Positions 1 through 64,000 of a stretch of 64,000 nucleotides of DNA are shown one piece after another (the stretch's first letter is position 1; the number at the start of each line of letters is the position of its first letter). The notes beneath the pieces were generated by a model. It had not been told where the DNA came from. It made no database searches and saw nothing but the letters and a program-made list of their open reading frames with translations. The position numbers and the translations under genes are program-made. The DNA comes from Nitrospirota bacterium (GTDB lineage Bacteria > NPL-UPA2 > JAADIA01). Location: positions 1-64,000 of the forward strand of contig JAADIA010000079.1 of assembly GCA_013151555.1 (NCBI GenBank), read 5' to 3'.

Positions 1-1
1 A

Positions 2-79
2 AAAGAAAGAAATTTAGTATCCACTTTGAAAGAAGTAAGAAAAGAGTTGCAGACAGTTTTAAATATCCTCTCCAAATAA
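2..79 (+). CDS. possible C-terminal end of an upstream gene
   Basis: An open frame enters from the left edge and stops at TAA 77-79. It encodes about 25 residues ending in an amphipathic, Lys/Leu/Val-rich helix (ends TVLNILSK). It could be the tail of an alpha-helical protein. Another frame stays open from base 1 to 174 but runs through the broken tRNA copy, so it is less likely to be natural. No function can be assigned from so few residues. Confidence 0.3.
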   Translation, partial: KERNLVSTLKEVRKELQTVLNILSK

Positions 80-99
80 CTAAGTTACAAGTTTACTAT

Positions 100-163
100 C
101 GGGGCGTGGCGCAGTCCGGTTTAGCGCATCCGCCTGAGGCGGAGGGTCAGCGGTTAGAGCTAT
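100..163 (+). pseudogene. broken tRNA-Pro copy
   Basis: Bases 100-128 are identical to the first 29 nt of the intact tRNA-Pro at 196. The anticodon arm is replaced by a tight palindrome (tccgcc-tga-ggcgga, 3-nt loop) with no usable anticodon. The T-arm starts correctly (gggtcagcggtt) and then runs into unrelated AT-rich sequence, so there is no 3' acceptor strand. It cannot fold into a functional tRNA and is best read as a 5' partial duplication of the neighbouring gene. Confidence 0.75.
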
Positions 164-195
164 TTTACGAGGAATAATATTTAGAGTAATTTTAT

Positions 196-271
196 CGGGG
201 CGTGGCGCAGTCCGGTTTAGCGCACTTGACTGGGGGTCAAGGGGTCAGCGGTTCAAATCCGCTCGCCCCGA
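196..271 (+). tRNA. tRNA-Pro (anticodon GGG)
   Basis: A full cloverleaf is visible. The acceptor strands are cggggcg and cgccccg. The D-arm follows, then an anticodon stem cttga/tcaag closing a 7-nt loop with GGG at positions 34-36. The T-arm has the ggttcaaatcc loop and the discriminator is A271. CCA is not encoded. The gene is preceded by a broken copy of its 5' half and followed by a second copy of its 3' end at 421-437. Confidence 0.93.
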
Positions 272-281
272 TTTTTAGCTG
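254..281 (+). repeat. 28-bp direct repeat, copy 1 (tRNA-Pro 3' end)
   Basis: The last 18 nt of tRNA-Pro plus ten downstream bases recur exactly at 421-448. Duplication of a tRNA 3' end around an insert is the usual mark of att-type integration, although the insert here is only 139 bp. Confidence 0.85.
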
Positions 282-420
282 ACCCCAGGGGATGGTAAGG
301 GGAAGGTCCCCTTACGCCTGGGGGGTCATCAGTGAACGAAGTGAACGCCCTAGGGGGGCTTGCCCCCCTGCGGGGGAGCGAGAGCGACGGGTTAGGCGGT
401 TTACGCCTGCGGCGCACAGG
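282..420. other. GC-rich structured insert between tRNA 3'-end repeats
   Basis: 139 bp much richer in GC than its surroundings, bounded by exact 28-bp copies of the tRNA-Pro 3' end. It contains a near-perfect nested hairpin: gtaagggg/ccccttac around a 5-nt loop, inside tgaccccagg/cctggggggtca. A second perfect hairpin is aggggggc-ttg-cccccct near 352-369. It also holds the quasi-repeat motifs gtgaacgaagtgaacg and gagcgagagcga. No credible reading frame is present. It could be a MITE-like element, a remnant of a tRNA-integrated element, or a structured RNA segment. Confidence 0.55.
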
Positions 421-448
421 CAAATCCGCTCGCCCCGATTTTTAGCTG
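421..448 (+). repeat. 28-bp direct repeat, copy 2 (tRNA-Pro 3' end)
   Basis: Exact second copy of 254-281 (begins caaatccgctcgccccga). It lies at the right boundary of the GC-rich insert and ends 42 nt before the next gene. Confidence 0.85.
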
Positions 449-490
449 TCCATATTGGATATTATAGTTTGAGAGAAAAAATTCAATAAA

Positions 491-1039
491 TTGAAGAGGA
501 TGTTTAATGACGGGTTTAAGGATCGTATTATTCGGGCTGCCAAACTGGATGTTAACCTCTATGAAGAGGTTGAGGCTGATAAGGGAGCAATGAGCCAGGC
601 TACGGCAGTTGTTGTTCTTTCCAGTATCGCCGCAGGGATAGGAAGTACGGGAAGAGTAGGGCCTATCGGGCTTTTGTTAGGGACGATCGCGGCCCTTATC
701 GGGTGGTATGTCTGGGCTTATCTCATTTACTTTATTGGCACGAAATTTCTCCCGGAGCCACAGACTAAAGCAGATCCCGGTGAATTGTTGCGGACTATCG
801 GCTTTTCGAGTTCTCCCGGCTTGATTCGAATATTGGGTATTATTCCGGGGCTGGGACAGATGGTTTTTTTCGTCGCCTCAATTTGGATGCTGGCGGCAAT
901 GGTGATTGCTGTTAGACAAGCCCTTGATTATAAGAGCACGTGGCGAGCTATAGGAGTGTGTGTAATCGGCTGGATCATTCAAGCATTAATCCTGCTGTTT
1001 CTTTTTTCTCTTTTGGGTAGTGCTGCAAAACCAATCTAA
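491..1039 (+). CDS. Yip1-family integral membrane protein
   Basis: 182 aa from TTG 491, or 179 aa from ATG 500. Neither start has a well-spaced ribosome site (gaagagg abuts ATG 500), so the start is uncertain. The N-terminal segment (RAAKLDVNLYEEVEADKG, roughly residues 14-31) followed by four or five hydrophobic helices is typical of bacterial Yip1-domain proteins. Helices lie at about 33-53, 57-83, 110-140 and 151-178. The family's bacterial role is not established; members are inner-membrane proteins. The gene stands alone after the tRNA-Pro region, with a weak hairpin and T-run about 150 nt downstream. Confidence 0.75.
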   Translation: MKRMFNDGFKDRIIRAAKLDVNLYEEVEADKGAMSQATAVVVLSSIAAGIGSTGRVGPIGLLLGTIAALIGWYVWAYLIYFIGTKFLPEPQTKADPGELLRTIGFSSSPGLIRILGIIPGLGQMVFFVASIWMLAAMVIAVRQALDYKSTWRAIGVCVIGWIIQALILLFLFSLLGSAAKPI

Positions 1040-1190
1040 TGTTTTTAGATAGCCGTCCACGTATCAGAAAACCCGGCATTGCCTTAGGATCCCTCGTTAC
1101 AGATGATACTTATCAATGCCTGAATAAACTATAAAGACCGGGCCACAAGTCTTCATAGTCTTGCCTTTTCCCAAAGACAATTTTCCCTGG

Positions 1191-1217
1191 AGGGAAACGG
1201 TTCATTCCCTTTTTCCC
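1191..1217 (+). terminator. weak rho-independent terminator
   Basis: agggaa (1191-1196) can pair with ttccct (1205-1210) across an 8-nt loop and is followed by a T-rich run (ttttt then cccc). The stem is only 6 bp. An alternative fold pairs agggaa with the upstream ttccct at 1183. It lies between the Yip1-like gene and the cyclase gene. Confidence 0.35.
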
Positions 1218-1248
1218 CTAAAAGGTTTCATTAAATAAGGTAATAGCT

Positions 1249-2052
1249 ATGAACCGCTTATTTAAGACGTTATTGCGGGGGTTCCTTATATTAGCGGGAA
1301 TAACTTTTGTTTACTCTTCCTCGAATTCTCCGGAATCCATAGCCTCGGATGCGCCTCCGGTTTATACATATAGAGTCGTCAATACTTATCCTCACGATCG
1401 AGATGCCTTTACTCAAGGGTTGGTTTTTGAGAATGATGTCTTATATGAAGGAACAGGGCTGCGTGGACATTCCTCCTTGCGCAGGGTAGAATTGGAAACC
1501 GGAGATATATTGCAAATTCGAGATCTGCCGGCGCGATTTTTTGGTGAGGGTATTACCATCTATGGGAACAAAATCATCCAGTTGACCTGGCAGTCCAGGG
1601 TTGGGTTTGTTTACGATAAAGACAGTTTTGAGTTGCTGAAAGAATTCAGTTATCCTACTGAGGGATGGGGTATTACCAATGATGGTAAATGCTTAATTAT
1701 GAGCGATGGTACGTCAATATTACGTTTCTTGGATCCTGAGACTTTTGAGGAGACCCGCCGGGTTGAAGTATATGATAACAAGGGTCCGGTTACCAGCCTT
1801 AATGAATTGGAATATGTCCAGGGGGAAATTTATGCTAATGTTTGGAGAAAGGACCGCATCGCAATAATTGCGCTTCAGACGGGACAGGTGATTGGATGGG
1901 TAAATATGAAAGGAATTTTAAATTCGGGAGGTCGTGATAATCCTGCTCGTGTTATCAACGGCATTGCCTATGATGCAAAGAATAAGCGGTTGTTTGTAAC
2001 CGGGAAATTGTGGCCTAAACTCTTTGAGATTGAGGTGATTTCTCCAGAGTAA
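1249..2052 (+). CDS. glutaminyl-peptide cyclotransferase (glutamine cyclotransferase family)
   Basis: 267 aa. Residues 1-33 form a signal peptide (positively charged start, hydrophobic core, then SSSNSPESIASDA), so the enzyme should be exported. The rest matches the plant/bacterial-type five-bladed propeller cyclase that turns N-terminal Gln into pyroglutamate. Visible motifs are YPHDRDAFTQGL (about 46-57), LYEGTGLRG (65-73), FGEGIT, LTWQ, LNELEYV and NGIAYD. The length suits the family. The gene appears monocistronic, with its own spacer on both sides. The known bacterial physiology of this family is thin, so the native substrate is open. Confidence 0.85.
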   Translation: MNRLFKTLLRGFLILAGITFVYSSSNSPESIASDAPPVYTYRVVNTYPHDRDAFTQGLVFENDVLYEGTGLRGHSSLRRVELETGDILQIRDLPARFFGEGITIYGNKIIQLTWQSRVGFVYDKDSFELLKEFSYPTEGWGITNDGKCLIMSDGTSILRFLDPETFEETRRVEVYDNKGPVTSLNELEYVQGEIYANVWRKDRIAIIALQTGQVIGWVNMKGILNSGGRDNPARVINGIAYDAKNKRLFVTGKLWPKLFEIEVISPE

Positions 2053-2178
2053 TTTAGGTTTTTGCAAGGATAACTCCTTCGGTATCTTTCTCTAACATCC
2101 TTAATTATAACCGGAAGGAGGATAGGGGATGATTCCCTAAAACCATCTTGAGAGAAATATCATTGAGGGAAATATCCT

Positions 2179-2206
2179 TTGACTTTCATCTTAATTCTGA
2201 TAAAAT
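2179..2206 (+). promoter_or_regulatory. sigma70-type promoter for the PEPCK-like gene
   Basis: TTGACT (2179-2184), 16-nt spacer, TAAAAT (2201-2206). The predicted start of transcription near 2213 leaves a leader of about 45 nt before ATG 2257. The same TTGACT-16-TAAAAT layout occurs at 9617. Confidence 0.6.
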
Positions 2207-2256
2207 GTCATTCAACACGCGGGGGATGAACGAAATAAAATAAGCTGGGGTTTGTT

Positions 2257-4032
2257 ATGCCTATTACTTTAAAAGATATTAATATTGAAAATTTCCGGAA
2301 GATTTTCAAGCGAATAGTGCGCGATAAAGATAAAGCCGGGATTGCGGCTGTTCAGAATAACCCTGATGATCTCCTTGAGAGGGCTAAGAGTTACGGTACT
2401 CAATACAAGAACAAGAGTTGGGGGTGGAGTTCAAATATCTGGAGCCGGAGTGCTCCTAACAGCGTTCAGATTAACGGTGAAGGTGAACTCAAGCTTGAGC
2501 ATCGGCAACTGATGTTAAACGTTTTGGAACATATTCTCTGTCGTCCTCTAATCCAGGTGGATGCCAATCTGGGGAGTCCCGGTTCCAAGGCGGAAATGAG
2601 ATGCCGTCTCTACTGCGATCCGCAGTTCCCCGATATTGCTTACAGGTGGAGTCAACTGAATTTTCCCGGCGATCCTCAAGCCGATCCGGAGGTGGAGATA
2701 TTTTGTATTCCCCATTACCTGGAGAACCCCAATGTTCCCGGTAGCCGGGAGATGCTCCGGGTGATGAGGTTTCCGAACCATAATTATTCTATTATTACGG
2801 TGAGTTCCTACCAGGGTGAGTGTAAGAAAGGGTTCCTCTCGCACTGGATACTCCATGCTTATAGAAAAGGGGGAACAGGAGAACACGCTTCGCTTAAAGA
2901 ATTTACTGTCCGGAAGCGGGACGGGACTGAGAAGAGGATGGTGATGTGTGTCTGGGGCCTTTCGGGAAGCGGGAAATCGACCCATGGGATGTATGTGGTT
3001 AATGAATATACGGCGCCTCTTTTCCGGGAGAAGTTTGGAATTGATGTCTCCGAATTTATCTACGCCCAGGCAATTAAAAACGATGATATTGTTGCTATAT
3101 TTGAGGACCAGGTAGTTAGTCCGGAGAAAGGTGCCTGGACAAAGACGGAGGATGTTGATAAGAGCCAGATCGGCATCTACCGGGCAGCGATGGCCTCCCG
3201 GGCGCTCCATGAGAATACCGAATGGGATGCCGAGGGCAATCTTAGCTTTGCCGGAAAGTTGTTTCAATACCGGGGAAGGCTTAACCAAAATGCCCGGACT
3301 GTCCTCATGCTGGAAGATACCGGTTATTTCGATGGCAGTGTGGATTCCAGCGAGCCGCTGAATATGGCTGTTTTCATCAGCCCCGGCTACCTTACCGATT
3401 TTGCCTGGCTGAAGATTAACGATGTGAATTTTGCCGCCAAAGTCCTGGCTGATGGAAGGACGGTTGGACATCCGGCCCAGGGTGCCAAGGGCGTAGGAGA
3501 AGAGAAGTACGCCAGCCGTTATTGTTCGCCTTTTACCATGGGAGTAAGTAGTGCAGCTCATGTACATCGGTTCCATGAGTTCCTCAAAAAAAGAGAAGGA
3601 ACGGACAACCCCATCGATGTTTATCTCATTAATACCACCGGGAAGGTTGGTACTGAGTATCGGTGGGTGGAAATTGAACGGGATGGTGAGCCGGTGAATA
3701 TACCCCAACCGGTATTTGAAAATAAGAATGGAAAAAGAAAGCCGGTAGGAGGCACCGGTCCTTCAATAGAGGAGACCGAACTTTTTCTTTTTCAGGCGGC
3801 AAGAGGTGCGGTTGAGTACCGACCGCATCCTCTCTGGGGCAGCAAGGTTCTTGTCCCGGCAGGGGTCCCCGGTATCTCCGGGGAAAGACTCAATGCTCTT
3901 AATCCTTTCACCTATCATCCGGCTGAGGATATGAAACGGTTACTGAAAGCCCAGATTGAAACGAGCAAATATTATCTTAACAGACAATGTGCCGGGTTGG
4001 ATAAACATATCTATGAAGCCATGGATTTTTAA
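2257..4032 (+). CDS. divergent ATP-type phosphoenolpyruvate carboxykinase
   Basis: 591 aa, somewhat longer than the usual 520-550 aa ATP-type enzyme. The PEPCK kinase core is recognisable. GECKKG (about 187-192) stands in place of the family's GEMKKG. The P-loop GLSGSGKST (about 234-242) replaces GLSGTGKTT. A following Asp pair (KNDD, about 274-277) and an ALHENTEW segment parallel the ALLENVTV segment of known enzymes. The MHCSANV stretch that normally carries the metal-binding His before the P-loop is not conserved (LKEFTVR here). The expected reaction is oxaloacetate + ATP to PEP + CO2 + ADP in the cytosol, but the departures mean another PEPCK-fold kinase activity is possible. A 386-aa antisense frame across the gene is a codon-bias shadow. 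Confidence 0.7.
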   Translation: MPITLKDINIENFRKIFKRIVRDKDKAGIAAVQNNPDDLLERAKSYGTQYKNKSWGWSSNIWSRSAPNSVQINGEGELKLEHRQLMLNVLEHILCRPLIQVDANLGSPGSKAEMRCRLYCDPQFPDIAYRWSQLNFPGDPQADPEVEIFCIPHYLENPNVPGSREMLRVMRFPNHNYSIITVSSYQGECKKGFLSHWILHAYRKGGTGEHASLKEFTVRKRDGTEKRMVMCVWGLSGSGKSTHGMYVVNEYTAPLFREKFGIDVSEFIYAQAIKNDDIVAIFEDQVVSPEKGAWTKTEDVDKSQIGIYRAAMASRALHENTEWDAEGNLSFAGKLFQYRGRLNQNARTVLMLEDTGYFDGSVDSSEPLNMAVFISPGYLTDFAWLKINDVNFAAKVLADGRTVGHPAQGAKGVGEEKYASRYCSPFTMGVSSAAHVHRFHEFLKKREGTDNPIDVYLINTTGKVGTEYRWVEIERDGEPVNIPQPVFENKNGKRKPVGGTGPSIEETELFLFQAARGAVEYRPHPLWGSKVLVPAGVPGISGERLNALNPFTYHPAEDMKRLLKAQIETSKYYLNRQCAGLDKHIYEAMDF

Positions 4033-4131
4033 AAATGTTTAGGAAAGTATAAACCCCGGGTGAACATGGGGGAAATAACAATAGCCACGAATGAATGTTG
4101 ATAAAGGTATGAAATTAAAAAACGAAAAACT

Positions 4132-4192
4132 TTAACCACAGATTATCGCAAGATTAAATTTAATTCTTATCTGTGTAAATCTGGTGTTAATC
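4132..4192. repeat. word-repeat inverted element (ccacagatt type)
   Basis: Spacer between the PEPCK-like gene and aspC. The left arm (aaccacagattatcgcaagatta) and right arm (taattcttatctgtgtaaatctggtg) are imperfectly complementary around a very short AT-rich centre. It belongs to the window-wide class of degenerate intergenic hairpins. Confidence 0.6.
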
Positions 4193-4282
4193 TCGGGGTT
4201 CATATCTTTTGATTTTTGGAGTTTTATTTTTGTATCTTTAATCCATGTCTATCAGGGGCTAAATATTTTTTGGAGATGAATC

Positions 4283-5476
4283 ATGTCTTTATCAGGGAGA
4301 GCTTCTTTAATCAGTCCTTCACCTACTTTGGCCATAACGGCTAAAGCGAAAGCGATGAAAGCACAGGGTATTGATATAATTGGATTTGGGGCGGGAGAAC
4401 CGGATTTTGATACGCCGGAGCACATTAAAGAAGAAGCCCGGAAAGCTCTTCAAGAGGGTTTTACTAAATATACCCCTGTCTCGGGGATTGAGCCGTTAAA
4501 GAAAGCAATTTGTAAGAAGCTTAAAAAGGATAACGGGTTGAACTACGATCCGGCACAGATAATCGTTTCCTGTGGAGCGAAACATTCTTTATACAATGCT
4601 ATCCAAATTATTTGTGAAGAGGGAGATGAAGTTATCCTGCCTTCACCTTATTGGGTGAGTTATCCGGAACAGATAAAATTGTCGGGGGCAAGACCCGTGA
4701 TAGTAGAAACCCGTGAGGCAGAGGGATTTAAACTCGGGCCGGAAAAGTTTTTAAAAGAGATAACTTCTCAAACGAAACTTTTGATCCTGAACAGTCCTAA
4801 CAATCCTACGGGTGCTGTCTACTCCCGGGATGAGTTGCTGGCTCTTGCCGAGATTGCTATGGAGAAGAAGATTTACGTTATTTCCGATGAAATATATGAA
4901 AAGATAACTTACGATAAGGTAAAACATATCAGCATTGCTTCTTTAAGTCCCCGGATGCAGGATTTAACCGTGGTAGTAAATGGCGTATCCAAAGCATATT
5001 CCATGACTGGTTGGAGGATAGGCTATGCTGCCGGAAATAAAGAGATTATCGCGGCTATGTCCCGGCTGCAAAGTCATAGCACTTCCAATCCTGATTCTAT
5101 CGCTCAGAGGGCGGCTGGGGAAGCTATTGAGGGAACTCAGGAGCCTCTTAAGGAAATGGTGGCTGAGTTCGAAAAGCGAAGGGATTATCTCGGGGAGAGA
5201 CTGAATAACCTGAAAGGTTTTTCCTGTCAGCAACCTCAAGGTGCTTTTTATGCTTTTCCCAATATCTCGGGAGTGCTGGGAAAATTTTTCCGGGGTCGGA
5301 AGATAGAAGATTCTTCTTCTCTGACAGGTTTGCTCCTGGATGAGGCAAGGGTAGCTGTTATTCCCGGGTCGGCCTTTGGACAGGATAATTACCTCAGGTT
5401 TTCTTATGCAACTTCCATGGAGAATATTAGCAAAGGGCTTGACCGGATAGAAGACGTGGTGAACAAGATAAATTAG
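4283..5476 (+). CDS. aspC: class I aminotransferase, aspartate aminotransferase type (AAT Ib)
   Basis: 397 aa, the standard length for PLP fold-type I aspartate aminotransferases. Visible motifs are GFGAGEPDFDTPEHI near 35-49, the cofactor-binding SCGAKHSLYNA (about 96-106), NSPNNPTG (about 171-178), SDEIYEKITY, the Schiff-base Lys in NGVSKAYSMTGWRIGY (about 233-248), and the C-terminal RFSYATS with the substrate-carboxylate Arg. It should interconvert aspartate and oxaloacetate with glutamate/2-oxoglutarate. Lying just after a PEPCK-like gene, it fits handling of oxaloacetate. Related prephenate aminotransferases share these motifs, so exact specificity is inferred. ATG 4283 has tggaga upstream. 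Confidence 0.88.
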   Translation: MSLSGRASLISPSPTLAITAKAKAMKAQGIDIIGFGAGEPDFDTPEHIKEEARKALQEGFTKYTPVSGIEPLKKAICKKLKKDNGLNYDPAQIIVSCGAKHSLYNAIQIICEEGDEVILPSPYWVSYPEQIKLSGARPVIVETREAEGFKLGPEKFLKEITSQTKLLILNSPNNPTGAVYSRDELLALAEIAMEKKIYVISDEIYEKITYDKVKHISIASLSPRMQDLTVVVNGVSKAYSMTGWRIGYAAGNKEIIAAMSRLQSHSTSNPDSIAQRAAGEAIEGTQEPLKEMVAEFEKRRDYLGERLNNLKGFSCQQPQGAFYAFPNISGVLGKFFRGRKIEDSSSLTGLLLDEARVAVIPGSAFGQDNYLRFSYATSMENISKGLDRIEDVVNKIN

Positions 5477-5510
5477 ACCAGGGACTGAAGAATAAGAAAA
5501 AAGCTGTATA

Positions 5511-5745
5511 GGACGCAGATAAACGCAGATTTAAAGGATTAAAAACACAAGACAACTTTATAATAGTTTCAGATTTTACTCCCTCCTGAGGCGGACAGGA
5601 ATTATCAGCAGGGTGAGTTTTAAGAATTAGGAAAAATAAAAAGATTAAACCTTAATTCTTAGTTTATATAAATATTGTCCCGGTAATTTATACTTTGGGT
5701 TCCGGATTTTTAATTATCTGTATCTATCTGCGAATATCTGCGTCC
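5511..5745. repeat. nested word-repeat inverted elements in the aspC-purC gap
   Basis: The 338-bp gap has no gene. An outer pair combines ggacgcagataaacgcagat (5511-5530) with its complement atctgcgaatatctgcgtcc (near 5726-5745). Inside lies a second pair (taagaattag about 5622 with cttaattctta about 5651). A further right-arm-like string, gtgtcctctgtggt, follows at about 5776. These are copies of the intergenic class seen across the window, here apparently stacked. Confidence 0.7.
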
Positions 5746-5814
5746 AAAAAAGAAAGTTTTTATTGTGTTTTTTTGTGTCCTCTGTGGTAACGAAGTTTTC
5801 TTGGAGAAAGAACG

Positions 5815-6711
5815 GTGGAAAGCGAAGTTATATTAAGTACGGATTTAGCGGATGTAAAACTTTTTAAAAAAGGGAAGGTGCGGGATATCTATGACCTCGG
5901 GGATGAGTTTCTCATAGTAGCTACCGATAGGATATCCGCCTTTGATGTTATCCTACCCAACGGTATCCCTTGTAAAGGAAGAGTCTTGACCAAACTGTCG
6001 GAATTCTGGTTTGATTTCACCGGCAATATCGTCAGGAATCATTTAGTTACTACCGACTTCGCTCTTTTTCCGGAAGAACTGCAAAAGTATGTATCTATCC
6101 TTGAGGGGCGGTCAATGTTGGTTAAGAAGGTGGAAACGGTGCCGGTTGAATGTGTAGTCCGGGGATACTTAGCCGGGTCCGGATGGAAGGAATATAGAGA
6201 GAAAGGTTCCATCTGCGGGATCAGTTTACCCCCCGGCCTCAGGGAGGCGGAGAAGTTACCTCAGCCGATATTTACTCCTTCTACCAAAGCCGACTCTGGG
6301 CATGACCTGAATATAACCGAGGAAGAGATGAGAGGATTAGTGGGAGCAAAAGTGGCGGAGGAGGTAAAGAAGAAAAGCCTGGAGATTTATAAAGTAGCCG
6401 ATGAATATGCGGAATCTCGAGGCTTAATTATCTCCGACACCAAATTCGAGTTCGGATTTGTTCGCAATGAAGAGCTCATTCTTATAGATGAAATTCTTAC
6501 TCCGGATTCCTCGCGTTTTTGGGATAAAAACGATTACTGTTTGGGACAATCACCCAAAAATTTTGATAAGCAATTCGTGCGCGATTATTTAGAAACTGTG
6601 AATTGGGATAAGACTCCTCCCGCTCCTTCCCTTCCTCAGGATATTGTCTGGAAGACCAGCGAAAAATATAAGGAAGCCTATAAGAGGCTTACCGGCAAGA
6701 TGATTGTATAG
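5815..6711 (+). CDS. purC: phosphoribosylaminoimidazole-succinocarboxamide synthase (SAICAR synthetase)
   Basis: 298 aa, start GTG 5815 with ggaga 8 nt upstream. It catalyses the ATP-dependent joining of aspartate to CAIR in de novo purine synthesis. Clear family motifs are KKGKVRDIYD (about 18-27), the ATP/Mg-site DRISAFDV (about 40-47), VECVVRGYLAGSGWKEY, FTPSTKADSGHD, SDTKFEFG and the metal-binding DEILTPDSSRFW. The length matches the longer PurC form rather than the 235-aa E. coli form. No other pur genes flank it. It is followed by a kinase gene after 47 nt. Confidence 0.95.
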   Translation: MESEVILSTDLADVKLFKKGKVRDIYDLGDEFLIVATDRISAFDVILPNGIPCKGRVLTKLSEFWFDFTGNIVRNHLVTTDFALFPEELQKYVSILEGRSMLVKKVETVPVECVVRGYLAGSGWKEYREKGSICGISLPPGLREAEKLPQPIFTPSTKADSGHDLNITEEEMRGLVGAKVAEEVKKKSLEIYKVADEYAESRGLIISDTKFEFGFVRNEELILIDEILTPDSSRFWDKNDYCLGQSPKNFDKQFVRDYLETVNWDKTPPAPSLPQDIVWKTSEKYKEAYKRLTGKMIV

Positions 6712-6758
6712 CCGGCATTAAGAAGGTGTTCCAAACTGCTGCCAGGTAGGGTTGAAAA

Positions 6759-8084
6759 ATGCTGATGCGGCGGCCCGTGAGGGTTATTCTCTATATTATC
6801 TTTGCCACCGTCTTGATTGCAGTTCTCTTCGTTAACCTCTCCCATAAAAGAGCAAATATCGAGAGAATTATTCAACAAGAAGGTTTATCTTTGGGAAGCA
6901 TGTACGCCGTTGCCCGGGAAACCCGCAATGAAGCTATCATAACTGCGGTTATTATCTTTATCCTGGGGATAACCGCTCTCAGCTTACTGCTCATTTATGA
7001 GCAATATCGTTCTGCCCGGAGGAGTTTGAGCGCGGTGGAAAGCCTTTCCTCAAATGTTCTCCGAAGCATAACCCGGGGGGTGATCGTCGTTGACTTAGAG
7101 GGAAAAATATCCAGCCTCAATAAGGCCGCTGAGACCATCCTTAATTTGAAAGGCCGGAATTTATCCGGTACCCCTTTCCGGGAAATCTGGAATAAGGATG
7201 ACCGGATAAGGGTTATCCTGGAGAAGGTTCTGGAGGATAAAGAGCTTTCCGGAGACCAGGATATTGATTATTATGTGGAGGGAAAAGGGAGACTATCGCT
7301 TCGTATTGATACTACCTTTCTCGAAGACGATGAAGGCAAGACGGTTGGAATAGTAATCCTTATCAAAGACCTTACTGAAGCTAAGCAACTGGAAACACAG
7401 ATGAGGAGAGCGGACAAGTTAGCTTCGCTGGGACGTTTGGCAGCCGGCATCGCTCACGAGATAAAGAATCCTTTAAGCGCTATGTCCATAAACCACCAAT
7501 TATTGGAGGAGGAAGTTTTTTCCTCATCTTCTCTTTCCCGGAAAAGATTATTGAACTACTTGAACATCGTCGGGACGGAAACCAAACGTTTAGAGGGTAT
7601 CGTCCAGAATTTTCTCCGCTTTGCTAAACCTCCTCCCCTGGAATTGAGTCAGGTGAATATTAACCGAGTTCTTGATGGAGTTCTGGCTCTGATAGGGCAG
7701 GAAGCTGTGGAAGAAGGGATTAAGATATCTAAGAATTATCATGAAGATTTGCCCCGGGTTCAGGGAGATAAGGAACAACTAAGCCAGGCTTTCTTGAATA
7801 TAGTTATTAATTCCCTTCAGGCGATGGCGGGGGGAGGGCAATTGACTATTAGAACAGCAAAGGGACCGCGACATATCGAATTAGAAATTTCCGATACGGG
7901 TCGAGGCATTGCTCTTCAGGACCAGGAGAAGATTTTTGAGCTTTACTTCACTACTAAGGAGGGGGGAACGGGACTGGGATTGCCCATAACCCAGCGTATT
8001 ATTCAAGAACATCGGGGATGGATAGGGATAGAAAGCAAACCGGGAGAAGGAACTAAGTTCAGGGTTAACCTTCCGCTGATATAG
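6759..8084 (+). CDS. PAS-containing membrane histidine kinase (NtrB-like)
   Basis: 441 aa. Two membrane helices (about 8-27 and 61-80) enclose a short extracytoplasmic loop of about 30 residues. A PAS domain follows (about 95-205, VIVVDLEGKISSLNKAAE). The HisKA box GIAHEIKNPLS puts the phosphorylated His at about 233. The HATPase_c domain has the N box (NIVINSLQAM), G1 (DTGRGI) and G2 (GGTGLGLPITQ). It should phosphorylate the NtrC-type regulator that begins 10 nt downstream. The loop is too small to name a ligand. The signal is unknown. Confidence 0.9.
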   Translation: MLMRRPVRVILYIIFATVLIAVLFVNLSHKRANIERIIQQEGLSLGSMYAVARETRNEAIITAVIIFILGITALSLLLIYEQYRSARRSLSAVESLSSNVLRSITRGVIVVDLEGKISSLNKAAETILNLKGRNLSGTPFREIWNKDDRIRVILEKVLEDKELSGDQDIDYYVEGKGRLSLRIDTTFLEDDEGKTVGIVILIKDLTEAKQLETQMRRADKLASLGRLAAGIAHEIKNPLSAMSINHQLLEEEVFSSSSLSRKRLLNYLNIVGTETKRLEGIVQNFLRFAKPPPLELSQVNINRVLDGVLALIGQEAVEEGIKISKNYHEDLPRVQGDKEQLSQAFLNIVINSLQAMAGGGQLTIRTAKGPRHIELEISDTGRGIALQDQEKIFELYFTTKEGGTGLGLPITQRIIQEHRGWIGIESKPGEGTKFRVNLPLI

Positions 8085-8094
8085 GCAAAAGATC

Positions 8095-9450
8095 ATGAAG
8101 ACAGAGAAAATTCTGGTCGTTGATGACGAAATAAATATTGCCCGGGGAATTTGTGAAGCGCTGGGCAAAGAAGGTTATCGAACCTTATCAACATCCAATG
8201 GGTTGAAGGCTTTGGAGGAAGTAAGAGAAGACTTTTTCCATCTCATCATTGCCGATGTAAAAATGCCGGGGATGAGCGGTTTGGAATTTCTCCGTCAGGT
8301 TAAGCGGGAGTGTCCGGAGACAATGGTGGTTATCCTTACTGCTTATGGGACCATCGAGACGGCTGTGGAGGCGATGCGGGAAGGAGCCTATGATTATCTT
8401 TCCAAGCCTATTGACATCAAAAGGCTGAGGGCTCTGGTGGAGAAAGCCCTGGAAAAACAAAGGTTAATCCTGGAGAATCAAATTCTCCGCCAGAAACTGG
8501 AAGGTCGAACCCGGTTCGATAAGATAGTGGGAAAAGGTGAGAAAATAAGGGAAATTTACCGGTTGGTCGAACGGGTGGCAGATACCAAATCTACTGTCCT
8601 CATCCAGGGGGAGAGTGGAACCGGGAAGGAATTGATTGCCCGGGCTATTCATGAGCATAGTTCCCGTTGCCGTAAGCCTTTCATCACCTTGAACTGTGCT
8701 GCCTTACCCGAAAACCTTCTGGAGTCGGAGCTCTTCGGTCACGAGAAAGGAGCCTTCACGGGAGCTCTAGCCAGGAAAACAGGCCGGTTTGAGGAGGCAG
8801 AAGGGGGGACCCTTTTTTTAGATGAAGTGGGAGGGATGAGCCCTAAGATGCAGATGGACCTGTTAAGAGTAGTAGAAGAGCGAAGGTTGCGAAGGGTAGG
8901 AGGCTCAGAGATGATTGAAGTAGATGCCCGTCTCATTGCAGCCACTAACACTGACCTAAAGAAAGCTGTGGAGAACGGTTCTTTCCGAAAAGACCTTTAT
9001 TACCGTTTAAACGTTATTCCTATCTTACTTCCTCCTTTACGGGAACGGAAAGAGGATATTCCCACCCTGGCAAAAGTTTTCTTAGCGGAGTTCAATAAGG
9101 AAAATAATAAAGATGTGAAAATAATCTCTCCCCAGGCGATGGAGGCCATGGTGAATTATCATTGGCCGGGGAATATCAGGGAGTTGAAGAACGTCATGGA
9201 GAGAGCGATCATCCTGGCTCCCGGAGATAATATACTGTCTGAATATCTACCCTCGGAAATCCAGGAGAAAATAGGTCAGCCGGGGCGGGTTTCTCTTGCC
9301 CTGGGCACGACTCTTAAAGAAGCAGAGAAAAAACTTATCGAACAAACCTTGAAGGAAATAACCTCTCATCGGGAGGAAGCCGCGAGGCTCTTGGGAATTA
9401 GCGTTCGTTCTTTACACTATAAAATGAAGGAATACGGGATTGAATATTAG
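8095..9450 (+). CDS. NtrC-family sigma54-dependent response regulator
   Basis: 451 aa. The receiver domain has acidic residues near 10-12 and the phospho-acceptor Asp at about 54 (IIADVKMPG). The AAA+ domain has Walker A GESGTGKE (172-179), the sigma54-contact loop GAFTGA (219-224), a Walker B LFLDEV segment and an Arg finger region. The C-terminal Fis-type HTH ends REEAARLLGISVRSLHYKMKEY. It should activate sigma54 promoters when phosphorylated by the kinase encoded just upstream. I saw no convincing -24/-12 promoter in the window, so targets are unknown. Confidence 0.93.
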   Translation: MKTEKILVVDDEINIARGICEALGKEGYRTLSTSNGLKALEEVREDFFHLIIADVKMPGMSGLEFLRQVKRECPETMVVILTAYGTIETAVEAMREGAYDYLSKPIDIKRLRALVEKALEKQRLILENQILRQKLEGRTRFDKIVGKGEKIREIYRLVERVADTKSTVLIQGESGTGKELIARAIHEHSSRCRKPFITLNCAALPENLLESELFGHEKGAFTGALARKTGRFEEAEGGTLFLDEVGGMSPKMQMDLLRVVEERRLRRVGGSEMIEVDARLIAATNTDLKKAVENGSFRKDLYYRLNVIPILLPPLRERKEDIPTLAKVFLAEFNKENNKDVKIISPQAMEAMVNYHWPGNIRELKNVMERAIILAPGDNILSEYLPSEIQEKIGQPGRVSLALGTTLKEAEKKLIEQTLKEITSHREEAARLLGISVRSLHYKMKEYGIEY

Positions 9451-9616
9451 TTATATCAATTACTTAAAAGGCGAATGAGATTATAGTATTCCAAAGGTTA
9501 GGAGAGGCAAACTTATCTCTGCTCGTAAGAGTCTTGGTCGCTCCTAAAGCAAAAATGCCGGCATAACCAATTACGCTTTACAGCATAATAGCCTCCGACA
9601 CCTCCGAAAATTTTCT

Positions 9617-9644
9617 TTGACTTCCTTGCCAGTTCTGGTAAAAT
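9617..9644 (+). promoter_or_regulatory. promoter apparently giving a leaderless mRNA
   Basis: TTGACT (9617-9622), 16-nt spacer, TAAAAT (9639-9644). The first base of the ATG at 9651 lies 7 nt past the -10 box, the usual distance to a transcription start. No Shine-Dalgarno sequence is present (tggtaaaatgctcacATG). The glycosyltransferase mRNA therefore probably begins at or within a base or two of its start codon. Confidence 0.6.
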
Positions 9645-9650
9645 GCTCAC

Positions 9651-10772
9651 ATGAAAAGGGTTCTTCTTCTCTATATTTTTGAAAGAACTGGTCACCACCT
9701 GGCAGCTCAGGCTTTAGAAAAAGCTATAAGAGAACGGGAGAAGAATTGGAATCTTCTGACCGTTAACTTTCTTGGTTATGCTAATCCTCACCTTAACCAG
9801 GTTATTCAGAGTGGTTATTTATCGTTGCTTCATAATACGCCTGAGATATGGGACTATCTCTATGATAACCCCAAGGTGGCGCGGAGGATATCAGGAGTTA
9901 AGGAATTCATCAATAAATTAAAGTCCGGAAAGTTGGAAGAATTGCTTGATTCTTTCTCTCCCAAGACAGTTATTTGTACCCAGGCTTTCCCTTGTGGAGT
10001 AGTGGCCGCTTATAAAGAGAAGAGAAAAAAAAATCTCCCCTTGATTGGGGTGATCACGGACTATGTAGCTCACTGCTATTGGCTGTATGACCAAGTCGAT
10101 TATTATGCGGTTCCTCATGAGACTACTAAGAATGACCTGATAAAAAAAGGGATTGCCGCGAGGAAGATACGAGTTACGGGAATTTCCATTGATCCCAAGT
10201 TTGGAAAGAAGCAGGATAGAGAGAGAATTGTAAAAGGAATAAATTTAAGCCCGAATCTTCCTACCGTACTTATTATGGGAGGAGGGCAGGGATTGGGACC
10301 GATAGAAGAAATTGTTGATAGCCTGGACGCTCTTCCCTTACCCTTGCAGATGGTCATTGTTACCGGCCTTAATAAAAGTTTAAGAGAGAACCTGGAAGAA
10401 AAAAAAGGTGAAATGACTAAACCGGTTCATATCACAGGATATGTGGATAATATTGAAGAATTTATGGAAATATCCGATATAATCGTTACCAAATCGGGGG
10501 GGTTGACTACTGCTGAAGCTTTGGCTAAAGGTTTAGCTATAGTCATAGCCGGTTGTCTACCGGGGCAGGAAGAAAGGAACAGTCGGTTTTTAGTGGACGA
10601 AGGAGCGGCGATAAAAGCCGATGGGGGTAAGAAAGTAGCTGTTGTTGTTAGTGAACTACTGAGCAATCCCCGGCGTCTTTCTTCCCTTCAGGCTAAGGCC
10701 AGAGAGTTGTCGAGTCCTGACGCTTCTTTGGAAATAGCTGAGATGGTTATGGAGACAGTAAACTCAAGTTAA
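9651..10772 (+). CDS. MGDG-synthase-like GT28 glycosyltransferase (membrane glycolipid synthesis)
   Basis: 373 aa. The N-terminal domain fits the MGDG_synth fold (RTGHHLAAQAL at about 12-22, then a TDY motif near 139-141). The C-terminal GT28 nucleotide-sugar domain has GGGQGLGPI, VDNIEEFM, the donor-site motif SGGLTTAEALAKG and PGQEERN. It most likely moves a hexose from a UDP-sugar to diacylglycerol or a similar lipid at the cytoplasmic membrane face. MurG shares the C-terminal fold, but its N-terminus differs. A lipid acyltransferase gene follows after 103 nt, supporting a role in envelope lipids. The mRNA looks leaderless. Confidence 0.8.
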   Translation: MKRVLLLYIFERTGHHLAAQALEKAIREREKNWNLLTVNFLGYANPHLNQVIQSGYLSLLHNTPEIWDYLYDNPKVARRISGVKEFINKLKSGKLEELLDSFSPKTVICTQAFPCGVVAAYKEKRKKNLPLIGVITDYVAHCYWLYDQVDYYAVPHETTKNDLIKKGIAARKIRVTGISIDPKFGKKQDRERIVKGINLSPNLPTVLIMGGGQGLGPIEEIVDSLDALPLPLQMVIVTGLNKSLRENLEEKKGEMTKPVHITGYVDNIEEFMEISDIIVTKSGGLTTAEALAKGLAIVIAGCLPGQEERNSRFLVDEGAAIKADGGKKVAVVVSELLSNPRRLSSLQAKARELSSPDASLEIAEMVMETVNSS

Positions 10773-10780
10773 CGAAGGCT

Positions 10781-10848
10781 CAAATGCTCCGGATAACAGC
10801 TCTCTTTTCTAAATATGAACCCGGGAGCATTGGAACTATGGAGCACTT
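10781..10848 (+). repeat. ctctctttt-core hairpin repeat, copy 1
   Basis: Inverted arms aatgctcc and ggagcatt enclose the core ggataacagctctctttt. A second ggagcactt follows. The same core with the same flanking tcc/gga arms recurs at 13648 and, inverted, at 30803-30825. It fills the gap between the glycosyltransferase and acyltransferase genes. Confidence 0.6.
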
Positions 10849-10875
10849 TTCAAGTTACGACCGAAGGGAGTTGAT

Positions 10876-11763
10876 TTGAAATATCTCATCTATCAGTTAA
10901 TTCATTTCATCTCTTTTTGGCTGCCTCTAAAGGTTGCTTACTGGTTGGGAGAGAGAATAGCCGATCTCCGTTATTTGTTCTGCAAGGAAAGCCGGGAAAC
11001 AATCGAGAGTAATCTGAAGCAGGTTCTGGGGGAAAAGGAAGAAAAGGAAATCAAACGCAAAACCCGCAAGGTCTTTCAGAACTTTGCTAAATATGTCGTT
11101 GACTTTTCTCGTTTTTGCCGTATTAATCAAAAGAACCTGGAAAAGTTTATTACCATAGAAGGGATGGAAAACCTCAAACGGGCATTTGCGGCTCGGAAGG
11201 GAGTTATTGCTCTCACCGCTCATCTGGGAAACTGGGAATTGGGAGGAGCAACCCTTGCTATCTCTGGCTATCCGATTAACGCTGTTGCCCTCGATCACGA
11301 AGAGACTTCCGTTAACCGTCTCTTTGTTCGGCAGAGGACAAAAAAGGGAGTGAAAGTTATTCCTTTTGGGATGGCGGCCAGTAGATGTTACCGGGCCCTT
11401 CACCGTAATGAGATGGTCGCTCTTCTCGGAGACTGGGATATCAAAAGCCAGGGAATAGAGACTCGTTTTCTGGGAAGGTTGACTACCCTTCCCCGGGGTC
11501 CGGCTGTTCTTTCCTTAAAGACAGGGGCAGCTATTTTGCCCGGATTTACTATCAGACAAGAGGATGACCGTTTTAAACTTTTTCTGGAAAAACCTATTTT
11601 CCCGGAGTCTACCGGACGCAAGGAAGAGGACATAAATAAGTTGAGTGCTCAAGTAAACAAGGTTATGGAAAACTATATCCGGAGCTATCCGGAACAGTGG
11701 TTCCTCTTTCATAAAGTGTGGCCGGAGGAGGACAGGGAACAGATAATACCTAATAAAAGTTGA
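10876..11763 (+). CDS. LpxL/HtrB-family lipid acyltransferase
   Basis: 295 aa from TTG 10876, chosen because aagggag sits 5 nt upstream. An N-terminal hydrophobic anchor (about 3-20) precedes the catalytic HX4E motif, HLGNWE (about 116-121), inside [21 protein letters not shown] and [18 protein letters not shown] are also family-typical, as is the C-terminal [14 protein letters not shown]. The family adds secondary acyl chains to lipid A precursors or related glycolipids at the inner membrane. Given the glycosyltransferase beside it, a glycolipid acceptor other than Kdo2-lipid IVA is possible. The stop codon region abuts hisI. Confidence 0.88.
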
Positions 11764-11786
11764 AAGGATTTAGAGGAGAAGAGATA

Positions 11787-12215
11787 ATGTCTAAAGTCAA
11801 GGATTGCTTAAAAGAGTTGAAATTTGATGATAAGGGCCTGATTCCTGTTGTCATTCAGGAGGTAGAAACCAACGAGGTTCTCATGCTGGCTTATATGAAT
11901 GAAACCTCTCTTTCGGCTACGCTGGAAACGGGAAGGACGCATTTCTGGAGCCGGTCGAGGGGGAAGTTATGGAAAAAAGGAGAGGTTTCCGGTTGCGAAC
12001 AGATCGTTCACGAAATTTTTGTTGATTGCGATGAAGATAGTCTTCTAATCAAGGTCCATCAGAAGGGCGGAGCCTGTCATACCGGTTATAAATCCTGTTT
12101 CTATCGAAAGATTAATGTCAAGCAGGATATGATTGAGATCGTTAGCCGCAAGGTTTTTCATCCTCATGAGAAGTATGGCAAGAAGGAAAAGCAAGAAGAA
12201 AATTTGACAGGATGA
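11787..12215 (+). CDS. hisI: phosphoribosyl-AMP cyclohydrolase
   Basis: 142 aa from ATG 11787, preceded by gaggagaa. An in-frame TTG at 11760 overlaps the upstream stop but has no ribosome site. HisI opens the purine ring of PR-AMP in histidine synthesis. Visible motifs are [30 protein letters not shown], the metal-binding [12 protein letters not shown], and the zinc Cys pair in CHTGYKSCF. It lacks a HisE fusion, and no other his genes are nearby. The extra C-terminal tail ends in acaggatga, so its last codons come from an intergenic repeat word. Confidence 0.93.
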
Positions 12216-12258
12216 ACAGGATAGACCGGGCTGAATACTGAGCGCTGAATTCTGAATT
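12198..12258. repeat. single-arm word repeats (acaggat and ctgaattctg types)
   Basis: gacaggatgaacaggatagacc runs across the hisI stop codon and is followed by gctgaatactgagcgctgaattctgaatta. Both strings are the word-like periodic sequences of the window-wide class. No complementary right arm is visible here, so this is a half element. Confidence 0.5.
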
Positions 12259-12280
12259 ATCAAAGAGAGGAGGAGATTCC

Positions 12281-13627
12281 ATGAATCCGCAAATTTTTCG
12301 GGAATATGACATTCGGGGGGTGGTTGATAAGGATTTGACTCCGAAAATAGTAGAAACTTTGGGAAAAGCTTTTGGGAGCTATATCCAGGATTTTCAGGGC
12401 AAAGAGATTGTCGTTGCCCGGGATAACCGTTTATCTTCGAAGCTGTACCGGGACGCTCTCATTTCCGGAATAGTTTCTACTGGATGTAGTGTCCTTGACA
12501 TTGGCGAGGTTCCCTCTCCGGTATTCTATTTTTCCTTGATTCATTATGAGAAAGATGGAGGAATGATGATTACTGCCAGCCATAATCCTCCGGAGTTCAA
12601 TGGGTTCAAGATTAGTCGTGGCCATAGCAGTATTTATGGGGAGGAGATTCAGAAGTTAAGAAAAATAATCGAATCCGGGAAGTTCCGGGAAGGTAAAGGA
12701 CAAATAAGCAGTAAAGATCCCCGGGCGGCTTATCTCAGTTGCCTTAAAGAGAGAGTAAATTTAAAACGAGAACTGAAGGTAGTTGTGGATGCCGGCAATG
12801 GGACAACTTCCGATTTAGCCCCTTCCTTATTGGAAGAACTGGGTTGCCGGGTAATAAAACTTTACTGTGAGTCGGACGGGAGGTTTCCCAACCATCATCC
12901 GGATCCGACTATCCCGGATAATTTAAAGGATTTAATTGCTACCGTGCAAAAAGAAAAAGCCGATCTGGGAATAGCTTACGATGGAGACGGGGATAGAATT
13001 GGAGTAGTTGATGAAAAGGGCAAGATTATCTGGGGCGATAGGTTAATGATAATATTTGCCCGAAAAATCCTTAAAAAGCATCCGGGAGCCAAGGTCGTTT
13101 TTGAGGTCAAATGTTCTCAAAGTTTGATTGAAGAAATTGAGAAAGCCGGAGGTGTTCCTCTGATGTGGAAGACGGGACATTCCCTTATCGAAAGTAAGAT
13201 TCGGGAGGAAGGAGCTCTCCTGGCGGGAGAAATGAGCGGCCATATCTATTTTGCCGATAACTATTTTGGTTACGATGACGCTATCTTTGCTTCCTGCCGG
13301 TTAGTGGAGATTCTCTCCGGGACGGAGAAGAGATTATCTCAGCTTTTAGAAGGGGTCACCGAGTACCATTCTACTCCTGAAATAAGGATAGAGTGCCCGG
13401 ATGAAAAGAAGTTTGAAGTGGTGGAGAAGGTCAAAAAATATTTCCGGGAAAAATATGAGATTATCGATATCGATGGGGTAAGAGTCCTCTTTGGAGATGG
13501 ATGGGGATTGGTTCGGGCCTCCAACACGCAGGCGGTTCTCGTTCTCAGGTTTGAAGCGCGAACGGAAAAGAGGATGGAGGAGATAAAGAGTCTGGTGATG
13601 ACCAAGTTAAAGGAAGTCATCGGATAA
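12281..13627 (+). CDS. manB: phosphomannomutase/phosphoglucomutase
   Basis: 448 aa alpha-D-phosphohexomutase with all four domains. The phosphoserine loop TASHNPPEFNGFK has the catalytic Ser at about 100. The Mg loop DGDGDRIG is at 234-241, the sugar-binding loop GEMSGHIYF follows, and the C-terminal phosphate-binding loop GWGLVRASNTQAVLVLRFEA is present. It interconverts hexose 6- and 1-phosphates for nucleotide sugars and envelope glycans. That fits the glycosyltransferase and lipid genes upstream. ATG 12281 has gagaggaggag upstream. Substrate preference between mannose and glucose cannot be read from the sequence. Confidence 0.9.
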   Translation: MNPQIFREYDIRGVVDKDLTPKIVETLGKAFGSYIQDFQGKEIVVARDNRLSSKLYRDALISGIVSTGCSVLDIGEVPSPVFYFSLIHYEKDGGMMITASHNPPEFNGFKISRGHSSIYGEEIQKLRKIIESGKFREGKGQISSKDPRAAYLSCLKERVNLKRELKVVVDAGNGTTSDLAPSLLEELGCRVIKLYCESDGRFPNHHPDPTIPDNLKDLIATVQKEKADLGIAYDGDGDRIGVVDEKGKIIWGDRLMIIFARKILKKHPGAKVVFEVKCSQSLIEEIEKAGGVPLMWKTGHSLIESKIREEGALLAGEMSGHIYFADNYFGYDDAIFASCRLVEILSGTEKRLSQLLEGVTEYHSTPEIRIECPDEKKFEVVEKVKKYFREKYEIIDIDGVRVLFGDGWGLVRASNTQAVLVLRFEARTEKRMEEIKSLVMTKLKEVIG

Positions 13628-13640
13628 GAAACGCTAAGTT

Positions 13641-13692
13641 AACAAGGTCTCCGGTTAATAACTCTCTTTTCTAACTAGCCTGGAGCACTTGG
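13641..13692 (+). repeat. ctctctttt-core hairpin repeat, copy 2
   Basis: aacaaggtctccggttaata-ctctcttttctaa, then ggagcacttgg. The arms caaggtctcc and ggagcacttg are nearly complementary. The same layout and core as 10781-10848. A T-rich run (ctttttttaa) follows at about 13699, so it might terminate manB transcripts. Confidence 0.6.
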
Positions 13693-13752
13693 TCTTGCCT
13701 TTTTTTAAGGAAGCTGATATAGTTAACAATCCTGGGAGAAACAAAAAGAGAG

Positions 13753-14460
13753 ATGGAAGAGATAAGAGATAGACTAAAGCTGGTTAAAGAGAAAATTAAC
13801 CGGGCCGTGGAAAGTTCCAGGCGAAGCGCCGGGGAGATTGAACTGGTAGTAGTGACCAAGACGGTTGCGGTAGCTCGTATTCGAGAAGCAATCGAGGCCG
13901 GGGTGCGGAATATCGGAGAGAACCGGGTGCAGGAGGCCCTGGCCAAGCATGAGGAGCTTAGTTCTCGTCCTCCCGGAGCGGGTCTTCCCCGATGGCATAT
14001 GATCGGGCACTTACAGCGGAATAAGGTGGAGAGAGCTTTGAGCATCTTTGACCTTATCCATTCAGTTGACTCCTTATCCTTAGCCGAGGAGATAGATAAA
14101 CGGGCTGAGGCTCTGGGAAAAAGAGTGGATATCCTGGTGGAAGTGAATGTATCCGGGGAGGAATCGAAATTCGGCTTAGAGAGGAGTAAAGTAAACGAGT
14201 TTTTAGTGACAATTTCTAAGTTGAAGAATCTCAGAATACAGGGATTAATGACGATGACTCCTTTCACAAACGATCCGGAACAGTCGAGACCTTATTTTCG
14301 TAAGCTCAGGTGTCTTAGCGAGGAGATACAGTCCGGCCGGCTGAATAATATAGAGATGCGGTATCTATCTATGGGGATGAGCCAGGATTTTGAAGTGGCT
14401 ATTGAGGAGGGAGCTAATATGGTGCGTATCGGTAGCGCCATCTTTGGTTCACGGTCTTAG
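13753..14460 (+). CDS. yggS: YggS/PLPBP-family pyridoxal-phosphate homeostasis protein
   Basis: 235 aa single-domain alanine-racemase-N fold. The PLP-binding Lys lies in VVVTKTV (about 33-39). GVRNIGENRVQEA, WHMIGHLQRNK, IHSVDSL, LVEVNVSGEESKFG, GLMTMTP, LSMGMSQDFEVAIEEGANMVRIGSAIFG are all standard. The protein buffers PLP and has no clear catalytic reaction. It lies upstream of proC, a very common pairing in bacteria, here separated by a repeat element. Confidence 0.93.
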   Translation: MEEIRDRLKLVKEKINRAVESSRRSAGEIELVVVTKTVAVARIREAIEAGVRNIGENRVQEALAKHEELSSRPPGAGLPRWHMIGHLQRNKVERALSIFDLIHSVDSLSLAEEIDKRAEALGKRVDILVEVNVSGEESKFGLERSKVNEFLVTISKLKNLRIQGLMTMTPFTNDPEQSRPYFRKLRCLSEEIQSGRLNNIEMRYLSMGMSQDFEVAIEEGANMVRIGSAIFGSRS

Positions 14461-14476
14461 AAGATGAGGAAAATTT

Positions 14477-14608
14477 GACAGGATTAACAGGATAGACAGG
14501 ATAAAATTATTACCTGAATAAGCAAATGAAACAAATTAAAATTAAATTATTACAGGTTTGTCTTTTAGTGGCTCTTTAAAAAATCTTGTTAATCCTGTTT
14601 ATCCTGTC
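14477..14608. repeat. word-repeat inverted element (acaggat type)
   Basis: Left arm: three 9-nt words, acaggatta/acaggatag/acaggataa (14478-14504). Right arm: atcttgttaatcctgtttatcctgtc (14583-14608), their complement. The arms are about 80 nt apart with AT-rich DNA between. It separates yggS from proC. Related copies are at 21877-21981 and 48288-48436. Confidence 0.8.
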
Positions 14609-14640
14609 AAAAGAAGTAAAGTAACTAAGTGAGGTATTTT

Positions 14641-15468
14641 TTGAATAAAAAGATTGGATTTATCGGAGGGGGTAATATGGGGCAAGCCCTGATAAAGGGA
14701 ATCCTGAAAAGAGGAATAGCGAACCCCCGGGATATAATTGTCAGTGACCTTGACAGGAATAAATTACGAGTTGTAAGTTGTGAAATGCAGGTTGTGATAG
14801 CTGAGGATAACCGGGAGGTTATTGAAAAGTCCGACATCATTATTCTTGCTGTTAAGCCAAAGGATATTGAAAGGGTATTGAAAGAGATTAGCGATTATTT
14901 GCAAGGTCTATCTGCTTCCGGTTCTTCCCCTATGGTCCTATCCATTGCTGCCGGGATAACGACGAAGTATATTGAGGAACATCTGGGGGATGATGTCCCG
15001 GTAGTCAGGGTAATGCCTAATACTCCGGCCTTAATCGGAGCGGGGATAGCTGCCATCTCTCGAGGCCGGTTTGCTGGTGAAGAAGAGGAAAAAATAGCGG
15101 AAGAATTATTCCGGGGAGTTGGGGAAACAGTTAAAGTAAAAGAAGAACTGATGGATGCGGTTACCGGTCTCAGCGGTAGTGGTCCTGCTTATGTATTTGC
15201 CGTTATGGAAAGTTTGGTAGAAGCAGGGGTGAAAGAAGGGTTGCCTTACGGTTTGGCACAAAAACTCGTTATTCAGACTGTTCTGGGGGCAGTGAAGATG
15301 GCCATGGAAACGGGAGAAAAACTTTCTACTTTAAGGGAAATGGTCACTTCTCCCGGGGGAACGACGGAAGCCGCCTTGGGTGTTTTTGAAGAAAGAAACC
15401 TTAGAAATATTCTGGCTGAGGGGGTAAGTGCCGCTGTTAGAAGGTCAGAAGAAATGGGTAAAAGTTAG
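14641..15468 (+). CDS. proC: pyrroline-5-carboxylate reductase
   Basis: 275 aa from TTG 14641, which gives the usual N-terminus MNKKIGFIGGGNMGQALIKG. The gtgagg at 14629-14634 is then its ribosome site rather than a GTG start. It makes proline from P5C with NAD(P)H. Visible are the Rossmann GGGNMG, AVKPKDIE, SIAAGI, VRVMPNTPALIGAGI, the substrate-site LSGSGPAYVF, and TSPGGTTEAAL near the C-terminus. All are standard and the length is typical. Confidence 0.95.
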   Translation: MNKKIGFIGGGNMGQALIKGILKRGIANPRDIIVSDLDRNKLRVVSCEMQVVIAEDNREVIEKSDIIILAVKPKDIERVLKEISDYLQGLSASGSSPMVLSIAAGITTKYIEEHLGDDVPVVRVMPNTPALIGAGIAAISRGRFAGEEEEKIAEELFRGVGETVKVKEELMDAVTGLSGSGPAYVFAVMESLVEAGVKEGLPYGLAQKLVIQTVLGAVKMAMETGEKLSTLREMVTSPGGTTEAALGVFEERNLRNILAEGVSAAVRRSEEMGKS

Positions 15469-15529
15469 GTTCCCGGCTGATAGCGGTTCGGACGAGTTCT
15501 GCTTAAAGGGATAATAAAGGAGAAGAAAA

Positions 15530-17110
15530 ATGATGGGGATCAATATCGACGTCAAAAGGAGTCTCGGTGAGGTACACCCGCATATTTATGGACAGTTTAT
15601 CGAACATATGGGGCGGGCGATATATGGTGGGGTGTATGATCCCGGTTCGGAGTTTGCCGATGAGCAAGGTTTTCGTTTAGATGTGCTGGAAAAGATCGAG
15701 GAACTCGATGTTCCGATATTGCGCTGGCCGGGGGGGAACTTTGTCTCAGGTTATCATTGGGTGGATGGCATCGGTTCCAAGGAGAAACGTCCCCAGAAAA
15801 GAGAAATAGCCTGGGATACTATTGAGTCCAACCAATTTGGGACCCACGAGTTTATGGAGTTGATCCATCGCCTGGGTTCTGCCGATCCCTATATTTGTGT
15901 GAACCTTGGTTTAGGTACCCCGGAAGAGGCCGCTGCCTGGGTAGAGTACTGTAATTCCACCACGGATACTTACTGGGCTAAGTTGCGTCAGAAAAACGGA
16001 GCAGATAAACCCTTTAAAGTGAAGTACTGGGGGCTGGGTAATGAAATCTACGGGAAATGGCAGTTGGGGCACAAAAATGCAGAGGACTATGCTAAGATAG
16101 CCTTTGAGGCAGCTAAGATGATGAGGTGTGTAGACCCGGATATCAAACTTGTTGCCTGTGGAGCCAATGATCCTGATTGGGACCGCACTGTATTGGAAAC
16201 CCTCTGGTTCCATGGCACCTATCAGGAGGATATTCTTGATTATATTTCCATCCATCGCTACGATGGAAATGATTCTTATTATGGTCTCTTAGCCGCTCCC
16301 CAACTTATGGATAGAGATTTGCATGCTTTGGAAGGGGTTATCATGTCCCTGCAGAAACAGTTTAATAGCCCGGAGAGGCCGGCTATTTCCTTTGATGAAT
16401 GGAATGTATGGTACAGGAAAGACGGTAACCGTCTCAAAGCAAGTCAGGATTTCCGGGAAGGAGAAGATTTGTTGGATGAGTTTTTTAACCTTCGAGATTC
16501 TCTCTATGTCGGTTGTGTATTGAACCTTTTCCAACGTCATGCGGATTGGGTCAAAATGGCTAATATGGCTCAACTGGTTAATGTGATTGCGCCTATCTTT
16601 TCTACCTCGAAAGGAAGTTATTATCAGACCATTTACTGGCCCCTGAAATTATATCGCAAGTTGCATCATAATATTTCCCTGGATGTCCGCTGTGAGGTGG
16701 AAAGTTATAATGTTACTGATGTTCCTGAGATTGTTGATTCAGTAGCAGGAGTCCGTGGAGATAGACCGGAGTATGGAAAAGAACGCAATGTTCCTTATCT
16801 GGACGTTTCCGCTACCTGTAATGAAGACGGAAGTTTAGTAACGGTCAGTGTAGTTAACCGCCATCATGCTGAGGTTATTGAAGCCTTAATTGATTTAGGC
16901 AACTATCAGCCGAAAGAAGGTAAAGCCTATACTATCAATGGGAGTGACCCTATGGCTTACTCTTTATCACCGGATGGCCGGAGCATCAATGATAATAAAT
17001 ATAACCCCGATGCCTGCAAAGTGACGGAAAGCTTACTTAAGCAAGTTAAGGCGAAAATGACGTATTCTTTTCCCGCTCATTCCATTACTTTGCTTGCCCT
17101 GAAAGCATGA
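15530..17110 (+). CDS. alpha-L-arabinofuranosidase, GH51
   Basis: 526 aa. A catalytic (beta/alpha)8 barrel is followed by a C-terminal beta-domain. The acid/base Glu is at about 172 in KYWGLGNEIYG, and the nucleophile Glu at about 290 in ISFDEWNVWY. HIYGQFIEHMGR, ILRWPGGNF and SIHRYDGND also fit GH51. It has no signal peptide, so it should act in the cytosol on imported arabino-oligosaccharides. It stands among housekeeping genes without transporters or other sugar genes, so its source substrate cannot be told. ATG 15530 or 15533, with aaaggaga upstream. Confidence 0.92.
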   Translation: MMGINIDVKRSLGEVHPHIYGQFIEHMGRAIYGGVYDPGSEFADEQGFRLDVLEKIEELDVPILRWPGGNFVSGYHWVDGIGSKEKRPQKREIAWDTIESNQFGTHEFMELIHRLGSADPYICVNLGLGTPEEAAAWVEYCNSTTDTYWAKLRQKNGADKPFKVKYWGLGNEIYGKWQLGHKNAEDYAKIAFEAAKMMRCVDPDIKLVACGANDPDWDRTVLETLWFHGTYQEDILDYISIHRYDGNDSYYGLLAAPQLMDRDLHALEGVIMSLQKQFNSPERPAISFDEWNVWYRKDGNRLKASQDFREGEDLLDEFFNLRDSLYVGCVLNLFQRHADWVKMANMAQLVNVIAPIFSTSKGSYYQTIYWPLKLYRKLHHNISLDVRCEVESYNVTDVPEIVDSVAGVRGDRPEYGKERNVPYLDVSATCNEDGSLVTVSVVNRHHAEVIEALIDLGNYQPKEGKAYTINGSDPMAYSLSPDGRSINDNKYNPDACKVTESLLKQVKAKMTYSFPAHSITLLALKA

Positions 17111-17158
17111 TTGGATGAAGGGGCGAAGTGAATCAGATGCGAAGGGAGGTATGAAACG

Positions 17159-17980
17159 GTGACGGCTCTAAGGGAAAGGGTAGACAAGGCTGCGGATTTT
17201 ATTAAATCGCGGACTAAGGTTAAGCCGGAGGTTGCAATAATTCTGGGTACGGGCCTGGGAGCTCTGGCCGATGAGATTAAGGATAAAGAGATTATTCCCT
17301 ACCCTCAGATTCCGGCTTTTCCTACCTCTACCGTCATCGGCCATGCCGGACAGTTAGCGCTGGGAACTCTGGGGAGAAAATCAGTGGTAGCTATGCAGGG
17401 GAGGTTTCACCGTTATGAGGGCTATTCCCTTGAGGAAGTAGCTTTCCCGGTCCGGGTGATGAAAACTTTGGGAGCTAAGGCTCTTATTATCTCCAATGCC
17501 GCCGGGGGGATGAATCCACTTTTCAAGGCCGGAGATTTAATGATTATTAGTGATCATATAAACCTTATGGGCGATAATCCCCTTATTGGGGTTAATGATG
17601 AGAAGCTGGGCCCTCGATTCCCGGATATGTCTCAACCCTATGACCGCAAATTAATTGCTCTTGCCGAGGAAGTGGCCGGAGAAGAAAAGATAAAAGTTCA
17701 GAAGGGGGTTTATGTAGCAGTCAGCGGACCTAATTTAGAGACGGCTGCGGAATATCGGTTCCTCCGTTTTATTGGAGCCGATGCTGTGGGCATGTCCACG
17801 GTACCGGAGGTAATTGTAGCTGTCCAGTCGGGAATGAGAGTATTGGGGATATCATGTATAACCGATGAGTGTCTTCCCGATGCCCTGAAGCCTGCGGATA
17901 TAAAAACCATCTTTAAGATAGCGGCAAAAGCGGAACCGAAGCTGACCAAATTGATGAGTGAGGTTATTCAGAAATTGTAG
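17159..17980 (+). CDS. punA: purine nucleoside phosphorylase
   Basis: 273 aa from GTG 17159, with ggaggt 8 nt upstream; the ATG at 17151 is out of frame and stops after three codons. It is a trimeric-type PNP that splits inosine/guanosine with phosphate in purine salvage. Visible are the phosphate-site GTGLGALA and the VIGHAGQL, MQGRFHRYEGY and ISNAAGGMNP motifs, SGPNLETAAEYRF, and the base-site TDECL, which resembles the T-N-x-A element of PNPs. Substitution of that Asn makes the exact base preference uncertain; an MTA-type activity is less likely. Confidence 0.88.
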   Translation: MTALRERVDKAADFIKSRTKVKPEVAIILGTGLGALADEIKDKEIIPYPQIPAFPTSTVIGHAGQLALGTLGRKSVVAMQGRFHRYEGYSLEEVAFPVRVMKTLGAKALIISNAAGGMNPLFKAGDLMIISDHINLMGDNPLIGVNDEKLGPRFPDMSQPYDRKLIALAEEVAGEEKIKVQKGVYVAVSGPNLETAAEYRFLRFIGADAVGMSTVPEVIVAVQSGMRVLGISCITDECLPDALKPADIKTIFKIAAKAEPKLTKLMSEVIQKL

Positions 17981-18005
17981 AGGTAAGGTAAAAAAATACT
18001 ATGAA

Positions 18006-18102
18006 AACCACAGAGACACGGAAGAGCGGAAACACGGAAAAAAGAATTCAGAATGGGAAGAAGTAAAGAGTTGTAAATTAAATTTCCGTGTTTCCGTGGT
18101 TA
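18006..18102. repeat. word-repeat inverted element (cacggaa type)
   Basis: Left arm accacagagacacggaagag...cggaaacacggaaa (18007-18040). Right arm tttccgtgtttccgtggt (18083-18100). Fourteen bases (cggaaacacggaaa) are exactly complementary. It sits between punA and ileS. Confidence 0.75.
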
Positions 18103-18141
18103 ATTTTTGTAGTATCGTTGTAGAAGGGGAGAGAAATAAGA

Positions 18142-20952
18142 ATGGATTATCGAGAAACCCTTAATTTACCGAAGACGAAATTTCCTATGCGGGCGGATTT
18201 GGTTAAGAGAGAACCGGAAATCCTGAAGTCCTGGGAGGAAAACCGCGTCTATGAGGCTATCCGGGAAAAGTCCCGGGGGAAACCGAAATATATTTTGCAC
18301 GATGGTCCTCCCTATGCCAATGGGAATGTGCATATCGGCACGGCCCTGAATAAAATCCTCAAAGATATTATTATCAAATATAAATCCATGCGGGGCTACG
18401 ATAGTCCCTACCGGCCGGGCTGGGATTGTCATGGTTTACCTATTGAACATCAGGTGATGAAAGCGTTGAAAGAAGAGAAGAAAAATTTAAGCCAGCCGGA
18501 AATAAGGAAAAAGTGCCGTGCCTTTGCGGAGAAGTTCGTTGATATTCAGAGGAAACAGTTTAAGAGGTTAGGAGTGTTCGGTGCTTGGGACAAACCTTAT
18601 CTCACTATGAACCCGGAATATGAATCTGCTATCATTCAGGTTTTTGGCGAGTTAAGGAAGAAGGGTCTTATCTATAAGGCTCTTAAACCCGTTCACTGGT
18701 GTATCTGCTGTCAGACAGCTCTGGCGGAAGCCGAGGTGGAATATGCCGACCATAAGTCTCCCTCCGTCTATGTTAAATTTTTACTAACTCCGCAATCAAC
18801 TAACAAGGTGGGCAATCTATGTGCGGGATGGGATCGCGATGACAAGATTAGTATCCTTATCTGGACGACTACTCCCTGGACCTTGCCGGCCAACCGGGCC
18901 ACAGCTCTGCATCCGGATTATGAATATGCTCTGGTAAAGGTTGGAAAAGATGAGATGCTTATTATAGTCAAGGATTTAGTGGATACTGTGATGCAGAAAG
19001 TGGGTATAGTAGACTATAAGATAGCTGGAACTGTGGAGGGAAGAAAGCTGGAGGGGATAAAGTATCTTCATCTGCTAAACAAGAATGAGTATCCGGTGAT
19101 TTTGGGGGAAATGGTAGCCAGAGATGAAGGCACCGGCTGTGTGCATACAGCTCCCGGCCATGGAGAGGCGGACTATGGATTGGGACTAAAATATGATTTG
19201 GACATTTTCGCTCCAGTTGATGAGAAAGGCTGTTTCACTTCTGAAGCGGATGACCTGGCCGGGCAAAATGTTTTTCAATCCAATAAGACTATAATGGAGA
19301 GGTTAAAGAAAAAAGGTTATCTCCTTCATGAAGATACTATTGTCCATTCTTATCCTCATTGCTGGCGTTGTAAAGACCCGGTGATTTTCCGGGCTACCGA
19401 GCAGTGGTTTATCTCTGTTGACCATGATGGTCTTCGGGATAAGTCCTTGAAGGAGGTGGAAAGAGTTAACTGGATCCCCGACTGGGGAGAGACAAGGATG
19501 CGCAGCATGTTAACTACTCGTCCCGATTGGTGTATCTCCCGCCAGCGGGTCTGGGGAGTCCCTCTTCCTATCTTCTATTGCCGGGAATGCAATCGGGCCT
19601 TGAGGGATGAGAAAGCGATGAAGGCCGTGGAGAACCTCGTCCTTGAAGAGGGAAGCGATGCCTGGTTTCTGAAAAGTCCGGAGGAGATATTGCCCCCGAA
19701 TATATGTTGCTCGTGTGGTAAGAGGAATTTCCGGAAGGAGACGGATATTCTCGATGTCTGGTTTGAATCGGGAGTGAGCCACCGGGCTGTCCTCAGGGGG
19801 AACGAGGGACTTTCCTATCCGGCCGACCTTTATCTGGAAGGGAGCGACCAGCACCGGGGTTGGTTTCAATCCTCCCTGCTCACTGCCGTGGGAGCGGAAG
19901 GAAAGGCTCCTTATAAAACGGTACTTACCCACGGTTTCATGGTTGATGGAGAAGGAAAGAAGATGTCCAAATCTCTGGGTAATCTTATCTCCTCGGAAGA
20001 GGCTGTAAAAAGGTTCGGAGCCGACATTATCCGGCTCTGGGTATCCTCGGAGGATTACCGGAACGATATCTCTTTCTCGGAAGAGATCCTCACTCGCATG
20101 ATGGAAGCTTACCGGCGCATTCGCAATAGCTGCCGTTTCATCCTGGGAAATATTCAGGACTTTGACTATGGTAAAGATGAAGTAGAATATGATAACTTAC
20201 CGGAGATTGACAGGTGGGTTCTTTCTCGCCTGGTCAACTTAGTCTCAAGAGCAACCAAAGCTTACGATAGTTTTGCTTTTCATCGCCTCTACCACGACCT
20301 CCATAACTTCTGTGCATTAGATCTCAGTGCTTTCTATTTCGATATCCTCAAGGATAGGCTATATACCTTTGCTGCGGATTCCCGGGAACGCCGGTCAGCT
20401 CAGACGGTGCTTCATAAGATTCTGACAACTTTGGTCCGGCTGATGGCGCCCCTTCTTCCTTTTACCGCTGAAGAAGTTTGGGGGCATCTTACCCAGAAAG
20501 ATGAGAGTGTGGACAGCATCCATTTATCCTCCTGGCCGAATCTTCCGGATTCTTATCTCGATGAAGAACTGGAAAGGAAATGGGAGCGGTTGTTCCGCGT
20601 TAGAGAAGAAGTATATCGGGCTTTGGAAAAAGCTCGGAACGAGAAAATAATTGGCAAGTCTTTAGAAGCAGAAGTAACCATTTTTTCCACTTCCTCAGAA
20701 ATATTCCTTTTCTTAAAGGAATATCAGCCGGAGTTAGCTACCGTCTTTATCGTCTCCCGGGTAGAATTAAGAGAAGCAAAAGAACTGCCGGAAGGAATCT
20801 CCCCGGGTGAAGAAATGAAGGAATTAAGTGTGGCGATAAAGAAAGCTCCGGGAAATAAATGCCGGCGATGTTGGGTTTACAGCGAGGCCGTGGGAAATAG
20901 TGAAGAGCATCCTGATCTTTGCTCTCGTTGTATAAAGGTGGTGCATGATTGA
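18142..20952 (+). CDS. ileS: isoleucyl-tRNA synthetase
   Basis: 936 aa class I synthetase. The HIGH motif appears as HIGT (about 64-67) in [16 protein letters not shown]. The KMSKS loop is exact (KKMSKSLGN, about 606-614). The CP1 editing domain has [10 protein letters not shown] and the region around [18 protein letters not shown]. The C-terminal zinc finger CRRCWVY...CSRC (about 910-932) marks the bacterial type. DksA-like, lspA and rluD genes follow, a common neighbourhood. No T-box leader is seen upstream; the spacer holds only a repeat element. Confidence 0.97.
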
Positions 20953-21006
20953 TAATCCATGTCGGGTCAACAGGATCTTTTAACTGTTGAGATAGGGGGG
21001 AAGCGG

Positions 21007-21378
21007 ATGAAAAATAAGGAACAAGAAGAGTTCAAACGGCTTCTGGAGAAGGAGAAAGAGACCCTCCTTTCTCAGATTGAACATTTAGAAAACAACAGTT
21101 TGAATAAGTCGCAGCGGGAATTGTCCGGGGACCTTTCCGGTTATTCCTTCCATCTGGCCGATATGGGGACGGACAACTTCGACCGGGAGTTGGCTCTCAA
21201 TCTGGTTAGCTCCGAGCAGAAATTGCTTTACGAGGTAAACGAAGCTTTACGCCGGCTGGAGAAAGGGAGTTTTGGTTGTTGTGAACAATGTGGAAAGTCA
21301 ATTGGCCGGAAACGCCTTCAGGCTATTCCCTACGCTAGATTATGCATCAAGTGTGGGGAAAGGAAAGAGAAAGGCTAA
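21007..21378 (+). CDS. DksA/TraR-type C4 zinc-finger protein
   Basis: 123 aa from ATG 21007, chosen over ATG 20959 because a strong purine tract (ggggggaag) lies just upstream. An N-terminal coiled coil (about 1-40, Lys/Glu rich) precedes the C4 zinc finger CCEQCGKSI...CIKCGE. Such proteins enter the RNA polymerase secondary channel and modulate initiation with ppGpp. Short gene-neighbour forms between ileS and lspA are common in many phyla and their exact role is less clear. It ends 3 nt before lspA. Confidence 0.88.
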   Translation: MKNKEQEEFKRLLEKEKETLLSQIEHLENNSLNKSQRELSGDLSGYSFHLADMGTDNFDRELALNLVSSEQKLLYEVNEALRRLEKGSFGCCEQCGKSIGRKRLQAIPYARLCIKCGERKEKG

Positions 21379-21381
21379 CTG

Positions 21382-21837
21382 ATGGCCATAGTCCTGACCG
21401 TAAGCAGCCTGCTCTTGCTTATGGACCAGCTTTCTAAATACTATATTGAAAAGTGGCTCTCCCCCGGAGAATCGGTTCCCATCATTAAAAACCTGTTTCA
21501 ACTCACCCTCATTCACAATTCCGGAGGAGCCTTCGGTTTATTTCGCCGTTCAGGTTCTTTTCTCTTTATCATCGTTTCGGTTCTGGTTTTAACTTTAATT
21601 CTCCTTTTTTGGAAAAAGTTTCTTCTGGGAGAGGGTCTGGGAGGAAAGTTAAGCCTTAGCCTTATTATAGGAGGGGCATCGGGAAATCTTGTTGACCGGT
21701 TGAGGTTCGGGCATGTAATTGATTTTTTAGATTTTAGCCTCCGTGGCCATCACTGGCCGGCCTTCAATTTCTCCGATATGGGTATCTCCATCGGGGTAAT
21801 AATTCTCTGTTATAAGATGCTGAAGAAGACCTCCTAA
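21382..21837 (+). CDS. lspA: prolipoprotein signal peptidase II
   Basis: 151 aa with four membrane helices. The two catalytic aspartates lie in GNLVDRLRFGHVIDF (about 101-115) and FNFSDMGIS (about 129-136). NSGGAFGLF (46-54) is the conserved periplasmic-face motif. It removes the signal peptide from diacylglyceryl-prolipoproteins. It follows the DksA-like gene by 3 nt, so the two are probably co-translated. Confidence 0.95.
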   Translation: MAIVLTVSSLLLLMDQLSKYYIEKWLSPGESVPIIKNLFQLTLIHNSGGAFGLFRRSGSFLFIIVSVLVLTLILLFWKKFLLGEGLGGKLSLSLIIGGASGNLVDRLRFGHVIDFLDFSLRGHHWPAFNFSDMGISIGVIILCYKMLKKTS

Positions 21838-22102
21838 CCACAGAGGACGTAGAGAAACAAGACCTGAAACTATTCTGACAGGATTTACAGGATGAAAACT
21901 CGATTGAGTCGACTCTGTTGACAGGATTAAAATTTAAGTATAGAAAAAACAAAAAATCTTGTTAATCCTGTTCATCCCGTCAAAAATTTTGTAGGATTTT
22001 CTTCGCATCTTCATTCTTTTATATCTTCATGATTATCAGTTATCTTAAACTTCTGTGTTCATCATCAGTGTCTGATTAGTTTTTCCTTTCTCTGTAGTTG
22101 CC
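21837..22102. repeat. stacked word-repeat inverted elements (ccacagag outside, acaggat inside)
   Basis: The outer pair is ccacagaggacgtagagaaa (from 21839) with tttctctgtagttg (near 22087-22100). The inner pair is gacaggatttacaggat (21877-21893) and another acaggattaaaatt (about 21921) facing atcttgttaatcctgttcatcccgtc (21957-21981). The remaining 100 nt are AT-rich without a gene. Nesting of two word families suggests insertion of one element into another. Confidence 0.7.
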
Positions 22103-22116
22103 AAGGTGTTCTAATC

Positions 22117-23067
22117 ATGGAAAAACAGCAAAGATTTATGGTTGAGGATGAAGAAGATGGTCTGCGGCTGGATAAGTTTTTAGCCGGTAGGCACCTTCCT
22201 CTCTCTCGTTCCCGCATTCAAAATTTGATTAGAACCGGGAAAGTTTCCGTAAACAGTTCTTCTTCAAGATGCAGTCATCGGGTAGTTGCCGGGGCTGAAA
22301 TAACCATTCTTATTCCTGACCTCAAACCAAGGGAAATCCTTCCCGAGGACATTCCTCTCCATATTCTCTATGAGGATAACGAGCTTTTAGTGATTAACAA
22401 ACCGGCAGGGATGGTAGTGCATCCGGCGGCGGGACATTACTCGGGAACTTTAGTCAATGCTCTTCTCTTTTATTCTCCTCGTCTTTCTACTATCAATAGT
22501 TCCCTGAGGCCGGGAATTGTTCACCGGTTGGACAAAGATACTTCGGGCATATTGGTGGTGGCTAAAACCGACGAGGCTCATCTCCATTTAGGCCGGGAAA
22601 TAAAAGAACATAAATTTTCCCGAAAATACTTGGCTTTAGTTCGAGGAGATATGGAACTGGAAGAAGGGACCATTGAAGTTCCCCTGGGACGTCATGTTCT
22701 GGAGCGAAAGAAGATTGCTGTCCGTCATCAGGGAGGGAAGAAGGCGACAACTCATTATCGGGTTTTGGAAAGGTTTGGATTGGCCACTTTACTGGAAGTA
22801 ACTTTAACTACCGGGAGAACTCATCAAATCAGGGTTCATCTTGCCCATCTTGGGCACCCGGTGATCGGAGATAAGACCTATGGACGAAAATCTTCTCTTT
22901 TCAACCTTCCCTTTGCCTATCTCATAAACCGTCAAGCTTTACATGCTTATACCCTGGGATTCGTTCATCCTTCCAAGAAGGAATATATGGAATTTACTGT
23001 TTCTCTTCCTGAGGACATGAAGAAACTGTTGCAGGAATTAAGAAAGCAGTTCAAAAAAGATGTTTGA
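22117..23067 (+). CDS. rluD: RluD-family 23S rRNA pseudouridine synthase
   Basis: 316 aa. An S4 RNA-binding domain (about 17-77) precedes the catalytic domain with nucleophile Asp at about 139 in GIVHRLDKDTSGILVVAK. NKPAGMVVHPAAGH, TTGRTHQIRVHLAHLGHPVIGD and the final HAYTLGFVHP are family hallmarks. It makes pseudouridines in helix 69 of 23S rRNA if a true RluD; RluC/RluA relatives share motifs. It lies downstream of lspA, the usual neighbour. Confidence 0.92.
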   Translation: MEKQQRFMVEDEEDGLRLDKFLAGRHLPLSRSRIQNLIRTGKVSVNSSSSRCSHRVVAGAEITILIPDLKPREILPEDIPLHILYEDNELLVINKPAGMVVHPAAGHYSGTLVNALLFYSPRLSTINSSLRPGIVHRLDKDTSGILVVAKTDEAHLHLGREIKEHKFSRKYLALVRGDMELEEGTIEVPLGRHVLERKKIAVRHQGGKKATTHYRVLERFGLATLLEVTLTTGRTHQIRVHLAHLGHPVIGDKTYGRKSSLFNLPFAYLINRQALHAYTLGFVHPSKKEYMEFTVSLPEDMKKLLQELRKQFKKDV

Positions 23068-23115
23068 AGTTTTTTCTTATGCCAATACGGAAGTCCCGAA
23101 AAGTCCCAAAAAAGT

Positions 23116-23144
23116 TTGACATTATCTTAAGAATGTGTTAGAAT
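23116..23144 (+). promoter_or_regulatory. consensus sigma70 promoter of the pyr operon
   Basis: TTGACA (23116-23121), exactly 17 nt, TAGAAT (23139-23144). This is one of the best promoters in the window. It would start a transcript near 23151, leaving a leader of about 235 nt before pyrR. Confidence 0.75.
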
Positions 23145-23150
23145 AAACTA

Positions 23151-23385
23151 AAATTAGAATCCTTTTAAGCCAGCTCAGTGAAGCGGTAAAGGGAGGACAG
23201 TGAAGCCATTAAAGAGAGAAGAAAAAGCCTTTTCTCCTACTATTGTGGTAAGGCTTGAGAACCGGACAGTAGGGTGGGAAGGCTATTTTTATACCCTGAA
23301 TTTCATCTTAAAATTTTCCATCTTCGCTTACAGTTAAAGCAATTCCGAACGATGTAAGGGTTGGGAAGGAGAGGAGGAATGGGTA
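23151..23385 (+). promoter_or_regulatory. long pyr-operon leader, possible attenuator
   Basis: Non-coding leader ahead of pyrR. The string aaaaagcctt (about 23224-23233) can pair either with aaggctt (about 23250-23256) or with aaggctattttt (about 23278), and cctacta with gacagtagg. That gives mutually exclusive folds, one ending in a U-run. This resembles an attenuation switch, which suits a PyrR-headed operon. A clean PyrR-binding loop (consensus CCAGAGAGG) is not evident; the closest string is ttaaagagagaag. It does not match a riboswitch class I know. Confidence 0.4.
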
Positions 23386-23937
23386 GTGTCAAAAGTTAAA
23401 GAAAAAGCTAAGATAATGCAGGGTAAAGAGATAGAGAAAGCTTTGTCCCGCCTTGCTCATGAGATATTAGAAAAAATTCCGGATGTGGGAAGATTGGCTA
23501 TCATTGGGATCAGAAACCGGGGAGCTTATTTAGCCGAGAGAATAGCGGAGAAGATAGAGGAAATAGCCAGGATAAAGGTTCCTCTTGGGGTTATCGATAT
23601 TACCCTCTATCGGGATGACCTATCGGCCATTGGTCCCCAGCCGGTTGTCCGCTCGACGGAAATTCCTTTTGATATAACAGGGAAGATGATTATCCTGGTG
23701 GATGATGTCCTTTATACCGGGAGGACGGTTCGGGCGGCTCTTGATGAGCTGACGGACTTTGGGCGTTCCGGGATCATCCAGCTGGCGGTCCTTGTTGACC
23801 GGGGTCACCGGGAATTGCCCATCCGGGCCGATTATGTAGGAAAGAATATTCCTACATCTCAAGAGGAAATGGTCGAAGTGAGATTGAAGGAAGTTGATGG
23901 ACGGGAAGAGGTGATTGTTGTAAGTAAGGGGTTGTAA
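23386..23937 (+). CDS. pyrR: PyrR bifunctional pyrimidine regulator / uracil phosphoribosyltransferase
   Basis: 183 aa from GTG 23386, with gaggagga 7 nt upstream; the ATG at 23379 is out of frame. The PRPP-binding loop is ILVDDVLYTGRTVRAALD (about 104-121). LAIIGIRNRGAYLAERI, DITLYRDDL and LVDRGHRELPIRADYVGKNIPTS are PyrR signatures. In known systems PyrR binds UMP and pyr mRNA to promote attenuation and also has UPRTase activity. Its position first in pyrRBCKDFE and the long leader fit that role. Confidence 0.95.
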   Translation: MSKVKEKAKIMQGKEIEKALSRLAHEILEKIPDVGRLAIIGIRNRGAYLAERIAEKIEEIARIKVPLGVIDITLYRDDLSAIGPQPVVRSTEIPFDITGKMIILVDDVLYTGRTVRAALDELTDFGRSGIIQLAVLVDRGHRELPIRADYVGKNIPTSQEEMVEVRLKEVDGREEVIVVSKGL

Positions 23938-23992
23938 GGGGTTGCTCAAAATATAAGATTATTTTAAGGCAACCATTAGGGGAGAGTAAAAT

Positions 23993-24928
23993 ATGAAATG
24001 GAAGAGAAAAGATCTTTTAGGGTTAGAAGAGCTTTCCGCTCAGGAGATTGAGTTTATCCTGGACACGGCTGAGTCGTTCAAGGAAGTATCTTTGCGGCCC
24101 ATCAAGAAGGTTCCTGCCTTAAGAGGTAAGACCATCGTTAATCTTTTCTTCGAACCGAGTACACGCACGAGAACCTCGTTTGAATTAGCGGCCAAGAGAC
24201 TCTCTGCCGATATGGTTAATATCTCTGCCTCTACCAGCAGTGTGGTCAAAGGGGAGACTCTTAAAGATACAGCTAAGAATATCGAGGCTATGAAAGTAGA
24301 TGTTATCATCATGCGTCATTCTCTGCCTGGTGCTCCTTACTTTTTAGCTAAAATAATCGGTCCTTCCCTTATTAACGCCGGAGATGGAGCGCACGAACAT
24401 CCTACTCAGGGTTTGTTAGACCTCTTCACGATGAGAGAAAATAAAGGCCGGATAAAAGGGCTCAAGGTAGTCATTATCGGCGATATCGCTCATAGCCGGG
24501 TAGCCCGTTCCAATATCTGGGGATTGCTCAAGCTGGGAGCGGAAGTGGCGGTGGCCGGTCCTGCGACTCTCATTCCTCCCCAGATAGAAAGGATGGGGGT
24601 TAAGGTCTATTACCGGGTGGAGGAGGCGGTGAGGAAAGCGGATGTTATCAATGTTTTGAGAATTCAGCTTGAGCGTCAGAAGACGGGACTTTTCCCTTCT
24701 CTCCGGGAATACCGGCAGATCTTCGGCGTCAATCGGGAGAGGCTTAAAGACGCCCGTCCCGACCTTCTTATCATGCATCCGGGCCCGATAAACCGGGGGG
24801 TAGAGATAGACCCGGATGTGGCCGATGGGCCTCACTCGGTGATCCTGGATCAGGTAACTAACGGATTGGCCGTGCGGATGGCCGTCCTTTATTTATTAGC
24901 GGGAGGAAAAAGTGAAGCTATTGATTAA
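23993..24928 (+). CDS. pyrB: aspartate carbamoyltransferase catalytic chain
   Basis: 311 aa, standard length. It joins carbamoyl phosphate and aspartate, the committed step of pyrimidine synthesis. The carbamoyl-phosphate loop [11 protein letters not shown] (about 56-66), the HPTQGLLDL motif, the 80s-loop-type [12 protein letters not shown] and the C-terminal [11 protein letters not shown] are all present. No pyrI regulatory subunit is seen, as in Bacillus-type systems. It overlaps pyrC by 17 nt, so translation is probably coupled. Confidence 0.96.
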
Positions 24929-26198
24929 AGGTAGTCGGTTGATTGATCCGGATAGTGGATACGATGATATTTCTAATATTCTGATAGAGAGGGGCAAAAT
25001 AACCGCTATCGGGAGAAAAGTCTCCGCGAAAGGGGCAAAGGTAATTGAAGCGGAAGGGAAGATAGCTGTCCCGGGACTGATTGATATGCACGTCCATCTC
25101 CGGGAGCCGGGAAGGGAGGATGAAGAGACCATTCTCTCGGGGACGCGGGCTGCAGGGCGAGGCGGATTCACCGCTATTGCTTGTATGCCTAATACCGATC
25201 CGGTTATTGATAATCAAGGAATAGTAAAGTTTATTTACTCCCAGACCGAAAAAGTGGGGATAGTTTCGGTCTTTCCCATTGGCAGTATAACCAAGGGGCT
25301 CCGCGGGGAGGAGTTAGCGGAGATCGGGGAACTTAAGGAAGCGGGAGTAGTGGGTATCTCCGATGACGGGAAACCAGTGGAAAATTCAGAAGTTATGCGG
25401 CGGGCTCTGGAATATGCAAAGATGTTTGATCTCGTGGTTATCTCTCACTGTGAAGATAAAGACCTGAAGGGGGAGGGAGTAATGCATGAGGGTTATTACT
25501 CTACCCTTCTTGGCCTTCCCGGCATACCCGCGGCAGCTGAGGAAGTTATGGTAGCCAGGGACTTGGGGTTAGCGGAACTGAGTGGAGGATGGCTTCATAT
25601 CGCCCATGTGAGCACGGCTGGGACCGTGGAGATGATCAGGCAGGCGAAATCGAGAGGTATCCGGGTAACTTGTGAGACAGCTCCTCATTATTTCAGTTTA
25701 ACCGATGAAGCAGTTAAGGATTTTGATACCAATGCCAAGATGAATCCTCCCTTGCGGACGGAGGAAGATGTGGAGGCGATAAAAGAGGGGCTGAAGGATG
25801 GGACTATCGATGTTATTGCTACCGATCATGCACCTCATACCAGCGTGGAGAAAGAAGTAGAATATACCATAGCCCCTTTCGGGGTGATCGGGTTGGAAAC
25901 GGCCTTATCTTTAATTATTACCAAGCTTGTTAAAGAAGATATCTTAACTTTAAGTCAGGCTATTGCCAAGGTCTCCCTGAATCCGGCTAAGATATTAAGG
26001 ATTGATAAAGGTATCCTGAAAGTAGGAGCTGATGCCGACATTACCATTATTGACCCGGACAGAGAAATTATTGTAGAATCCGGCGCGTTTGAATCTAAGA
26101 GTAGTAATTCTCCTTTCCTGGACTGGAAACTCAAAGGTGCGGCTACTATGACGATAGTGGGGGGGAGAGTGGTTATGAAAGAAGGGAGAATACTGTAA
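24912..26198 (+). CDS. pyrC: dihydroorotase
   Basis: 428 aa, GTG start 24912 behind gggagg. This is a type I dihydroorotase of the amidohydrolase fold. Metal ligands appear in [10 protein letters not shown] (about 58-67), SHCED, HVSTA and [16 protein letters not shown] and [12 protein letters not shown] also fit the family. In this type a metal may be bridged by an Asp rather than carbamylated Lys. It interconverts carbamoyl aspartate and dihydroorotate. A 159-bp repeat element separates it from pyrK. Confidence 0.95.
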
Positions 26199-26220
26199 GA
26201 GGCATAGGGATTAAGTGGTG

Positions 26221-26350
26221 AAATCCCAAACTAAAAATCCCAATACTACCAAATAAATCCCAATACCACCAATTTTTGGGGTTTGGTAATACTTGGATTT
26301 TTGGTTTACGGCGCAAGACGTTTGGGTTTGGTAACTATTGGGATTTAGGA
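26221..26350. repeat. word-repeat inverted element (cccaataccacca type)
   Basis: Left arm: four words built on aatcccaa/cccaatac (26222-26270). Right arm: tttggtaatacttgg...tttgggtttggtaactattgggatt (26277-26347), complementary to them. It lies inside the pyr operon between pyrC and pyrK, so it must be transcribed if the operon is continuous. Confidence 0.75.
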
Positions 26351-26357
26351 TTTAACT

Positions 26358-27191
26358 ATGTGGCAGGGTAGAGTAAAAATTTCTGTTAATGAAGAGGTTG
26401 CTCCCGGGTACTTCAGGATGGTTTTAAATGCTCCTCAGGTAGCTGAAGATGCGGAAGCGGGACAATTTATTCATATTCGAGTCAATGATGAGTATGATCC
26501 TTTACTGCGGCGGCCGCTTAGCATACATAGAATAATTAGTCGAAGGTTAAAGGTTAAAAGTTTAAAGTTGCCGGATATTGAAGTGCTTTATGAGGTCGTA
26601 GGGAAGGGGACGAAGATATTGGCGGGAAAGCGGCCGGGAGAAGATCTGGATATTCTGGGACCGCTGGGCAATGGTTTTAAACTCGGCTGTGTTTCCGGGA
26701 CGGTTATCCTGATCGCCGGGGGAATGGGTGTCGCTCCTCTCCTGGCTCTGGCTGAGGAGATAAGGAGAGAGGAAAAGGTTAAGGATACCTACGTTATTAT
26801 TGGGGCGAGAACGAAGGCGCTGGTGTTATGCGAGGATGCTTTCCGGGATTTAGCGGCCAAGGAGGTGCAAGTGGCTACTGATGATGGAAGCAGAGGATAC
26901 AAAGGATTAGCGACTGACCTTCTGCAAGAGTTGTTTTCAACTTTAAACCTTAAACTTTCAACCACAGTTTACGCCTGTGGTCCGGAAGGAATGCTTCGGG
27001 AGGTAGCTGCCCTTACGGTTGCCAAGGGGGTTCCCTGCCGGATGTCTTTGGAGAACCGAATGGGGTGTGGAGTAGGAGCATGTCTGGGGTGTGTTGTGAG
27101 AGTGAAAAGTTTGCAGTCGGGAGTTGAAAGTTACAAACGTGTATGTAAGGATGGACCTGTCTTTGAAGCCGGGGAGATAATCTGGGAGTGA
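26358..27191 (+). CDS. pyrK: dihydroorotate dehydrogenase electron-transfer subunit
   Basis: 277 aa. An FAD-binding ferredoxin-reductase-like domain has LLRRPLSIHR (about 51-60) and VGKGTK. The NAD domain has IAGGMGVAPLLALAEEI. The C-terminal [2Fe-2S] site has four Cys in MGCGVGACLGC...VCKDGPVF. PyrK passes electrons from PyrD-B to NAD+. It overlaps pyrD by 4 nt, as expected for a two-subunit enzyme. Confidence 0.94.
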   Translation: MWQGRVKISVNEEVAPGYFRMVLNAPQVAEDAEAGQFIHIRVNDEYDPLLRRPLSIHRIISRRLKVKSLKLPDIEVLYEVVGKGTKILAGKRPGEDLDILGPLGNGFKLGCVSGTVILIAGGMGVAPLLALAEEIRREEKVKDTYVIIGARTKALVLCEDAFRDLAAKEVQVATDDGSRGYKGLATDLLQELFSTLNLKLSTTVYACGPEGMLREVAALTVAKGVPCRMSLENRMGCGVGACLGCVVRVKSLQSGVESYKRVCKDGPVFEAGEIIWE

Positions 27192-28111
27192 AAAGCGAGC
27201 CAAATATTTCCGTAGATATAGCCGGGATAAAGATGCGTTGCCCCGTTATGGTAGCCTCCGGGACTTTCGGTTATGGGGAAGAGTATGCAGACCTGCTTGA
27301 CCTTAGCCGGTTAGGAGCACTTGTTGCCAAAGGGATTACCCTTAATCCTCGTCAGGGAAATCCTCCGCCCAGAATAGTGGAAACCCCGGCGGGTATGCTC
27401 AATGCCATTGGATGGGAAAATGTCGGTTTGCAGGTTTTCCTTGAGGAGAAACTTCCTTTCCTGAAGAGATTTAACACCCCGCTTATCGTCAATGTTTGTG
27501 GCAAGAAAGAGGAAGAGTATGTACAGATAGCTGAACGTCTGGATGACCGGGAGGGAGTTGCCGGGTTAGAGCTGAATATTTCCTGTCCCAATGTTAGAAG
27601 CGGGGGGTTATCGTTTGGGAGGGAAGCGGGGGCTACCCAAAAGTTAGTGGCTGGGGTGAGAAGAGTGACGAAGCTCCCGCTTATTGTTAAATTAAGCCCC
27701 AATGTTACTGATATAGTATCTATCGGACGGGCAGCTCAGGATGCCGGCGCCGATGGGTTATCCTTGATAAATACTCTTGTGGGAATAGCCGTTGATATAA
27801 AAACGAAAAGACCGAAGTTGACCAATATAACCGGGGGGCTCTCCGGTCCGGCTATTAAGCCGGTGGCTCTGCGCTCGGTCTGGGAGGTAGCCGGGAAGGT
27901 GGATTTGCCTATTATCGGGATGGGAGGAATTATGACCGGGGAAGACGCCGTTGAGTTTCTCCTGGCAGGCGCAACAGCAGTGGCGGTAGGGACGGCTAAC
28001 TTCGTTAATCCTCACGCGGCTTTAGATGTAGCTGAGGGGATAAGAGAATATCTGGAAGAGAACAAAATTCAGGACGTTAATAGTTTAAGAGAGTATGGGA
28101 AAAAATGGTGA
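27188..28111 (+). CDS. pyrD: dihydroorotate dehydrogenase, class 1B catalytic subunit
   Basis: 307 aa, GTG 27188 overlapping the pyrK stop by 4 nt. FMN barrel with PVMVASGTFGYG (about 19-30) and the class 1 catalytic Cys in NISCPNVRSGG (about 129-139). IVKLSPNVTDI, NTLVGIAVDI, GGLSGPAIKPVALR and the phosphate-binding IIGMGGIMTGEDA are also present. The Cys (rather than Ser) base and the PyrK partner make this the NAD-linked 1B form, independent of respiratory quinones. Confidence 0.96.
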   Translation: MKSEPNISVDIAGIKMRCPVMVASGTFGYGEEYADLLDLSRLGALVAKGITLNPRQGNPPPRIVETPAGMLNAIGWENVGLQVFLEEKLPFLKRFNTPLIVNVCGKKEEEYVQIAERLDDREGVAGLELNISCPNVRSGGLSFGREAGATQKLVAGVRRVTKLPLIVKLSPNVTDIVSIGRAAQDAGADGLSLINTLVGIAVDIKTKRPKLTNITGGLSGPAIKPVALRSVWEVAGKVDLPIIGMGGIMTGEDAVEFLLAGATAVAVGTANFVNPHAALDVAEGIREYLEENKIQDVNSLREYGKKW

Positions 28112-28124
28112 AACGATTGGAGAA

Positions 28125-28260
28125 GGCACAAAGTGACAAAGGCACATAGGCACAAAGGCACAGAGTAACAAAGGCACAAAGGAAAAACAAGAACCAACAC
28201 TTTTGTACTTTTTTTGGTTTTTAAACTTAGTGCCTCTGTGCCTTAGTGCCTCTGTGCCTG
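28125..28260. repeat. word-repeat inverted element (ggcacaaa type)
   Basis: Left arm: seven tandem 8-nt variants of ggcacaaa/ggcacaga (28125-28183). Right arm: cttagtgcctctgtgccttagtgcctctgtgcc (28227-28259), their complement. It sits between pyrD and pyrF within the operon. This is the clearest tandem example in the window. Confidence 0.85.
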
Positions 28261-28274
28261 TTTAAGGTAAAAAA

Positions 28275-29012
28275 ATGACCTTGAAGGTTAAAGATAGGTT
28301 GGTTCTGGCGCTGGATGTTGACGATAAGGAAACGGCTCTCGGGTTAGTAGAACAATTAGAAGAATATGTAGGTGTCTTTAAAGTGGGGGTGCAGCTATTT
28401 TCCGGGGAGGGGCCGGAGATTATCCGTTGCCTTCGGGGAAAGGGAAAAAAGGTATTCTATGATGCCAAATACCATGATATTCCTACCACTGTGGCCAAGG
28501 CTGGAAAGATGGCCGTTCGCTTAGGGGCTTATATTTATAATGTCCATACCCTGGGTGGTTACGAGATGATGAGAATGACGGTGGAGGAGACAGAGAAGGA
28601 AGCTGCGGCGTTGGAAGTGGAGAAACCGCTCGTTTTGGGAGTAACCGTTTTAACTCATCTGGATCAGGGGATGTTGAAGGAAGTGGGGATTGAGAAGAGT
28701 CTGAAAAAAGAAGTGGTCAGTCTGGCAAAACTGGCGCAGAGGGCAGGATTGGAAGGAGTCGTTAGTTCTCCCCGGGAAATAAGGTTGATTCGAGAGGCTT
28801 GTGGAGATGATTTTCTTATCCTGACGCCGGGGATAAGGCCTTGTTGGGCGGAGGGGAATGAGCAGAGACGTTCGATGACTCCCGGGGAAGCCCTGGAAGC
28901 CGGAGCGGATTTTATCGTTATCGGTCGTCCTATCCTTCAGGCGGATGACCCTGCAGGAGCTGCTCAAAGGGTGCTCAGGGAGATGGAGGAAGCAGTTGCG
29001 AAAGGAAAGTGA
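28275..29012 (+). CDS. pyrF: orotidine 5'-phosphate decarboxylase
   Basis: 245 aa. The catalytic Lys-Asp charge network shows in VFYDAKYHDIPTTV (about 59-72), with LALDVDDKETAL near the N-terminus. The phosphate-gripper region LTPGIRPCWAEG...TPGEALEAGADFIVIGRPI is complete. It decarboxylates OMP to UMP, the last step of the pathway. pyrE starts inside its 3' end. Confidence 0.96.
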   Translation: MTLKVKDRLVLALDVDDKETALGLVEQLEEYVGVFKVGVQLFSGEGPEIIRCLRGKGKKVFYDAKYHDIPTTVAKAGKMAVRLGAYIYNVHTLGGYEMMRMTVEETEKEAAALEVEKPLVLGVTVLTHLDQGMLKEVGIEKSLKKEVVSLAKLAQRAGLEGVVSSPREIRLIREACGDDFLILTPGIRPCWAEGNEQRRSMTPGEALEAGADFIVIGRPILQADDPAGAAQRVLREMEEAVAKGK

Positions 29013-29652
29013 GAGGAAAGAAAGCCGGGGGAATGAAAAGGAAGTTTTATCCCTTCTTCGGGAGACGGGGGCACTTCTTAAAGGACATTTTAAGTTATCT
29101 TCAGGACTTCATAGTTCCGAATATGTGCAATGCGCTCTGGTTTTATCCTTCCCCGATTATGCTGAGAAGTTAGCTGAGTTCCTGGCTAAGCCGTTTAAAG
29201 AGGAGAAGATTGATATAGTTATCGGTCCGGCAATGGGGGGGATCGTCCTTTCCCAGGAGGTGGGCCGGGCATTGGGAGCGAGGGCTATTTTTGCCGAGAG
29301 GGAGGAAGGAATTCTCTCTTTGAGAAGAGGGTTTAAAATTCAGGAGGGAGAAAGGGTATTGGTAGTTGAGGATGTAGTTACTACCGGAGGGTCGGTCCGG
29401 GAAGTAATAAGAATGGCCAAAGAAGAAGGTGGTGCGGTGAAAGGAGTAGCTTCCCTCATTGACCGCAGCTCGGGGAAAGTTGATTTCGGGGTGAGATGGG
29501 AAAGTTTAGTGAGCCTCGATCTCAAGGTTTATCCTCCCGGCCGTTGTCTTCTCTGTAAAGAAAAAATTCCTCTGAAAAAGTTAGGGTCGAGGGAAATGAT
29601 TGAGGATGCAAAGGAACAAGTGGGCAAGAATGGTGCAAGTAAAAATTTTTAA
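28996..29652 (+). CDS. pyrE: orotate phosphoribosyltransferase
   Basis: 218 aa from TTG 28996, preferred because ggagga lies 6 nt upstream and overlap with pyrF is then short (17 nt); an in-frame ATG at 28945 would overlap by 68 nt. The PRPP loop is VLVVEDVVTTGGSVREVI. GHFKLSSGLHSSEYVQC and VIGPAMGGIVLSQEV are typical. It adds ribose-phosphate to orotate to form OMP. The Cys-containing C-terminus (CLLCKEKIPLKK) is common in the longer PyrE family. Confidence 0.94.
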   Translation: MRKESERKESRGNEKEVLSLLRETGALLKGHFKLSSGLHSSEYVQCALVLSFPDYAEKLAEFLAKPFKEEKIDIVIGPAMGGIVLSQEVGRALGARAIFAEREEGILSLRRGFKIQEGERVLVVEDVVTTGGSVREVIRMAKEEGGAVKGVASLIDRSSGKVDFGVRWESLVSLDLKVYPPGRCLLCKEKIPLKKLGSREMIEDAKEQVGKNGASKNF

Positions 29653-29703
29653 AAAAACAAACTCTTGCATCCTCGAACCCTTTTTAACAAAGGAGCACTT
29701 GCT

Positions 29704-30567
29704 ATGCGAAGTATGACCGGGTATGGACAAGCAGAGATTAAGAGCCCTCAAGGGATTCTTTCCGTAGAGATAAGAGCAGTTAACCGCCGTTTCTTTGAGT
29801 TGAAAGCGAAACTCCCACCACAGTTTTTACCTTTGGAGCCCAGAATTAAGAGTTATATTAAAAAGAGGATAGAACGGGGCACCTTGAATCTTTTTGTTAA
29901 TTGGAAGGCAGAGAGGAGGGGAGTAGTTAATATTGACCGGCGGCTGGCTAAGGAGTATTATAATAAGTTGGAATCCCTGCGCAAGGAACTTGGTTTGAAG
30001 GATAACTTTGATATTGGTTTCCTTACCCGGTTGCCGGAGGTGATTAAAGTTGAAGAATCAAAGAGTAAGATAGAGAAAATCTGGCCTGTCATGCAGCTGG
30101 CTCTAAAGAAGTCTATGGAAGGCCTGTTATCTATGAAGGAGAGGGAAGGAGGGGATCTTCAGGAGGATATTGAGAAAAGGTTGAGGATGATCGAAAAGGA
30201 CCTCCGAGCCATTAAGGTCCGTTGCCCTCGAGTAGTAACCGATTGCCGGAAACGGCTGTCTATGAGAGTAAAAGAATTGTCCGGGAGAATTAATGAAGAC
30301 CGGCTTAGTTTGGAAGTGGCTCTCTTTGCCGACCGGGCTGATATCTCAGAAGAGTTAACTCGTTTTTGGAGTCTCCTCAATCAGTTTAAGGAAGGAGTAG
30401 GAGAGAATAAGCCTGTGGGGAGGAAACTGGAGTTTACTCTTCAAGAGATGAGCCGGGAGATTAATACCATCGGGGCTAAAGCATCCGATTCTCTTATTTC
30501 CCGGAGAGTGATTAAGATCAAAGGCGAATTGGAGAAGATAAGGGAGGAGATTCAGAATGTGGAATGA
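29704..30567 (+). CDS. yicC: YicC/YloC-family endoribonuclease
   Basis: 287 aa from ATG 29704, giving the family start MRSMTGYGQAE with aaggag upstream; the TTG at 29665 is not needed. The conserved N-terminal domain (IRAVNRRFFELKAKLP) and the C-terminal DUF1732-type segment (GRKLEFTLQEMSREINTIGAKASD) are intact. Family members cleave RNA. The next gene is rpoZ, whereas in many genomes gmk stands between them. Confidence 0.93.
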   Translation: MRSMTGYGQAEIKSPQGILSVEIRAVNRRFFELKAKLPPQFLPLEPRIKSYIKKRIERGTLNLFVNWKAERRGVVNIDRRLAKEYYNKLESLRKELGLKDNFDIGFLTRLPEVIKVEESKSKIEKIWPVMQLALKKSMEGLLSMKEREGGDLQEDIEKRLRMIEKDLRAIKVRCPRVVTDCRKRLSMRVKELSGRINEDRLSLEVALFADRADISEELTRFWSLLNQFKEGVGENKPVGRKLEFTLQEMSREINTIGAKASDSLISRRVIKIKGELEKIREEIQNVE

Positions 30568-30573
30568 GATACA

Positions 30574-30768
30574 ATGAATAGTGTGAGTATGGAAAAGTCA
30601 AAGGCTAATATTGATAATGTCTATAAGTTAGTAATCGTAGCTTCAAAGCGGGTCAGGCAACTTAATGAGGGGTCGCCTAAGCTGGTAGAGACGAATTCGG
30701 GGAAAGCGACAACGATAGCCCTGGAGGAAATCGCTGTAGGAAAGATTGGGTGTAAGGAAAAAAAATAA
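30574..30768 (+). CDS. rpoZ: RNA polymerase omega subunit
   Basis: 64 aa, short but typical. NVYKLVIVASKRVRQLNEG and the ALEEIAVGKI segment match omega. Omega chaperones beta-prime and carries part of a ppGpp site in some bacteria. It lies 6 nt after yicC and before coaC, the standard position except that gmk is missing. Confidence 0.9.
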   Translation: MNSVSMEKSKANIDNVYKLVIVASKRVRQLNEGSPKLVETNSGKATTIALEEIAVGKIGCKEKK

Positions 30769-30834
30769 CGAGTGCTTCCGGGGTTCCGGTTTTCAAGTTA
30801 AGTAAAAGAGAGTTGTTAATCGGAGCCCTTGAGC
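30769..30834 (-). repeat. ctctctttt-core hairpin repeat, copy 3 (inverted)
   Basis: On the minus strand it reads ggctccgattaacaactctc followed by ttttactta, then tccggaagcactcg. This is the same core as copies 1 and 2 with opposite orientation relative to its neighbours. It fills the rpoZ-coaC gap. Confidence 0.6.
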
Positions 30835-30858
30835 TCTCAAGTAGAGGAGCCCTTGTTT

Positions 30859-31446
30859 ATGCTCAAAGGCAAGGAAATAATTATCGGAGTAACGGGGAGT
30901 ATTGCGGCTTATAAATCGGCGGAAATCGTTAGGAGGTTGAAGAATGAAGGAGCCGAAGTGACCGTAATTATGACCGAAAAAGCTACCAAATTTATCACTC
31001 CTCTCACTTTGGAAACTCTTTCTCGAAACCCGGTTTATTGTTCTCTGTTTTCTGAGGAGCGAGAATGGGACCCTGCTCACATTTCTCTGGCCGGGAGAGC
31101 GGATCTGATTTTGATAGCGCCGGCTACTGCCAATCTCATTGGCAAATTAGCTGCCGGGATAGCTGATGACCTTCTGACAACAACGGTGATGACGGTTAAG
31201 ACAATGGTTATTCTTGCTCCGGCTATGAATACCCGGATGTATGAAAATCCTATTCTTCAGGAGAATCTGAACAGACTAAAAAGTTTCGGGTATGAAATTA
31301 TCGAACCCGAATACGGTTTTCTTGCCTGCGGCGAAAAAGGGAAAGGGCGGCTGGCTGATGTTGATACCATTCTTAAAATGGTGGAAGACAATTTTAACAG
31401 AAGACAGAAGACAGAGAATGGAGAACAGAAAACAGAGAGAATTTGA
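30859..31446 (+). CDS. coaC: phosphopantothenoylcysteine decarboxylase (CoaC part of a split coaBC)
   Basis: 195 aa from ATG 30859. Flavoprotein fold with GVTGSIAAYKSAEIVRRL near the N-terminus, the catalytic His in AHISLAGRADLILIAPATAN, the substrate clamp PAMNTRMYENP and the active-site Cys in FLACGEKGKGRLAD. In most bacteria this domain is fused to CoaB. Here the frame ends after ILKMVEDNF with a 16-residue tail (NRRQKTENGEQKTERI) encoded by an acagaagac-type repeat arm. The fused protein appears to have been cut by the repeat. Confidence 0.92.
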   Translation: MLKGKEIIIGVTGSIAAYKSAEIVRRLKNEGAEVTVIMTEKATKFITPLTLETLSRNPVYCSLFSEEREWDPAHISLAGRADLILIAPATANLIGKLAAGIADDLLTTTVMTVKTMVILAPAMNTRMYENPILQENLNRLKSFGYEIIEPEYGFLACGEKGKGRLADVDTILKMVEDNFNRRQKTENGEQKTERI

Positions 31447-31483
31447 CGCCTGTCTTCTGGTTTCTGGCAACTGTCCTCTCTGG
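31396..31483. repeat. word-repeat inverted element splitting coaBC (acagaagac type)
   Basis: Left arm aacagaagacagaagacaga...gaacagaaaacagagag (31396-31439), read as the last codons of coaC. Right arm ctgtcttctggtttctggcaactgtcctctctgg (31450-31483). The coaC stop lies between the arms. An aggag ribosome site for coaB follows immediately at 31486. The element sits exactly at the CoaC/CoaB domain linker. Confidence 0.8.
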
Positions 31484-31496
31484 TTAGGAGATTGTC

Positions 31497-32201
31497 TTGA
31501 AGAGTAAGAAAGACGGGGTTGTGAGGACAAAGGACCTGGAAGGTAAAAAGGTTCTGGTTACCGCCGGCCCTACCCGGGAACCAATAGATGCAGTCCGCTT
31601 TCTCAGCAATCCTTCTACGGGAAGAATGGGTTTCGCTCTGGCTTCGGCCGCCGAGCGGAGGGGAGCGGAAGTTATTCTCATAAGCGGACCGACGGTTCTT
31701 GTTCCTCCGGAGGGAATAAACTTTATTCGGGTGGGAACGGCTCTGGAGATGTACCAGGCCGTCCTTAGAGAATTGCAAGGGGTAGATATTTTTATAGCTG
31801 CTGCAGCTGTTGCTGATTACCATCCGAAGAAATTTTTTCCGGGTAAGATTAAGAAGCAAGGAAGAAAAAATCTTTTACTCCAACTTCAGCCTAACCCTGA
31901 TATTCTCAAGGAAGTGGGCCGGAAGAAAGGAGAGAAAATTCTGATAGGGTTTTCGGCGGAGACTGAGGGCCTGGTAAAGAATGCTTGCCTGAAACTTCGG
32001 GAGAAGAACTTAGACTTTATCGTAGCCAACGATCTGACTCAAGAAGGGTCCGGCTTCGCTTTGGAAACGAACCGGGTTAAAATAATAGATCGAGAAGGAA
32101 GGATAGAAAACCTTCCCTTGATGTCTAAAGCGAAAGTGGCGGAACATATTCTTGACCGGGTGGGGGAGGTAATGAAAAGTCGGAAAGCTCTGGGAGCTTG
32201 A
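31497..32201 (+). CDS. coaB: phosphopantothenate-cysteine ligase (CoaB part of a split coaBC)
   Basis: 234 aa from TTG 31497, with aggag 6 nt upstream. Begins just before the CoaB domain (DLEGKKVLVTAGPTREPID), followed by NPSTGRMGFALASAAERRGA, AAAVADYHPK, IKKQ, IGFSAET and NDLTQEGSGF. These are the nucleotide and phosphopantothenate sites of the ligase that joins cysteine to 4'-phosphopantothenate in CoA synthesis. The usual SSG in the first motif reads STG. Its stop codon TGA overlaps the -35 box of a promoter. Confidence 0.92.
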   Translation: MKSKKDGVVRTKDLEGKKVLVTAGPTREPIDAVRFLSNPSTGRMGFALASAAERRGAEVILISGPTVLVPPEGINFIRVGTALEMYQAVLRELQGVDIFIAAAAVADYHPKKFFPGKIKKQGRKNLLLQLQPNPDILKEVGRKKGEKILIGFSAETEGLVKNACLKLREKNLDFIVANDLTQEGSGFALETNRVKIIDREGRIENLPLMSKAKVAEHILDRVGEVMKSRKALGA

Positions 32202-32226
32202 CAGGGTTTCAGGAATATGGTAAACT
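32198..32226 (+). promoter_or_regulatory. sigma70 promoter upstream of the prepilin, distal
   Basis: TTGACA (32198-32203), 17-nt spacer, TAAACT (32221-32226). The -35 box overlaps the coaB stop codon. It would give a leader of about 170 nt to the prepilin gene. Confidence 0.55.
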
Positions 32227-32315
32227 TTTATGAAAGATAAAAAGAGGGATATGAAATTAAATGGGAGTTTTAATTGGTGCCCCAGGAATTCTGAAGAGTT
32301 GTCGAGATTGAATAC

Positions 32316-32344
32316 TTGCAATCCTTCGAATTACAGGGTATAAT
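32316..32344 (+). promoter_or_regulatory. sigma70 promoter upstream of the prepilin, proximal
   Basis: TTGCAA (32316-32321), exactly 17 nt, TATAAT (32339-32344). The -10 box is perfect, and the start point near 32351 lies about 50 nt before the GTG. This is probably the main pilin promoter. Confidence 0.7.
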
Positions 32345-32400
32345 GAAGGGCAGCACTTTTGTGACGTCCTAAGGATTTTTTCAAGAAGGGAGGTGAAAGT

Positions 32401-32982
32401 GTGAAAGAAATAATGAAAAAGAAGATCGGAAAAGGGTTTACCCTAATTGAGTTGCTGGTAGTCATTGCTATTATTGCCATCTTGGCAGCTATGCTCTTAC
32501 CGGCACTGAATAAAGCCCGGGAGATGGCCAGGAGAGCAAACGGTGCCAGTAACCTCAAGCAGATTGGTTTGGCGGTCCACATGTATTCCACGGATTACAG
32601 TGAGTGGTTGCCTCTCAAAGCCATTGGTGATGGTTCGGCTAGTTTAGAGCCTCTCTACCCGGAATATCTTGGCAATCTCAAGATATTTGCTTGTCCCAGT
32701 TCTAGTGAGGGTCCCCCGACCACCCAGGCAGAGATAGGTACTAAGAGTTCTTATGCCTATAAGTCTGTAGGACTGACTGAGATGGATGCTTCTGATACAC
32801 CTATCGCAGCTGATGACACGGTAAACACATATGCAGATGCCGGTACTACTCTCACGAATAATGATAACCACGGTGTAGATGGGGTAAATATTCTCTATAT
32901 GGATGGTAGCGTCAAGTTCCTGAAATCTAACAATAACGTCGTAGCGGCGCCAGGCTTGGCGGGATTAAAAGATGGTTTATAG
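32401..32982 (+). CDS. type IV prepilin-like protein with H-X9-DG-type C-terminus
   Basis: 193 aa from GTG 32401, with gggaggtg just upstream. The prepilin peptidase site is [20 protein letters not shown] (cleavage Gly|Phe at about 13/14), followed by the helical spine and [22 protein letters not shown]. The C-terminal [22 protein letters not shown] is the H...DG element of the large pseudopilin-like families abundant in Planctomycetes, Lentisphaerae and Omnitrophota. Only two Cys-like positions are obvious (FACPSS). It may be a fibre or secretion pseudopilin. A pilus alignment cluster lies at the right end of the window but is not adjacent. Confidence 0.88.
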
Positions 32983-33005
32983 CCTGCTTGGTTCACATAT
33001 GCTTT

Positions 33006-33112
33006 GTAATTGGAAGAAAGCGGGTTGCCCCGCAACCTTTAATTAAAACTTTAAGCGTTTTAATTATGCGGCCCTTTGGGGGGATTATTTATCAGGATGC
33101 AAATAATCCGGC
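33006..33112 (+). ncRNA. structured RNA candidate, copy A
   Basis: Begins gtaattggaag. The first hairpin is gcggg/cccgc. The second is aattaaaac/gttttaatt (9 bp) with a 7-nt loop containing taag. The tail ends tttggggggatta, itself entering a third perfect 9-bp hairpin ggattattt/aaataatcc. The 47 nt from aattaaaac to ggatta align without gaps at about 74% identity to 49058-49104 near ffh. The second hairpin is kept by G-U pairing. It lies between the prepilin stop and a terminator. I do not recognise the family. Confidence 0.5.
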
Positions 33113-33141
33113 GTGAAAAAGCGAAAATCTGAAAAAAGGAT

Positions 33142-33175
33142 GAGCACTTAAGTTTTCTTAAGTGCTCTTCTTTTT
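33142..33175 (+). terminator. strong rho-independent terminator
   Basis: gagcacttaag (33142-33152), tttt loop, cttaagtgctc (33157-33167): an 11-bp perfect stem followed by ttcttttt. It closes the prepilin transcription unit, downstream of RNA candidate A. Confidence 0.9.
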
Positions 33176-33224
33176 AGGCTGTCGCGAAATATATTTCAGC
33201 CTGTTCCAGAGAAGGGAGTTGTTT

Positions 33225-35063
33225 TTGGTAAAATTTGCCGGGCAAAAGAGAACGGCAGTGACCTTGCTCCTGGCTATCGCCTTTACTGTCCCTTTAGCTG
33301 TCTACAGAGGAACCTCTAACCAGGTTTTGCTGAAGATTTCCCTGACCCAGCTTTTTCTTCTTCTGGGCTTTATTGTCTGGTCCGGCCGGGTGATCATAAA
33401 AAGAAAAGATTTAATTCTGCGAAGAAGTCCTTTAGACGGGCCCCTGCTCCTCTTTTTTTCTTTATCTCTTCTCTCCCTGTTCAATTCCCGCTACCGCTGG
33501 GCGGGAGGACCGGAAATCTATCGTCTCATTACTTACCTTCTGCTTTACGGAGTTAGCGTAAATATTCTGTGGGATAGACGGAATTTGAGCCGGCTCGTCT
33601 TCATCTGGTTGTTATCAACGGGTCTTGTCTCCCTCATTGGTCTCTATGAACATTTTTTTAAGGGCATGTCTCCTCCCCGTTCCACTTTTGGAAATGCTAA
33701 TTTCTTTGCTGCTTACTTAGTTCTTCTCTTCCCTTTAACTCTGACTCTCTTCATCAGCAGTATCTTTAGTGGTTCCCGGCTCTCATTTAATAAAGAGGGG
33801 AGGCCGGAGGGTTTGAGGAGGAATTGGTTAAGAATCTCCTTTCTGGCGACCCTGTTACTGGTGATGACTCTTTCTCTTTTCTTGGCTTCTTCCCGCGGGG
33901 CCTGGTTAGGATTAAGCATTGGCCTGGTCTTCCTGGGTTGGCTCTTTTCCTGCCTCGGGACCGGCCGGCGCCGGTTAGCTACCCGGGTTATTCCTATTTT
34001 CCTGCTCCTTCTTCTTATCTTAACAGCTTTCTTTCTTCCCCGTCTCTTAGAAAAGAAATTCGTCCGGGAAGAATTAGAGAAAGGAACCCTGGGCATTCGG
34101 GTGCTTATCTGGGAGGGGACGGCAAAGATGATTGCTGCCCATCCTTTGCAAGGTTCCGGGATAGGAAGTTTTCAGGCGGCCTATCCTCGCTACCGGCTTC
34201 CCGAATATTTTGCTAATCCTCATGCCGTGGACTCTACCGCCCATGCTCATAACGAGTTCCTGGAAATAGCTGCGGAAACGGGAATTTTGGGTCTGCTTGC
34301 TTTTCTCTGGGTTCTAAGCGTTTTCTTTATAAAAGGAATAGATATAGTTAAAAGGGAAGAGGATAGATACAAACAGATTGTGGTTATGGGACTTATCTCC
34401 GGGGCGGCCGGCCTTTTGGTGACAAATTTAGTGGGAGTTAATCTTCGTTTTCCTTCCTCGGCTATCTTTCTCTGGTTGACTATGGGGATAACCATGAGCC
34501 AAATTCCCCTTACGGACCCTTATGGCCCCAGGCGGGTTGCCGGTTGGATTATTAAAACATCTCTTGTCTTCAGGGGAGCTATCTTCGGGTTGGTTCTTTT
34601 GCTGGTGGGGTTGGTTGGCTGGCAGGTGGTGGCTAAACCTTTCCTGGCAGATATGTATTTCCAGAAGGGAATTAATTACCGGAAAGCGGGAGATTGGGAA
34701 AAAGCTATCTCCGAGTACCAGAAGGCGGTTGAACTTGTCCCTTCCTTTATTCGGGTCTATTATCGCCAGGGATTTGCTTATGCTGTTATCGGTGATATAG
34801 ATAAAGCCATCTCTGCTTATAAGAAGGTGATAGACCTGGCTCCCGACTTCGCTCGTGTTCAGGCTAATATTGCTTTTCTCTATAAAGAGAAAGGGGAACG
34901 GGATAAAGCCATCCGGGCTTATCAACGGGCTCTGGAGCTCAACCCGCGGGATCAGAAGAGTATTTATTATCTGAAGGAGATCTATGGTAATACCGGCCCG
35001 GACTCATTTTCTGGTGTAGAAATCAACCAGGATACGACCGTTAAGCCCGGGAAACCCTTTTGA
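33225..35063 (+). CDS. O-antigen ligase-like membrane protein with C-terminal TPRs
   Basis: 612 aa from TTG 33225, placed by aagggag 6 nt upstream; an earlier frame opening at 33162 would start inside the terminator. About twelve membrane helices precede the Wzy_C/WaaL-type periplasmic loop, whose signature HAHNEFLEIAAETGILGLLAF lies near residue 335. Three TPR units follow at about 485-590 (FQKGINYRKAGDWEKAIS and two repeats). Such proteins transfer or polymerise glycans on lipid carriers at the periplasmic face; TPR fusions are common in deep-branching phyla. Its last 60 nt overlap the end of the convergent GT39 gene. Confidence 0.85.
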   Translation: MVKFAGQKRTAVTLLLAIAFTVPLAVYRGTSNQVLLKISLTQLFLLLGFIVWSGRVIIKRKDLILRRSPLDGPLLLFFSLSLLSLFNSRYRWAGGPEIYRLITYLLLYGVSVNILWDRRNLSRLVFIWLLSTGLVSLIGLYEHFFKGMSPPRSTFGNANFFAAYLVLLFPLTLTLFISSIFSGSRLSFNKEGRPEGLRRNWLRISFLATLLLVMTLSLFLASSRGAWLGLSIGLVFLGWLFSCLGTGRRRLATRVIPIFLLLLLILTAFFLPRLLEKKFVREELEKGTLGIRVLIWEGTAKMIAAHPLQGSGIGSFQAAYPRYRLPEYFANPHAVDSTAHAHNEFLEIAAETGILGLLAFLWVLSVFFIKGIDIVKREEDRYKQIVVMGLISGAAGLLVTNLVGVNLRFPSSAIFLWLTMGITMSQIPLTDPYGPRRVAGWIIKTSLVFRGAIFGLVLLLVGLVGWQVVAKPFLADMYFQKGINYRKAGDWEKAISEYQKAVELVPSFIRVYYRQGFAYAVIGDIDKAISAYKKVIDLAPDFARVQANIAFLYKEKGERDKAIRAYQRALELNPRDQKSIYYLKEIYGNTGPDSFSGVEINQDTTVKPGKPF

Positions 35064-36461
35064 GTTTTCCGGAAGATATTTCTCTTTCAGCCAGGCTTGA
35101 GCGGTTCCCGAGGGACGGGAGACGGGGCTGTAGTCCCGGATGAGCCAGATCCTGGCGTAGTTAGTGGTCTCCAGGGTGGAGATAGCCCGGGGAGAGGTAT
35201 TCCCGGGGACTCCGGTCCGGTCCAGGTTTCCCGAATAGTAATAGTCGAAGGCAAACCCTAAGTAGGGTGGGTCAAACAAAATCAAGTCTTTACTCCCGGC
35301 ATTATCTTCCACATATTTGGCTGTTCCTCTCCAGTCTTCCTTGAGGAAATCTTTTGTGTAATAGAGATGGAGCGAGAATAAATTCAGGAGAATAAACATT
35401 GTCAGGAGGGCTCCGCTCACTTTCCGGCTTTTTAATTTAATTAATCCTCCGGAGAGCAGTAAGTAGTAGGCCGGGGAGGAGAAGATAAGATATTTGGACT
35501 GAAAGGTATGAATCCTCAAGGGGAAGAAAAAAACTATTAACAGGGGGAAGAGGAGCCAGAAAAGCAAGAGGAAAGATGCCTCTTTGTGACGATATGTTAT
35601 CCACCCGTAGATAGCCAGAGCAAGAAAGATGAGCAAGGTTAAGGAAGTCAGCTGGTTGGAGAAAGCAAACCGGGGGTAGCCGAAAGTGAAGTCCAGGAAG
35701 AAAAGGCGGGTGCTGAGAAGAGCTGTCCAGGGGGAAAAGTTTGGGGCGGCCGGGATGGATTGGGTGAGGGCAATCCTTTGCATGAGAACCGGAATCCAGG
35801 GAGAGAAAGCAAGGAGAATAACTAACTGGGAGATGATGAACACTCTCAGAGAGGAACGGTATCTTTTCAGATAGAGAAAGAAGAAAATATTTTCTGCCAG
35901 GAGGATGAAGAAACTATAAAAGAAGGTATACAGGCTGAGAGCGGTGAAGAGAATGAAGCCCAGCCAGAGGGACTTTTTTTCTTCCCGGAGGCTGCGATAG
36001 AAAAAATACAGGGAGAGGATGATGAGCAGGGTAATTAAAGTTTGCAACCTGGCTTCTTGAGCATAGAAGACTTGATAGGAAGAAATAGCCATGAGGAAGG
36101 AAGCCAGTAAACCTGTCTTCTCTCCGAAGAAGAGGCGGCCGGTCTGATAAATAAGGAGAATAGTCAAAATTCCCAGAAGGGCGGAAAGGCTCCTGGTTCG
36201 GGTTTCCGTGATGACCTGCGGAGTGAAACTCCGGGGATAACTAACCTTCTTTCCTCCTCGAATCCAGAGGTAGAGAAGGGTATTGTAAAGAGGCGGATGG
36301 GCATCATTCTCAATAATTTCTTTTATCATGGGGAGGAACTGTTTTTGAGCGCGATAGAGGCTGGCTGCTTCGTCCAGCCAGAGGCTTTTCTGACCGATCT
36401 GGTAGAACCTGAGGAATGTTCCCAGGATAAGGATAAGAATAATCGGGATGAATTTTTTCAT
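35004..36461 (-). CDS. GT39-type (ArnT/PMT-like) membrane glycosyltransferase
   Basis: 485 aa, about ten membrane helices. The first periplasmic loop carries the catalytic acidic pair in SLWLDEAASLYR (about 31-42), and HPPLYNTLLYLW follows (about 56-67). Both are hallmarks of GT-C enzymes that use polyprenyl-phosphate sugars. The acceptor may be lipid A, a glycan or a protein; the sequence does not say. The last 60 nt overlap, tail to tail, the coding end of the O-antigen-ligase-like gene. No clear ribosome site precedes the ATG. Confidence 0.82.
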   Translation of the reverse strand: MKKFIPIILILILGTFLRFYQIGQKSLWLDEAASLYRAQKQFLPMIKEIIENDAHPPLYNTLLYLWIRGGKKVSYPRSFTPQVITETRTRSLSALLGILTILLIYQTGRLFFGEKTGLLASFLMAISSYQVFYAQEARLQTLITLLIILSLYFFYRSLREEKKSLWLGFILFTALSLYTFFYSFFILLAENIFFFLYLKRYRSSLRVFIISQLVILLAFSPWIPVLMQRIALTQSIPAAPNFSPWTALLSTRLFFLDFTFGYPRFAFSNQLTSLTLLIFLALAIYGWITYRHKEASFLLLFWLLFPLLIVFFFPLRIHTFQSKYLIFSSPAYYLLLSGGLIKLKSRKVSGALLTMFILLNLFSLHLYYTKDFLKEDWRGTAKYVEDNAGSKDLILFDPPYLGFAFDYYYSGNLDRTGVPGNTSPRAISTLETTNYARIWLIRDYSPVSRPSGTAQAWLKEKYLPENSKGFPGLNGRILVDFYTRK

Positions 36462-36518
36462 AGCATAGGAAAATATAAACCGCTAAACTTTTTTTGACCG
36501 GATGTGCGGGGTATCCTG

Positions 36519-37850
36519 TCACACATTTTTTTGAATCAACTTATGAATATCTCCAGGCTCAATTATCTTTAGGCATATATTGTCTTTACAGGCCGAGTCT
36601 CTGTTGTTCAGGGCAGATAAACAGGGGGAGCAAGGTAATTCCGAGCAGATTATCCATTTATCTTTTCCCAGAGGACCAAAAACTTTTGGAGTTTCCGGTC
36701 CGAAAATAACAAATTTTTTTATTGAAGCAAGGGAAGCCAGGTGGGCCAGACCGCAATCGTTACAGATTAAAGCATCCGCGAGGTTGAAAAGGGACAAGAG
36801 TTCAGGTAAACTCGTTTGTCCCACTAAGTTCAAGCATCTTCTCTTACGAATACCGGCACAAAGCAATTCAGCTTTTTTATGTCCGCTTTTGGTTCCTACC
36901 AGGATTATCCGGTTGTTGGGATCTTCCAGGAGTCGTTTAGATAAAGTGATAAAATTCTCTAAAGGCCATTCCCGTAAAGGCAAGGTTCCTTCTCCGGGGT
37001 TGAGCAGAAAAAGTTTGTTTTCTTTGACAATCCCGAATTCTTTCAATTTGCCTTCTATCTGTTTTGCAACTTCAGATGCTACCTGAGCTTTAGGGAGGGT
37101 GATGTCTTTATCCTTGATTTTTTTACTCATCTCCGGACTGTTTTTTTTCTCCTGCTTAACAGTTTGCCATAAAGACAAATAACTTTTGCTTATGTGGAGC
37201 AAAGGGTTATATTGAATGCGATGAGTCAAAAAGTTTCCGCGATACAAACCTTCAAAAGTGTAGTTGTAAAACCCTGTTTTTTTATCGGCCCGGATGAGAA
37301 AGGTGAGGATAGCGGTAAAACGTGAAAAAAGTTCCAAATCAAAAATAATATCTACCCGTTCTTTCGCCATTTTTCTCACTACCCGGAACGTATCGGATAC
37401 GAATACCCCTACAGAGTCTTCCCGTATGGTGAGGATGTTATCGGCTTCGATAATATTACCGAAAAGTGCGAAAATGTCTCTGTTCTTTTCAAAGGTAACA
37501 AAAAATAGTTTGACCCCGGGGCATTCTTCCTGCGCGCGTTTTAAGAGCGGATAGGCTAAAACAAGCGCCCCTAATTCGGATAGCTTTATAAAGAGTATTT
37601 TCTTTGGGGTACCTTTTCTCCCGGTCTTTTTAAGGCCGAAAATCTTCAAGGAGGCATTCACGCAACTGAGCAGAAAACAAAGGGGTTTCCCCAACCAGTA
37701 GTCTATATATCTCATCAGGTTAACAGTCATGGAGTTCCAGTACCTTGCATTTCTCAGAGATGCGCTCTTTCCGGTTCTATCAGGGTAACCATTATCAGCA
37801 ATTAGTAACCCCAGGGGGAACTCGAGGGAAAAAATCTTCTTCCCCGGCAT
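36519..37850 (-). CDS. heptosyltransferase-like GT9 glycosyltransferase
   Basis: 443 aa from ATG 37850, but the usual family N-terminus (MRYIDYWLGKPLCFLL) makes a start near 37730 (403 aa) or 37715 more likely. GT-B fold: N-terminal KKILFIKLSELGALVLAYPLL, and a C-terminal ADP-sugar domain with LLNPGEGTLPLREWP, IILVGTKSGH, LVGQTSLPELLSLFNLADALICNDCGLAHLA and FGPETP. It probably adds a heptose or similar sugar to lipopolysaccharide core or another surface glycan. It precedes the GT39 gene on the minus strand (57-nt gap), so the two may be co-transcribed. Confidence 0.83.
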   Translation of the reverse strand: MPGKKIFSLEFPLGLLIADNGYPDRTGKSASLRNARYWNSMTVNLMRYIDYWLGKPLCFLLSCVNASLKIFGLKKTGRKGTPKKILFIKLSELGALVLAYPLLKRAQEECPGVKLFFVTFEKNRDIFALFGNIIEADNILTIREDSVGVFVSDTFRVVRKMAKERVDIIFDLELFSRFTAILTFLIRADKKTGFYNYTFEGLYRGNFLTHRIQYNPLLHISKSYLSLWQTVKQEKKNSPEMSKKIKDKDITLPKAQVASEVAKQIEGKLKEFGIVKENKLFLLNPGEGTLPLREWPLENFITLSKRLLEDPNNRIILVGTKSGHKKAELLCAGIRKRRCLNLVGQTSLPELLSLFNLADALICNDCGLAHLASLASIKKFVIFGPETPKVFGPLGKDKWIICSELPCSPCLSALNNRDSACKDNICLKIIEPGDIHKLIQKNV

Positions 37851-37968
37851 TTTTTTAGATTATCCTCTTCAATAGGCGGGCAGGATAACCACTACTTTTG
37901 CTAAAATATTTACTTTAACCTACCATATAGAGGGGGGAAAATCAAGAAAAATGTTGAACAGAAAAATG

Positions 37969-37997
37969 TTGACAGTATCTTTGGGCTATGATAGGTT
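37969..37997 (+). promoter_or_regulatory. promoter of the tRNA cluster
   Basis: TTGACA (37969-37974), 17-nt spacer, TAGGTT (37992-37997). Start near 38004, about 60 nt before tRNA-Cys. An alternative -10 (TATGAT at 37987) has too short a spacer. Confidence 0.5.
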
Positions 37998-38063
37998 TAT
38001 TGTGGCGGCTGTCCGCTTGGGGCAGACGAAATAAGGTAGTAACAGTTAAATATTTATGATTAA

Positions 38064-38136
38064 GGCGACGTAGCCAAGTGGCTAAGGCAGCGGTCTGCAA
38101 AACCGCAATTCGTGAGTTCGAATCTCACCGTCGCCT
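38064..38136 (+). tRNA. tRNA-Cys (anticodon GCA)
   Basis: Acceptor ggcgacg/cgtcgcc, anticodon stem gcggt/accgc with loop ctgcaaa (GCA), T-arm gagttcgaatctc, and discriminator U136, which is normal for tRNA-Cys. CCA is not encoded. Confidence 0.93.
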
Positions 38137-38140
38137 CTAT

Positions 38141-38230
38141 GCCGGGGTGGCGGAACAGGCAGACGCGACGGACTTAAAATCCGTTGGAGGTTTCCCCTTC
38201 GTGCCGGTTCGACTCCGGCCCTCGGCACCA
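38141..38230 (+). tRNA. tRNA-Leu (anticodon TAA)
   Basis: Class II tRNA with a long variable arm. Acceptor gccgggg/cctcggc (one G-U), anticodon stem acgga/tccgt with loop cttaaaa (TAA), variable arm ggaggtttccccttc, T-arm ggttcgactcc. Unlike its two neighbours it encodes the 3' CCA (38228-38230). Confidence 0.93.
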
Positions 38231-38282
38231 CAAACTCTATATTTTGGGTTTGGTATTTATTGGGATTTGGGTTTTCCTTGTG

Positions 38283-38356
38283 GGGCGGTTAGCTCAGCTG
38301 GTTAGAGTGCCACGTTGACATCGTGGAAGTCACTGGTTCAAGTCCAGTACCGCCCA
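38283..38356 (+). tRNA. tRNA-Val (anticodon GAC)
   Basis: Acceptor gggcggt/accgccc, D-arm gctcagctggttagagc-like, anticodon stem ccacg/cgtgg with loop ttgacat (GAC), T-arm ctggttcaagtccag, discriminator A. CCA is not encoded. Confidence 0.93.
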
Positions 38357-38362
38357 TTATTT

Positions 38363-38450
38363 GACAGAAAACAGAGGACAGATATCAGAAGACAGATGGA
38401 TAAAAACAGATGTTTAATATAAGGTTGTTTCTGTTATCTGTCTTCTGTTT
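38363..38450. repeat. word-repeat inverted element (acagaagac type)
   Basis: Left arm gacagaaaacagaggacaga...agaagacagatgg (38363-38399). Right arm tttctgttatctgtcttctg (38428-38447). The same word family as the coaBC splitter and the rpsP-trmD element. It lies between tRNA-Val and thrS. Confidence 0.75.
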
Positions 38451-38461
38451 AGGGAAAAAGC

Positions 38462-40228
38462 ATGATGAATTCTAAAGATAAGCATAAGGCTGATTCAAAA
38501 GATAACCTGGAAACTCTGAGGCATAGTGCCGCTCATATCCTGGCCCAGGCAGTGAAGGAGCTTTATCCGGAAACCAAGTTGGGTATTGGCCCTGCCATTG
38601 CCGATGGTTTCTATTATGATTTTGAGAGAAAAACTCCTTTTACTCTTGAAGATTTGGCAAAGATTGAAGAGAGGATGCAGAGAATTGTGAAGGCTGCCCT
38701 TCCTTTTCTGAAAAGTGTTCTTTCTAAGCAAGATGCTCTGGAAATATTTTCTGAATTGGAGGAGCCATATAAGTTAGAACTTCTGGAAGATCTGGAGAAT
38801 GATGAAGTAACTATCTACCGGCAGGGAAATTTTACTGACCTCTGTAGGGGGCCGCATCTGGCGAATACCGGAGAGCTGAAATCTTTCAAGCTCCTTAGCA
38901 TAGCCGGAGCCTACTGGCGGGGTAGCGAAAAGAATCCTATGCTCCAGCGAATATACGGGACGGCCTTTCCCGGGGAAGTGGAGTTAGCAGAATATCTGCA
39001 GAATCTTGAAGAAGCTAAGAAGAGGGACCATCGCAGGTTAGGGAAAGAATTGGATCTCTTTAGCCTGGAGGAGGATGTTGGTCCCGGCTTGGTCCTCTGG
39101 CACCCTCGCGGGGCGATGTTGCGGAAGGTCATCGAGGACTTCTGGCGGGATGAGCATTTGAAACGGGGGTACCAACTTGTCTATACTCCTCATATCGCCG
39201 GAGAGAATTTGTGGAAGGTAAGTGGACATCTTGACTATTTCAGGGAAATGATGTATCCTTCTATGAGAATGGACGAGCGGAACTATCTTCTCAAACCGAT
39301 GAATTGTCCCTTTCATATAAGAATTTATAAGCAGAAAGTTCGTAGTTATCGAGACCTCCCCATTCGTTATGCTGAGTTAGGAACAGTCTACCGCTATGAA
39401 CGTTCCGGGGTCCTGCATGGGTTGTTGAGGGTGCGAGGTTTTACTCAAGATGATGCCCATATTTTTTGTACTCCGGAGCAATTGTCCAAAGAAATTCTGA
39501 GCATTATCGATTTGATCCAGTTCATGTTGGAGGCTTTTGGTTATAAGGAGTTTCAGGTCGAGTTGAGTGTTCGCCATCCGGATAGAAGCGGTGATTATCT
39601 GGGAGATGATGAAGGCTGGGCTCGGGCGGAGGCAGCTTTAGTTGAATCTCTGGACAAGAGGAATCTCTCCTATACGGTAGGGGAAGGAGAAGCAACCTTC
39701 TATGGTCCTAAGATCGATATCAAGCTGGTTGATGCTCTGGGAAGAGGTTGGCAAGGTCCAACAATCCAGGTAGATTTCAACCTTCCGGGACGTCTTAATA
39801 TTACTTATGTGGGAGATGATGGAAAGAAACATCCGGTGATGATGCTCCATCGAACCGTACTGGGAACGATGGAACGGTTTGTCGGAGGTTTGATAGAGCA
39901 TTATGTCGGAGCATTTCCTTCCTGGCTGGCTCCTCTTCAGATCAGGGTGGTGACGATCAACCAGGGGCAGGAAGCTTATGCAAAGAAGGTTCTGCAGGAA
40001 CTGCAGGAAAAAGGATTGCGGGCTGATCTGGATGCGGGAAAGGAAACGATTAGTTATAAGATTGGGAAGGCTGAACGGGAAAAAATTCCTTATATTTTAG
40101 TAGCGGGAGATAGGGAAGTAGAAGCGGGCACTGTTTCGGTAAGAAAGAGAAAGGATCGTCATCAAAAAGTAATGAAGGTTGAGGAGTTTATTGACAGGAT
40201 TCAGGAAGAAATAAAAAACCGTGAATAG
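38462..40228 (+). CDS. thrS: threonyl-tRNA synthetase lacking the TGS domain
   Basis: 588 aa. It starts directly in the N2 editing domain (RHSAAHILAQAVKELYP, about 20-36; YYDF), so the about 60-residue TGS domain of the E. coli-type enzyme is absent, as in some other bacteria. The editing-site LCRGPHL, catalytic-core zinc ligand Cys in LKPMNCPFH, motif 2 YRYERSGVLHGLLRVRGFTQDDAHIF, motif 3 MLHRTVLGTMERF and the anticodon domain (QIRVVTINQGQ) are all present. It heads thrS-infC-rpmI-rplT. Confidence 0.96.
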   Translation: MMNSKDKHKADSKDNLETLRHSAAHILAQAVKELYPETKLGIGPAIADGFYYDFERKTPFTLEDLAKIEERMQRIVKAALPFLKSVLSKQDALEIFSELEEPYKLELLEDLENDEVTIYRQGNFTDLCRGPHLANTGELKSFKLLSIAGAYWRGSEKNPMLQRIYGTAFPGEVELAEYLQNLEEAKKRDHRRLGKELDLFSLEEDVGPGLVLWHPRGAMLRKVIEDFWRDEHLKRGYQLVYTPHIAGENLWKVSGHLDYFREMMYPSMRMDERNYLLKPMNCPFHIRIYKQKVRSYRDLPIRYAELGTVYRYERSGVLHGLLRVRGFTQDDAHIFCTPEQLSKEILSIIDLIQFMLEAFGYKEFQVELSVRHPDRSGDYLGDDEGWARAEAALVESLDKRNLSYTVGEGEATFYGPKIDIKLVDALGRGWQGPTIQVDFNLPGRLNITYVGDDGKKHPVMMLHRTVLGTMERFVGGLIEHYVGAFPSWLAPLQIRVVTINQGQEAYAKKVLQELQEKGLRADLDAGKETISYKIGKAEREKIPYILVAGDREVEAGTVSVRKRKDRHQKVMKVEEFIDRIQEEIKNRE

Positions 40229-40230
40229 GA

Positions 40231-40288
40231 TTAAGAATTAAGAATTAAGAAGAAAAACTTAATACTTACAACTTACAACTTAATTCTG
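40231..40288. repeat. word-repeat inverted element (gaattaag type)
   Basis: Left arm ttaagaattaagaattaaga. Right arm acttaatacttacaacttacaact then taattct. The arms are almost adjacent. It lies directly before the infC ribosome site, so its fold could touch infC initiation. Confidence 0.65.
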
Positions 40289-40311
40289 TTTTTTAGAGGA
40301 GGTGACGACTA

Positions 40312-40824
40312 ATAGCTAAAGAAATTAGGATGAATGCCCGGATTAAAGCAGTGGAAGTAAGAGTTATTGAACATGATGGTAGTCAGTCAGGCATAATGCC
40401 GGTGAAGGAAGCTCTAAAGTTGGCTGAAGAGAAAGGCCTGGATTTAGTTGAGGTTGCTCCTCAGGCAAGTCCACCGGTATGCCGTGTTATGGATTACGGC
40501 AAGTATAGGTATGAACAGCGCAAGCGGACTAAGGAAGCCAAGAAAAAGCAGAAGATTACGGAAATCAAAGAGATCAAGTTGCGTCCGAAGATTGAAGAGC
40601 ATGACTATCAGGTAAAGCTGCGGCAGGCGCAAAGGTTCTTGAAAAGCGGAGATAAGACAAAAGTTACTATCGTGTTTAGGGGCAGGGAAATGGCTCATCT
40701 GGATATCGGGAAGAAGCTTTTAGACCGATTCGCCGGCGACATGACCGATTTGGGGGTAGTGGAAGTGGCTGCCAGAATGGAAGGTAGGAGTATGGGGATG
40801 ATCCTTGCTCCTCATAAGCAATAG
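40312..40824 (+). CDS. infC: translation initiation factor IF-3, apparent AUA start
   Basis: 170 aa if it begins at ATA 40312. The standard IF-3 N-terminus (IAKEIRMNARIKAVEVRVI) reads in frame from there, and a strong aggaggtg sits 7 nt upstream (40298-40304). The only ATG, at 40330, is 25 nt from that site and would cut six conserved residues. Known infC genes use AUU/AUC/AUA starts that let IF-3 repress its own translation. Other motifs: LDLVEVAPQASPPVCRVMDYGKYRYE, KEIKLRPKIEEHDYQVKLRQAQRFL, KVTIVFRGREMAH. Confidence 0.93.
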   Translation: MAKEIRMNARIKAVEVRVIEHDGSQSGIMPVKEALKLAEEKGLDLVEVAPQASPPVCRVMDYGKYRYEQRKRTKEAKKKQKITEIKEIKLRPKIEEHDYQVKLRQAQRFLKSGDKTKVTIVFRGREMAHLDIGKKLLDRFAGDMTDLGVVEVAARMEGRSMGMILAPHKQ

Positions 40825-40884
40825 AAGATAGAAAATAGAAGACAGGGAGTAGAGGACCGAAGAGTTTGACTTCTATCATCTGTG
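40821..40884. repeat. word-repeat inverted element (atagaag type)
   Basis: Left arm atagaagatagaaaatagaa then gacagg begins on the infC stop codon. Right arm acttctatcatctgtggt ends just before the rpmI ribosome site (aaggag). Small and imperfect. Confidence 0.6.
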
Positions 40885-40899
40885 GTAAGGAGAACGAAA

Positions 40900-41097
40900 G
40901 TGCCTAAGTTGAAAACTAAGCGAGGAGCAGCCAAAAGGTTCAAGGTGACCAAATCGGGAAGGATTGGAAGAAAAAAAGCTTGTGCCAGTCATATTCTGAC
41001 GAAGAAGTCCTCTAAACGTAAACGGGGACTAAGGCAGGCAGACACTGTTAGCAAAGCGGATAGAAAAGCAATTAAACTTCTGCTACCTTATGCTTGA
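40900..41097 (+). CDS. rpmI: 50S ribosomal protein L35 (bL35)
   Basis: 65 aa from GTG 40900, with aaggag 7 nt upstream; an earlier GTG at 40882 gives a non-family N-terminus. [22 protein letters not shown] and [15 protein letters not shown] are diagnostic. It lies between infC and rplT as usual. Confidence 0.95.
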
Positions 41098-41100
41098 AAC

Positions 41101-41280
41101 AGATGGTTGAAAGTTAAGGTTGTAAAGTCTAAAGTAAAAAAACTTTTGGAAGAAGATATTTGTAAGTTTGAGATATAAGGTTTTTAAGTATAAGCCCCGG
41201 GTTGTCTAAGATTTAGGCAAGGTTTTTATTGTTTTCTTGCTTTTAACTTTCGACCTTCAATTTTAAACTATCAACTGTCT
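41101..41280. repeat. word-repeat inverted element (gaaagttaag type)
   Basis: Left arm gatggttgaaagttaaggtt and gtaaagtctaaagt (41102-41135). Right arm cttttaactttcgaccttca and attttaaactatcaactgtc (41240-41279). The 100 nt between are AT-rich with a short ccccgggg-like palindrome near 41195. It separates rpmI from rplT, which are normally only tens of bases apart. Confidence 0.65.
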
Positions 41281-41300
41281 TTTGAGAAGGAGAATAAAAA

Positions 41301-41672
41301 ATGCCTCGAGTTAAGAGTAGTGTTACCTCCAGAAGACGGCACAAAAAATTTTTAAAGCAAGCCAAAGGTTACTGGGGAGGGAGAAGTAGGCTTTATCGGA
41401 CAGCGCGGGAAGCAGTAGAGAGAAGTTGGAGCTATGCTTTTCGAGACAGAAAGGTAAAGAAGAGAGATTTTAGAGGTTTATGGATTTCCCGTATCAATGC
41501 CGCGGCCCGTATCCATAACCTTAGTTATAGCAAGTTCATATATGGTCTTAATAAAGCTAATGTCGGCTTGAACAGGAAAGTACTGGCCGACCTGGCGGTG
41601 AGGGAACCCACTACTTTCAAAGAACTGGCCAAGGTAGCTAAAGATGGTTTAAAGTTAAAAACTGAAGGTTGA
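41301..41672 (+). CDS. rplT: 50S ribosomal protein L20 (bL20)
   Basis: 123 aa. [24 protein letters not shown]-type start, [24 protein letters not shown] and [11 protein letters not shown] are diagnostic. The last codons (GLKLKTEG) coincide with the left arm of a repeat element, so the C-terminal tail is probably repeat-derived. Confidence 0.96.
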
Positions 41673-41698
41673 AATCAAATACTTTAAACCTTAAACTG
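41646..41698. repeat. word-repeat inverted element at the rplT 3' end
   Basis: Left arm ggtttaaagttaaaaactga (41646-41665), within the rplT reading frame. Right arm actttaaaccttaaactg (41681-41698). The rplT stop lies in the loop side. It ends next to the ribosome site of the trkA-type gene. Confidence 0.55.
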
Positions 41699-41706
41699 AG
41701 GTAATC

Positions 41707-42354
41707 ATGTATGTGATCATCGTTGGTTGTGGAAGAGTGGGCTCAGTCCTGGCAGACCTTCTTTCTCAAGAAGGACACGATGTCGTAGTTATCGATTCCC
41801 AGGAGGTAAAGTTTAAGAATCTTAATCCCCGGTTTAGCGGCGTAACCATTCTGGGAGATGGGGCCGATATAAATACTCTTCGGGAAGCTAAGGTTGAAGG
41901 GGCTGATGTTTTAGTAGCAGCCACTGGCGATGACAACTCAAATCTTATGTCTGCTCAGATAGCTAAAAAGATTTTTAATGTCTCCCGGGCCCTGGTGAGA
42001 GTGAAAGACCCCAAAAAGATGGATGTTTATCAGGAGTATGACTTAGAGCCGGTATCCGCTACTACCCTGGCGGCCTATTATCTGGCAGAAATGGTGCGGG
42101 TTCCCCGGGAGATCAAGATCTTGACCAGTTTGGGTAATATCAAAATAGTGCAGTTCAAACTGCCTAACTGGAAAGCCGGCCAGAAACTTGCCAAGATGGT
42201 CGATGCGGGAGTATTCTCTCCCTGTTTAATCAAGACGGAAAATAAGGTAGCTTTGACTGAATTGGAGACGAAGTTCCTGCCGGGGGCGGAAGTGGTAGGA
42301 GCAATCGCTCTTAGTAAGATGAAGCATCTCCAACGAGTCGCCCGGGAGGAGTAG
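41707..42354 (+). CDS. TrkA/KtrA-type potassium channel regulatory subunit 1 (single RCK unit)
   Basis: 215 aa. A RCK_N Rossmann domain (VIVGCGRVGSVLADLLSQEGHDV, about 3-25; acidic IDS at the strand-2 end) is followed by an RCK_C domain (about 130-215). NAD(H) or ATP binding in such subunits gates the Trk/Ktr K+ channel. Classical TrkA has two RCK units in one chain; here two single-unit genes precede trkH. Its downstream partner is the second RCK gene at 42538. Confidence 0.9.
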   Translation: MYVIIVGCGRVGSVLADLLSQEGHDVVVIDSQEVKFKNLNPRFSGVTILGDGADINTLREAKVEGADVLVAATGDDNSNLMSAQIAKKIFNVSRALVRVKDPKKMDVYQEYDLEPVSATTLAAYYLAEMVRVPREIKILTSLGNIKIVQFKLPNWKAGQKLAKMVDAGVFSPCLIKTENKVALTELETKFLPGAEVVGAIALSKMKHLQRVAREE

Positions 42355-42390
42355 AAATATTCAAGAATGCTTTGTCTGCTGAGTAGGTGT

Positions 42391-42486
42391 TTCGGTTATT
42401 CGAAAATTGTCCTTCGACTTTGCTCAGGGTGGTGAGCTTTTCGAAACCATTTCGAATTTCGTGCTTCGAGCTTCGGGATTCGGATT
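42391..42486. repeat. word-like repeats (ttcgaa/cttcgag type)
   Basis: ttcggttattcgaaaattgt, then ttttcgaaaccatttcgaat and gtgcttcgagcttcgggatt. Successive cttcg/ttcga words look like one arm of the class; the left arm is weak (gggtggtgagc may fold locally). Non-coding gap of 183 nt between the two RCK genes. Confidence 0.5.
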
Positions 42487-42537
42487 TTTTTAATAGTATC
42501 TAAAGTTCAAGGATAATGAATATTAGCAGGAGATAAG

Positions 42538-43191
42538 ATGAAGGTTATTATTATTGGAGGGGGCAAGATCGGCGATTTCCTGTCGAAAGCTCTTCTTTAC
42601 AATAAACATCAAGTAACTATAATCGAGGAAGAGTCGGAAAGATGCAATTGCCTCGTCAAAAGTCTTAACACGGTAGTCATTAATGGAGATGGCACAAGTT
42701 TACAGACTCTAACTGATGCTGAGGCGCAGAATGCCGATGTCCTGGTGGCTCTTACCGGACGGGACCAGGATAATTTAGTTGCCTGTCAGTTAGCTCATCA
42801 TCACTTTAAGGTTCCCCGGACGATTGCCCGGGTGGGTAACCCCCAGAACAGAGAACTATTCCAGAAATTGGGGGGGGTAAATACTACTGTCTGCACTACC
42901 GAAATAATTTCTTCTTTAGTAGAGGAAAAGGTCTCCTTGAAAGATATGATTACTCTTCTTACCTTTGAGGAAGGGGAGGTCGTTATTGTAGAGACGGAAG
43001 TGGGAGAAGATTCTCCGGCCCGGGGTCAGAAAATTATGGAACTGAATCTTCCCCAGGAATGTGTTATCATTTCTGTTTTCCGGGAGAGCCATATGATTTT
43101 CCCTCACGGTGAGACCATCCTGAAAATGAAAGATAAGGTATTAGCCTTAACTACAGCTCAGAAAAAATCCGTTCTCCAAGAAATGATTTAA
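42538..43191 (+). CDS. TrkA/KtrA-type potassium channel regulatory subunit 2 (single RCK unit)
   Basis: 217 aa with RCK_N motif IIIGGGKIGDFLSKALL (about 3-19), acidic IEEE after strand 2, NGDGTSLQTL, VALTGRDQDNLVACQLA and a C-terminal RCK_C domain (about 135-217). Glycine pattern and spacing differ from the first copy, so the pair is an old duplication, possibly forming a hetero-ring. It precedes trkH by 146 nt. Confidence 0.9.
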   Translation: MKVIIIGGGKIGDFLSKALLYNKHQVTIIEEESERCNCLVKSLNTVVINGDGTSLQTLTDAEAQNADVLVALTGRDQDNLVACQLAHHHFKVPRTIARVGNPQNRELFQKLGGVNTTVCTTEIISSLVEEKVSLKDMITLLTFEEGEVVIVETEVGEDSPARGQKIMELNLPQECVIISVFRESHMIFPHGETILKMKDKVLALTTAQKKSVLQEMI

Positions 43192-43337
43192 AAAATTTCC
43201 TTCTCTCTCCTCTAAAGCAGGCAGATACCGATATTCGGATAAATTTAGGATTAATGGAATGATTCGGAGAATTAATTTGCGGTTTAAAATTTCCAATCTT
43301 CAATTTACTGTTCAGGTTTATGACCGTAGGGAGCGGA

Positions 43338-44825
43338 CTTGAAATGTCTCCCCTCCGCCAGCGATATTTCATCATAATTAGTTATGTGGGACTCCTGATC
43401 TTAGGATTAGGAGGGATTCTCCTTATTCCTTTAGTCAGCCTTTTCTTTTCTCCGTCGGACATAAAGTACCTTAATAGCTTTCTCATCCCTTCCTTAGCTG
43501 CTATCGTCGGGGGATTTTTTCTCTGGAGGGGGTTCCGTTCGCGAGTAGAGGTTCCTCCTTTAACTGCTCCCGATGCAGCTCTCATCGTTACCTTTGTCTG
43601 GATAGCAGCCGTTATCCTGGGTGCGCTTCCCTTTATCCTCTCGCAGATATTAAGCCCTCTGGATGCTATCTTCGAGTCTATGAGCGGTTGGACAACTACG
43701 GGTTTGACCATGGTTAATCCTGATAAGATTCCTTCCCTCTTCCTTTTCTGGAGGAGCCTCATGCAGTTTGTGGGAGGAGCGGGTCTAGCCGTAATTATGC
43801 TCTCGGCCATCGTTGGCTCTTTAGGTCCCGGGGTCTATGAAGCAGAAGCCCGAAGTGACCATTTAGTTCCCCATGTGATGCATACGGCAAGAATGATCAT
43901 TAAAATCTATTTAGCTTATTATATCGTTGGAGTTGGCCTCTATTTTCTGGCGGGGATGAACTTTTTTGACTCTCTCAATCAGGCTATGTCCGGGTTAGCT
44001 ACCGGCGGTTTTTCCACTCACTCGGAAAACATTGCTTACTGGAACAATCTCTCTATAGAGGCAGTAAGTCTGCTTCTCATGCTCTTGGGAACGACAAATT
44101 TTGCTACTCACCATGTTCTCCTTTCCAGCCGGGGAAGGAAGGGTTTCAGAGATACGGAACTCAAACTAATGAGTTGGTTAATCATCGTAGTTACTCCCCT
44201 GATTGCCTTCAGTCTGTTCAAAACCATATTAGGAAACTTAGGAGATAGCTTCCGGAAAGGGTTGTTCCAGGTAGTCTCCGCCCTTTCGGGGACCGGTTAT
44301 TCAACGACTACTCTCAACAACTGGAGCGAATTTTCTCTTTTTCTCCTGATTATCTTGATGATTGTTGAGGGAGGAACCGGTTCTACTGCGGGGGGAATAA
44401 AACTTTACCGGGCCGCTATTATTATTAAATCCATCTGGTGGTGGATCAAGAAACAGTTCTATCCTCCCTCTGTGGTTATACAAAGAGCTATCTGGAGACG
44501 GGGGGAAAGACTGGAAGTTCAAGATAAGCATATTCAAGCGGTGACGGGTTTCATCGGACTTTATCTTCTTACCTATCTTGTAGGAGTGCTCATTTTTTTA
44601 GGGAGCGGTTTCTCCCTCCGTCAGTCCCTATTCGAGTTTGCTTCAGCTATAGGGACGGTAGGATTATCGTTGGGGATTACCCGCCCGGATATGCCTGTTA
44701 CCGCCAAGGTGGCGGAGATCTTCGGGATGTGGTTGGGAAGACTGGAATTTATAGCTATCTTCCATGCTTTTATCCGAATTGGACGAGACCTGAAAGTAGG
44801 AAGAAATAGAAGAGGAAAAGAATGA
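43338..44825 (+). CDS. trkH: Trk-type potassium uptake protein TrkH
   Basis: 495 aa from TTG 43338 (gggag 5 nt upstream); ATG 43344 and ATG 43320 are alternatives, the latter without a ribosome site. The four M1-P-M2 repeats of the Trk/Ktr/HKT family are visible: MSGWTTTGLTM, MSGLATGGFSTH, VSALSGTGYSTT and ASAIGTVGLSLG as filter/pore loops. GGTGSTAGGIKLYR is also standard. It takes up K+ with the RCK subunits. It overlaps pheS by 4 nt. Confidence 0.94.
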   Translation, partial: LEMSPLRQRYFIIISYVGLLILGLGGILLIPLVSLFFSPSDIKYLNSFLIPSLAAIVGGFFLWRGFRSRVEVPPLTAPDAALIVTFVWIAAVILGALPFILSQILSPLDAIFESMSGWTTTGLTMVNPDKIPSLFLFWRSLMQFVGGAGLAVIMLSAIVGSLGPGVYEAEARSDHLVPHVMHTARMIIKIYLAYYIVGVGLYFLAGMNFFDSLNQAMSGLATGGFSTHSENIAYWNNLSIEAVSLLLMLLGTTNFATHHVLLSSRGRKGFRDTELKLMSWLIIVVTPLIAFSLFKTILGNLGDSFRKGLFQVVSALSGTGYSTTTLNNWSEFSLFLLIILMIVEGGTGSTAGGIKLYRAAIIIKSIWWWIKKQFYPPSVVIQRAIWRRGERLEVQDKHIQAVTGFIGLYLLTYLVGVLIFLGSGFSLRQSLFEFASAIGTVGLSLGITRPDMPVTAKVAEIFGMWLGRLEFIAIFHAFIRIGRDLKVGRNRRGKE

Positions 44826-46411
44826 ACGGTCCTAAGGAAGAACTCCGGACGGTAGTGGAACGGCTTAATCCTCAAACGAGATGCTTGCTGACGAGGATGA
44901 AAGCCGGCGATGCTTATCTCCCTTCGCAGTTGCAAGAGCTGCTGGGGCAGGGAACTAAAGCCAGGGCTGTGGGGTCTGTGGGATGGTTGATTGCTAATGG
45001 TTTAGCTGAGGAGACGGGTGAGGAGGACTCTAAAAGATATGTGTCGTTAGCCGATAAAGGACAGGCTTTTCAGGAAAAAGGAATTCCTGAAGGACGGATA
45101 GTTAAGCTTTTGAAAGAAAAAGATAAGTTGACTATTCAAGAACTTGGAGAGAAGTTAGCTTTACCTAAAGAGGAATTGAATCCTATTCTTGGAACCATGA
45201 AGAAGGAAAAAGTTATCTCATTTGAAAGCGGGGGGCGGGTGGCTTTGGGAGAAGAGGTAGCTATTAGGAAAGCAACCGAAAGGTACGGTAAGGTTAATAA
45301 TCTTTTAGACCGGGTGAAATCTGAAACAAGAGTGGATTTGCATGATATGCCTGAAGATGAAGAAGAAATTATTAAAGAGATGAGTCGGAAACGAGGTAAG
45401 GGTAAAGCTATCTTCCGCATAGTTCGAGCAGTAGAGATGAGATATAAACTAACCCCGAGAGGGAAAGAAGCTCAAGCCATATGTGGAGATATTAGGGAAG
45501 GCGAGGAGATAGGTTCTCTTACTCCCGAGATTCTGGAGAAAGGATTATGGCGGAACCGAACGTTCCGGAAATATGATATAGGCACCCGACCTCCCAAATG
45601 GACTTACGGAAAGAAACATCCCTATGGACTCTTTCTGGATTTCGTGAGGAGAAAATTGGTAGCTATGGGTTTCGAAGAGATGAGAGGGCGGATGGTGGAG
45701 ACTGAGTTTTGGAACAACGATGCCCTTTTTATGCCCCAGGACCATCCGGCCCGGGAAATACACGACGTCTATTTTGTTAAAGAACCTAAATACTCGCAAG
45801 AATTGCCTGAAGACTTAGTTGAGAAAGTAGCCAAGACCCATGAAACCGGCTGGAAGACCGGTTCTACCGGTTGGGGATATAAATTTGATAAAGAGAGAAC
45901 ATCCCGTTTCGTTCTCAGGAGCCAGGGTACAGCTAACTCTGTTCGGATGTTGGCATCTCAACCCAAAATTCCGGGCAAATATTTTGCTATTGCCCGCTGC
46001 TTCCGTTACGATCAGGTAGATGCCACTCATGCTTCGGACTTTAATCAGATAGAGGGGATAGTTCTTTCCCGGGAGATGAATTTCCGGCACCTCTTGGGAC
46101 TTCTGAAACTTTTCGCTCTGGAGATAGCCGGCTCCAGTGAGGTTAGGTTTGTCCCTTCCTATTTCCCTTTTACGGAACCTTCCGTGGAGATCCAGTTCAA
46201 GCACAAAGAGCTTGGCTGGATGGAATTAGGAGGAGCAGGAATCTTCCGGAAAGAGGTTACTATTCCTTTAGGGATAGAAGTTCCGGTTATTGCCTGGGGG
46301 CTGGGTCTGGATAGGATGGCTATGGTAGCTCTCTCCCTTGACGACATCAGGGACCTCTTTACCTCTGACCTGGGGAAAGTGCAGGAGATGAAATTTAAGC
46401 AAAATATATAA
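44822..46411 (+). CDS. pheS: phenylalanyl-tRNA synthetase alpha subunit, archaeal/eukaryotic type
   Basis: 529 aa, whereas bacterial PheS is about 340 aa. Residues 1-230 hold winged-helix-like units (TRMKAGDAYLPSQLQELLG; KLTIQELGEKLALPKEEL) in place of the bacterial coiled coil. The class II core reads as in archaeal enzymes: GFEEMRGRMVETEFWNNDALFMPQDHPAREIHD, KYFAIARCFRYDQVDATHASDFNQIEGIV, FPFTEPSVEI, WMELGGAGIFRKEVTIPLGI and motif 3 WGLGLDRMAM. It charges tRNA-Phe with PheT. This form occurs in some bacteria such as spirochaetes and is normally read as gene transfer. It starts inside the trkH stop (ATGA). Confidence 0.95.
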   Translation: MNGPKEELRTVVERLNPQTRCLLTRMKAGDAYLPSQLQELLGQGTKARAVGSVGWLIANGLAEETGEEDSKRYVSLADKGQAFQEKGIPEGRIVKLLKEKDKLTIQELGEKLALPKEELNPILGTMKKEKVISFESGGRVALGEEVAIRKATERYGKVNNLLDRVKSETRVDLHDMPEDEEEIIKEMSRKRGKGKAIFRIVRAVEMRYKLTPRGKEAQAICGDIREGEEIGSLTPEILEKGLWRNRTFRKYDIGTRPPKWTYGKKHPYGLFLDFVRRKLVAMGFEEMRGRMVETEFWNNDALFMPQDHPAREIHDVYFVKEPKYSQELPEDLVEKVAKTHETGWKTGSTGWGYKFDKERTSRFVLRSQGTANSVRMLASQPKIPGKYFAIARCFRYDQVDATHASDFNQIEGIVLSREMNFRHLLGLLKLFALEIAGSSEVRFVPSYFPFTEPSVEIQFKHKELGWMELGGAGIFRKEVTIPLGIEVPVIAWGLGLDRMAMVALSLDDIRDLFTSDLGKVQEMKFKQNI

Positions 46412-46433
46412 GTTTGCTACCTCCTTCGGAAGT

Positions 46434-46522
46434 TAAGACTATAGACTATAGACCATAGACTAAACGAGGGGAAAAGGGATGGTGAAAAGTCTAAAGTCTG
46501 ATGTCTATGGTCTATTGTCTGA
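46434..46522. repeat. word-repeat inverted element (atagacc type)
   Basis: Left arm agactatagactatagacca and tagactaa (46437-46463). Right arm agtctaaagtctgatgtcta and tggtctattgtct (46488-46520). The unit is 7-8 nt. It separates pheS from pheT, which must be made in equal amounts. Confidence 0.8.
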
Positions 46523-46547
46523 ATTGAGTTCTTGAAAAGAGGTAAGA

Positions 46548-48206
46548 ATGCCAACTATTGAAATAAGAAAAACGGATTTTGATAAGTTCCTGAAGCCCAT
46601 AATAGAAGAACAGGGAAGAGGACGGGAAGAGACTCTTTCTCGCATTAAGGGAGAGATAAAAGGCGAGGATAACGATTGCTATAAGATAGAAATAGCCGAT
46701 ACCAACAGGCCGGATCTCTTCACTGTTGAAGGTATTGCCAGAGAACTTCTGGGGATTTTCAAAGAGGAAAAGTTTAAGGATGATTTTCTGAATGAAAGTC
46801 CGAAATATAAGATAGAGGTCCTGGAATCCGTGCGGGAGGTAAGACCTTTTGTAGGAGCTCTGGTTGTCAGGAACTTAACTGTTGATGAAGATACTCTGCA
46901 TTCTTTAATAAGCATCCAGGAAAAACTGGGTGAGACCCTGGGGAAAAGGAGAAAGAGGGTTGCCATTGGTGTTTATGAAGCCGGTTCCATCGAATTCCCG
47001 GTACGATACGGAGCTTTTGATCCTCAATCTTATAAGTTTGTTCCCCTGGAGTTCTCCGAAGAGATGACTTTGGATGAGGTTTTGAGGAAACATCCTAAAG
47101 GTATTGAATATGGGCATTTGTTGAAAGGTTGCCAAGGTTATCCTCTTCTCCTCGATGCTAACCGGAGAGTTCTTTCCCTCCCTCCCATCGTCAATAGCCG
47201 GGAAATGGGAGAGGTAAGGCCGGGAGCGAACCATCTCTTCGTGGAAGCAACAGGGACAGACCAGAAGGCGGTTATTCTGGCCTTAAATATTATCTCTTCC
47301 GCTCTCTCTCTCCGGGGAGGGACCATAGAAAGATGTGAGACGGTTTATCCCTACGCGACTCCCCTGGGAGAAAATCAGGTGACTCCCAGGCAAATGAACA
47401 AGGCGTTGAGGGTAGATATGGAGGAGCTGAAACAGCTACTGGGTATCGATATTAGTCGGCAAGAGGCAGCTGATTGTCTAAGGCGATTAGGATATGAAAT
47501 CCAGGGGCAAGGAGAGAAATTCCAGGCCCTCGCCCCCTATTACCGTAGCGATGGTATGCATGAACACGATATAATAGAAGATATAGCTATAGTGAAAGGT
47601 TATGAGAACTTCTCTCCTCTACCTTTAAGCGATTTCACTATAGGAGGGTTATCCAGGGAACAGGAGATAGTGGATAAAGTAAGGGAGATTCTCGTCGGGA
47701 TGGGATTTCAGGAGATAATATCTAACGCCTTGGTGAATCGGAGGGAACTCTCTCAGCGGATGAGATGTGAGACCGAGGCCATCGAAGTAGATAACGTGAT
47801 GACTGAGACCTACTCTGTATTGAGAAGTTGGCTTATTCCCTGCCTGCTCAAAGTGGAGAGGGAAAGTTCTCAGGTGGAATATCCTCATAAGGTCTTTGAA
47901 GTGGGTGAGGTGGTTGTCAAGGAAAATGGGCCCAGGGAAGAGATAAGACTGGCCGTTCTCATCTCGAGCGGAGAATTCGGTTTCACCGATATCCACCGGA
48001 TATTGGAAAGCCTGATGGAGGAATTATCCTATCCTTATCATCTGAAAGAAGCTTGTCATAGTTCATTTATAGAAGGCCGTTTCGGTGAAATAGAGAGTGG
48101 ACATAAGTCTGTGGGAATCATTGGCGAAGTACATCCGGAGGTCTTATCTAACTGGGCTGTCAAAATGCCTGTTTCCGCATTTGAGCTTAGGATTTACCCC
48201 TATTAA
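46548..48206 (+). CDS. pheT: phenylalanyl-tRNA synthetase beta subunit, archaeal/eukaryotic type
   Basis: 552 aa against about 800 aa for bacterial PheT; it lacks the N-terminal OB (Trbp111-like) and C-terminal ferredoxin-like domains. Archaeal-type motifs are ADTNRPDLFTVEGIAREL (about 49-66), EKLGETLGKRRKRVAIGVYE, PPIVNSREMGEV, NHLFVEATGTDQKAV, and the B5 and catalytic-like domain with HEHDIIEDIAIVKGYENFSP and GIIGEVHPEVL. Both subunits being of the same type shows the operon moved as a unit. Confidence 0.95.
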   Translation: MPTIEIRKTDFDKFLKPIIEEQGRGREETLSRIKGEIKGEDNDCYKIEIADTNRPDLFTVEGIARELLGIFKEEKFKDDFLNESPKYKIEVLESVREVRPFVGALVVRNLTVDEDTLHSLISIQEKLGETLGKRRKRVAIGVYEAGSIEFPVRYGAFDPQSYKFVPLEFSEEMTLDEVLRKHPKGIEYGHLLKGCQGYPLLLDANRRVLSLPPIVNSREMGEVRPGANHLFVEATGTDQKAVILALNIISSALSLRGGTIERCETVYPYATPLGENQVTPRQMNKALRVDMEELKQLLGIDISRQEAADCLRRLGYEIQGQGEKFQALAPYYRSDGMHEHDIIEDIAIVKGYENFSPLPLSDFTIGGLSREQEIVDKVREILVGMGFQEIISNALVNRRELSQRMRCETEAIEVDNVMTETYSVLRSWLIPCLLKVERESSQVEYPHKVFEVGEVVVKENGPREEIRLAVLISSGEFGFTDIHRILESLMEELSYPYHLKEACHSSFIEGRFGEIESGHKSVGIIGEVHPEVLSNWAVKMPVSAFELRIYPY

Positions 48207-48285
48207 AAGGCGGGATTGCCCAGATTAGGACAAAGATTTCGCTCTGGTGATTGGCTATTAGTTTAATGCTAAGGAAAATCAAAAA

Positions 48286-48438
48286 CGGACAGGATTAACA
48301 GGATGTACAGGATAATTTTCTTAAAGAATTTTAGTTGGGGAAACTTTACAAAACTTTTTGAATTTTGTAAAATCAGCTTTTATCCTTTGATTTAATTAAA
48401 AGAATAAAAATCCGGTAAATCCAGTAAATCCTGTCAAT
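48286..48438. repeat. word-repeat inverted element (acaggat type)
   Basis: Left arm ggacaggattaacaggatgt then acaggataa (48287-48315). Right arm tccggtaaatccagtaaatc then ctgtc (48411-48435). About 95 nt apart. It occupies most of the 275-bp pheT to zapB-like gap; the rest has no gene. Confidence 0.8.
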
Positions 48439-48481
48439 TTTAGAGTTGCCGCTGTAGACGGCCTAAGTTTGGAGAGAAGTC

Positions 48482-48658
48482 ATGCCGGAAGATAGCTTGA
48501 GTATTCTGGAAGAACGGGTGGGGAAGCTTGTTGAACTTACCATCAAATTGAAGGAAGAAAAGGAGAGATGGGAGAAGGAAAAAGCTGTCCTCAAATTGAA
48601 AGTAGAAGAGATATCAAACCAGGTGGAAAAGGTTATCGGGGAAGAAAATGAAAGATAA
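48482..48658 (+). CDS. short coiled-coil protein upstream of zapA (ZapB/DUF904-like)
   Basis: 58 aa from ATG 48482 (ggagag upstream) to TAA 48656. The sequence is an unbroken, charged heptad-type coil: SILEERVGKLVELTIKLKEE and KAVLKLKVEEISNQVEK. The size, coil and position just before zapA match the small DUF904/ZapB-like proteins that link ZapA to other division parts. Its end overlaps the zapA start by 11 nt. Too short for motif proof of function. Confidence 0.75.
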   Translation: MPEDSLSILEERVGKLVELTIKLKEEKERWEKEKAVLKLKVEEISNQVEKVIGEENER

Positions 48659-48941
48659 ACTTACCCAGGTAACGATATTCGGAACGGAATATTCTCTCAA
48701 GGGGGACGAAGACCGGGAATATATGGAAGAATTGTCTAATTATGTAAACAAGAGGATGAAAGAAGTTTCTGAACATTCCGCTTTAGTATCCACAGCTAAA
48801 GTAGCAGTGCTGGCCGCTCTTCGTATTGCCGATGAATTATATCAATTGAGGAAAGAGAAAGATGGAATCAGAACAGATGGTTCTGCGGAAAAGAGGATCA
48901 GGAAACTGATAGAGATGATTGACCACGAAGTTGAAGGTTGA
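48648..48941 (+). CDS. zapA: cell division protein ZapA
   Basis: 97 aa. VTIFGTEYSLKGDEDREYMEEL (about 7-28), the LSNYVNKRMKEV dimer region and VAVLAALRIADELYQL (about 51-66) match ZapA, followed by a coiled tail. ZapA cross-links FtsZ filaments at the ring. It overlaps the ZapB-like gene by 11 nt. An RNA candidate and ffh follow. Confidence 0.9.
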   Translation: MKDKLTQVTIFGTEYSLKGDEDREYMEELSNYVNKRMKEVSEHSALVSTAKVAVLAALRIADELYQLRKEKDGIRTDGSAEKRIRKLIEMIDHEVEG

Positions 48942-48947
48942 TTTTTC

Positions 48948-48977
48948 TTGACTCTGCTCTCTGGACTGGGGTAATAT
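48948..48977 (+). promoter_or_regulatory. promoter downstream of zapA
   Basis: TTGACT (48948-48953), 18-nt spacer, TAATAT (48972-48977). Start near 48984, at the head of RNA candidate B, so B may be a separate transcript or the leader of ffh. Confidence 0.5.
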
Positions 48978-48983
48978 ATAAGT

Positions 48984-49110
48984 GGCCTGTCTAAGTCAGC
49001 TTTACTCAGGCCTTGCTTGAAATTGGAACAGGGTGGGAAAGCTCCCCCCTGCAATTTTTAATTAAGATGCTAAGTGTTTTAGTTATATGGATTTTTGGGT
49101 GGATTAGGCG
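48984..49110 (+). ncRNA. structured RNA candidate, copy B
   Basis: Hairpin 1: ggcctg/caggcc. Hairpin 2: aaattg-gaa-caggg(t)ggga / tccc(c)ccctg-caattt. Hairpin 3: aattaagat/gttttagtt (9 pairs counting G-U), loop gctaagt. The tail ends tttttgggtggatta. The 47 nt from aattaagat to ggatta match copy A (33042-33088) without gaps at about 74%. The 5' flank also shares gctt..aattggaa. It lies where 6S RNA lies in many genomes (after zapA), but three short hairpins are not the 6S rod. It could be the ffh leader. Confidence 0.5.
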
Positions 49111-49157
49111 AGTTAAATTTATGAATTGCAAATTTTACGGTTACGAACGGAGCGAGT

Positions 49158-50480
49158 ATGTTTGAAGGTATATCTGTAAAGTTTGGAACTATCTTTAAGA
49201 AGCTCAGGGGGAGAGGGAAGCTCTCCGAGAAAAATATAGAGGAATCCCTGAAGGAAATTCGTTTGGCCTTACTGGAAGCCGACGTCAATTATAAGGTGGT
49301 TAAGAAATTTATTCATGAGGTCAAAGAGAGAGCAATTGGAGAAGCCGTCTTACGGAACATTACTCCCGGGCAGCAGGTAGTCAAGGTAATTCATGAAGAA
49401 CTGACCAGAGTGATGGGTCCCGAGAATAATAAAATAAATATTTCTTCCCGTCCTCCGACCATAATTGTTTTAGTTGGTCTTCAAGGAAGCGGAAAGACAA
49501 CTACCTGTGCCAAGTTGGGCGGCTATCTTAAGGAGAAAGGATATCATCCTCTTCTGGTGGCTACAGATATTCAGCGTCCGGCGGCCAGGAAACAGTTGGA
49601 GATCCTGGGAAAAGAATTGGGTCTTCCTGTTTTCGGCGATGGTCGCGACCCTTTGGATATCTGCCGGGGAGCAAAAGACCTGGCAATTTCGGAAGGAAGA
49701 GAAGTGCTCTTAGTGGATACTGCCGGTCGGCTTCACATTGATGAGAAACTTATGAAAGAGCTCAAGCAACTGAAGAAGGTATTCCAACCGGAAGAGGTCT
49801 TGTTGGTAGCCGATGCGATGACGGGACAAGATGCTGTTAACATAGCTCAGGCTTTTGAAGGAACCCTGGGTATCTCCGGAGTGGTTTTAACTAAACTTGA
49901 TGGTGATGCCCGGGGAGGGGCAGCTCTTTCTATAAAGGCGGTAACTAATAAGCCGATAAAATTTATCGGTGTGGGAGAAAAACTGGATGCTTTTCAGCCT
50001 TTCTGTCCGGATAGGATAGCTTCTCGTATTCTGGGTATGGGTGATGTTTTAACTCTGGTGGAGAAAGCGGAGAAATTAGCGAGCGAAGAAGATGCCAGGC
50101 AATTGGAGAAGAAGCTTTTAAAAGATGCTTTCACCTTTGAAGATTTTCTCTCTCAGCTTGAAAGAATTAAGAAAATGGGCTCTCTTCAGGACATATTAGG
50201 GTTGGTTCCCGGCCTTTCTTTACCTAACCAGGCGCTTTCCTTTGATGACCGTCAAGTAGTTAGAACTGAGGCCATGATACAGTCAATGACCAGGGAGGAA
50301 AGAAAGGTTCCTCATACTATCGATGGAAGTAGACGCCGGAGAATTGCTCAGGGAAGTGGAACGAGCGTTGAGGAAGTGAACCGCCTCCTGAAACAATTTA
50401 CTCAGATGAAGAAGATGATGAAGAAGATGGGAAAAATGGGGAAGTTCGGCAAGGAACGATTTTTGAATTTTGGAACGTGA
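49158..50480 (+). CDS. ffh: signal recognition particle protein Ffh (SRP54)
   Basis: 440 aa. The N domain (1-90) is followed by the G domain with P-loop GLQGSGKTTTCAKLG (about 107-121), ATDIQRPAARKQL, DTAGRLHID and TKLDGDARGGAALS. The Met-rich M domain ends QFTQMKKMMKKMGKMGK. It binds 4.5S RNA and signal peptides for co-translational targeting. ATG 49158 has ggagcg upstream; RNA candidate B lies in its leader region. Confidence 0.97.
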   Translation: MFEGISVKFGTIFKKLRGRGKLSEKNIEESLKEIRLALLEADVNYKVVKKFIHEVKERAIGEAVLRNITPGQQVVKVIHEELTRVMGPENNKINISSRPPTIIVLVGLQGSGKTTTCAKLGGYLKEKGYHPLLVATDIQRPAARKQLEILGKELGLPVFGDGRDPLDICRGAKDLAISEGREVLLVDTAGRLHIDEKLMKELKQLKKVFQPEEVLLVADAMTGQDAVNIAQAFEGTLGISGVVLTKLDGDARGGAALSIKAVTNKPIKFIGVGEKLDAFQPFCPDRIASRILGMGDVLTLVEKAEKLASEEDARQLEKKLLKDAFTFEDFLSQLERIKKMGSLQDILGLVPGLSLPNQALSFDDRQVVRTEAMIQSMTREERKVPHTIDGSRRRRIAQGSGTSVEEVNRLLKQFTQMKKMMKKMGKMGKFGKERFLNFGT

Positions 50481-50560
50481 GATAAACAAAACATTTGAAA
50501 CATCTTGGTATTTTCGGGGAAATGGTAACTGTAAATTTTAATAGCATAGGGAGGAAGGAG

Positions 50561-50896
50561 ATGAAATTGAGAAAGAGTTTTCTTTGTTTGGTCGTGGGAG
50601 GCTTGGCCGCAGTTATATTTGCAACCTTGGCACCGGAAGTTCAGGCAGCTAATCCTTTTAATAAAGTGGGACGAGGGTTGGGAAATATAGTCATTGCTCC
50701 TGTGGAGATACCTGTGTCCATGGTCAGCGAGGCTAAGAAGAATCCCTTATTGGGTTTGGTAATAGGACCGATAATCGGAGCAGTCAATTGTGTGACCAGG
50801 GCCACTGCCGGAATCGTTGAGCTGGTTACTTTTCCAGTCCCTCCTTACGATCAACCCCTTTATGAGAAAGATCTTGGGGAGACCGTCTGGGAGTGA
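50561..50896 (+). CDS. exported TIGR04073-like small protein (exosortase-system associated)
   Basis: 111 aa from ATG 50561, which has ggaggaaggag directly upstream; the TTG at 50495 lacks one. A signal peptide spans about 1-29 (ending EVQA). The mature protein (NPFNKVGRGLGNIVIAPVEIPVSM, GAVNCVTRATAGIVELVTFPVPP) looks like the small exported family named for co-occurrence with exosortases. Its function is unknown. A hairpin (tgcct-gccc/gggc-aggca, 50900-50924) follows without a T-run. Confidence 0.7.
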   Translation: MKLRKSFLCLVVGGLAAVIFATLAPEVQAANPFNKVGRGLGNIVIAPVEIPVSMVSEAKKNPLLGLVIGPIIGAVNCVTRATAGIVELVTFPVPPYDQPLYEKDLGETVWE

Positions 50897-50926
50897 ATCT
50901 GCCTCGCCCTAAAGGGCAAGGCATCA

Positions 50927-51041
50927 TTGTAAATTGAAGATTGGAAATTGGAAATTTTAAAATGGAAGAGAAGAAATGAGATTCAATCTTTTTTGATTTA
51001 TTTCAATAAGTTTAAAATTTACAATTCTCAATTTACAATTC
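50927..51041. repeat. word-repeat inverted element (gattggaaattg type)
   Basis: Left arm ttgtaaattgaagattggaa and attggaaattttaaa (50928-50962). Right arm tttaaaatttacaattctca and atttacaatt (51011-51040). It ends with gcgaagcgag just before the rpsP ribosome site. Confidence 0.75.
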
Positions 51042-51075
51042 GAGCGAAGCGAGTTAACTCAGAGGAGGTGAATCA

Positions 51076-51363
51076 GTGGCTGTAGTTATTAGATTGAAAA
51101 GAATGGGAGCGAAGAAAAGACCTTTTTATCGATTGATCGTAGCTGATTCCCGTATGCCCCGGGATGGCCGGTTTATCGAGACTATTGGTCTATATAATCC
51201 TTTAGAAAATCCTTCTAAGATTTCTGTTAGTCAGGAAAAAGCTCTTTATTGGCTGAAACAGGGAGCGAAACCATCTCCGACAGCAAAACAGATTCTGAGG
51301 AAGAGCGGAGTTTGGGAGAAGTTTAAACCACAGAAAGTACAGAAGACAGAGAATAAAGAATAG
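51076..51363 (+). CDS. rpsP: 30S ribosomal protein S16 (bS16)
   Basis: 95 aa, GTG 51076 with gaggaggtg upstream. [33 protein letters not shown] and [13 protein letters not shown] are diagnostic. The C-terminal tail after WEKFKPQ (KVQKTENKE) is encoded by the left arm of an acagaagac repeat. rimM, usually next, is absent; trmD follows after that repeat. Confidence 0.96.
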
Positions 51364-51464
51364 AAGACAGAGAACAGATGACAGAAATAATCTTATATTG
51401 AACGGCTGTTTTTATACGTCTGTCTCTTGATTTCTGACATCTGATGTCTGTTTCCTCTGTGGTT
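51326..51464. repeat. word-repeat inverted element (acagaagac type) at the rpsP 3' end
   Basis: Left arm aaccacagaaagtacagaag then acagagaat...agaagacagagaacagatga (51326-51384), encoding the last residues of S16. Right arm tgtctcttgatttctgacat and ctgatgtctgtttcctctgtggtt (51421-51464). The ends aaccacaga/tctgtggtt are exactly complementary. Confidence 0.8.
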
Positions 51465-51480
51465 AAGGAAATTTCTTGCT

Positions 51481-52239
51481 ATGAGGATTGATATCTTAAC
51501 TCTATTTCCCGGAATGTTTGCTGGGCCCTTTAAAGAATCTATAATCGGAAGAGCCGGGAGCAAGGGAATAGTCCGGATTGAGATTCATGACCTCCGGAAC
51601 TTTACCCGGGATCGGCATCGTAAAGCGGACGATCGCCCTTATGGCGGTGGTCCGGGTATGGTCATGAAACCGGAGCCGGTCTTTGAAGCTGTGGAACATG
51701 TAATTGGCCGAACAACCTCTCTCTTGAGGGACCCTCAGGTGAAGGTTATCCTTATGTCTCCCCAGGGAAAGACTTTTACTCAGAAGAAAGCTGAAGAACT
51801 AATTGGAAAAGAACATCTTGTTTTTATCTGCGGGCATTATGAAGGGATTGATGAACGAGTAGGAGAAAGGTTGGCTACCGATGAGATATCCATTGGCGAC
51901 TATGTTCTCACAGGAGGAGAATTAGCCGCTATGGTGGTCGTGGATGCAGTTGTTCGTCTTCTTCCCGGAGTTTTAGGAGCGAAAGAGTCAGCGGCGGAAG
52001 ACTCTTTTTCAGAAGAACTTCTTGATTGTCCTCATTATACCCGGCCGGAAGTCTATCGGGAAATGAAAGTTCCGGAAGTTCTCCTTTCCGGCAACCATGA
52101 GGAGATTAAGAAATGGCGTCGGCAAGAAGCTCTCTGGAAGACTTTTTTAAAAAGGCCGGATTTGATTGAGAAAGCCGAGCTTACAGAAAAGGATAGGGGA
52201 AATCTCAGGAAATTTAAAGAAAAACAAAAAAATGGGTGA
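51481..52239 (+). CDS. trmD: tRNA (guanine-N1)-methyltransferase
   Basis: 252 aa. SPOUT fold; the trefoil-knot SAM site shows in [13 protein letters not shown] (about 117-129) and [32 protein letters not shown]. Start motif [13 protein letters not shown]. It makes m1G37 in tRNAs reading C/A/U-starting codons to hold frame. Standard place between rpsP and rplS. Confidence 0.97.
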
Positions 52240-52291
52240 TGGGTTCCTGTTTGCCGGTTACCAATCATCAGACCAGAAGTAGGGGATAGCA

Positions 52292-52666
52292 ATGGATATT
52301 AAACAATATGTGGAGAAAGAGTGCCTGAAGGAAAAGCTGCCCCACGTTCAGGTAGGGGATACAGTTAAAGTTGAAATAGTAGTAGTGGAAGGAGAAAGGA
52401 AAAGGAATCAGATATTTGAAGGAGTTGTCATTCGGAAAAGAGGCCAGGGGATAAGTAAAACTTTTACCCTAAGACGCGTCTCATATGGGGAAGGAATAGA
52501 AAGAACCTTTCCCTTTCATTCCCCTTCCTTAGGAAAGATAGTAGTAATCGGACAAGGAAAAATTCGCCGGAGTAAACTCTATTACTTAAGGGAAAGGTCG
52601 GGGAAGGCCGCTCGTCTTGCTAAGAAGAAGAATAATAACAAAGGACAAAGAGAAAGAGAAGCTTAG
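52292..52666 (+). CDS. rplS: 50S ribosomal protein L19 (bL19)
   Basis: 124 aa. [49 protein letters not shown] and the basic C-terminus are diagnostic. ATG 52292 has gtagggga upstream. Confidence 0.96.
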
Positions 52667-52676
52667 ACTCTCCCGG

Positions 52677-53312
52677 ATGGTCCGTTACGAAAGGGGGCTC
52701 TGGAGAAAGGGTTTATCTCGAGTCGCTGGTGTAGATGAAGCCGGTCGAGGTCCTTTAGCCGGTCCTGTAGTAGCTGCTGCTGTCATTCTCCCCCTAGACA
52801 TATTCCTGCCCGGCCTTGATGATTCCAAAAAACTTAGTCCGCAAAAGAGAGAAGAGATTTTTTTTAAAATTTGGAGGGAAGCCGGAGCGATAGGAGTAGG
52901 AATAGTCAGTGAGATTGTTATTGACCGGATCAACATTCTTCAAGCCACCTATTTAGCTATGCGCCAGGCAGTAACGAAACTTCCGGTTTCTCCTGATTGC
53001 CTTTTAGTTGATGGAATGACTACCATCCCGGACCTGAATACTTTTCAGGTAGCTATCGTGAAAGGAGACTCTCTAAGCATCTCCGTCGCGGCTGCTTCTA
53101 TTGTGGCGAAAGTAACCAGGGATCGAATCATGGTAGAGAAAGACAAACACTTTCCTCAATATGGATTTGCTAAGCATAAAGGATATGGAACGAAAGTTCA
53201 TCTGAAAGCTTTAGATAAATATGGAGCTTGTTCTTTACATCGCCGGTCCTTCAAGCCCGTGAAAGAGCGCTTGAATCATAAAGTTGAAAAAATCGCCGGT
53301 GAATACAGATAG
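52677..53312 (+). CDS. rnhB: ribonuclease HII
   Basis: 211 aa from ATG 52677, 10 nt after the rplS stop; a TTG at 52617 lies inside rplS and adds non-family residues. The first catalytic Asp-Glu pair is in AGVDEAGRGPLAGPVVAAAVIL (about 19-40). DDSKKLSPQKRE, VDGMT, VKGDSLSISVAAASIVAKVTRDR and FAKHKGYGTKVH complete the active site. It cuts RNA in RNA/DNA hybrids and removes single ribonucleotides. Confidence 0.95.
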   Translation: MVRYERGLWRKGLSRVAGVDEAGRGPLAGPVVAAAVILPLDIFLPGLDDSKKLSPQKREEIFFKIWREAGAIGVGIVSEIVIDRINILQATYLAMRQAVTKLPVSPDCLLVDGMTTIPDLNTFQVAIVKGDSLSISVAAASIVAKVTRDRIMVEKDKHFPQYGFAKHKGYGTKVHLKALDKYGACSLHRRSFKPVKERLNHKVEKIAGEYR

Positions 53313-53337
53313 ATACAAAAAAGCACAACCTTTAGCT

Positions 53338-53438
53338 AATTACCGCTGAGAACGCCGAGGTCGCCGAGATTACTTAATTTTAAAGATGATTTTCATTTTT
53401 TTATCTGCGCTCTCGGCGTTCTCAGCGGTGAAAATTAA
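53338..53438. repeat. word-repeat inverted element (gaacgccgag type)
   Basis: accgctgagaacgccgag (53342-53359) and its exact 18-nt complement ctcggcgttctcagcggt (53412-53429). Inner words gtcgccgaga/tctgcg extend the pairing. GC-rich, about 50 nt loop. It lies between rnhB and yraN and covers an upstream in-frame extension of yraN. Confidence 0.85.
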
Positions 53439-53466
53439 AGGGATGGTGTTTATCTGTGGAAACTCT

Positions 53467-53820
53467 ATGAACTCGAAAGAATTAGGTGCGGAAGGCGAAA
53501 AATTGGCATGCCGATTCCTGAAGAGGAAAGGCTATCGGATAATGAAAAGGAATTATGATTCTTGCTGGGGAGAAATAGATATTGTTGCTCGAGATAAAGA
53601 AGCGATAATTTTTGTTGAAGTTAAAACACGGAGAACCAATGAATACGGTTATCCCCAGGATTCAGTAACGAAAAGTAAACAACATCGGATGAGGAAAGTT
53701 GCTTTGACTTATCTTAAGAAGAATGGATGGGAGGGAGACTGTCGTTTTGATGTTGTCGCCATTCTTATGGATTCTAAGGGTAAAGCAGCTAATATCGAAC
53801 TTATCAGAGATGCTTTTTAA
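53467..53820 (+). CDS. yraN: UPF0102/YraN-family endonuclease-like protein
   Basis: 117 aa from ATG 53467, giving the family start (LGAEGEKLACRFLKRKGYRIMKRNYDS). An in-frame ATG at 53386 would translate a repeat arm. The PD-(D/E)XK-like site is WGEIDIVARDKEAIIFVEVKTR (about 38-59). Family members sit beside rnhB and are thought to be nucleases; the biological role is not settled. Confidence 0.88.
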   Translation: MNSKELGAEGEKLACRFLKRKGYRIMKRNYDSCWGEIDIVARDKEAIIFVEVKTRRTNEYGYPQDSVTKSKQHRMRKVALTYLKKNGWEGDCRFDVVAILMDSKGKAANIELIRDAF

Positions 53821-53893
53821 GCATGGTAACCAATTTAGATTTTTGTATACTTGATAAATAGAATCTTTACTATGAAAAGGAGGCTTCTATCTA

Positions 53894-54655
53894 ATGGGCG
53901 AAAATAATAAAGTGACAGATTTGCAGAAACAGAGGGGATGGGTTCGTTTAGAATGTCGAGTTCCTGTCCATTATCGAATTGATTCTGAGAAGACTCTTAA
54001 GGCAGGACTGGCCCGGGACATAGGCGAAGGAGGAGTAAAATTCGAAGCTGACAGGCGGGTTCCTCCTCAAACTATTTTGTGGTTAGCAATACAGTTGCCT
54101 GTATATATTAAGCCCCTTAAGACAAAAGCTGAAGTAGTTTCTGTTTGTGAAACAGGGACTGTCGGCAGTTATGAGATTGGAGTCCGGTTTTTAGATATGG
54201 GGAAAACTGCCAGAAGTCGGATTGCCCGCTATATAGATGAGATAACGAGCGAGGTTGAAGGAGAAGAAGATATAGATGAAACAACCATAGAAGGACTTAA
54301 AGAAAGAGAGGTTTTAACTGTACCCGATATCCGGCAGGTGGAGGTGAAGGAAGAAAAAGAGCCGGATGTCTCTGCTTTAATCAAAGAGATAGAAGCTTTG
54401 GAAATGATTGTCGATGAAGAAGGTGGAACCTGTCAACTGGGGAAATTAGCTACTCTCTCTTGTCGTACTCTTAAAGGTTGCCCTCCTTTGATGCTGGGAA
54501 TTAAGTTTCGGGAAGCAGTAGGCAAACCTCTTCTTAAGAAATATGGTTTAGATGAAAAAGAAGGGAAGAAGGTTATGGAAAGATGTAAGAAAAAATTCAG
54601 GGCTTTGGGGACTAAGTATTATATCCGTGCCCTGAGAAAATCTAATGAAGTTTAG
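53894..54655 (+). CDS. PilZ-domain protein with an unassigned C-terminal domain
   Basis: 253 aa. An N-terminal PilZ-like beta barrel (about 15-120) carries an RGWVRLECR stretch that can supply the RxxxR half of the c-di-GMP site. The second half reads DIGEGG rather than D/NxSxxG, so the Ser is replaced by Gly and binding is doubtful. An acidic linker (about 120-165) leads to a C-terminal domain (about 175-253; CQLGKLATLSC, GCPPLMLGIKFREAVGKPLL) that I do not recognise. It stands alone between yraN and comM. Confidence 0.7.
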   Translation: MGENNKVTDLQKQRGWVRLECRVPVHYRIDSEKTLKAGLARDIGEGGVKFEADRRVPPQTILWLAIQLPVYIKPLKTKAEVVSVCETGTVGSYEIGVRFLDMGKTARSRIARYIDEITSEVEGEEDIDETTIEGLKEREVLTVPDIRQVEVKEEKEPDVSALIKEIEALEMIVDEEGGTCQLGKLATLSCRTLKGCPPLMLGIKFREAVGKPLLKKYGLDEKEGKKVMERCKKKFRALGTKYYIRALRKSNEV

Positions 54656-54798
54656 AATATTTGATTTACAGCTCTCTTTTTTATCTTGATTGGACAGGGA
54701 ATCCCTTTTTGAATTATGAACGTAAAAGAGTTGAGGATTAACGTCTTAAGAAAGACCAGGGAAATATGGAATAACTGCAAATACTGGAGAACTTATCA

Positions 54799-56331
54799 AT
54801 GTTATCTCAAACCTATTCGGCCTCCCTGCTGGGTCTGGAAGCTTATCCGGTTGAGATAGAGGTGGATGTAGCCGCCGGTCTTCCTGCCGTAATCGTAGTG
54901 GGGTTGCCTGATGCGACAGTAAGAGAAAGTAAAGACCGGATAAAATCCGCTATAAAGAATAGCCGTTTTAAGTATCCAACCAAAAGAATTACTGTAAATC
55001 TTGCTCCTGCCGATGTGAAAAAGGAAGGTCCTTCTTTTGATTTACCTATTGCCCTGGGACTGTTAGCTGCTACGGGTCAACTTTCTCCTGAGCGTCTGAA
55101 AGATTACCTTATCCTGGGAGAACTGGCTCTGGATGGTCGGGTTCGCCCTATCAAGGGAGCCCTTCCCATCGCCCTCAGCCTGAGGAAAGAAACCCGGAGA
55201 GGAATAATTCTTCCCCGGGAGAACGCTGCCGAGGCCGCGGTCATTGAAGATATTGAGATTTATGGGGTAGGGAGCCTTGCGGAGGCGGTTAAATTCATAA
55301 ACGGAGAGGCGCGAATTACTCCCCATAAAGTAAATTTAGATGATATTTTCAGTGACTTATTATCTGATTGTGAAGTCGACTTTGCCGAGGTTAAAGGTCA
55401 ATTTTCCGTAAAAAGAGCTCTGGAGATCGCTGCTGCCGGTTCTCATAATGTTTTGATGATCGGTCCTCCCGGGGCGGGAAAGACCATGTTGGCCAGAAGG
55501 CTTCCCACGATTATTCCGAATATGAGTCTGGAGGAGGCCTTGGAGACTACTCAAATTCATAGCGTGGCAGGACTTCTTCCCTCGAAACGGGCTTTGGTCA
55601 CCCGGCGCCCTTTTCGCTCGCCTCATCATACCTCTTCCGATATCGCTCTCGTGGGAGGGGGGACAATTCCTAAACCCGGAGAGGTAAGCTTGGCTCATAA
55701 TGGAGTACTTTTTTTAGATGAATTGCCGGAATTTCACCGGCAAGCTCTCGAGGTTCTCCGGCAGCCTCTTGAAGATGGATCCGTTACCATATCCCGGGTG
55801 AACAGAACATTAACCTTTCCTTCCCGGATATTGCTTATCTCTACTATGAATCCCTGCCCCTGTGGTCATCTTGGTGATGAAGTAGAATGTCATTGCACCT
55901 CTTATCAAATTCAGCGTTATCGTTCCCGTATCTCCGGTCCTCTTCTGGACAGGATAGATATTCATATTGAAACTCCTGCTTTGAAATATAAGGAGCTTGC
56001 CGGTGAGCAACTTGGTGAGTCTTCGGAAAAGGTGAGGAAGAGAGTGACGGGTGCTCGGGATATCCAGGAAAAAAGGTTTAAGGGGGAGAAAATATACGGT
56101 AACGCTTACATGAATCAGAAACAGATGAGGAGATATTGCCGTCTGGACGATGAGGGAAAAGAGCTTCTCAAAATGGCCATGAGTGAATTGGGAATATCCG
56201 CCCGGGCTTACGATAAAATACTCAAAGTAGCCAGAACGATTGCCGATTTAGCAGCCTCGGAGGATATCCAAGCTGAGCACCTCTCCGAAGCTATCCAGTA
56301 CAGGAGCTTGGATAGGAATTTGTTAGCTTAA
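54799..56331 (+). CDS. comM: ComM/YifB-family AAA+ ATPase (Mg-chelatase-like)
   Basis: 510 aa. The N-terminal Lon-S16-like fold ([28 protein letters not shown], about 20-47) precedes the AAA+ core, whose Walker A is [10 protein letters not shown] (about 223-232). [38 protein letters not shown] (Walker B) and [15 protein letters not shown] (zinc-like Cys) follow, then a C-terminal lid. In Gram-negatives ComM is a hexameric branch-migration helicase for natural transformation; in others the role is unknown. Confidence 0.93.
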
Positions 56332-56374
56332 CTCCCTGGTGGTGTAGGATTAGTAATTAAGAAGCTGGAGAAAC

Positions 56375-57133
56375 TTAACCCGAAACTCCTTCTTCTAAGA
56401 GAAGCGAGAAGGGGATTTCCAAACCATGGGCTTCCAACAACTTTTTATCCCTCATAATTTCATCAACCTGACCTTCAGCCACTACCGCACCTCCATCGAA
56501 GAGGAAAATCTTTTGACAAACTTCCCTGACTAACTCCAGGTCATGACTGGCGACTATTCGGGTTTGTCTTAAGCTCTTAAGTAAATCTATCAAATGTTTT
56601 CTGGTCCGAGGGTCGAGGCTGCTTGAGGGCTCATCAAGGACGAGAATATCGGGTTCCATGGATAAAACCGTAGCTATGGATATCCTTTTCTTTTCTCCCA
56701 GACTTAAATGGTGAGAGCATCTTTCCTCATAACCTTCCATACTTACCTCTTTAAGAGCATCCCTTACCTTTTCTCTAATCTCTATCTTGGTATAGCCGGC
56801 ATTCAGAGGCCCAAAGGCAGTATCGTCAAAGACCGTAGGCATAAAGAGCTGGTCATCAGGGTCCTGGAAGACTATTCCTATTTTCTTTCTGATTTCCTTC
56901 AAGCTTTTCTGTTCAATCTTCATCCCCAGTACTTCTACAGCTTCCTTCTTATCTTCCAAAACCCCATTCAAGTGGAGAAGGAGCGTGGTCTTCCCTGCTC
57001 CATTGGGCCCAATGATTCCTACAGATTCGCCCTCAGAGATGCTCAAATTCACATTTTGAAGAGCTACCCTGCCATCAGGGTAGGCGTAAGAAAGGTCTTT
57101 GATATTTATTATCTTCCTTTCCGAGCTTTTCAT
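56375..57133 (-). CDS. cbiO: ECF transporter ATPase for cobalt/nickel
   Basis: 252 aa ABC ATPase. Walker A GPNGAGKTTLL (about 39-49), Q-loop VFQDPDDQLF, signature LSLGEKKRISIATVL and Walker B ILVLDEPSS, then the H-loop ASHDLELV. The DPDDQLF form of the Q-loop is typical of ECF-type A components. It starts 1 nt after the cbiQ stop, as last gene of cbiMNQO. Confidence 0.94.
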   Translation of the reverse strand: MKSSERKIINIKDLSYAYPDGRVALQNVNLSISEGESVGIIGPNGAGKTTLLLHLNGVLEDKKEAVEVLGMKIEQKSLKEIRKKIGIVFQDPDDQLFMPTVFDDTAFGPLNAGYTKIEIREKVRDALKEVSMEGYEERCSHHLSLGEKKRISIATVLSMEPDILVLDEPSSSLDPRTRKHLIDLLKSLRQTRIVASHDLELVREVCQKIFLFDGGAVVAEGQVDEIMRDKKLLEAHGLEIPFSLLLEEGVSG

Positions 57134-57134
57134 A

Positions 57135-57929
57135 TTATCCTCCTCCGAATCTTATCAGTCCGAGCAAAGCAATTACTATAAAGGAGTAACCTATATCTCT
57201 TTTCCTCAGATGAAATTGGCCAAGAGTTCTTGCTTCTCCGTCAAAACCACGGGAAACCATGGCGGTATAGACACGTTCTCCCCGTTCGTAACTCCTCAGG
57301 AAAAGCATTCCCACTATATTAGCCAATATCTTAATATGGAAAAGTCTGCTTCCTCCCACTGTCCGGGAATCTTTAGCCCGTTTCATTCTCATGAGTTCAT
57401 CTACCAGAACAAAGATGTATCGATACATAAAAGAAATAATCATGGTGATTATCTGAGGAAATTTTAAAGATTCCAGGGCCTTGAGGAGATGGGAAAATTT
57501 AGTGGTCGTGGAAAGAAGGATGAGGCAGAGGATGGAAAGGTAAGACTTTATAAAAACGTTCCAGAAAACAGTGAGTCCGTCATAGGTCACGGTAAGTTGA
57601 AAAGTCCCGAAAGAGTAACCTCCGGCGATTTCCCCTTTCTTCAGGAAAGGAATAAAAATAGCAATCATGAGAACAAAAGGGATAATTACCAGTGACCTTT
57701 TGAAGATAGATCCTACCGGAACCTGGGAAAATAAAATCAAGATGAAGATGAGAAGGGCATAGAAACTAAAAGAAACGAAGTGGGTGGGTGGGGTAAAAAT
57801 TATGAATAGAATGAAGAGGGTAAGAGTAATGCTCTTTATCCGGGGATCAACCCGGTGGATGGGGCTTTGCAGATGGCTGTATTTGTCTATAAATGAATGT
57901 TTCATAATTAATAAAAGGTTCAGAAGCAA
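57135..57929 (-). CDS. cbiQ: ECF transporter transmembrane T component
   Basis: 264 aa from TTG 57929, or 256 aa from ATG 57905 (MKHSFIDKYSH, the family-like start). Five or six helices. The coupling-helix region carries SRTVGGSR and SRGFDGEA-type Ala-Arg motifs (here MVSRGFDGEAR), which contact the ATPase. N-terminal HRVDPRIKSITL is diagnostic. It energises the CbiM/CbiN S-component. Confidence 0.92.
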   Translation of the reverse strand: MLLNLLLIMKHSFIDKYSHLQSPIHRVDPRIKSITLTLFILFIIFTPPTHFVSFSFYALLIFILILFSQVPVGSIFKRSLVIIPFVLMIAIFIPFLKKGEIAGGYSFGTFQLTVTYDGLTVFWNVFIKSYLSILCLILLSTTTKFSHLLKALESLKFPQIITMIISFMYRYIFVLVDELMRMKRAKDSRTVGGSRLFHIKILANIVGMLFLRSYERGERVYTAMVSRGFDGEARTLGQFHLRKRDIGYSFIVIALLGLIRFGGG

Positions 57930-57962
57930 TTTGTCTCATCGCTTCCTCGCTTGTTTCCTTCC

Positions 57963-58247
57963 TCATTTCTTTTTAATTAACGCTGCTATCCCATAGCTGA
58001 TTCCAAAGACGATTAATGTTCCTGCCATGCCGGCGAAAGAAGTAGCCAACTTTTCGTTCTTCAATCCCGGCCAGGAATAATCCGGTATGGGAGAGGGAAT
58101 AATTGGCTTGACCTCTCCCTTTTCCAGGAAGCCTTTATCCTCCGCCACTCTTTCCAGGCCATCGGGAAGCCGGGAGGCAAAGGGAGAAAGAATCAGAGCT
58201 AATAAAAGAGAAGCCAATAAACCAAAGAGCAAATGTTTCTTTTTCAT
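57963..58247 (-). CDS. CbiN-like PDGLE-domain membrane protein
   Basis: 94 aa. Two helices flank an extracytoplasmic segment containing the PDGLERVAEDKGF motif (about 28-40). The PDGLE domain replaces or is fused to CbiN in many Co/Ni ECF systems and aids the S-component. It starts 3 nt after the cbiM stop. Confidence 0.9.
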   Translation of the reverse strand: MKKKHLLFGLLASLLLALILSPFASRLPDGLERVAEDKGFLEKGEVKPIIPSPIPDYSWPGLKNEKLATSFAGMAGTLIVFGISYGIAALIKKK

Positions 58248-58250
58248 CCT

Positions 58251-58910
58251 CTATTCCTCCTCTTGCCCTGCCTCAGGCAGGGGTGGTTGGTAGATGAGGT
58301 CTGGCCGGACTTTAAGGACGAAACCTATGATTGAGCAAGTGATTATCGCTTCTCCCAAGCCCAGAAGCATGTGTACTCCCGCCATGGCGGGAAGAGCAAC
58401 TCTGAGTGGGGAAGTGCCGGAGATAGCCAGTTCTACAGCTACGCCGGAGGCTGCCAGGACTTCTGAGGCCCAGGCAGCTACAGCTACGCCGGCGATGATT
58501 CCTCTGTTTCCGCCAATGACTTTTCTCAAACCGAGATAAATTAAATATCCGCCCATAGTTCCCACGATGGACATGTTGAGGATGTTGGCTCCCAGGGCAG
58601 TAAGACCACCGTCCTGAAAGACAACGCATTGGACGGTGAGGACAGTGGTGATGACAATGGCCCCGGCAAAGGGTCCCAGGAGAACGGCAGCTAAGACTCC
58701 TCCTATGAGATGGCCGGAAGTTCCTCCAGCTATGGGAAAGTTAAGCATCTGGGCGGCAAAAATAAAGGCGGACGTTACTCCCATCAGGGGAACCATCTTC
58801 TCCTTCAAGATTCGGGCTACTCTTCTCAGGCAATAACTCATTCCCCCAATGGAAAGCAGCCAGGCGGGAACCCAGGTACTCGGTGATAAAAACCCATCCG
58901 GTATATGCAT
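58251..58910 (-). CDS. cbiM: cobalt/nickel ECF substrate-binding component CbiM
   Basis: 219 aa with six or seven helices. The N-terminal MHIPDGFLSPSTW places the amino group and His2 for metal binding; PIAGGTSGHLIGGVLAAVLLGPFAGAIVIT and LTVQCVVFQDGGLTALGANILNM are diagnostic. It binds Co2+ or Ni2+. No cobalamin genes or Ni enzymes lie nearby, so the metal is not determined. A ctgcctcaggcag palindrome lies in its last codons. Confidence 0.94.
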   Translation of the reverse strand: MHIPDGFLSPSTWVPAWLLSIGGMSYCLRRVARILKEKMVPLMGVTSAFIFAAQMLNFPIAGGTSGHLIGGVLAAVLLGPFAGAIVITTVLTVQCVVFQDGGLTALGANILNMSIVGTMGGYLIYLGLRKVIGGNRGIIAGVAVAAWASEVLAASGVAVELAISGTSPLRVALPAMAGVHMLLGLGEAIITCSIIGFVLKVRPDLIYQPPLPEAGQEEE

Positions 58911-59222
58911 CTTTTATTCTCCTTTCATTTACTCAGAAACTACTAACCTGATATCTTCATCCCCAAAGAATTTACCTCCTCACCTGTCAGATTAACAAAG
59001 CGTTCAGCTTTCATGCTATGTTTATCAGATTCGTGCTACTTCAAGAGAAAAAAATATCGCTTACATTATACTCTTTCCTATTATATACCAGCTCTCTCTG
59101 GCGATACTCCGAAGCGAACTATCCGCGACATGAACATTCTCCTGTGTTACGATTTTAAGAATAATAACACGACAGTTAAATCCTGTCAAGTTTTTTTGAA
59201 ATACAAATAGGAATTTGTTAGC
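58911..59222 (-). promoter_or_regulatory. 312-bp upstream region of cbiM
   Basis: No gene. On the minus strand there is a perfect -10 TATAAT (59066-59071) without a clear -35. Downstream are near-repeats gaatctgataaaca and taatctgacagg (59020 and 58990), then aggaggtaa (58972-58980) ahead of a 5-codon frame MKISG. No NikR palindrome (GTATGA/TCATAC), cobalamin or NiCo riboswitch is evident. The left 60 nt hold a lone acaggat word (gacagttaaatcctgtc). Confidence 0.35.
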
Positions 59223-60524
59223 TTAATCCTCATTCTTCCTTCTTTCCATCATCTTCTCTCCTTCCTTTGTTACCGTCTCGATATTTCCTTCCGTCAGGAT
59301 GCGCGGAGTGATAAAGATGAGCAGTTCTATCTTCTCGTTGGTCTTCTTGGTGTGACGAAAAGCAAATCCCAAGATAGGAATATCTCCCAGGAAAGGAACC
59401 TTCTTCGCTGTATTTTTATTATTATCTGTTAGCAGTCCTCCGAGAATAATTGTCTGACCGTTTTTAACCCGAACCTGAGTCTCCGCTTCCCGGGTATCAA
59501 TTATCGGTTGAGGGTCAGTGGTCTCCGTCCATCCGGTAAGCTGGTCTATTTTAGGGTGTATCTTCATTTTGATGAAACCCGTAGGGGTAATCTGGGGAGT
59601 GACTTCCAGGGTAATCCCGGCTTTTCTAAACTCCACCTCCTCGGTGACAATGGGAATGCCGGATTCGTAAGAGGTTACTGTCTTTACATAAGGTATCTGT
59701 TTGAGTACTTTTATAGTGGCCTGTTCGCCATCCATCGTGGCTACCCGGGGGGCGGAAAGCAAGTTGGCCTTTCCCTCGTTTATCATAGCCTGTAGTCCGG
59801 CGGTGATATGGTTGTTGCCGGCCGTAAGGTTAAAAACATTCGTGGATGCCGACAGGGACTGGCTCACCGTGCCCGTAAGGCCTGACCAGCCGGAGAAGTC
59901 GGGATCTGCCCAGGTCCAGTTTATACCTAACTCTTGTTCTCTATCCAGGTTAATCTCCACTATCTTGGCTTCGATCATTACCTGCCGCTGACCAAGGTCG
60001 ATCATCTGCACATATTGGCTGATTCTATCTACATTCTCGGGGAAGTCAACTACCATCAGGGAATTTTGTTCCTTGTTGACTACTATTTTCCCTTCCCCGG
60101 AAAGGAATTTGGTTAGCTGTGCTTCCAGTCCTTCCCCGGAAGCAGATTCCAGGATGAAAGTTCGACTAACCAGTTGAGGTTTGCTAACTATTCGAATAAT
60201 ATTATCTTCCTTAATATAAGAATACCCCAGATTTTTTAGAATCGCATCGAGAGCATCCCAGACGGTAACATTGGTAAAACTAACACTAACCGTTCCTTTC
60301 ACATCTTCACCGGGAATAATATTTAGTTTTTCCTCTTTGGCTAACAACCTGAGCAGGTCTTGGATGTCCGCATTTCGGAATTCCATGGAGAATCGCTTCG
60401 GCGAGGACCCCATTTCCTTTTCTTTGCCGGGGTCAGCAAGGGAAACCCTTATAGTAGCAGAAAGAAATAATCCTAAAATAAGCAAAAAGAAGAGAAGGTA
60501 ACTCTTTCCTTTTAATGTGAACAT
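59223..60524 (-). CDS. secretin (PilQ/GspD family)
   Basis: 433 aa, shorter than PilQ because AMIN domains are missing. Signal peptide about 1-30. An STN-type N0 domain (about 45-113; LLAKEEKLNIIPGEDVKGTVSVSF, AILKNLGYSYIKEDNIIRIV) precedes an N1-like fold and the secretin barrel (VMIEAKIVEINLDREQELGINW; LSAPRVATMDGEQATIKV; VTPQITPTGFIKMKIHPKI; GQTIILGGLLTDNNKNTAKKVPFLGDIPILGFAFRH). It forms the outer-membrane pore. Last gene of the pilus alignment cluster. Confidence 0.92.
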   Translation of the reverse strand: MFTLKGKSYLLFFLLILGLFLSATIRVSLADPGKEKEMGSSPKRFSMEFRNADIQDLLRLLAKEEKLNIIPGEDVKGTVSVSFTNVTVWDALDAILKNLGYSYIKEDNIIRIVSKPQLVSRTFILESASGEGLEAQLTKFLSGEGKIVVNKEQNSLMVVDFPENVDRISQYVQMIDLGQRQVMIEAKIVEINLDREQELGINWTWADPDFSGWSGLTGTVSQSLSASTNVFNLTAGNNHITAGLQAMINEGKANLLSAPRVATMDGEQATIKVLKQIPYVKTVTSYESGIPIVTEEVEFRKAGITLEVTPQITPTGFIKMKIHPKIDQLTGWTETTDPQPIIDTREAETQVRVKNGQTIILGGLLTDNNKNTAKKVPFLGDIPILGFAFRHTKKTNEKIELLIFITPRILTEGNIETVTKEGEKMMERRKNED

Positions 60525-60533
60525 TTTTTTACC

Positions 60534-61088
60534 TCACTTTTTCTCTTCCTCGTTAAGGTTTGTTTCCTGGGGGACTATTATTCCTAACTGAAGAATAAAA
60601 GTCTCTTTTTCTTTGCCCAGGATAACTTTCTCAGGCATAATCTTTATTACTTTTACTTTCCCCCCTGCCAGGGTATCTCCTTCCTTAACAATCTCATGAT
60701 TAATAATGGCAAGGGAACTCGTATCGCTGAAGAGAATAGCGGTTAGAGACCATTCATTTTCTTTCTGCTTATTCTCTGGAGTCTCAATTGTGGGAGTCTT
60801 CTCTTCGGAAGGAGATGTCAGGAAGAAACTTTTCCCCAACTTCTCTTCGCCGGAGAGGAGAAAAGGATTTCTTCCCCAGAAGGGACTCAAAGGTTCTTTC
60901 TTCGCCGGGAGAGAATCTTTTCCTATCCGGGGCCGGGGTTTAACGAGATTAAGTGTTTCTTCTGCTGCTTTTGTCGCCGGGGAGAGGTTTTTCATCCTCT
61001 TCCTTTGAGAGAAGAATCTTATGTTATAAATGACTATAAGGCTTAAAACTATAGCCATAATGATGATAAAAATCTTATTTTTTAACAA
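60534..61088 (-). CDS. PilP-like pilus assembly lipoprotein/periplasmic linker
   Basis: 184 aa: N-terminal anchor helix (about 4-24), a Pro/Lys-rich linker (about 35-110) and a small beta domain (about 113-175: WSLTAILFSDTSSLAIINHEIVKEGDTLAGGKVKVIKI) of PilP/GspC-HR type. No lipobox Cys is present, so it is a membrane-anchored rather than lipidated version. It would tie PilO/PilN to the secretin. It sits 4 nt from pilO and 9 nt from the secretin gene. Confidence 0.75.
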   Translation of the reverse strand: MLKNKIFIIIMAIVLSLIVIYNIRFFSQRKRMKNLSPATKAAEETLNLVKPRPRIGKDSLPAKKEPLSPFWGRNPFLLSGEEKLGKSFFLTSPSEEKTPTIETPENKQKENEWSLTAILFSDTSSLAIINHEIVKEGDTLAGGKVKVIKIMPEKVILGKEKETFILQLGIIVPQETNLNEEEKK

Positions 61089-61092
61089 GATT

Positions 61093-61815
61093 CTATCTCC
61101 TCAAACTTTCTTTTGTCTTTTCCTGGCTCTGAGGCCGGAGATAATAAGCATTAACATGGATTATTGCTTTTATCAAAGGAATGGTTTCTTCTACCCTTTG
61201 AAGGTTAAGGCTATTTACCGTAAAGAGACGATTGCTGCGAGGAATCTCTTCCAGGAATTTAGCTAAAGATTGGTATTTTCCCTTTGCTTTTACTGTGATA
61301 GGTATCCGATAACAATTGAAGGAAGTTTTCCTCTTGACTTCTGACTTATTTAAGGCACTTCCTTCTTTTGAAAGTTCTCCCGGTGAGGCGGGCGGACTTG
61401 CTCTGTCCGGGGCAGGTGGATTCATGTCGGGTGGAGCAGATTCTGTTTTTTCATCTTGGAAGGAGATTAACTGTTCTTTTTCCGTGGAGAGCGAAAGTTC
61501 ATCTATTTTTGCTTCCTTAGCCAACCGGCGCAGTTCATCTAATAACTGGGGAATTTGTTGTTCCCGGGGAATTCTTGCTCTTATAGCAACCATCTTCAGT
61601 TCGATGACGGAGCTTTCTTTTTCATATTTATCCACTTTTGGTATTGCCAGAGAAGCTTTTTCTAAACGAGCCTGGATATTCTGTAGAGCTTGCTTCGTTT
61701 TAGAAATTTCTTTTATCCGGGGGCGAAATGCCAGGAAATAGAAAAAGGAGAGAGAGAGAAGAATGATACTAACGGTGATAAATAATTCTTTTCGCTCCCA
61801 ATTGCCTGCTTTCAT
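61093..61815 (-). CDS. PilO-like pilus assembly protein
   Basis: 240 aa. One N-terminal helix (about 10-30), a coiled coil (about 32-95, KTKQALQNIQARLEKASL), a low-complexity Pro/Ala stretch (about 117-150) and a ferredoxin-like C-terminal domain (YRIPITVKAKGKYQSLAKFLEEIPRSNRLFTVNSLNL, about 160-196). This is the PilO layout. It pairs with the PilN part of the upstream fusion in the inner-membrane alignment complex. Confidence 0.85.
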   Translation of the reverse strand: MKAGNWERKELFITVSIILLSLSFFYFLAFRPRIKEISKTKQALQNIQARLEKASLAIPKVDKYEKESSVIELKMVAIRARIPREQQIPQLLDELRRLAKEAKIDELSLSTEKEQLISFQDEKTESAPPDMNPPAPDRASPPASPGELSKEGSALNKSEVKRKTSFNCYRIPITVKAKGKYQSLAKFLEEIPRSNRLFTVNSLNLQRVEETIPLIKAIIHVNAYYLRPQSQEKTKESLRR

Positions 61816-61866
61816 TATAATTATCCCCTCTCGTCAAATCATAACTTGTAATTGATAACTCGTGAC

Positions 61867-63612
61867 TTATAAATTAAGTAAACATCTTATCGTAAAGGAC
61901 ATTGTCTTCTTCGGCTCTTCTGTTTCTAAAACCGAGGGACCTTCCTCCTGAAGGGGTTCAAGGACGACTTCCTTCAAGAAAGCCGATTTCTTTAAATTGC
62001 TTAGTAAAACTGCCAGAGGTCCTCGCCATCCTGAGGTTCCTTCTTTAAGGATTTCTCCCCGAATTGTTAGTTGCCAATTCCGGCCGGTTCTTGAATCTTC
62101 TTCTATAATGGATACTTCTCTTAAGAAAATTTTCTTTGGAACAGTATTGCTCAGGTCTTGTAAAATAAGAGACCAGGGAGGACTTCCCTTTGTAATCCTT
62201 TCTATTAGCCCAACTTCTTTCTGGCGAATCCGTTCTTTCTTTTCAAAAACTTCATATTTTGTTATTAGCGGTTTCATCTGAAGTAATCGTTCCTCTTGAT
62301 TAGCTAAAAGCTGATGATAAGATCTGGAAGTGGTGTCCAATCCCCAGTAAGTAAGGAAAAGAAGAGTAACCAGGGCCAGACCGGATATTCCCAAAGATAT
62401 TCTCTTAGCAATTCTTTGAGCTCTTTCCTGAATTTCCTCCGGCAGGAGATTTACCCGTTTTCTTTTTCTCGGATTTTTTTCGATAGCTAAACCAATCGCT
62501 GTTGTTAAGACTGACGGAGAGGAGGGAAGGTCGTCAAGAAGCTCTTTTCGCACAGAGACTAATTGGAGAGGGTCGAATTCTTCTACTTCCATCCTCAGAT
62601 TATCTGAAAGAACTTCAGCGATAGTCTTAATATCCTCACTATCTTCACTAAGGAGTATTTTCTCTACCGTTTCTCCCCGGAACTGCTGTTTGTAGTAAAG
62701 AAACGATCGGTCAAGTTCGACCCTTACCCGGCTCAGGAAAATTTCCAGGTTCTCTCTGCCGGGGATCTGGATTGTCCGGGACACATAAAGTTGGTCGTCT
62801 TTACAGATATTTACGGTAACGGTAGAGCCCTTTATCTCTACTAAGGCAATAGCTTTATCTTTCCTTGCCAAACTTGTCTTTTGCCACAAGTTATAGAAAG
62901 CAATCTGGCTAGTGCTGATGGCTGTGGGGAAAATTCCGCATTCTTTCATTAAAGCAAGATAATGCCTCATTCCCGTCTTGGAAGTCATTATTAAAAGAAT
63001 ATTCTGTTTGGGGATTCCTTTCTGGGAAATTTCTCCCAGGGAAAGATAGCTCACTATCGTATCTTCGTAAGGGACGGTTGAATGTTGTTTAACTTCCCGT
63101 TGCAGGGCATTGTGGAGCTCTTTCTTAGGCATAAGGGGAAAAGTAAGCAAGGCATGGTTTATTAAGTTTCCCGGGATGGTCACGATAACATTCTTAGGAT
63201 TTATCCCGCTGGTTTGAAGGACCTTTTTAATAGTTTTGATTACCTCTTTTTCTCTTTCCCCTTCCTTCTGGCGGGAGAGGGAAGCCATCCCGAATTTATC
63301 TAATCTTGCTCCGGTGGGGGTATATACCAGTTCAACCATAACTACTTTATCGGCAGTGATATCCAGAGCGGTGACTCTTCGGGATATTCCCAGTATTTTC
63401 CCAACGCTTATGCCGGAAAGAGTGATAAAGGAAGCAACGTCAGGCACTTTCTCTTTTACTGCTTTGGGAGATACGACTTTTTTTTGCTCTTTATCCGGTT
63501 CCGGGGAGGCTGTTTCCGGGGCAGGAGTCGGTTCTTCCGGTTTTACCGGTTTGGGCACGGTGGTACTTTTAAATATGGGACTATCTTTCAGAGAAAATTT
63601 TTTCGCGGCCAT
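61867..63612 (-). CDS. PilM-PilN fusion protein of the type IV pilus alignment complex
   Basis: 581 aa. Residues 1-75 form a disordered Pro/Glu/Lys-rich leader. About 78-370 is an actin-like PilM ATPase fold (ALDITADKVVMVELVYTP; IVTIPGNLINHALLTFPLMPKKELHNALQREVKQH; VDRSFLYYKQQF-type region). About 400-422 is a single membrane helix, then a coiled coil and PilN-like domain to 581 (LILQDLSNTVPKKIFLREVSI, SAFLKEVVLEPL). In most systems PilM binds the short cytoplasmic tail of a separate PilN; here the two appear joined. The PilO-like gene follows after 51 nt. Confidence 0.85.
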   Translation of the reverse strand: MAAKKFSLKDSPIFKSTTVPKPVKPEEPTPAPETASPEPDKEQKKVVSPKAVKEKVPDVASFITLSGISVGKILGISRRVTALDITADKVVMVELVYTPTGARLDKFGMASLSRQKEGEREKEVIKTIKKVLQTSGINPKNVIVTIPGNLINHALLTFPLMPKKELHNALQREVKQHSTVPYEDTIVSYLSLGEISQKGIPKQNILLIMTSKTGMRHYLALMKECGIFPTAISTSQIAFYNLWQKTSLARKDKAIALVEIKGSTVTVNICKDDQLYVSRTIQIPGRENLEIFLSRVRVELDRSFLYYKQQFRGETVEKILLSEDSEDIKTIAEVLSDNLRMEVEEFDPLQLVSVRKELLDDLPSSPSVLTTAIGLAIEKNPRKRKRVNLLPEEIQERAQRIAKRISLGISGLALVTLLFLTYWGLDTTSRSYHQLLANQEERLLQMKPLITKYEVFEKKERIRQKEVGLIERITKGSPPWSLILQDLSNTVPKKIFLREVSIIEEDSRTGRNWQLTIRGEILKEGTSGWRGPLAVLLSNLKKSAFLKEVVLEPLQEEGPSVLETEEPKKTMSFTIRCLLNL

Positions 63613-63634
63613 CTTTTTAAATTCCTTACCTTGC

Positions 63635-64000
63635 TTATCTTATTTTATTGAGAAACTCGTTAGCTAATGCTAAATAGTTCCTTGCTCCTACACAAACGGG
63701 ATCGTACTGGAATATTGTCTGTCTCTTTGCCGGAGATTCCTTAAGGCGAACATTTGTCCGGATCATCGTTTCGTAAAGTAACCCTCCGAAGTTTATTTTC
63801 AAAAGGTTAATTGCTTCCTCCGAGATGTTTTCCCGGGAATCGTATTTGGTGATTACCAGCCCGAGCACTTCTACCTTACTGCCCAGGTTTTCCTGAGAAA
63901 TTTTTATGGTATCGAACAAGAGATTAAGTCCAACCAGGGAAAGGAAATCGGAGAAAACAGGTATCAATACGTAATCAGCAGCAACAAAAGAATTTACAGT
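63635..64000 (-). CDS. ParA/MinD-type ATPase, C-terminal part (cut by window edge)
   Basis: The frame stays open to the right edge; the C-terminal about 121 residues are seen. TVNSFVAADYVLIPVFSDFLSLVGLNLLFDTI is the ParA switch-II/linker region and GLVITKYDSR is the typical nucleotide-base motif. The Walker A part lies outside the window. It could partition the chromosome or position the pilus complex, given it precedes pilMN by 22 nt. An internal ATA at 63967 is not a start. Confidence 0.85.
   Translation of the reverse strand, partial: TVNSFVAADYVLIPVFSDFLSLVGLNLLFDTIKISQENLGSKVEVLGLVITKYDSRENISEEAINLLKINFGGLLYETMIRTNVRLKESPAKRQTIFQYDPVCVGARNYLALANEFLNKIR

Follow-up and report, generated by a model that had tools for sequence, protein, structure and literature searches.

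The stretch of DNA analysed here, hereafter the window, is 64,000 nt long, and 15-16 well-supported sites in it carry tandem near-copies of a short word facing complementary words as inverted repeats. Inverted-repeat (IR) scanning was applied to the 43 window spacers of at least 40 nt and to 258 dinucleotide-preserving shuffles. Ten of the 43 spacers had IR scores of 14-22, whereas the best shuffle score was 13.5 and typical shuffle maxima were 8-11. An independent repeat search found arms at 5504, 14474, 18027, 28140, 31398, 46443, 48273, 50926 and 53342. The spacer scan missed the sites at 18007, 31397 and 53342, whose positions either overlap the frames of predicted ORFs or lie between them. 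A preliminary description of this DNA had reported about twenty such sites and had proposed shuffled spacers as the control that could refute them. The repeats are real, since they score far above the dinucleotide shuffles in about 15 window spacers and shuffling fails to yield them; the words and gaps given (gaps of 4-195 nt) were correct, and the count was slightly high. The operon context of the sites was checked as adjacency to ORFs.

Word period separates the window sites into two classes, one at about 9 nt and the other at about 7 nt, without a continuum between them. All copies are gene-less. Those with a period of 8-10 begin with the CGCAGAT element at 5511-5745 (arms 5511-5530 and 5726-5745), a 9/10-nt class member with a period of 10 and an IR score of 15.0 against a shuffle maximum of 11.0; below, the two values are given in this order. 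The word ACAGGATTA occurs with period 9 at 14474-14611 (arms 14474-14502 and 14583-14611; IR 19.0 vs 10.5) and at 48286-48440 (arms 48286-48313 and 48410-48440; IR 20.0 vs 10.5). The arms of the former are 90-94% identical to those of locus L136, whose loop contains GxxExxY remnants. At 18007-18102 (arms about 18007-18040 and 18083-18102), CACGGAA/CACAGAG words with period 8 include a 14-nt perfect core, and words of this type flank GxxExxY genes elsewhere. The remaining members are ACAGGATT(T)A at 21876-21985 (arms 21876-21896 and 21962-21985; period 9; IR 11.5 vs 10.5), GGCACAAAG at 28124-28259 (arms 28124-28185 and 28214-28259; period 8; IR 22.0 vs 8.0), the 9-nt class word (A)CGCCGAG at 53342-53429 (period 9; 26-nt arms, 53342-53367 and 53404-53429, 88% complementary), and ATCCCAATACC at 26228-26340, with arms starting at 26228 and 26282, which has a period of 9-10 (IR 16.0 vs 11.5) and is of uncertain class.

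The 7-nt class, with a period of 7 or 14, comprises ACAGAAG at 31397-31480 (arms from 31397 and 31450; period 7, found by the repeat search), (G)ACAGA... at 38363-38450 (arms 38363-38394 and 38426-38450; period 14/7; IR 17.5 vs 8.0), which directly follows tRNA-Val (38283-38356), and GAATTAA/TTAATTC at 40227-40287, where the tandem period of 7 is clear and the inverted repeat is weak (IR 9.0 vs 9.0). An element that the preliminary description had not listed lies at 41102-41272 (GTTGAAAGTTAAGGTTG; arms 41102-41143 and 41231-41272; period 7; IR 16.0 vs 10.5). ATAGACT at 46434-46522 (arms from 46434 and 46503; period 7; IR 15.5 vs 9.0), AATTGGA at 50926-51039 (arms 50926-50957 and 51008-51039; period 7; IR 18.0 vs 10.0) and ACAGA(A)GA at 51339-51460 (arms 51339-51388 and 51430-51460; period 14/7; IR 15.0 vs 8.0) complete the class. 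A possible decayed copy at 4135-4217 (ACCACAGATTATCGCAAGATT ... AATCTGGTGTTAATC) is at the shuffle level and not significant (IR 11.5 vs 12.0). At the window sites there was no rRNA, Rfam matched tRNAs only and PADLOC gave no match. No remnant of the genes described below was found in the window loops (best hmm E > 1); word, period and arm similarity alone link the window copies to the putative gene-bearing cassettes.

Genes between the inverted arrays

In the same genome, hairpins of this type contain degenerate, internally deleted GxxExxY genes (L003, L132, L134, L135 and L136), and intact "23S_rRNA_IVP" (IVP) genes lie between arrays at L137, L140 and L141. The gene-less ends match the ends of gene-bearing partners in this genome (L132-L136, L137, L140, L141) and also across genomes. 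In a sample of 34 genomes, chosen for carrying the ACAGGATTA word, inverted word arrays surround 53/65 GxxExxY (PDDEXK_3) genes and 59/72 genes for the four-helix-bundle IVP proteins, whereas such arrays surround 1/221 neighbouring ORFs and, when flanks are mispaired, 2% of cases (Fisher p ~1e-45). At about 18% of these cargo genes no array was detectable. PF13366 was present in 32/34 of the word-bearing genomes and in 3/14 controls. The cargo matches TIGR04256 or TIGR02436, without a transposase. An unbiased scan for long-loop arrays gave recognised cargo in 5/19; the yield is low because many of these arrays join arms from adjacent elements or surround ordinary genes, the latter being the case for a few long inverted arrays (L021, L026, L062).

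The word period tracks the cargo: it is 8-10 in 45/53 GxxExxY cases and 7, 8, 14 or 15 in 58/59 IVP cases. A k-mer classifier predicted the cargo from the words with an AUC of 0.956 when whole genomes were held out. ACAGAAG words were mis-assigned by the k-mer classifier alone, and period is the better discriminator. Words also co-vary with the enclosed protein. For cross-genome pairs with at least 55% identity, word sharing was 0.406 vs 0.219 (0/2000 permutations), and for IVP it was 0.247 vs 0.168 (0/2000 permutations), whereas the outer flanks of the covarying pairs were random (0.142 vs 0.134). The covariation is evidence of co-inheritance rather than of binding.

The two cargo proteins are mutually unrelated yet have the same architecture around them, and neither is a known transposase. 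In GxxExxY, the residues D, ExK and QxxxY are conserved on a nuclease fold. Its structure model (pLDDT 95) has 4IC1 SSO0001 as the best PDB match, followed by lambda exonuclease, whereas phmmer of the sequence against PDB found no relative. GxxExxY is thus predicted to be a PD-(D/E)XK nuclease with a Cas4/lambda-exonuclease-like fold. The IVP protein, a four-helix bundle, is homologous both to the 23S rRNA intervening-sequence protein and to Avd of diversity-generating retroelements (DGRs); the Avd model NF033474 hits IVP proteins with E 3.6e-8. In the literature searched, the biological role of the GxxExxY and 'four helix bundle protein' families is undescribed.

Distribution and turnover

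The 9-nt word ACAGGATTA was found in at least 113 contigs from many bacterial phyla and from archaea (Methanoperedens/ANME), and an identical 26-nt pattern recurs in many phyla and archaea. The word was absent from eight genomes of the same phylum, and the 26-mer occurred in only 16 IMG/VR contigs. One orthologous spacer of Spirosoma is empty (23-54 nt) in some species; in others it holds ACAGGATTA, CACAGAG or CCGGGATT hairpins, or a whole IVP cassette of 498-583 nt. At least 16 changes occurred at this spacer on a 34-tip tree. Additional swaps of words were seen as well, along with two sites that were empty. The comparison of orthologous spacers proposed in the preliminary description therefore reveals gain, loss, word swaps and covariation of the arms among related species. 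None of the elements was seen to move; at the empty sites the junction regions are too diverged to align, and neither a target-site duplication nor an excision product was definable.

The arms of single elements stay matched while drifting (L347 vs L362), and the inner word-spacers match between arms at 0.55, compared with 0.19 when shuffled. Insertion into pre-existing palindromes was considered as a general rule and dropped, since local flank scores were near the control (5.86 vs 5.45). Beside ACAGGATTA arms, the excess over composition-matched controls is limited to some 3-5 nt of additional TTTT/AAAA pairing.

The proposed cassette explanation and its alternatives

We consider it quite probable (roughly 0.8) that small mobile cassettes, in most cases without a gene, account for the hairpins in the spacers, which would form their ends. 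This reading is built on the architecture, the gene association, the word-protein covariation, the spread across phyla and domains, the gain, loss and replacement in spacers, and the deleted genes inside hairpins. A complete cassette is about 450-600 bp long: on the left stand 3-7 near-copies of the word in tandem, then comes a single small gene, and on the right an array of complementary words. There are two cargo types, with period-9 words flanking GxxExxY and period-7/8 words flanking the four-helix-bundle protein. As to the enzymology, we infer that each cargo protein binds the array of its own words and helps the pair of arrays to be copied into further spacers; pairs without a gene would be mobilised in trans or be left over from deletions, in the manner of MITEs or REPINs. 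The preliminary description had offered miniature elements, RNA-processing signals or slippage products. The miniature elements are favoured, as there are forms with a gene, those without one are scattered, and spacers gain, lose and swap words. Its remark that the architecture is conserved and the sequence is not finds its explanation in a separate cognate cargo protein for every word lineage; ACAGGATTA is itself identical across phyla.

The words and their inverted copies could instead have been made in place by replication slippage or hairpin template-switching, as a non-mobile mutational by-product that GxxExxY and IVP genes tolerate or attract. The two arms of an element do resemble each other more closely than they resemble arms of other elements, and they can change in step; many I-class words are locus-specific. 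Slippage is nevertheless improbable when one 26-nt pattern is shared by so many phyla and archaea, words follow the enclosed protein across phyla, such flanks occur at only 1/221 neighbouring ORFs, and Spirosoma spacers switch among unrelated words and gene-bearing forms. Since matched arms persist during drift, hairpin-templated correction may act in addition to mobility and probably keeps the two arms matched. The hairpins sit in transcribed spacers. The arrays might also be RNA-level signals under host selection, such as hairpins for RNase III or for regulation, or elements of translation, and the cargo proteins would then be regulators of the host that attach to the arrays. Proteins of the IVP family were known before from the intervening sequences that RNase III excises from 23S rRNA (PMC4990558), and TAACTGA heptamers have been proposed as translational regulator sites (PMC4679880). 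Host signals would hardly be patchy among sister species at one spacer, replaced there by unrelated hairpins, missing as a word from eight same-phylum relatives, placed beside genes of unrelated functions and filled with decayed gene fragments, and this idea is even harder to favour than slippage.

Two known kinds of mobility were also weighed. The Avd-like four-helix cassettes might move as RNA that is reverse-transcribed by an enzyme acting in trans, much as Avd helps the reverse transcriptase of DGRs, and the NF033474 match fits this. However, RVT_1 was not found in 10/26 genomes (the genome of the window and 9/25 others), most of which have IVP genes and which include a 9.1-Mb Spirosoma, and the GxxExxY class has no Avd-like protein; such a route seems about as unlikely as the RNA signals. 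Least probable of all, the hairpins would be REPINs mobilised in trans by a RAYT (Y1) transposase. REPINs are likewise gene-less inverted pairs dispersed in spacers, and the genome of the window has two Y1_Tnp genes, a complete RAYT in L016 and one cut by the contig end in L017. The complete RAYT lacks word arrays, though, the words share no GTAG/GGAG-type head, and the genes flanked are GxxExxY and IVP.

The mobile-cassette reading, if extended, would define an element class of bacteria and archaea without a known transposase, recombinase or reverse transcriptase, in which one protein, either a small nuclease like Cas4 or a four-helix protein like Avd, recognises the array of its own 9- or 7-nt words and copies such arrays, inverted, into new spacers via a hairpin mechanism not yet described; many orphan short repeats of bacteria would be its footprints. 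We hold this extension tentatively, at slightly less than even odds. Elements of the kind proposed are little recognised, and they occur across bacteria and in some archaea. A single account would serve for the heptamer repeats found in Xanthomonas and Beggiatoaceae, and perhaps for those of cyanobacteria, as well as for how 23S rRNA intervening sequences arose and for two small-protein families that are widespread. Should the cargo proteins themselves be the movers, the system would be mobile, very small and unlike any known class of transposase, and it might yield modules for word-specific DNA binding or nuclease activity.

Comparison with known systems

The elements resemble the REPIN-RAYT system (Bertels and Rainey 2011, PMC3116915) in having gene-less inverted pairs dispersed in spacers alongside a form that has a gene between the same repeats, and in ends that co-vary with the protein. 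They differ in that there is no RAYT, the ends consist of 7- or 9-nt words in tandem, and GxxExxY or IVP is what they enclose. The 23S rRNA intervening sequences of Coxiella and Leptospira, about 430 nt long and suspected to be mobile, contain an S23p/four-helix-bundle ORF and terminal inverted repeats (PMC4990558). The same protein family (PF05635) thus lies between inverted ends in both cases, but those sequences are not known from outside 23S rRNA genes, whereas here the family is found in ordinary spacers genome-wide, with tandem-word arms. In contrast to the DGR accessory protein Avd, the IVP proteins occur here in a genome in which RVT_1 was not found. Similar to Cas4/lambda-exonuclease-type PD-(D/E)XK nucleases, GxxExxY has D, ExK and QxxxY and 4IC1 as its closest structural match; unlike them, it is a stand-alone protein of about 125 aa. 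Like MITEs, the elements are small and dispersed, with inverted ends and internally deleted derivatives of a gene-bearing form, but they have no transposase and no established target duplication, and their end sequence varies from copy to copy.

Heptameric repeats, among them the STRR sequences of cyanobacteria, have been described as orphans without a carrier. They include GGGAATC in Xanthomonas (PMC4692102) and TAACTGA in Beggiatoaceae (PMC4679880), and Rehm et al. saw in general no link to mobile elements. The 7-nt class alone resembles them: both are degenerate tandem 7-nt words in spacers, often in inverted pairs and common to distant phyla. Word and period predict the gene family between the arms, and one blind test was passed: GGGAATC x3 was found in only 1/369 gammaproteobacterial genomes, and the one IVP gene of that genome is flanked by inverted GGGAATC arrays.

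Word repeats of the window and their spread

The preliminary description had claimed about twenty window spacers with inverted repeats of degenerate words, conserved in architecture but not in sequence. When each of the 43 spacers in the window that measure 40 nt or more was compared with its own reverse complement by gapped local alignment, ten scored 14-22, whereas 258 dinucleotide-preserving shuffles (six per spacer) peaked at 13.5, with maxima typically of 8-11. Since the scores beat the shuffles and an independent repeat finder agrees, returning the same sites and extra ones overlapping predicted ORFs, the repeats are real, but their number is nearer 15-16. The best tandem period divides the sites into a group of 8-10 nt (5511, 14474, 18007, 21876, 26228, 28124, 48286 and 53342) and a group of 7 nt (31397, 38363, 40227, 41102, 46434, 50926 and 51339). 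A single ACAGGAT-type arm without a partner lies at 12200-12229. Rfam matched four tRNAs in the window and none of the word-repeat sites. The profile search detected no cargo gene in the loops of the window copies, which were assigned to gene-bearing relatives through word, period and arm identity.

The word ACAGGATTAACAGGAT occurs 15 times in the window's genome (1.81 Mb), its reversed control not at all, and neither did we find the word in eight genomes of the same phylum. The 26-nt pattern GACAGGATTAACAGGATNNACAGGAT is present in at least 113 stretches of bacteria and archaea, the hosts among the matches listed being Verrucomicrobia, Kiritimatiellae, Chloroflexi, Armatimonadota, Proteobacteria, Desulfobacteria, Bacteroidota, Planctomycetes, Nitrospinota, a Pelotomaculum and Methanoperedens/ANME archaea; it was seen in only 16 viral contigs. 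In so large a collection, chance would not be expected to give a 24-letter match.

Cargo genes between the arrays

In the cross-phylum copies L049, L094 and L126, whose loops were read, a gene for a GxxExxY protein (PF13366) sits between the arms. In the window's genome every PF13366 match is a fragment, internally deleted or a lone gene end, within or abutting a word hairpin: L132 has ACCACGAGATTA words, and L134, L135 and L136 have ACAGGATTA words. A profile built in this analysis added a fragment in L003 (E 2e-9). Because the 7-nt arrays resemble 23S rRNA intervening sequences, four-helix-bundle (IVP) genes of PF05635 were predicted as a second cargo, and three of the five in this genome (L137, L140, L141) are immediately bracketed by inverted 7-nt arrays. 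The other two, L138 and L139, are flanked by repeats of other types (AACCGGAGCACTTATTAAC; TTCCGTCACGAAGTGACTA and small palindromes), which may be additional end classes.

Among 34 genomes picked for carrying the ACAGGATTA word, inverted arrays (score at least 14, upstream versus downstream flank) surround 53 of 65 GxxExxY genes and 59 of 72 IVP genes with sufficient flank, compared with 2% of mispaired flanks and 1 of 221 ORFs neighbouring them at the same loci. The period of the words depends on the type of cargo: 8-10 in 45/53 GxxExxY arrays, and 7, 8, 14 or 15 in 58/59 of those around IVP genes. With whole genomes held out, a k-mer classifier told the two types apart at an AUC of 0.956.

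An Anaerolineales locus (L170:1480-2268) holds a 263-aa GxxExxY frame with two tandem PF13366 matches and long inverted arrays on either side. A 94-aa ORF inside an inverted CGCGGAT/CGCAGAT array of Methanoperedens (L069:7466-7987), MNT-type nucleotidyltransferase-like by eye only, is a possible third cargo family. Ordinary-looking genes (acyltransferase-like, lipoprotein-like and a membrane-protein ORF) inside near-perfect inverted word arrays at L021:888-1592, L026:4006-4830 and L062:4077-4917 look as if two elements had joined into a composite or picked up a gene.

In pairs of proteins at least 55% identical from different genomes, word similarity was 0.406 for GxxExxY (permutation mean 0.219) and 0.247 for IVP (permutation mean 0.168), with none of 2000 permutations as high in either case, whereas the 45 nt outside the arms were at random level (0.142 vs 0.134 and 0.137 vs 0.141). 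The words thus change along with the lineage of the protein, whereas the DNA next to them is unrelated; this explains the constant architecture and the differing words of the preliminary description. This covariation shows co-inheritance of word and protein; that the protein recognises its word is inferred from it.

Turnover in Spirosoma and matching of the arms

One orthologous spacer was traced in 36 Spirosoma genomes and was readable in 34. It is empty (23-54 nt), or holds hairpins made of ACAGGATTA (60-195 nt), CACAGAG or CCGGGATT words, hairpins of other kinds, or an IVP-gene cassette between GGGAGGAAAGGG-type arrays (498-583 nt). The tree of the flanking coding sequence requires 16 or more changes among these six states, which differ between sister species about 0.1 substitutions apart (L286 and L326; L282 and L296). 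Both presence/absence and word swaps are seen between species. The IVP form could be ancestral, with repeated losses. Of the further sites, L345 retains the same element, L341 and L344 have an unrelated hairpin in its place, L342 lacks it in genomes G068 and G077, and at L347 another hairpin is nested within the loop of a ACAGGATT pair in G068 (L370). At L014:1499-1720 a CCACGGATT pair is nested inside a ACAGGATTA pair. Hot-spot spacers also house other long hairpins (L305 and L290, GGCGCGAGGCTCCAGCCTCG; L357 and L360, GGTGTCGGATTCTCAAATCCGACA). Target duplication was not resolved at the empty Spirosoma sites, whose junctions had diverged, and insertion into palindromes as a general rule was not supported by test.

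At L347, genomes G096 and G077 share the loop, and the words of both arms have altered in concert. In the ACAGGATTA family, inner word-spacers agree between arms in 0.55 of elements against 0.19 when shuffled. Complementarity of the arms is therefore maintained by correction or selection. Five dispersed G096 copies (L341, L343, L344, L348 and L350) have common 27-nt arms, four identical and one with a one-base difference, around unrelated loops of 14-16 nt, as if arms and loops had separate histories.

Proposed mechanism and known systems

The best-supported reading is a small mobile cassette whose ends are word arrays and whose single small protein acts on them. What was observed is the anatomy, the association with genes, the covariation, the spread, the turnover and the remnants of genes. 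The cargo protein would recognise its own word and drive copying, GxxExxY perhaps by cutting or processing ends and IVP by binding structured nucleic acid; gene-less pairs may be deletion derivatives and/or copies mobilised in trans. Movement by a reverse transcriptase-dependent route is disfavoured, because RVT_1 is absent from the window's genome and from 9 of 25 other genomes searched.

Across many phyla, GxxExxY proteins conserve the residues G-x-x-E-x-x-Y, D70, E80-x-K82 and Q94-x-x-x-Y98. The AlphaFold model (pLDDT 95) best matches 4IC1 SSO0001, the Cas4 protein of Sulfolobus, followed by lambda exonuclease; at an E of about 2e-3, the likeness holds at the level of the fold. In NCBIfam these proteins are TIGR04256, and we found no discussion of their mobility in the open-access literature. 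The IVP cargo belongs to TIGR02436 'four helix bundle protein'; it matches the DGR protein Avd more weakly, and its solved relatives are 2GSC and 2RLD. Neither cargo is in the defence-system library.

Among published heptamers, TAACTGA (PMC4679880) is similar to the arms of the IVP locus L201 (AACTGATAACTGA); the exact TAACTGA dimer was absent from the other loci searched. The Xanthomonas GGGAATC heptamers are reported to form many inverted pairs, generally without mobile-element association (PMC4692102). GGGAATC x3 was present in one of 369 gammaproteobacterial genomes sampled, and the single IVP match of that genome, apparently frameshifted, has GGGAATC arrays in its upstream flank and GATTCCC arrays in its downstream flank. 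In this one blind test on a published orphan repeat, the predicted flanking of an IVP gene was found.
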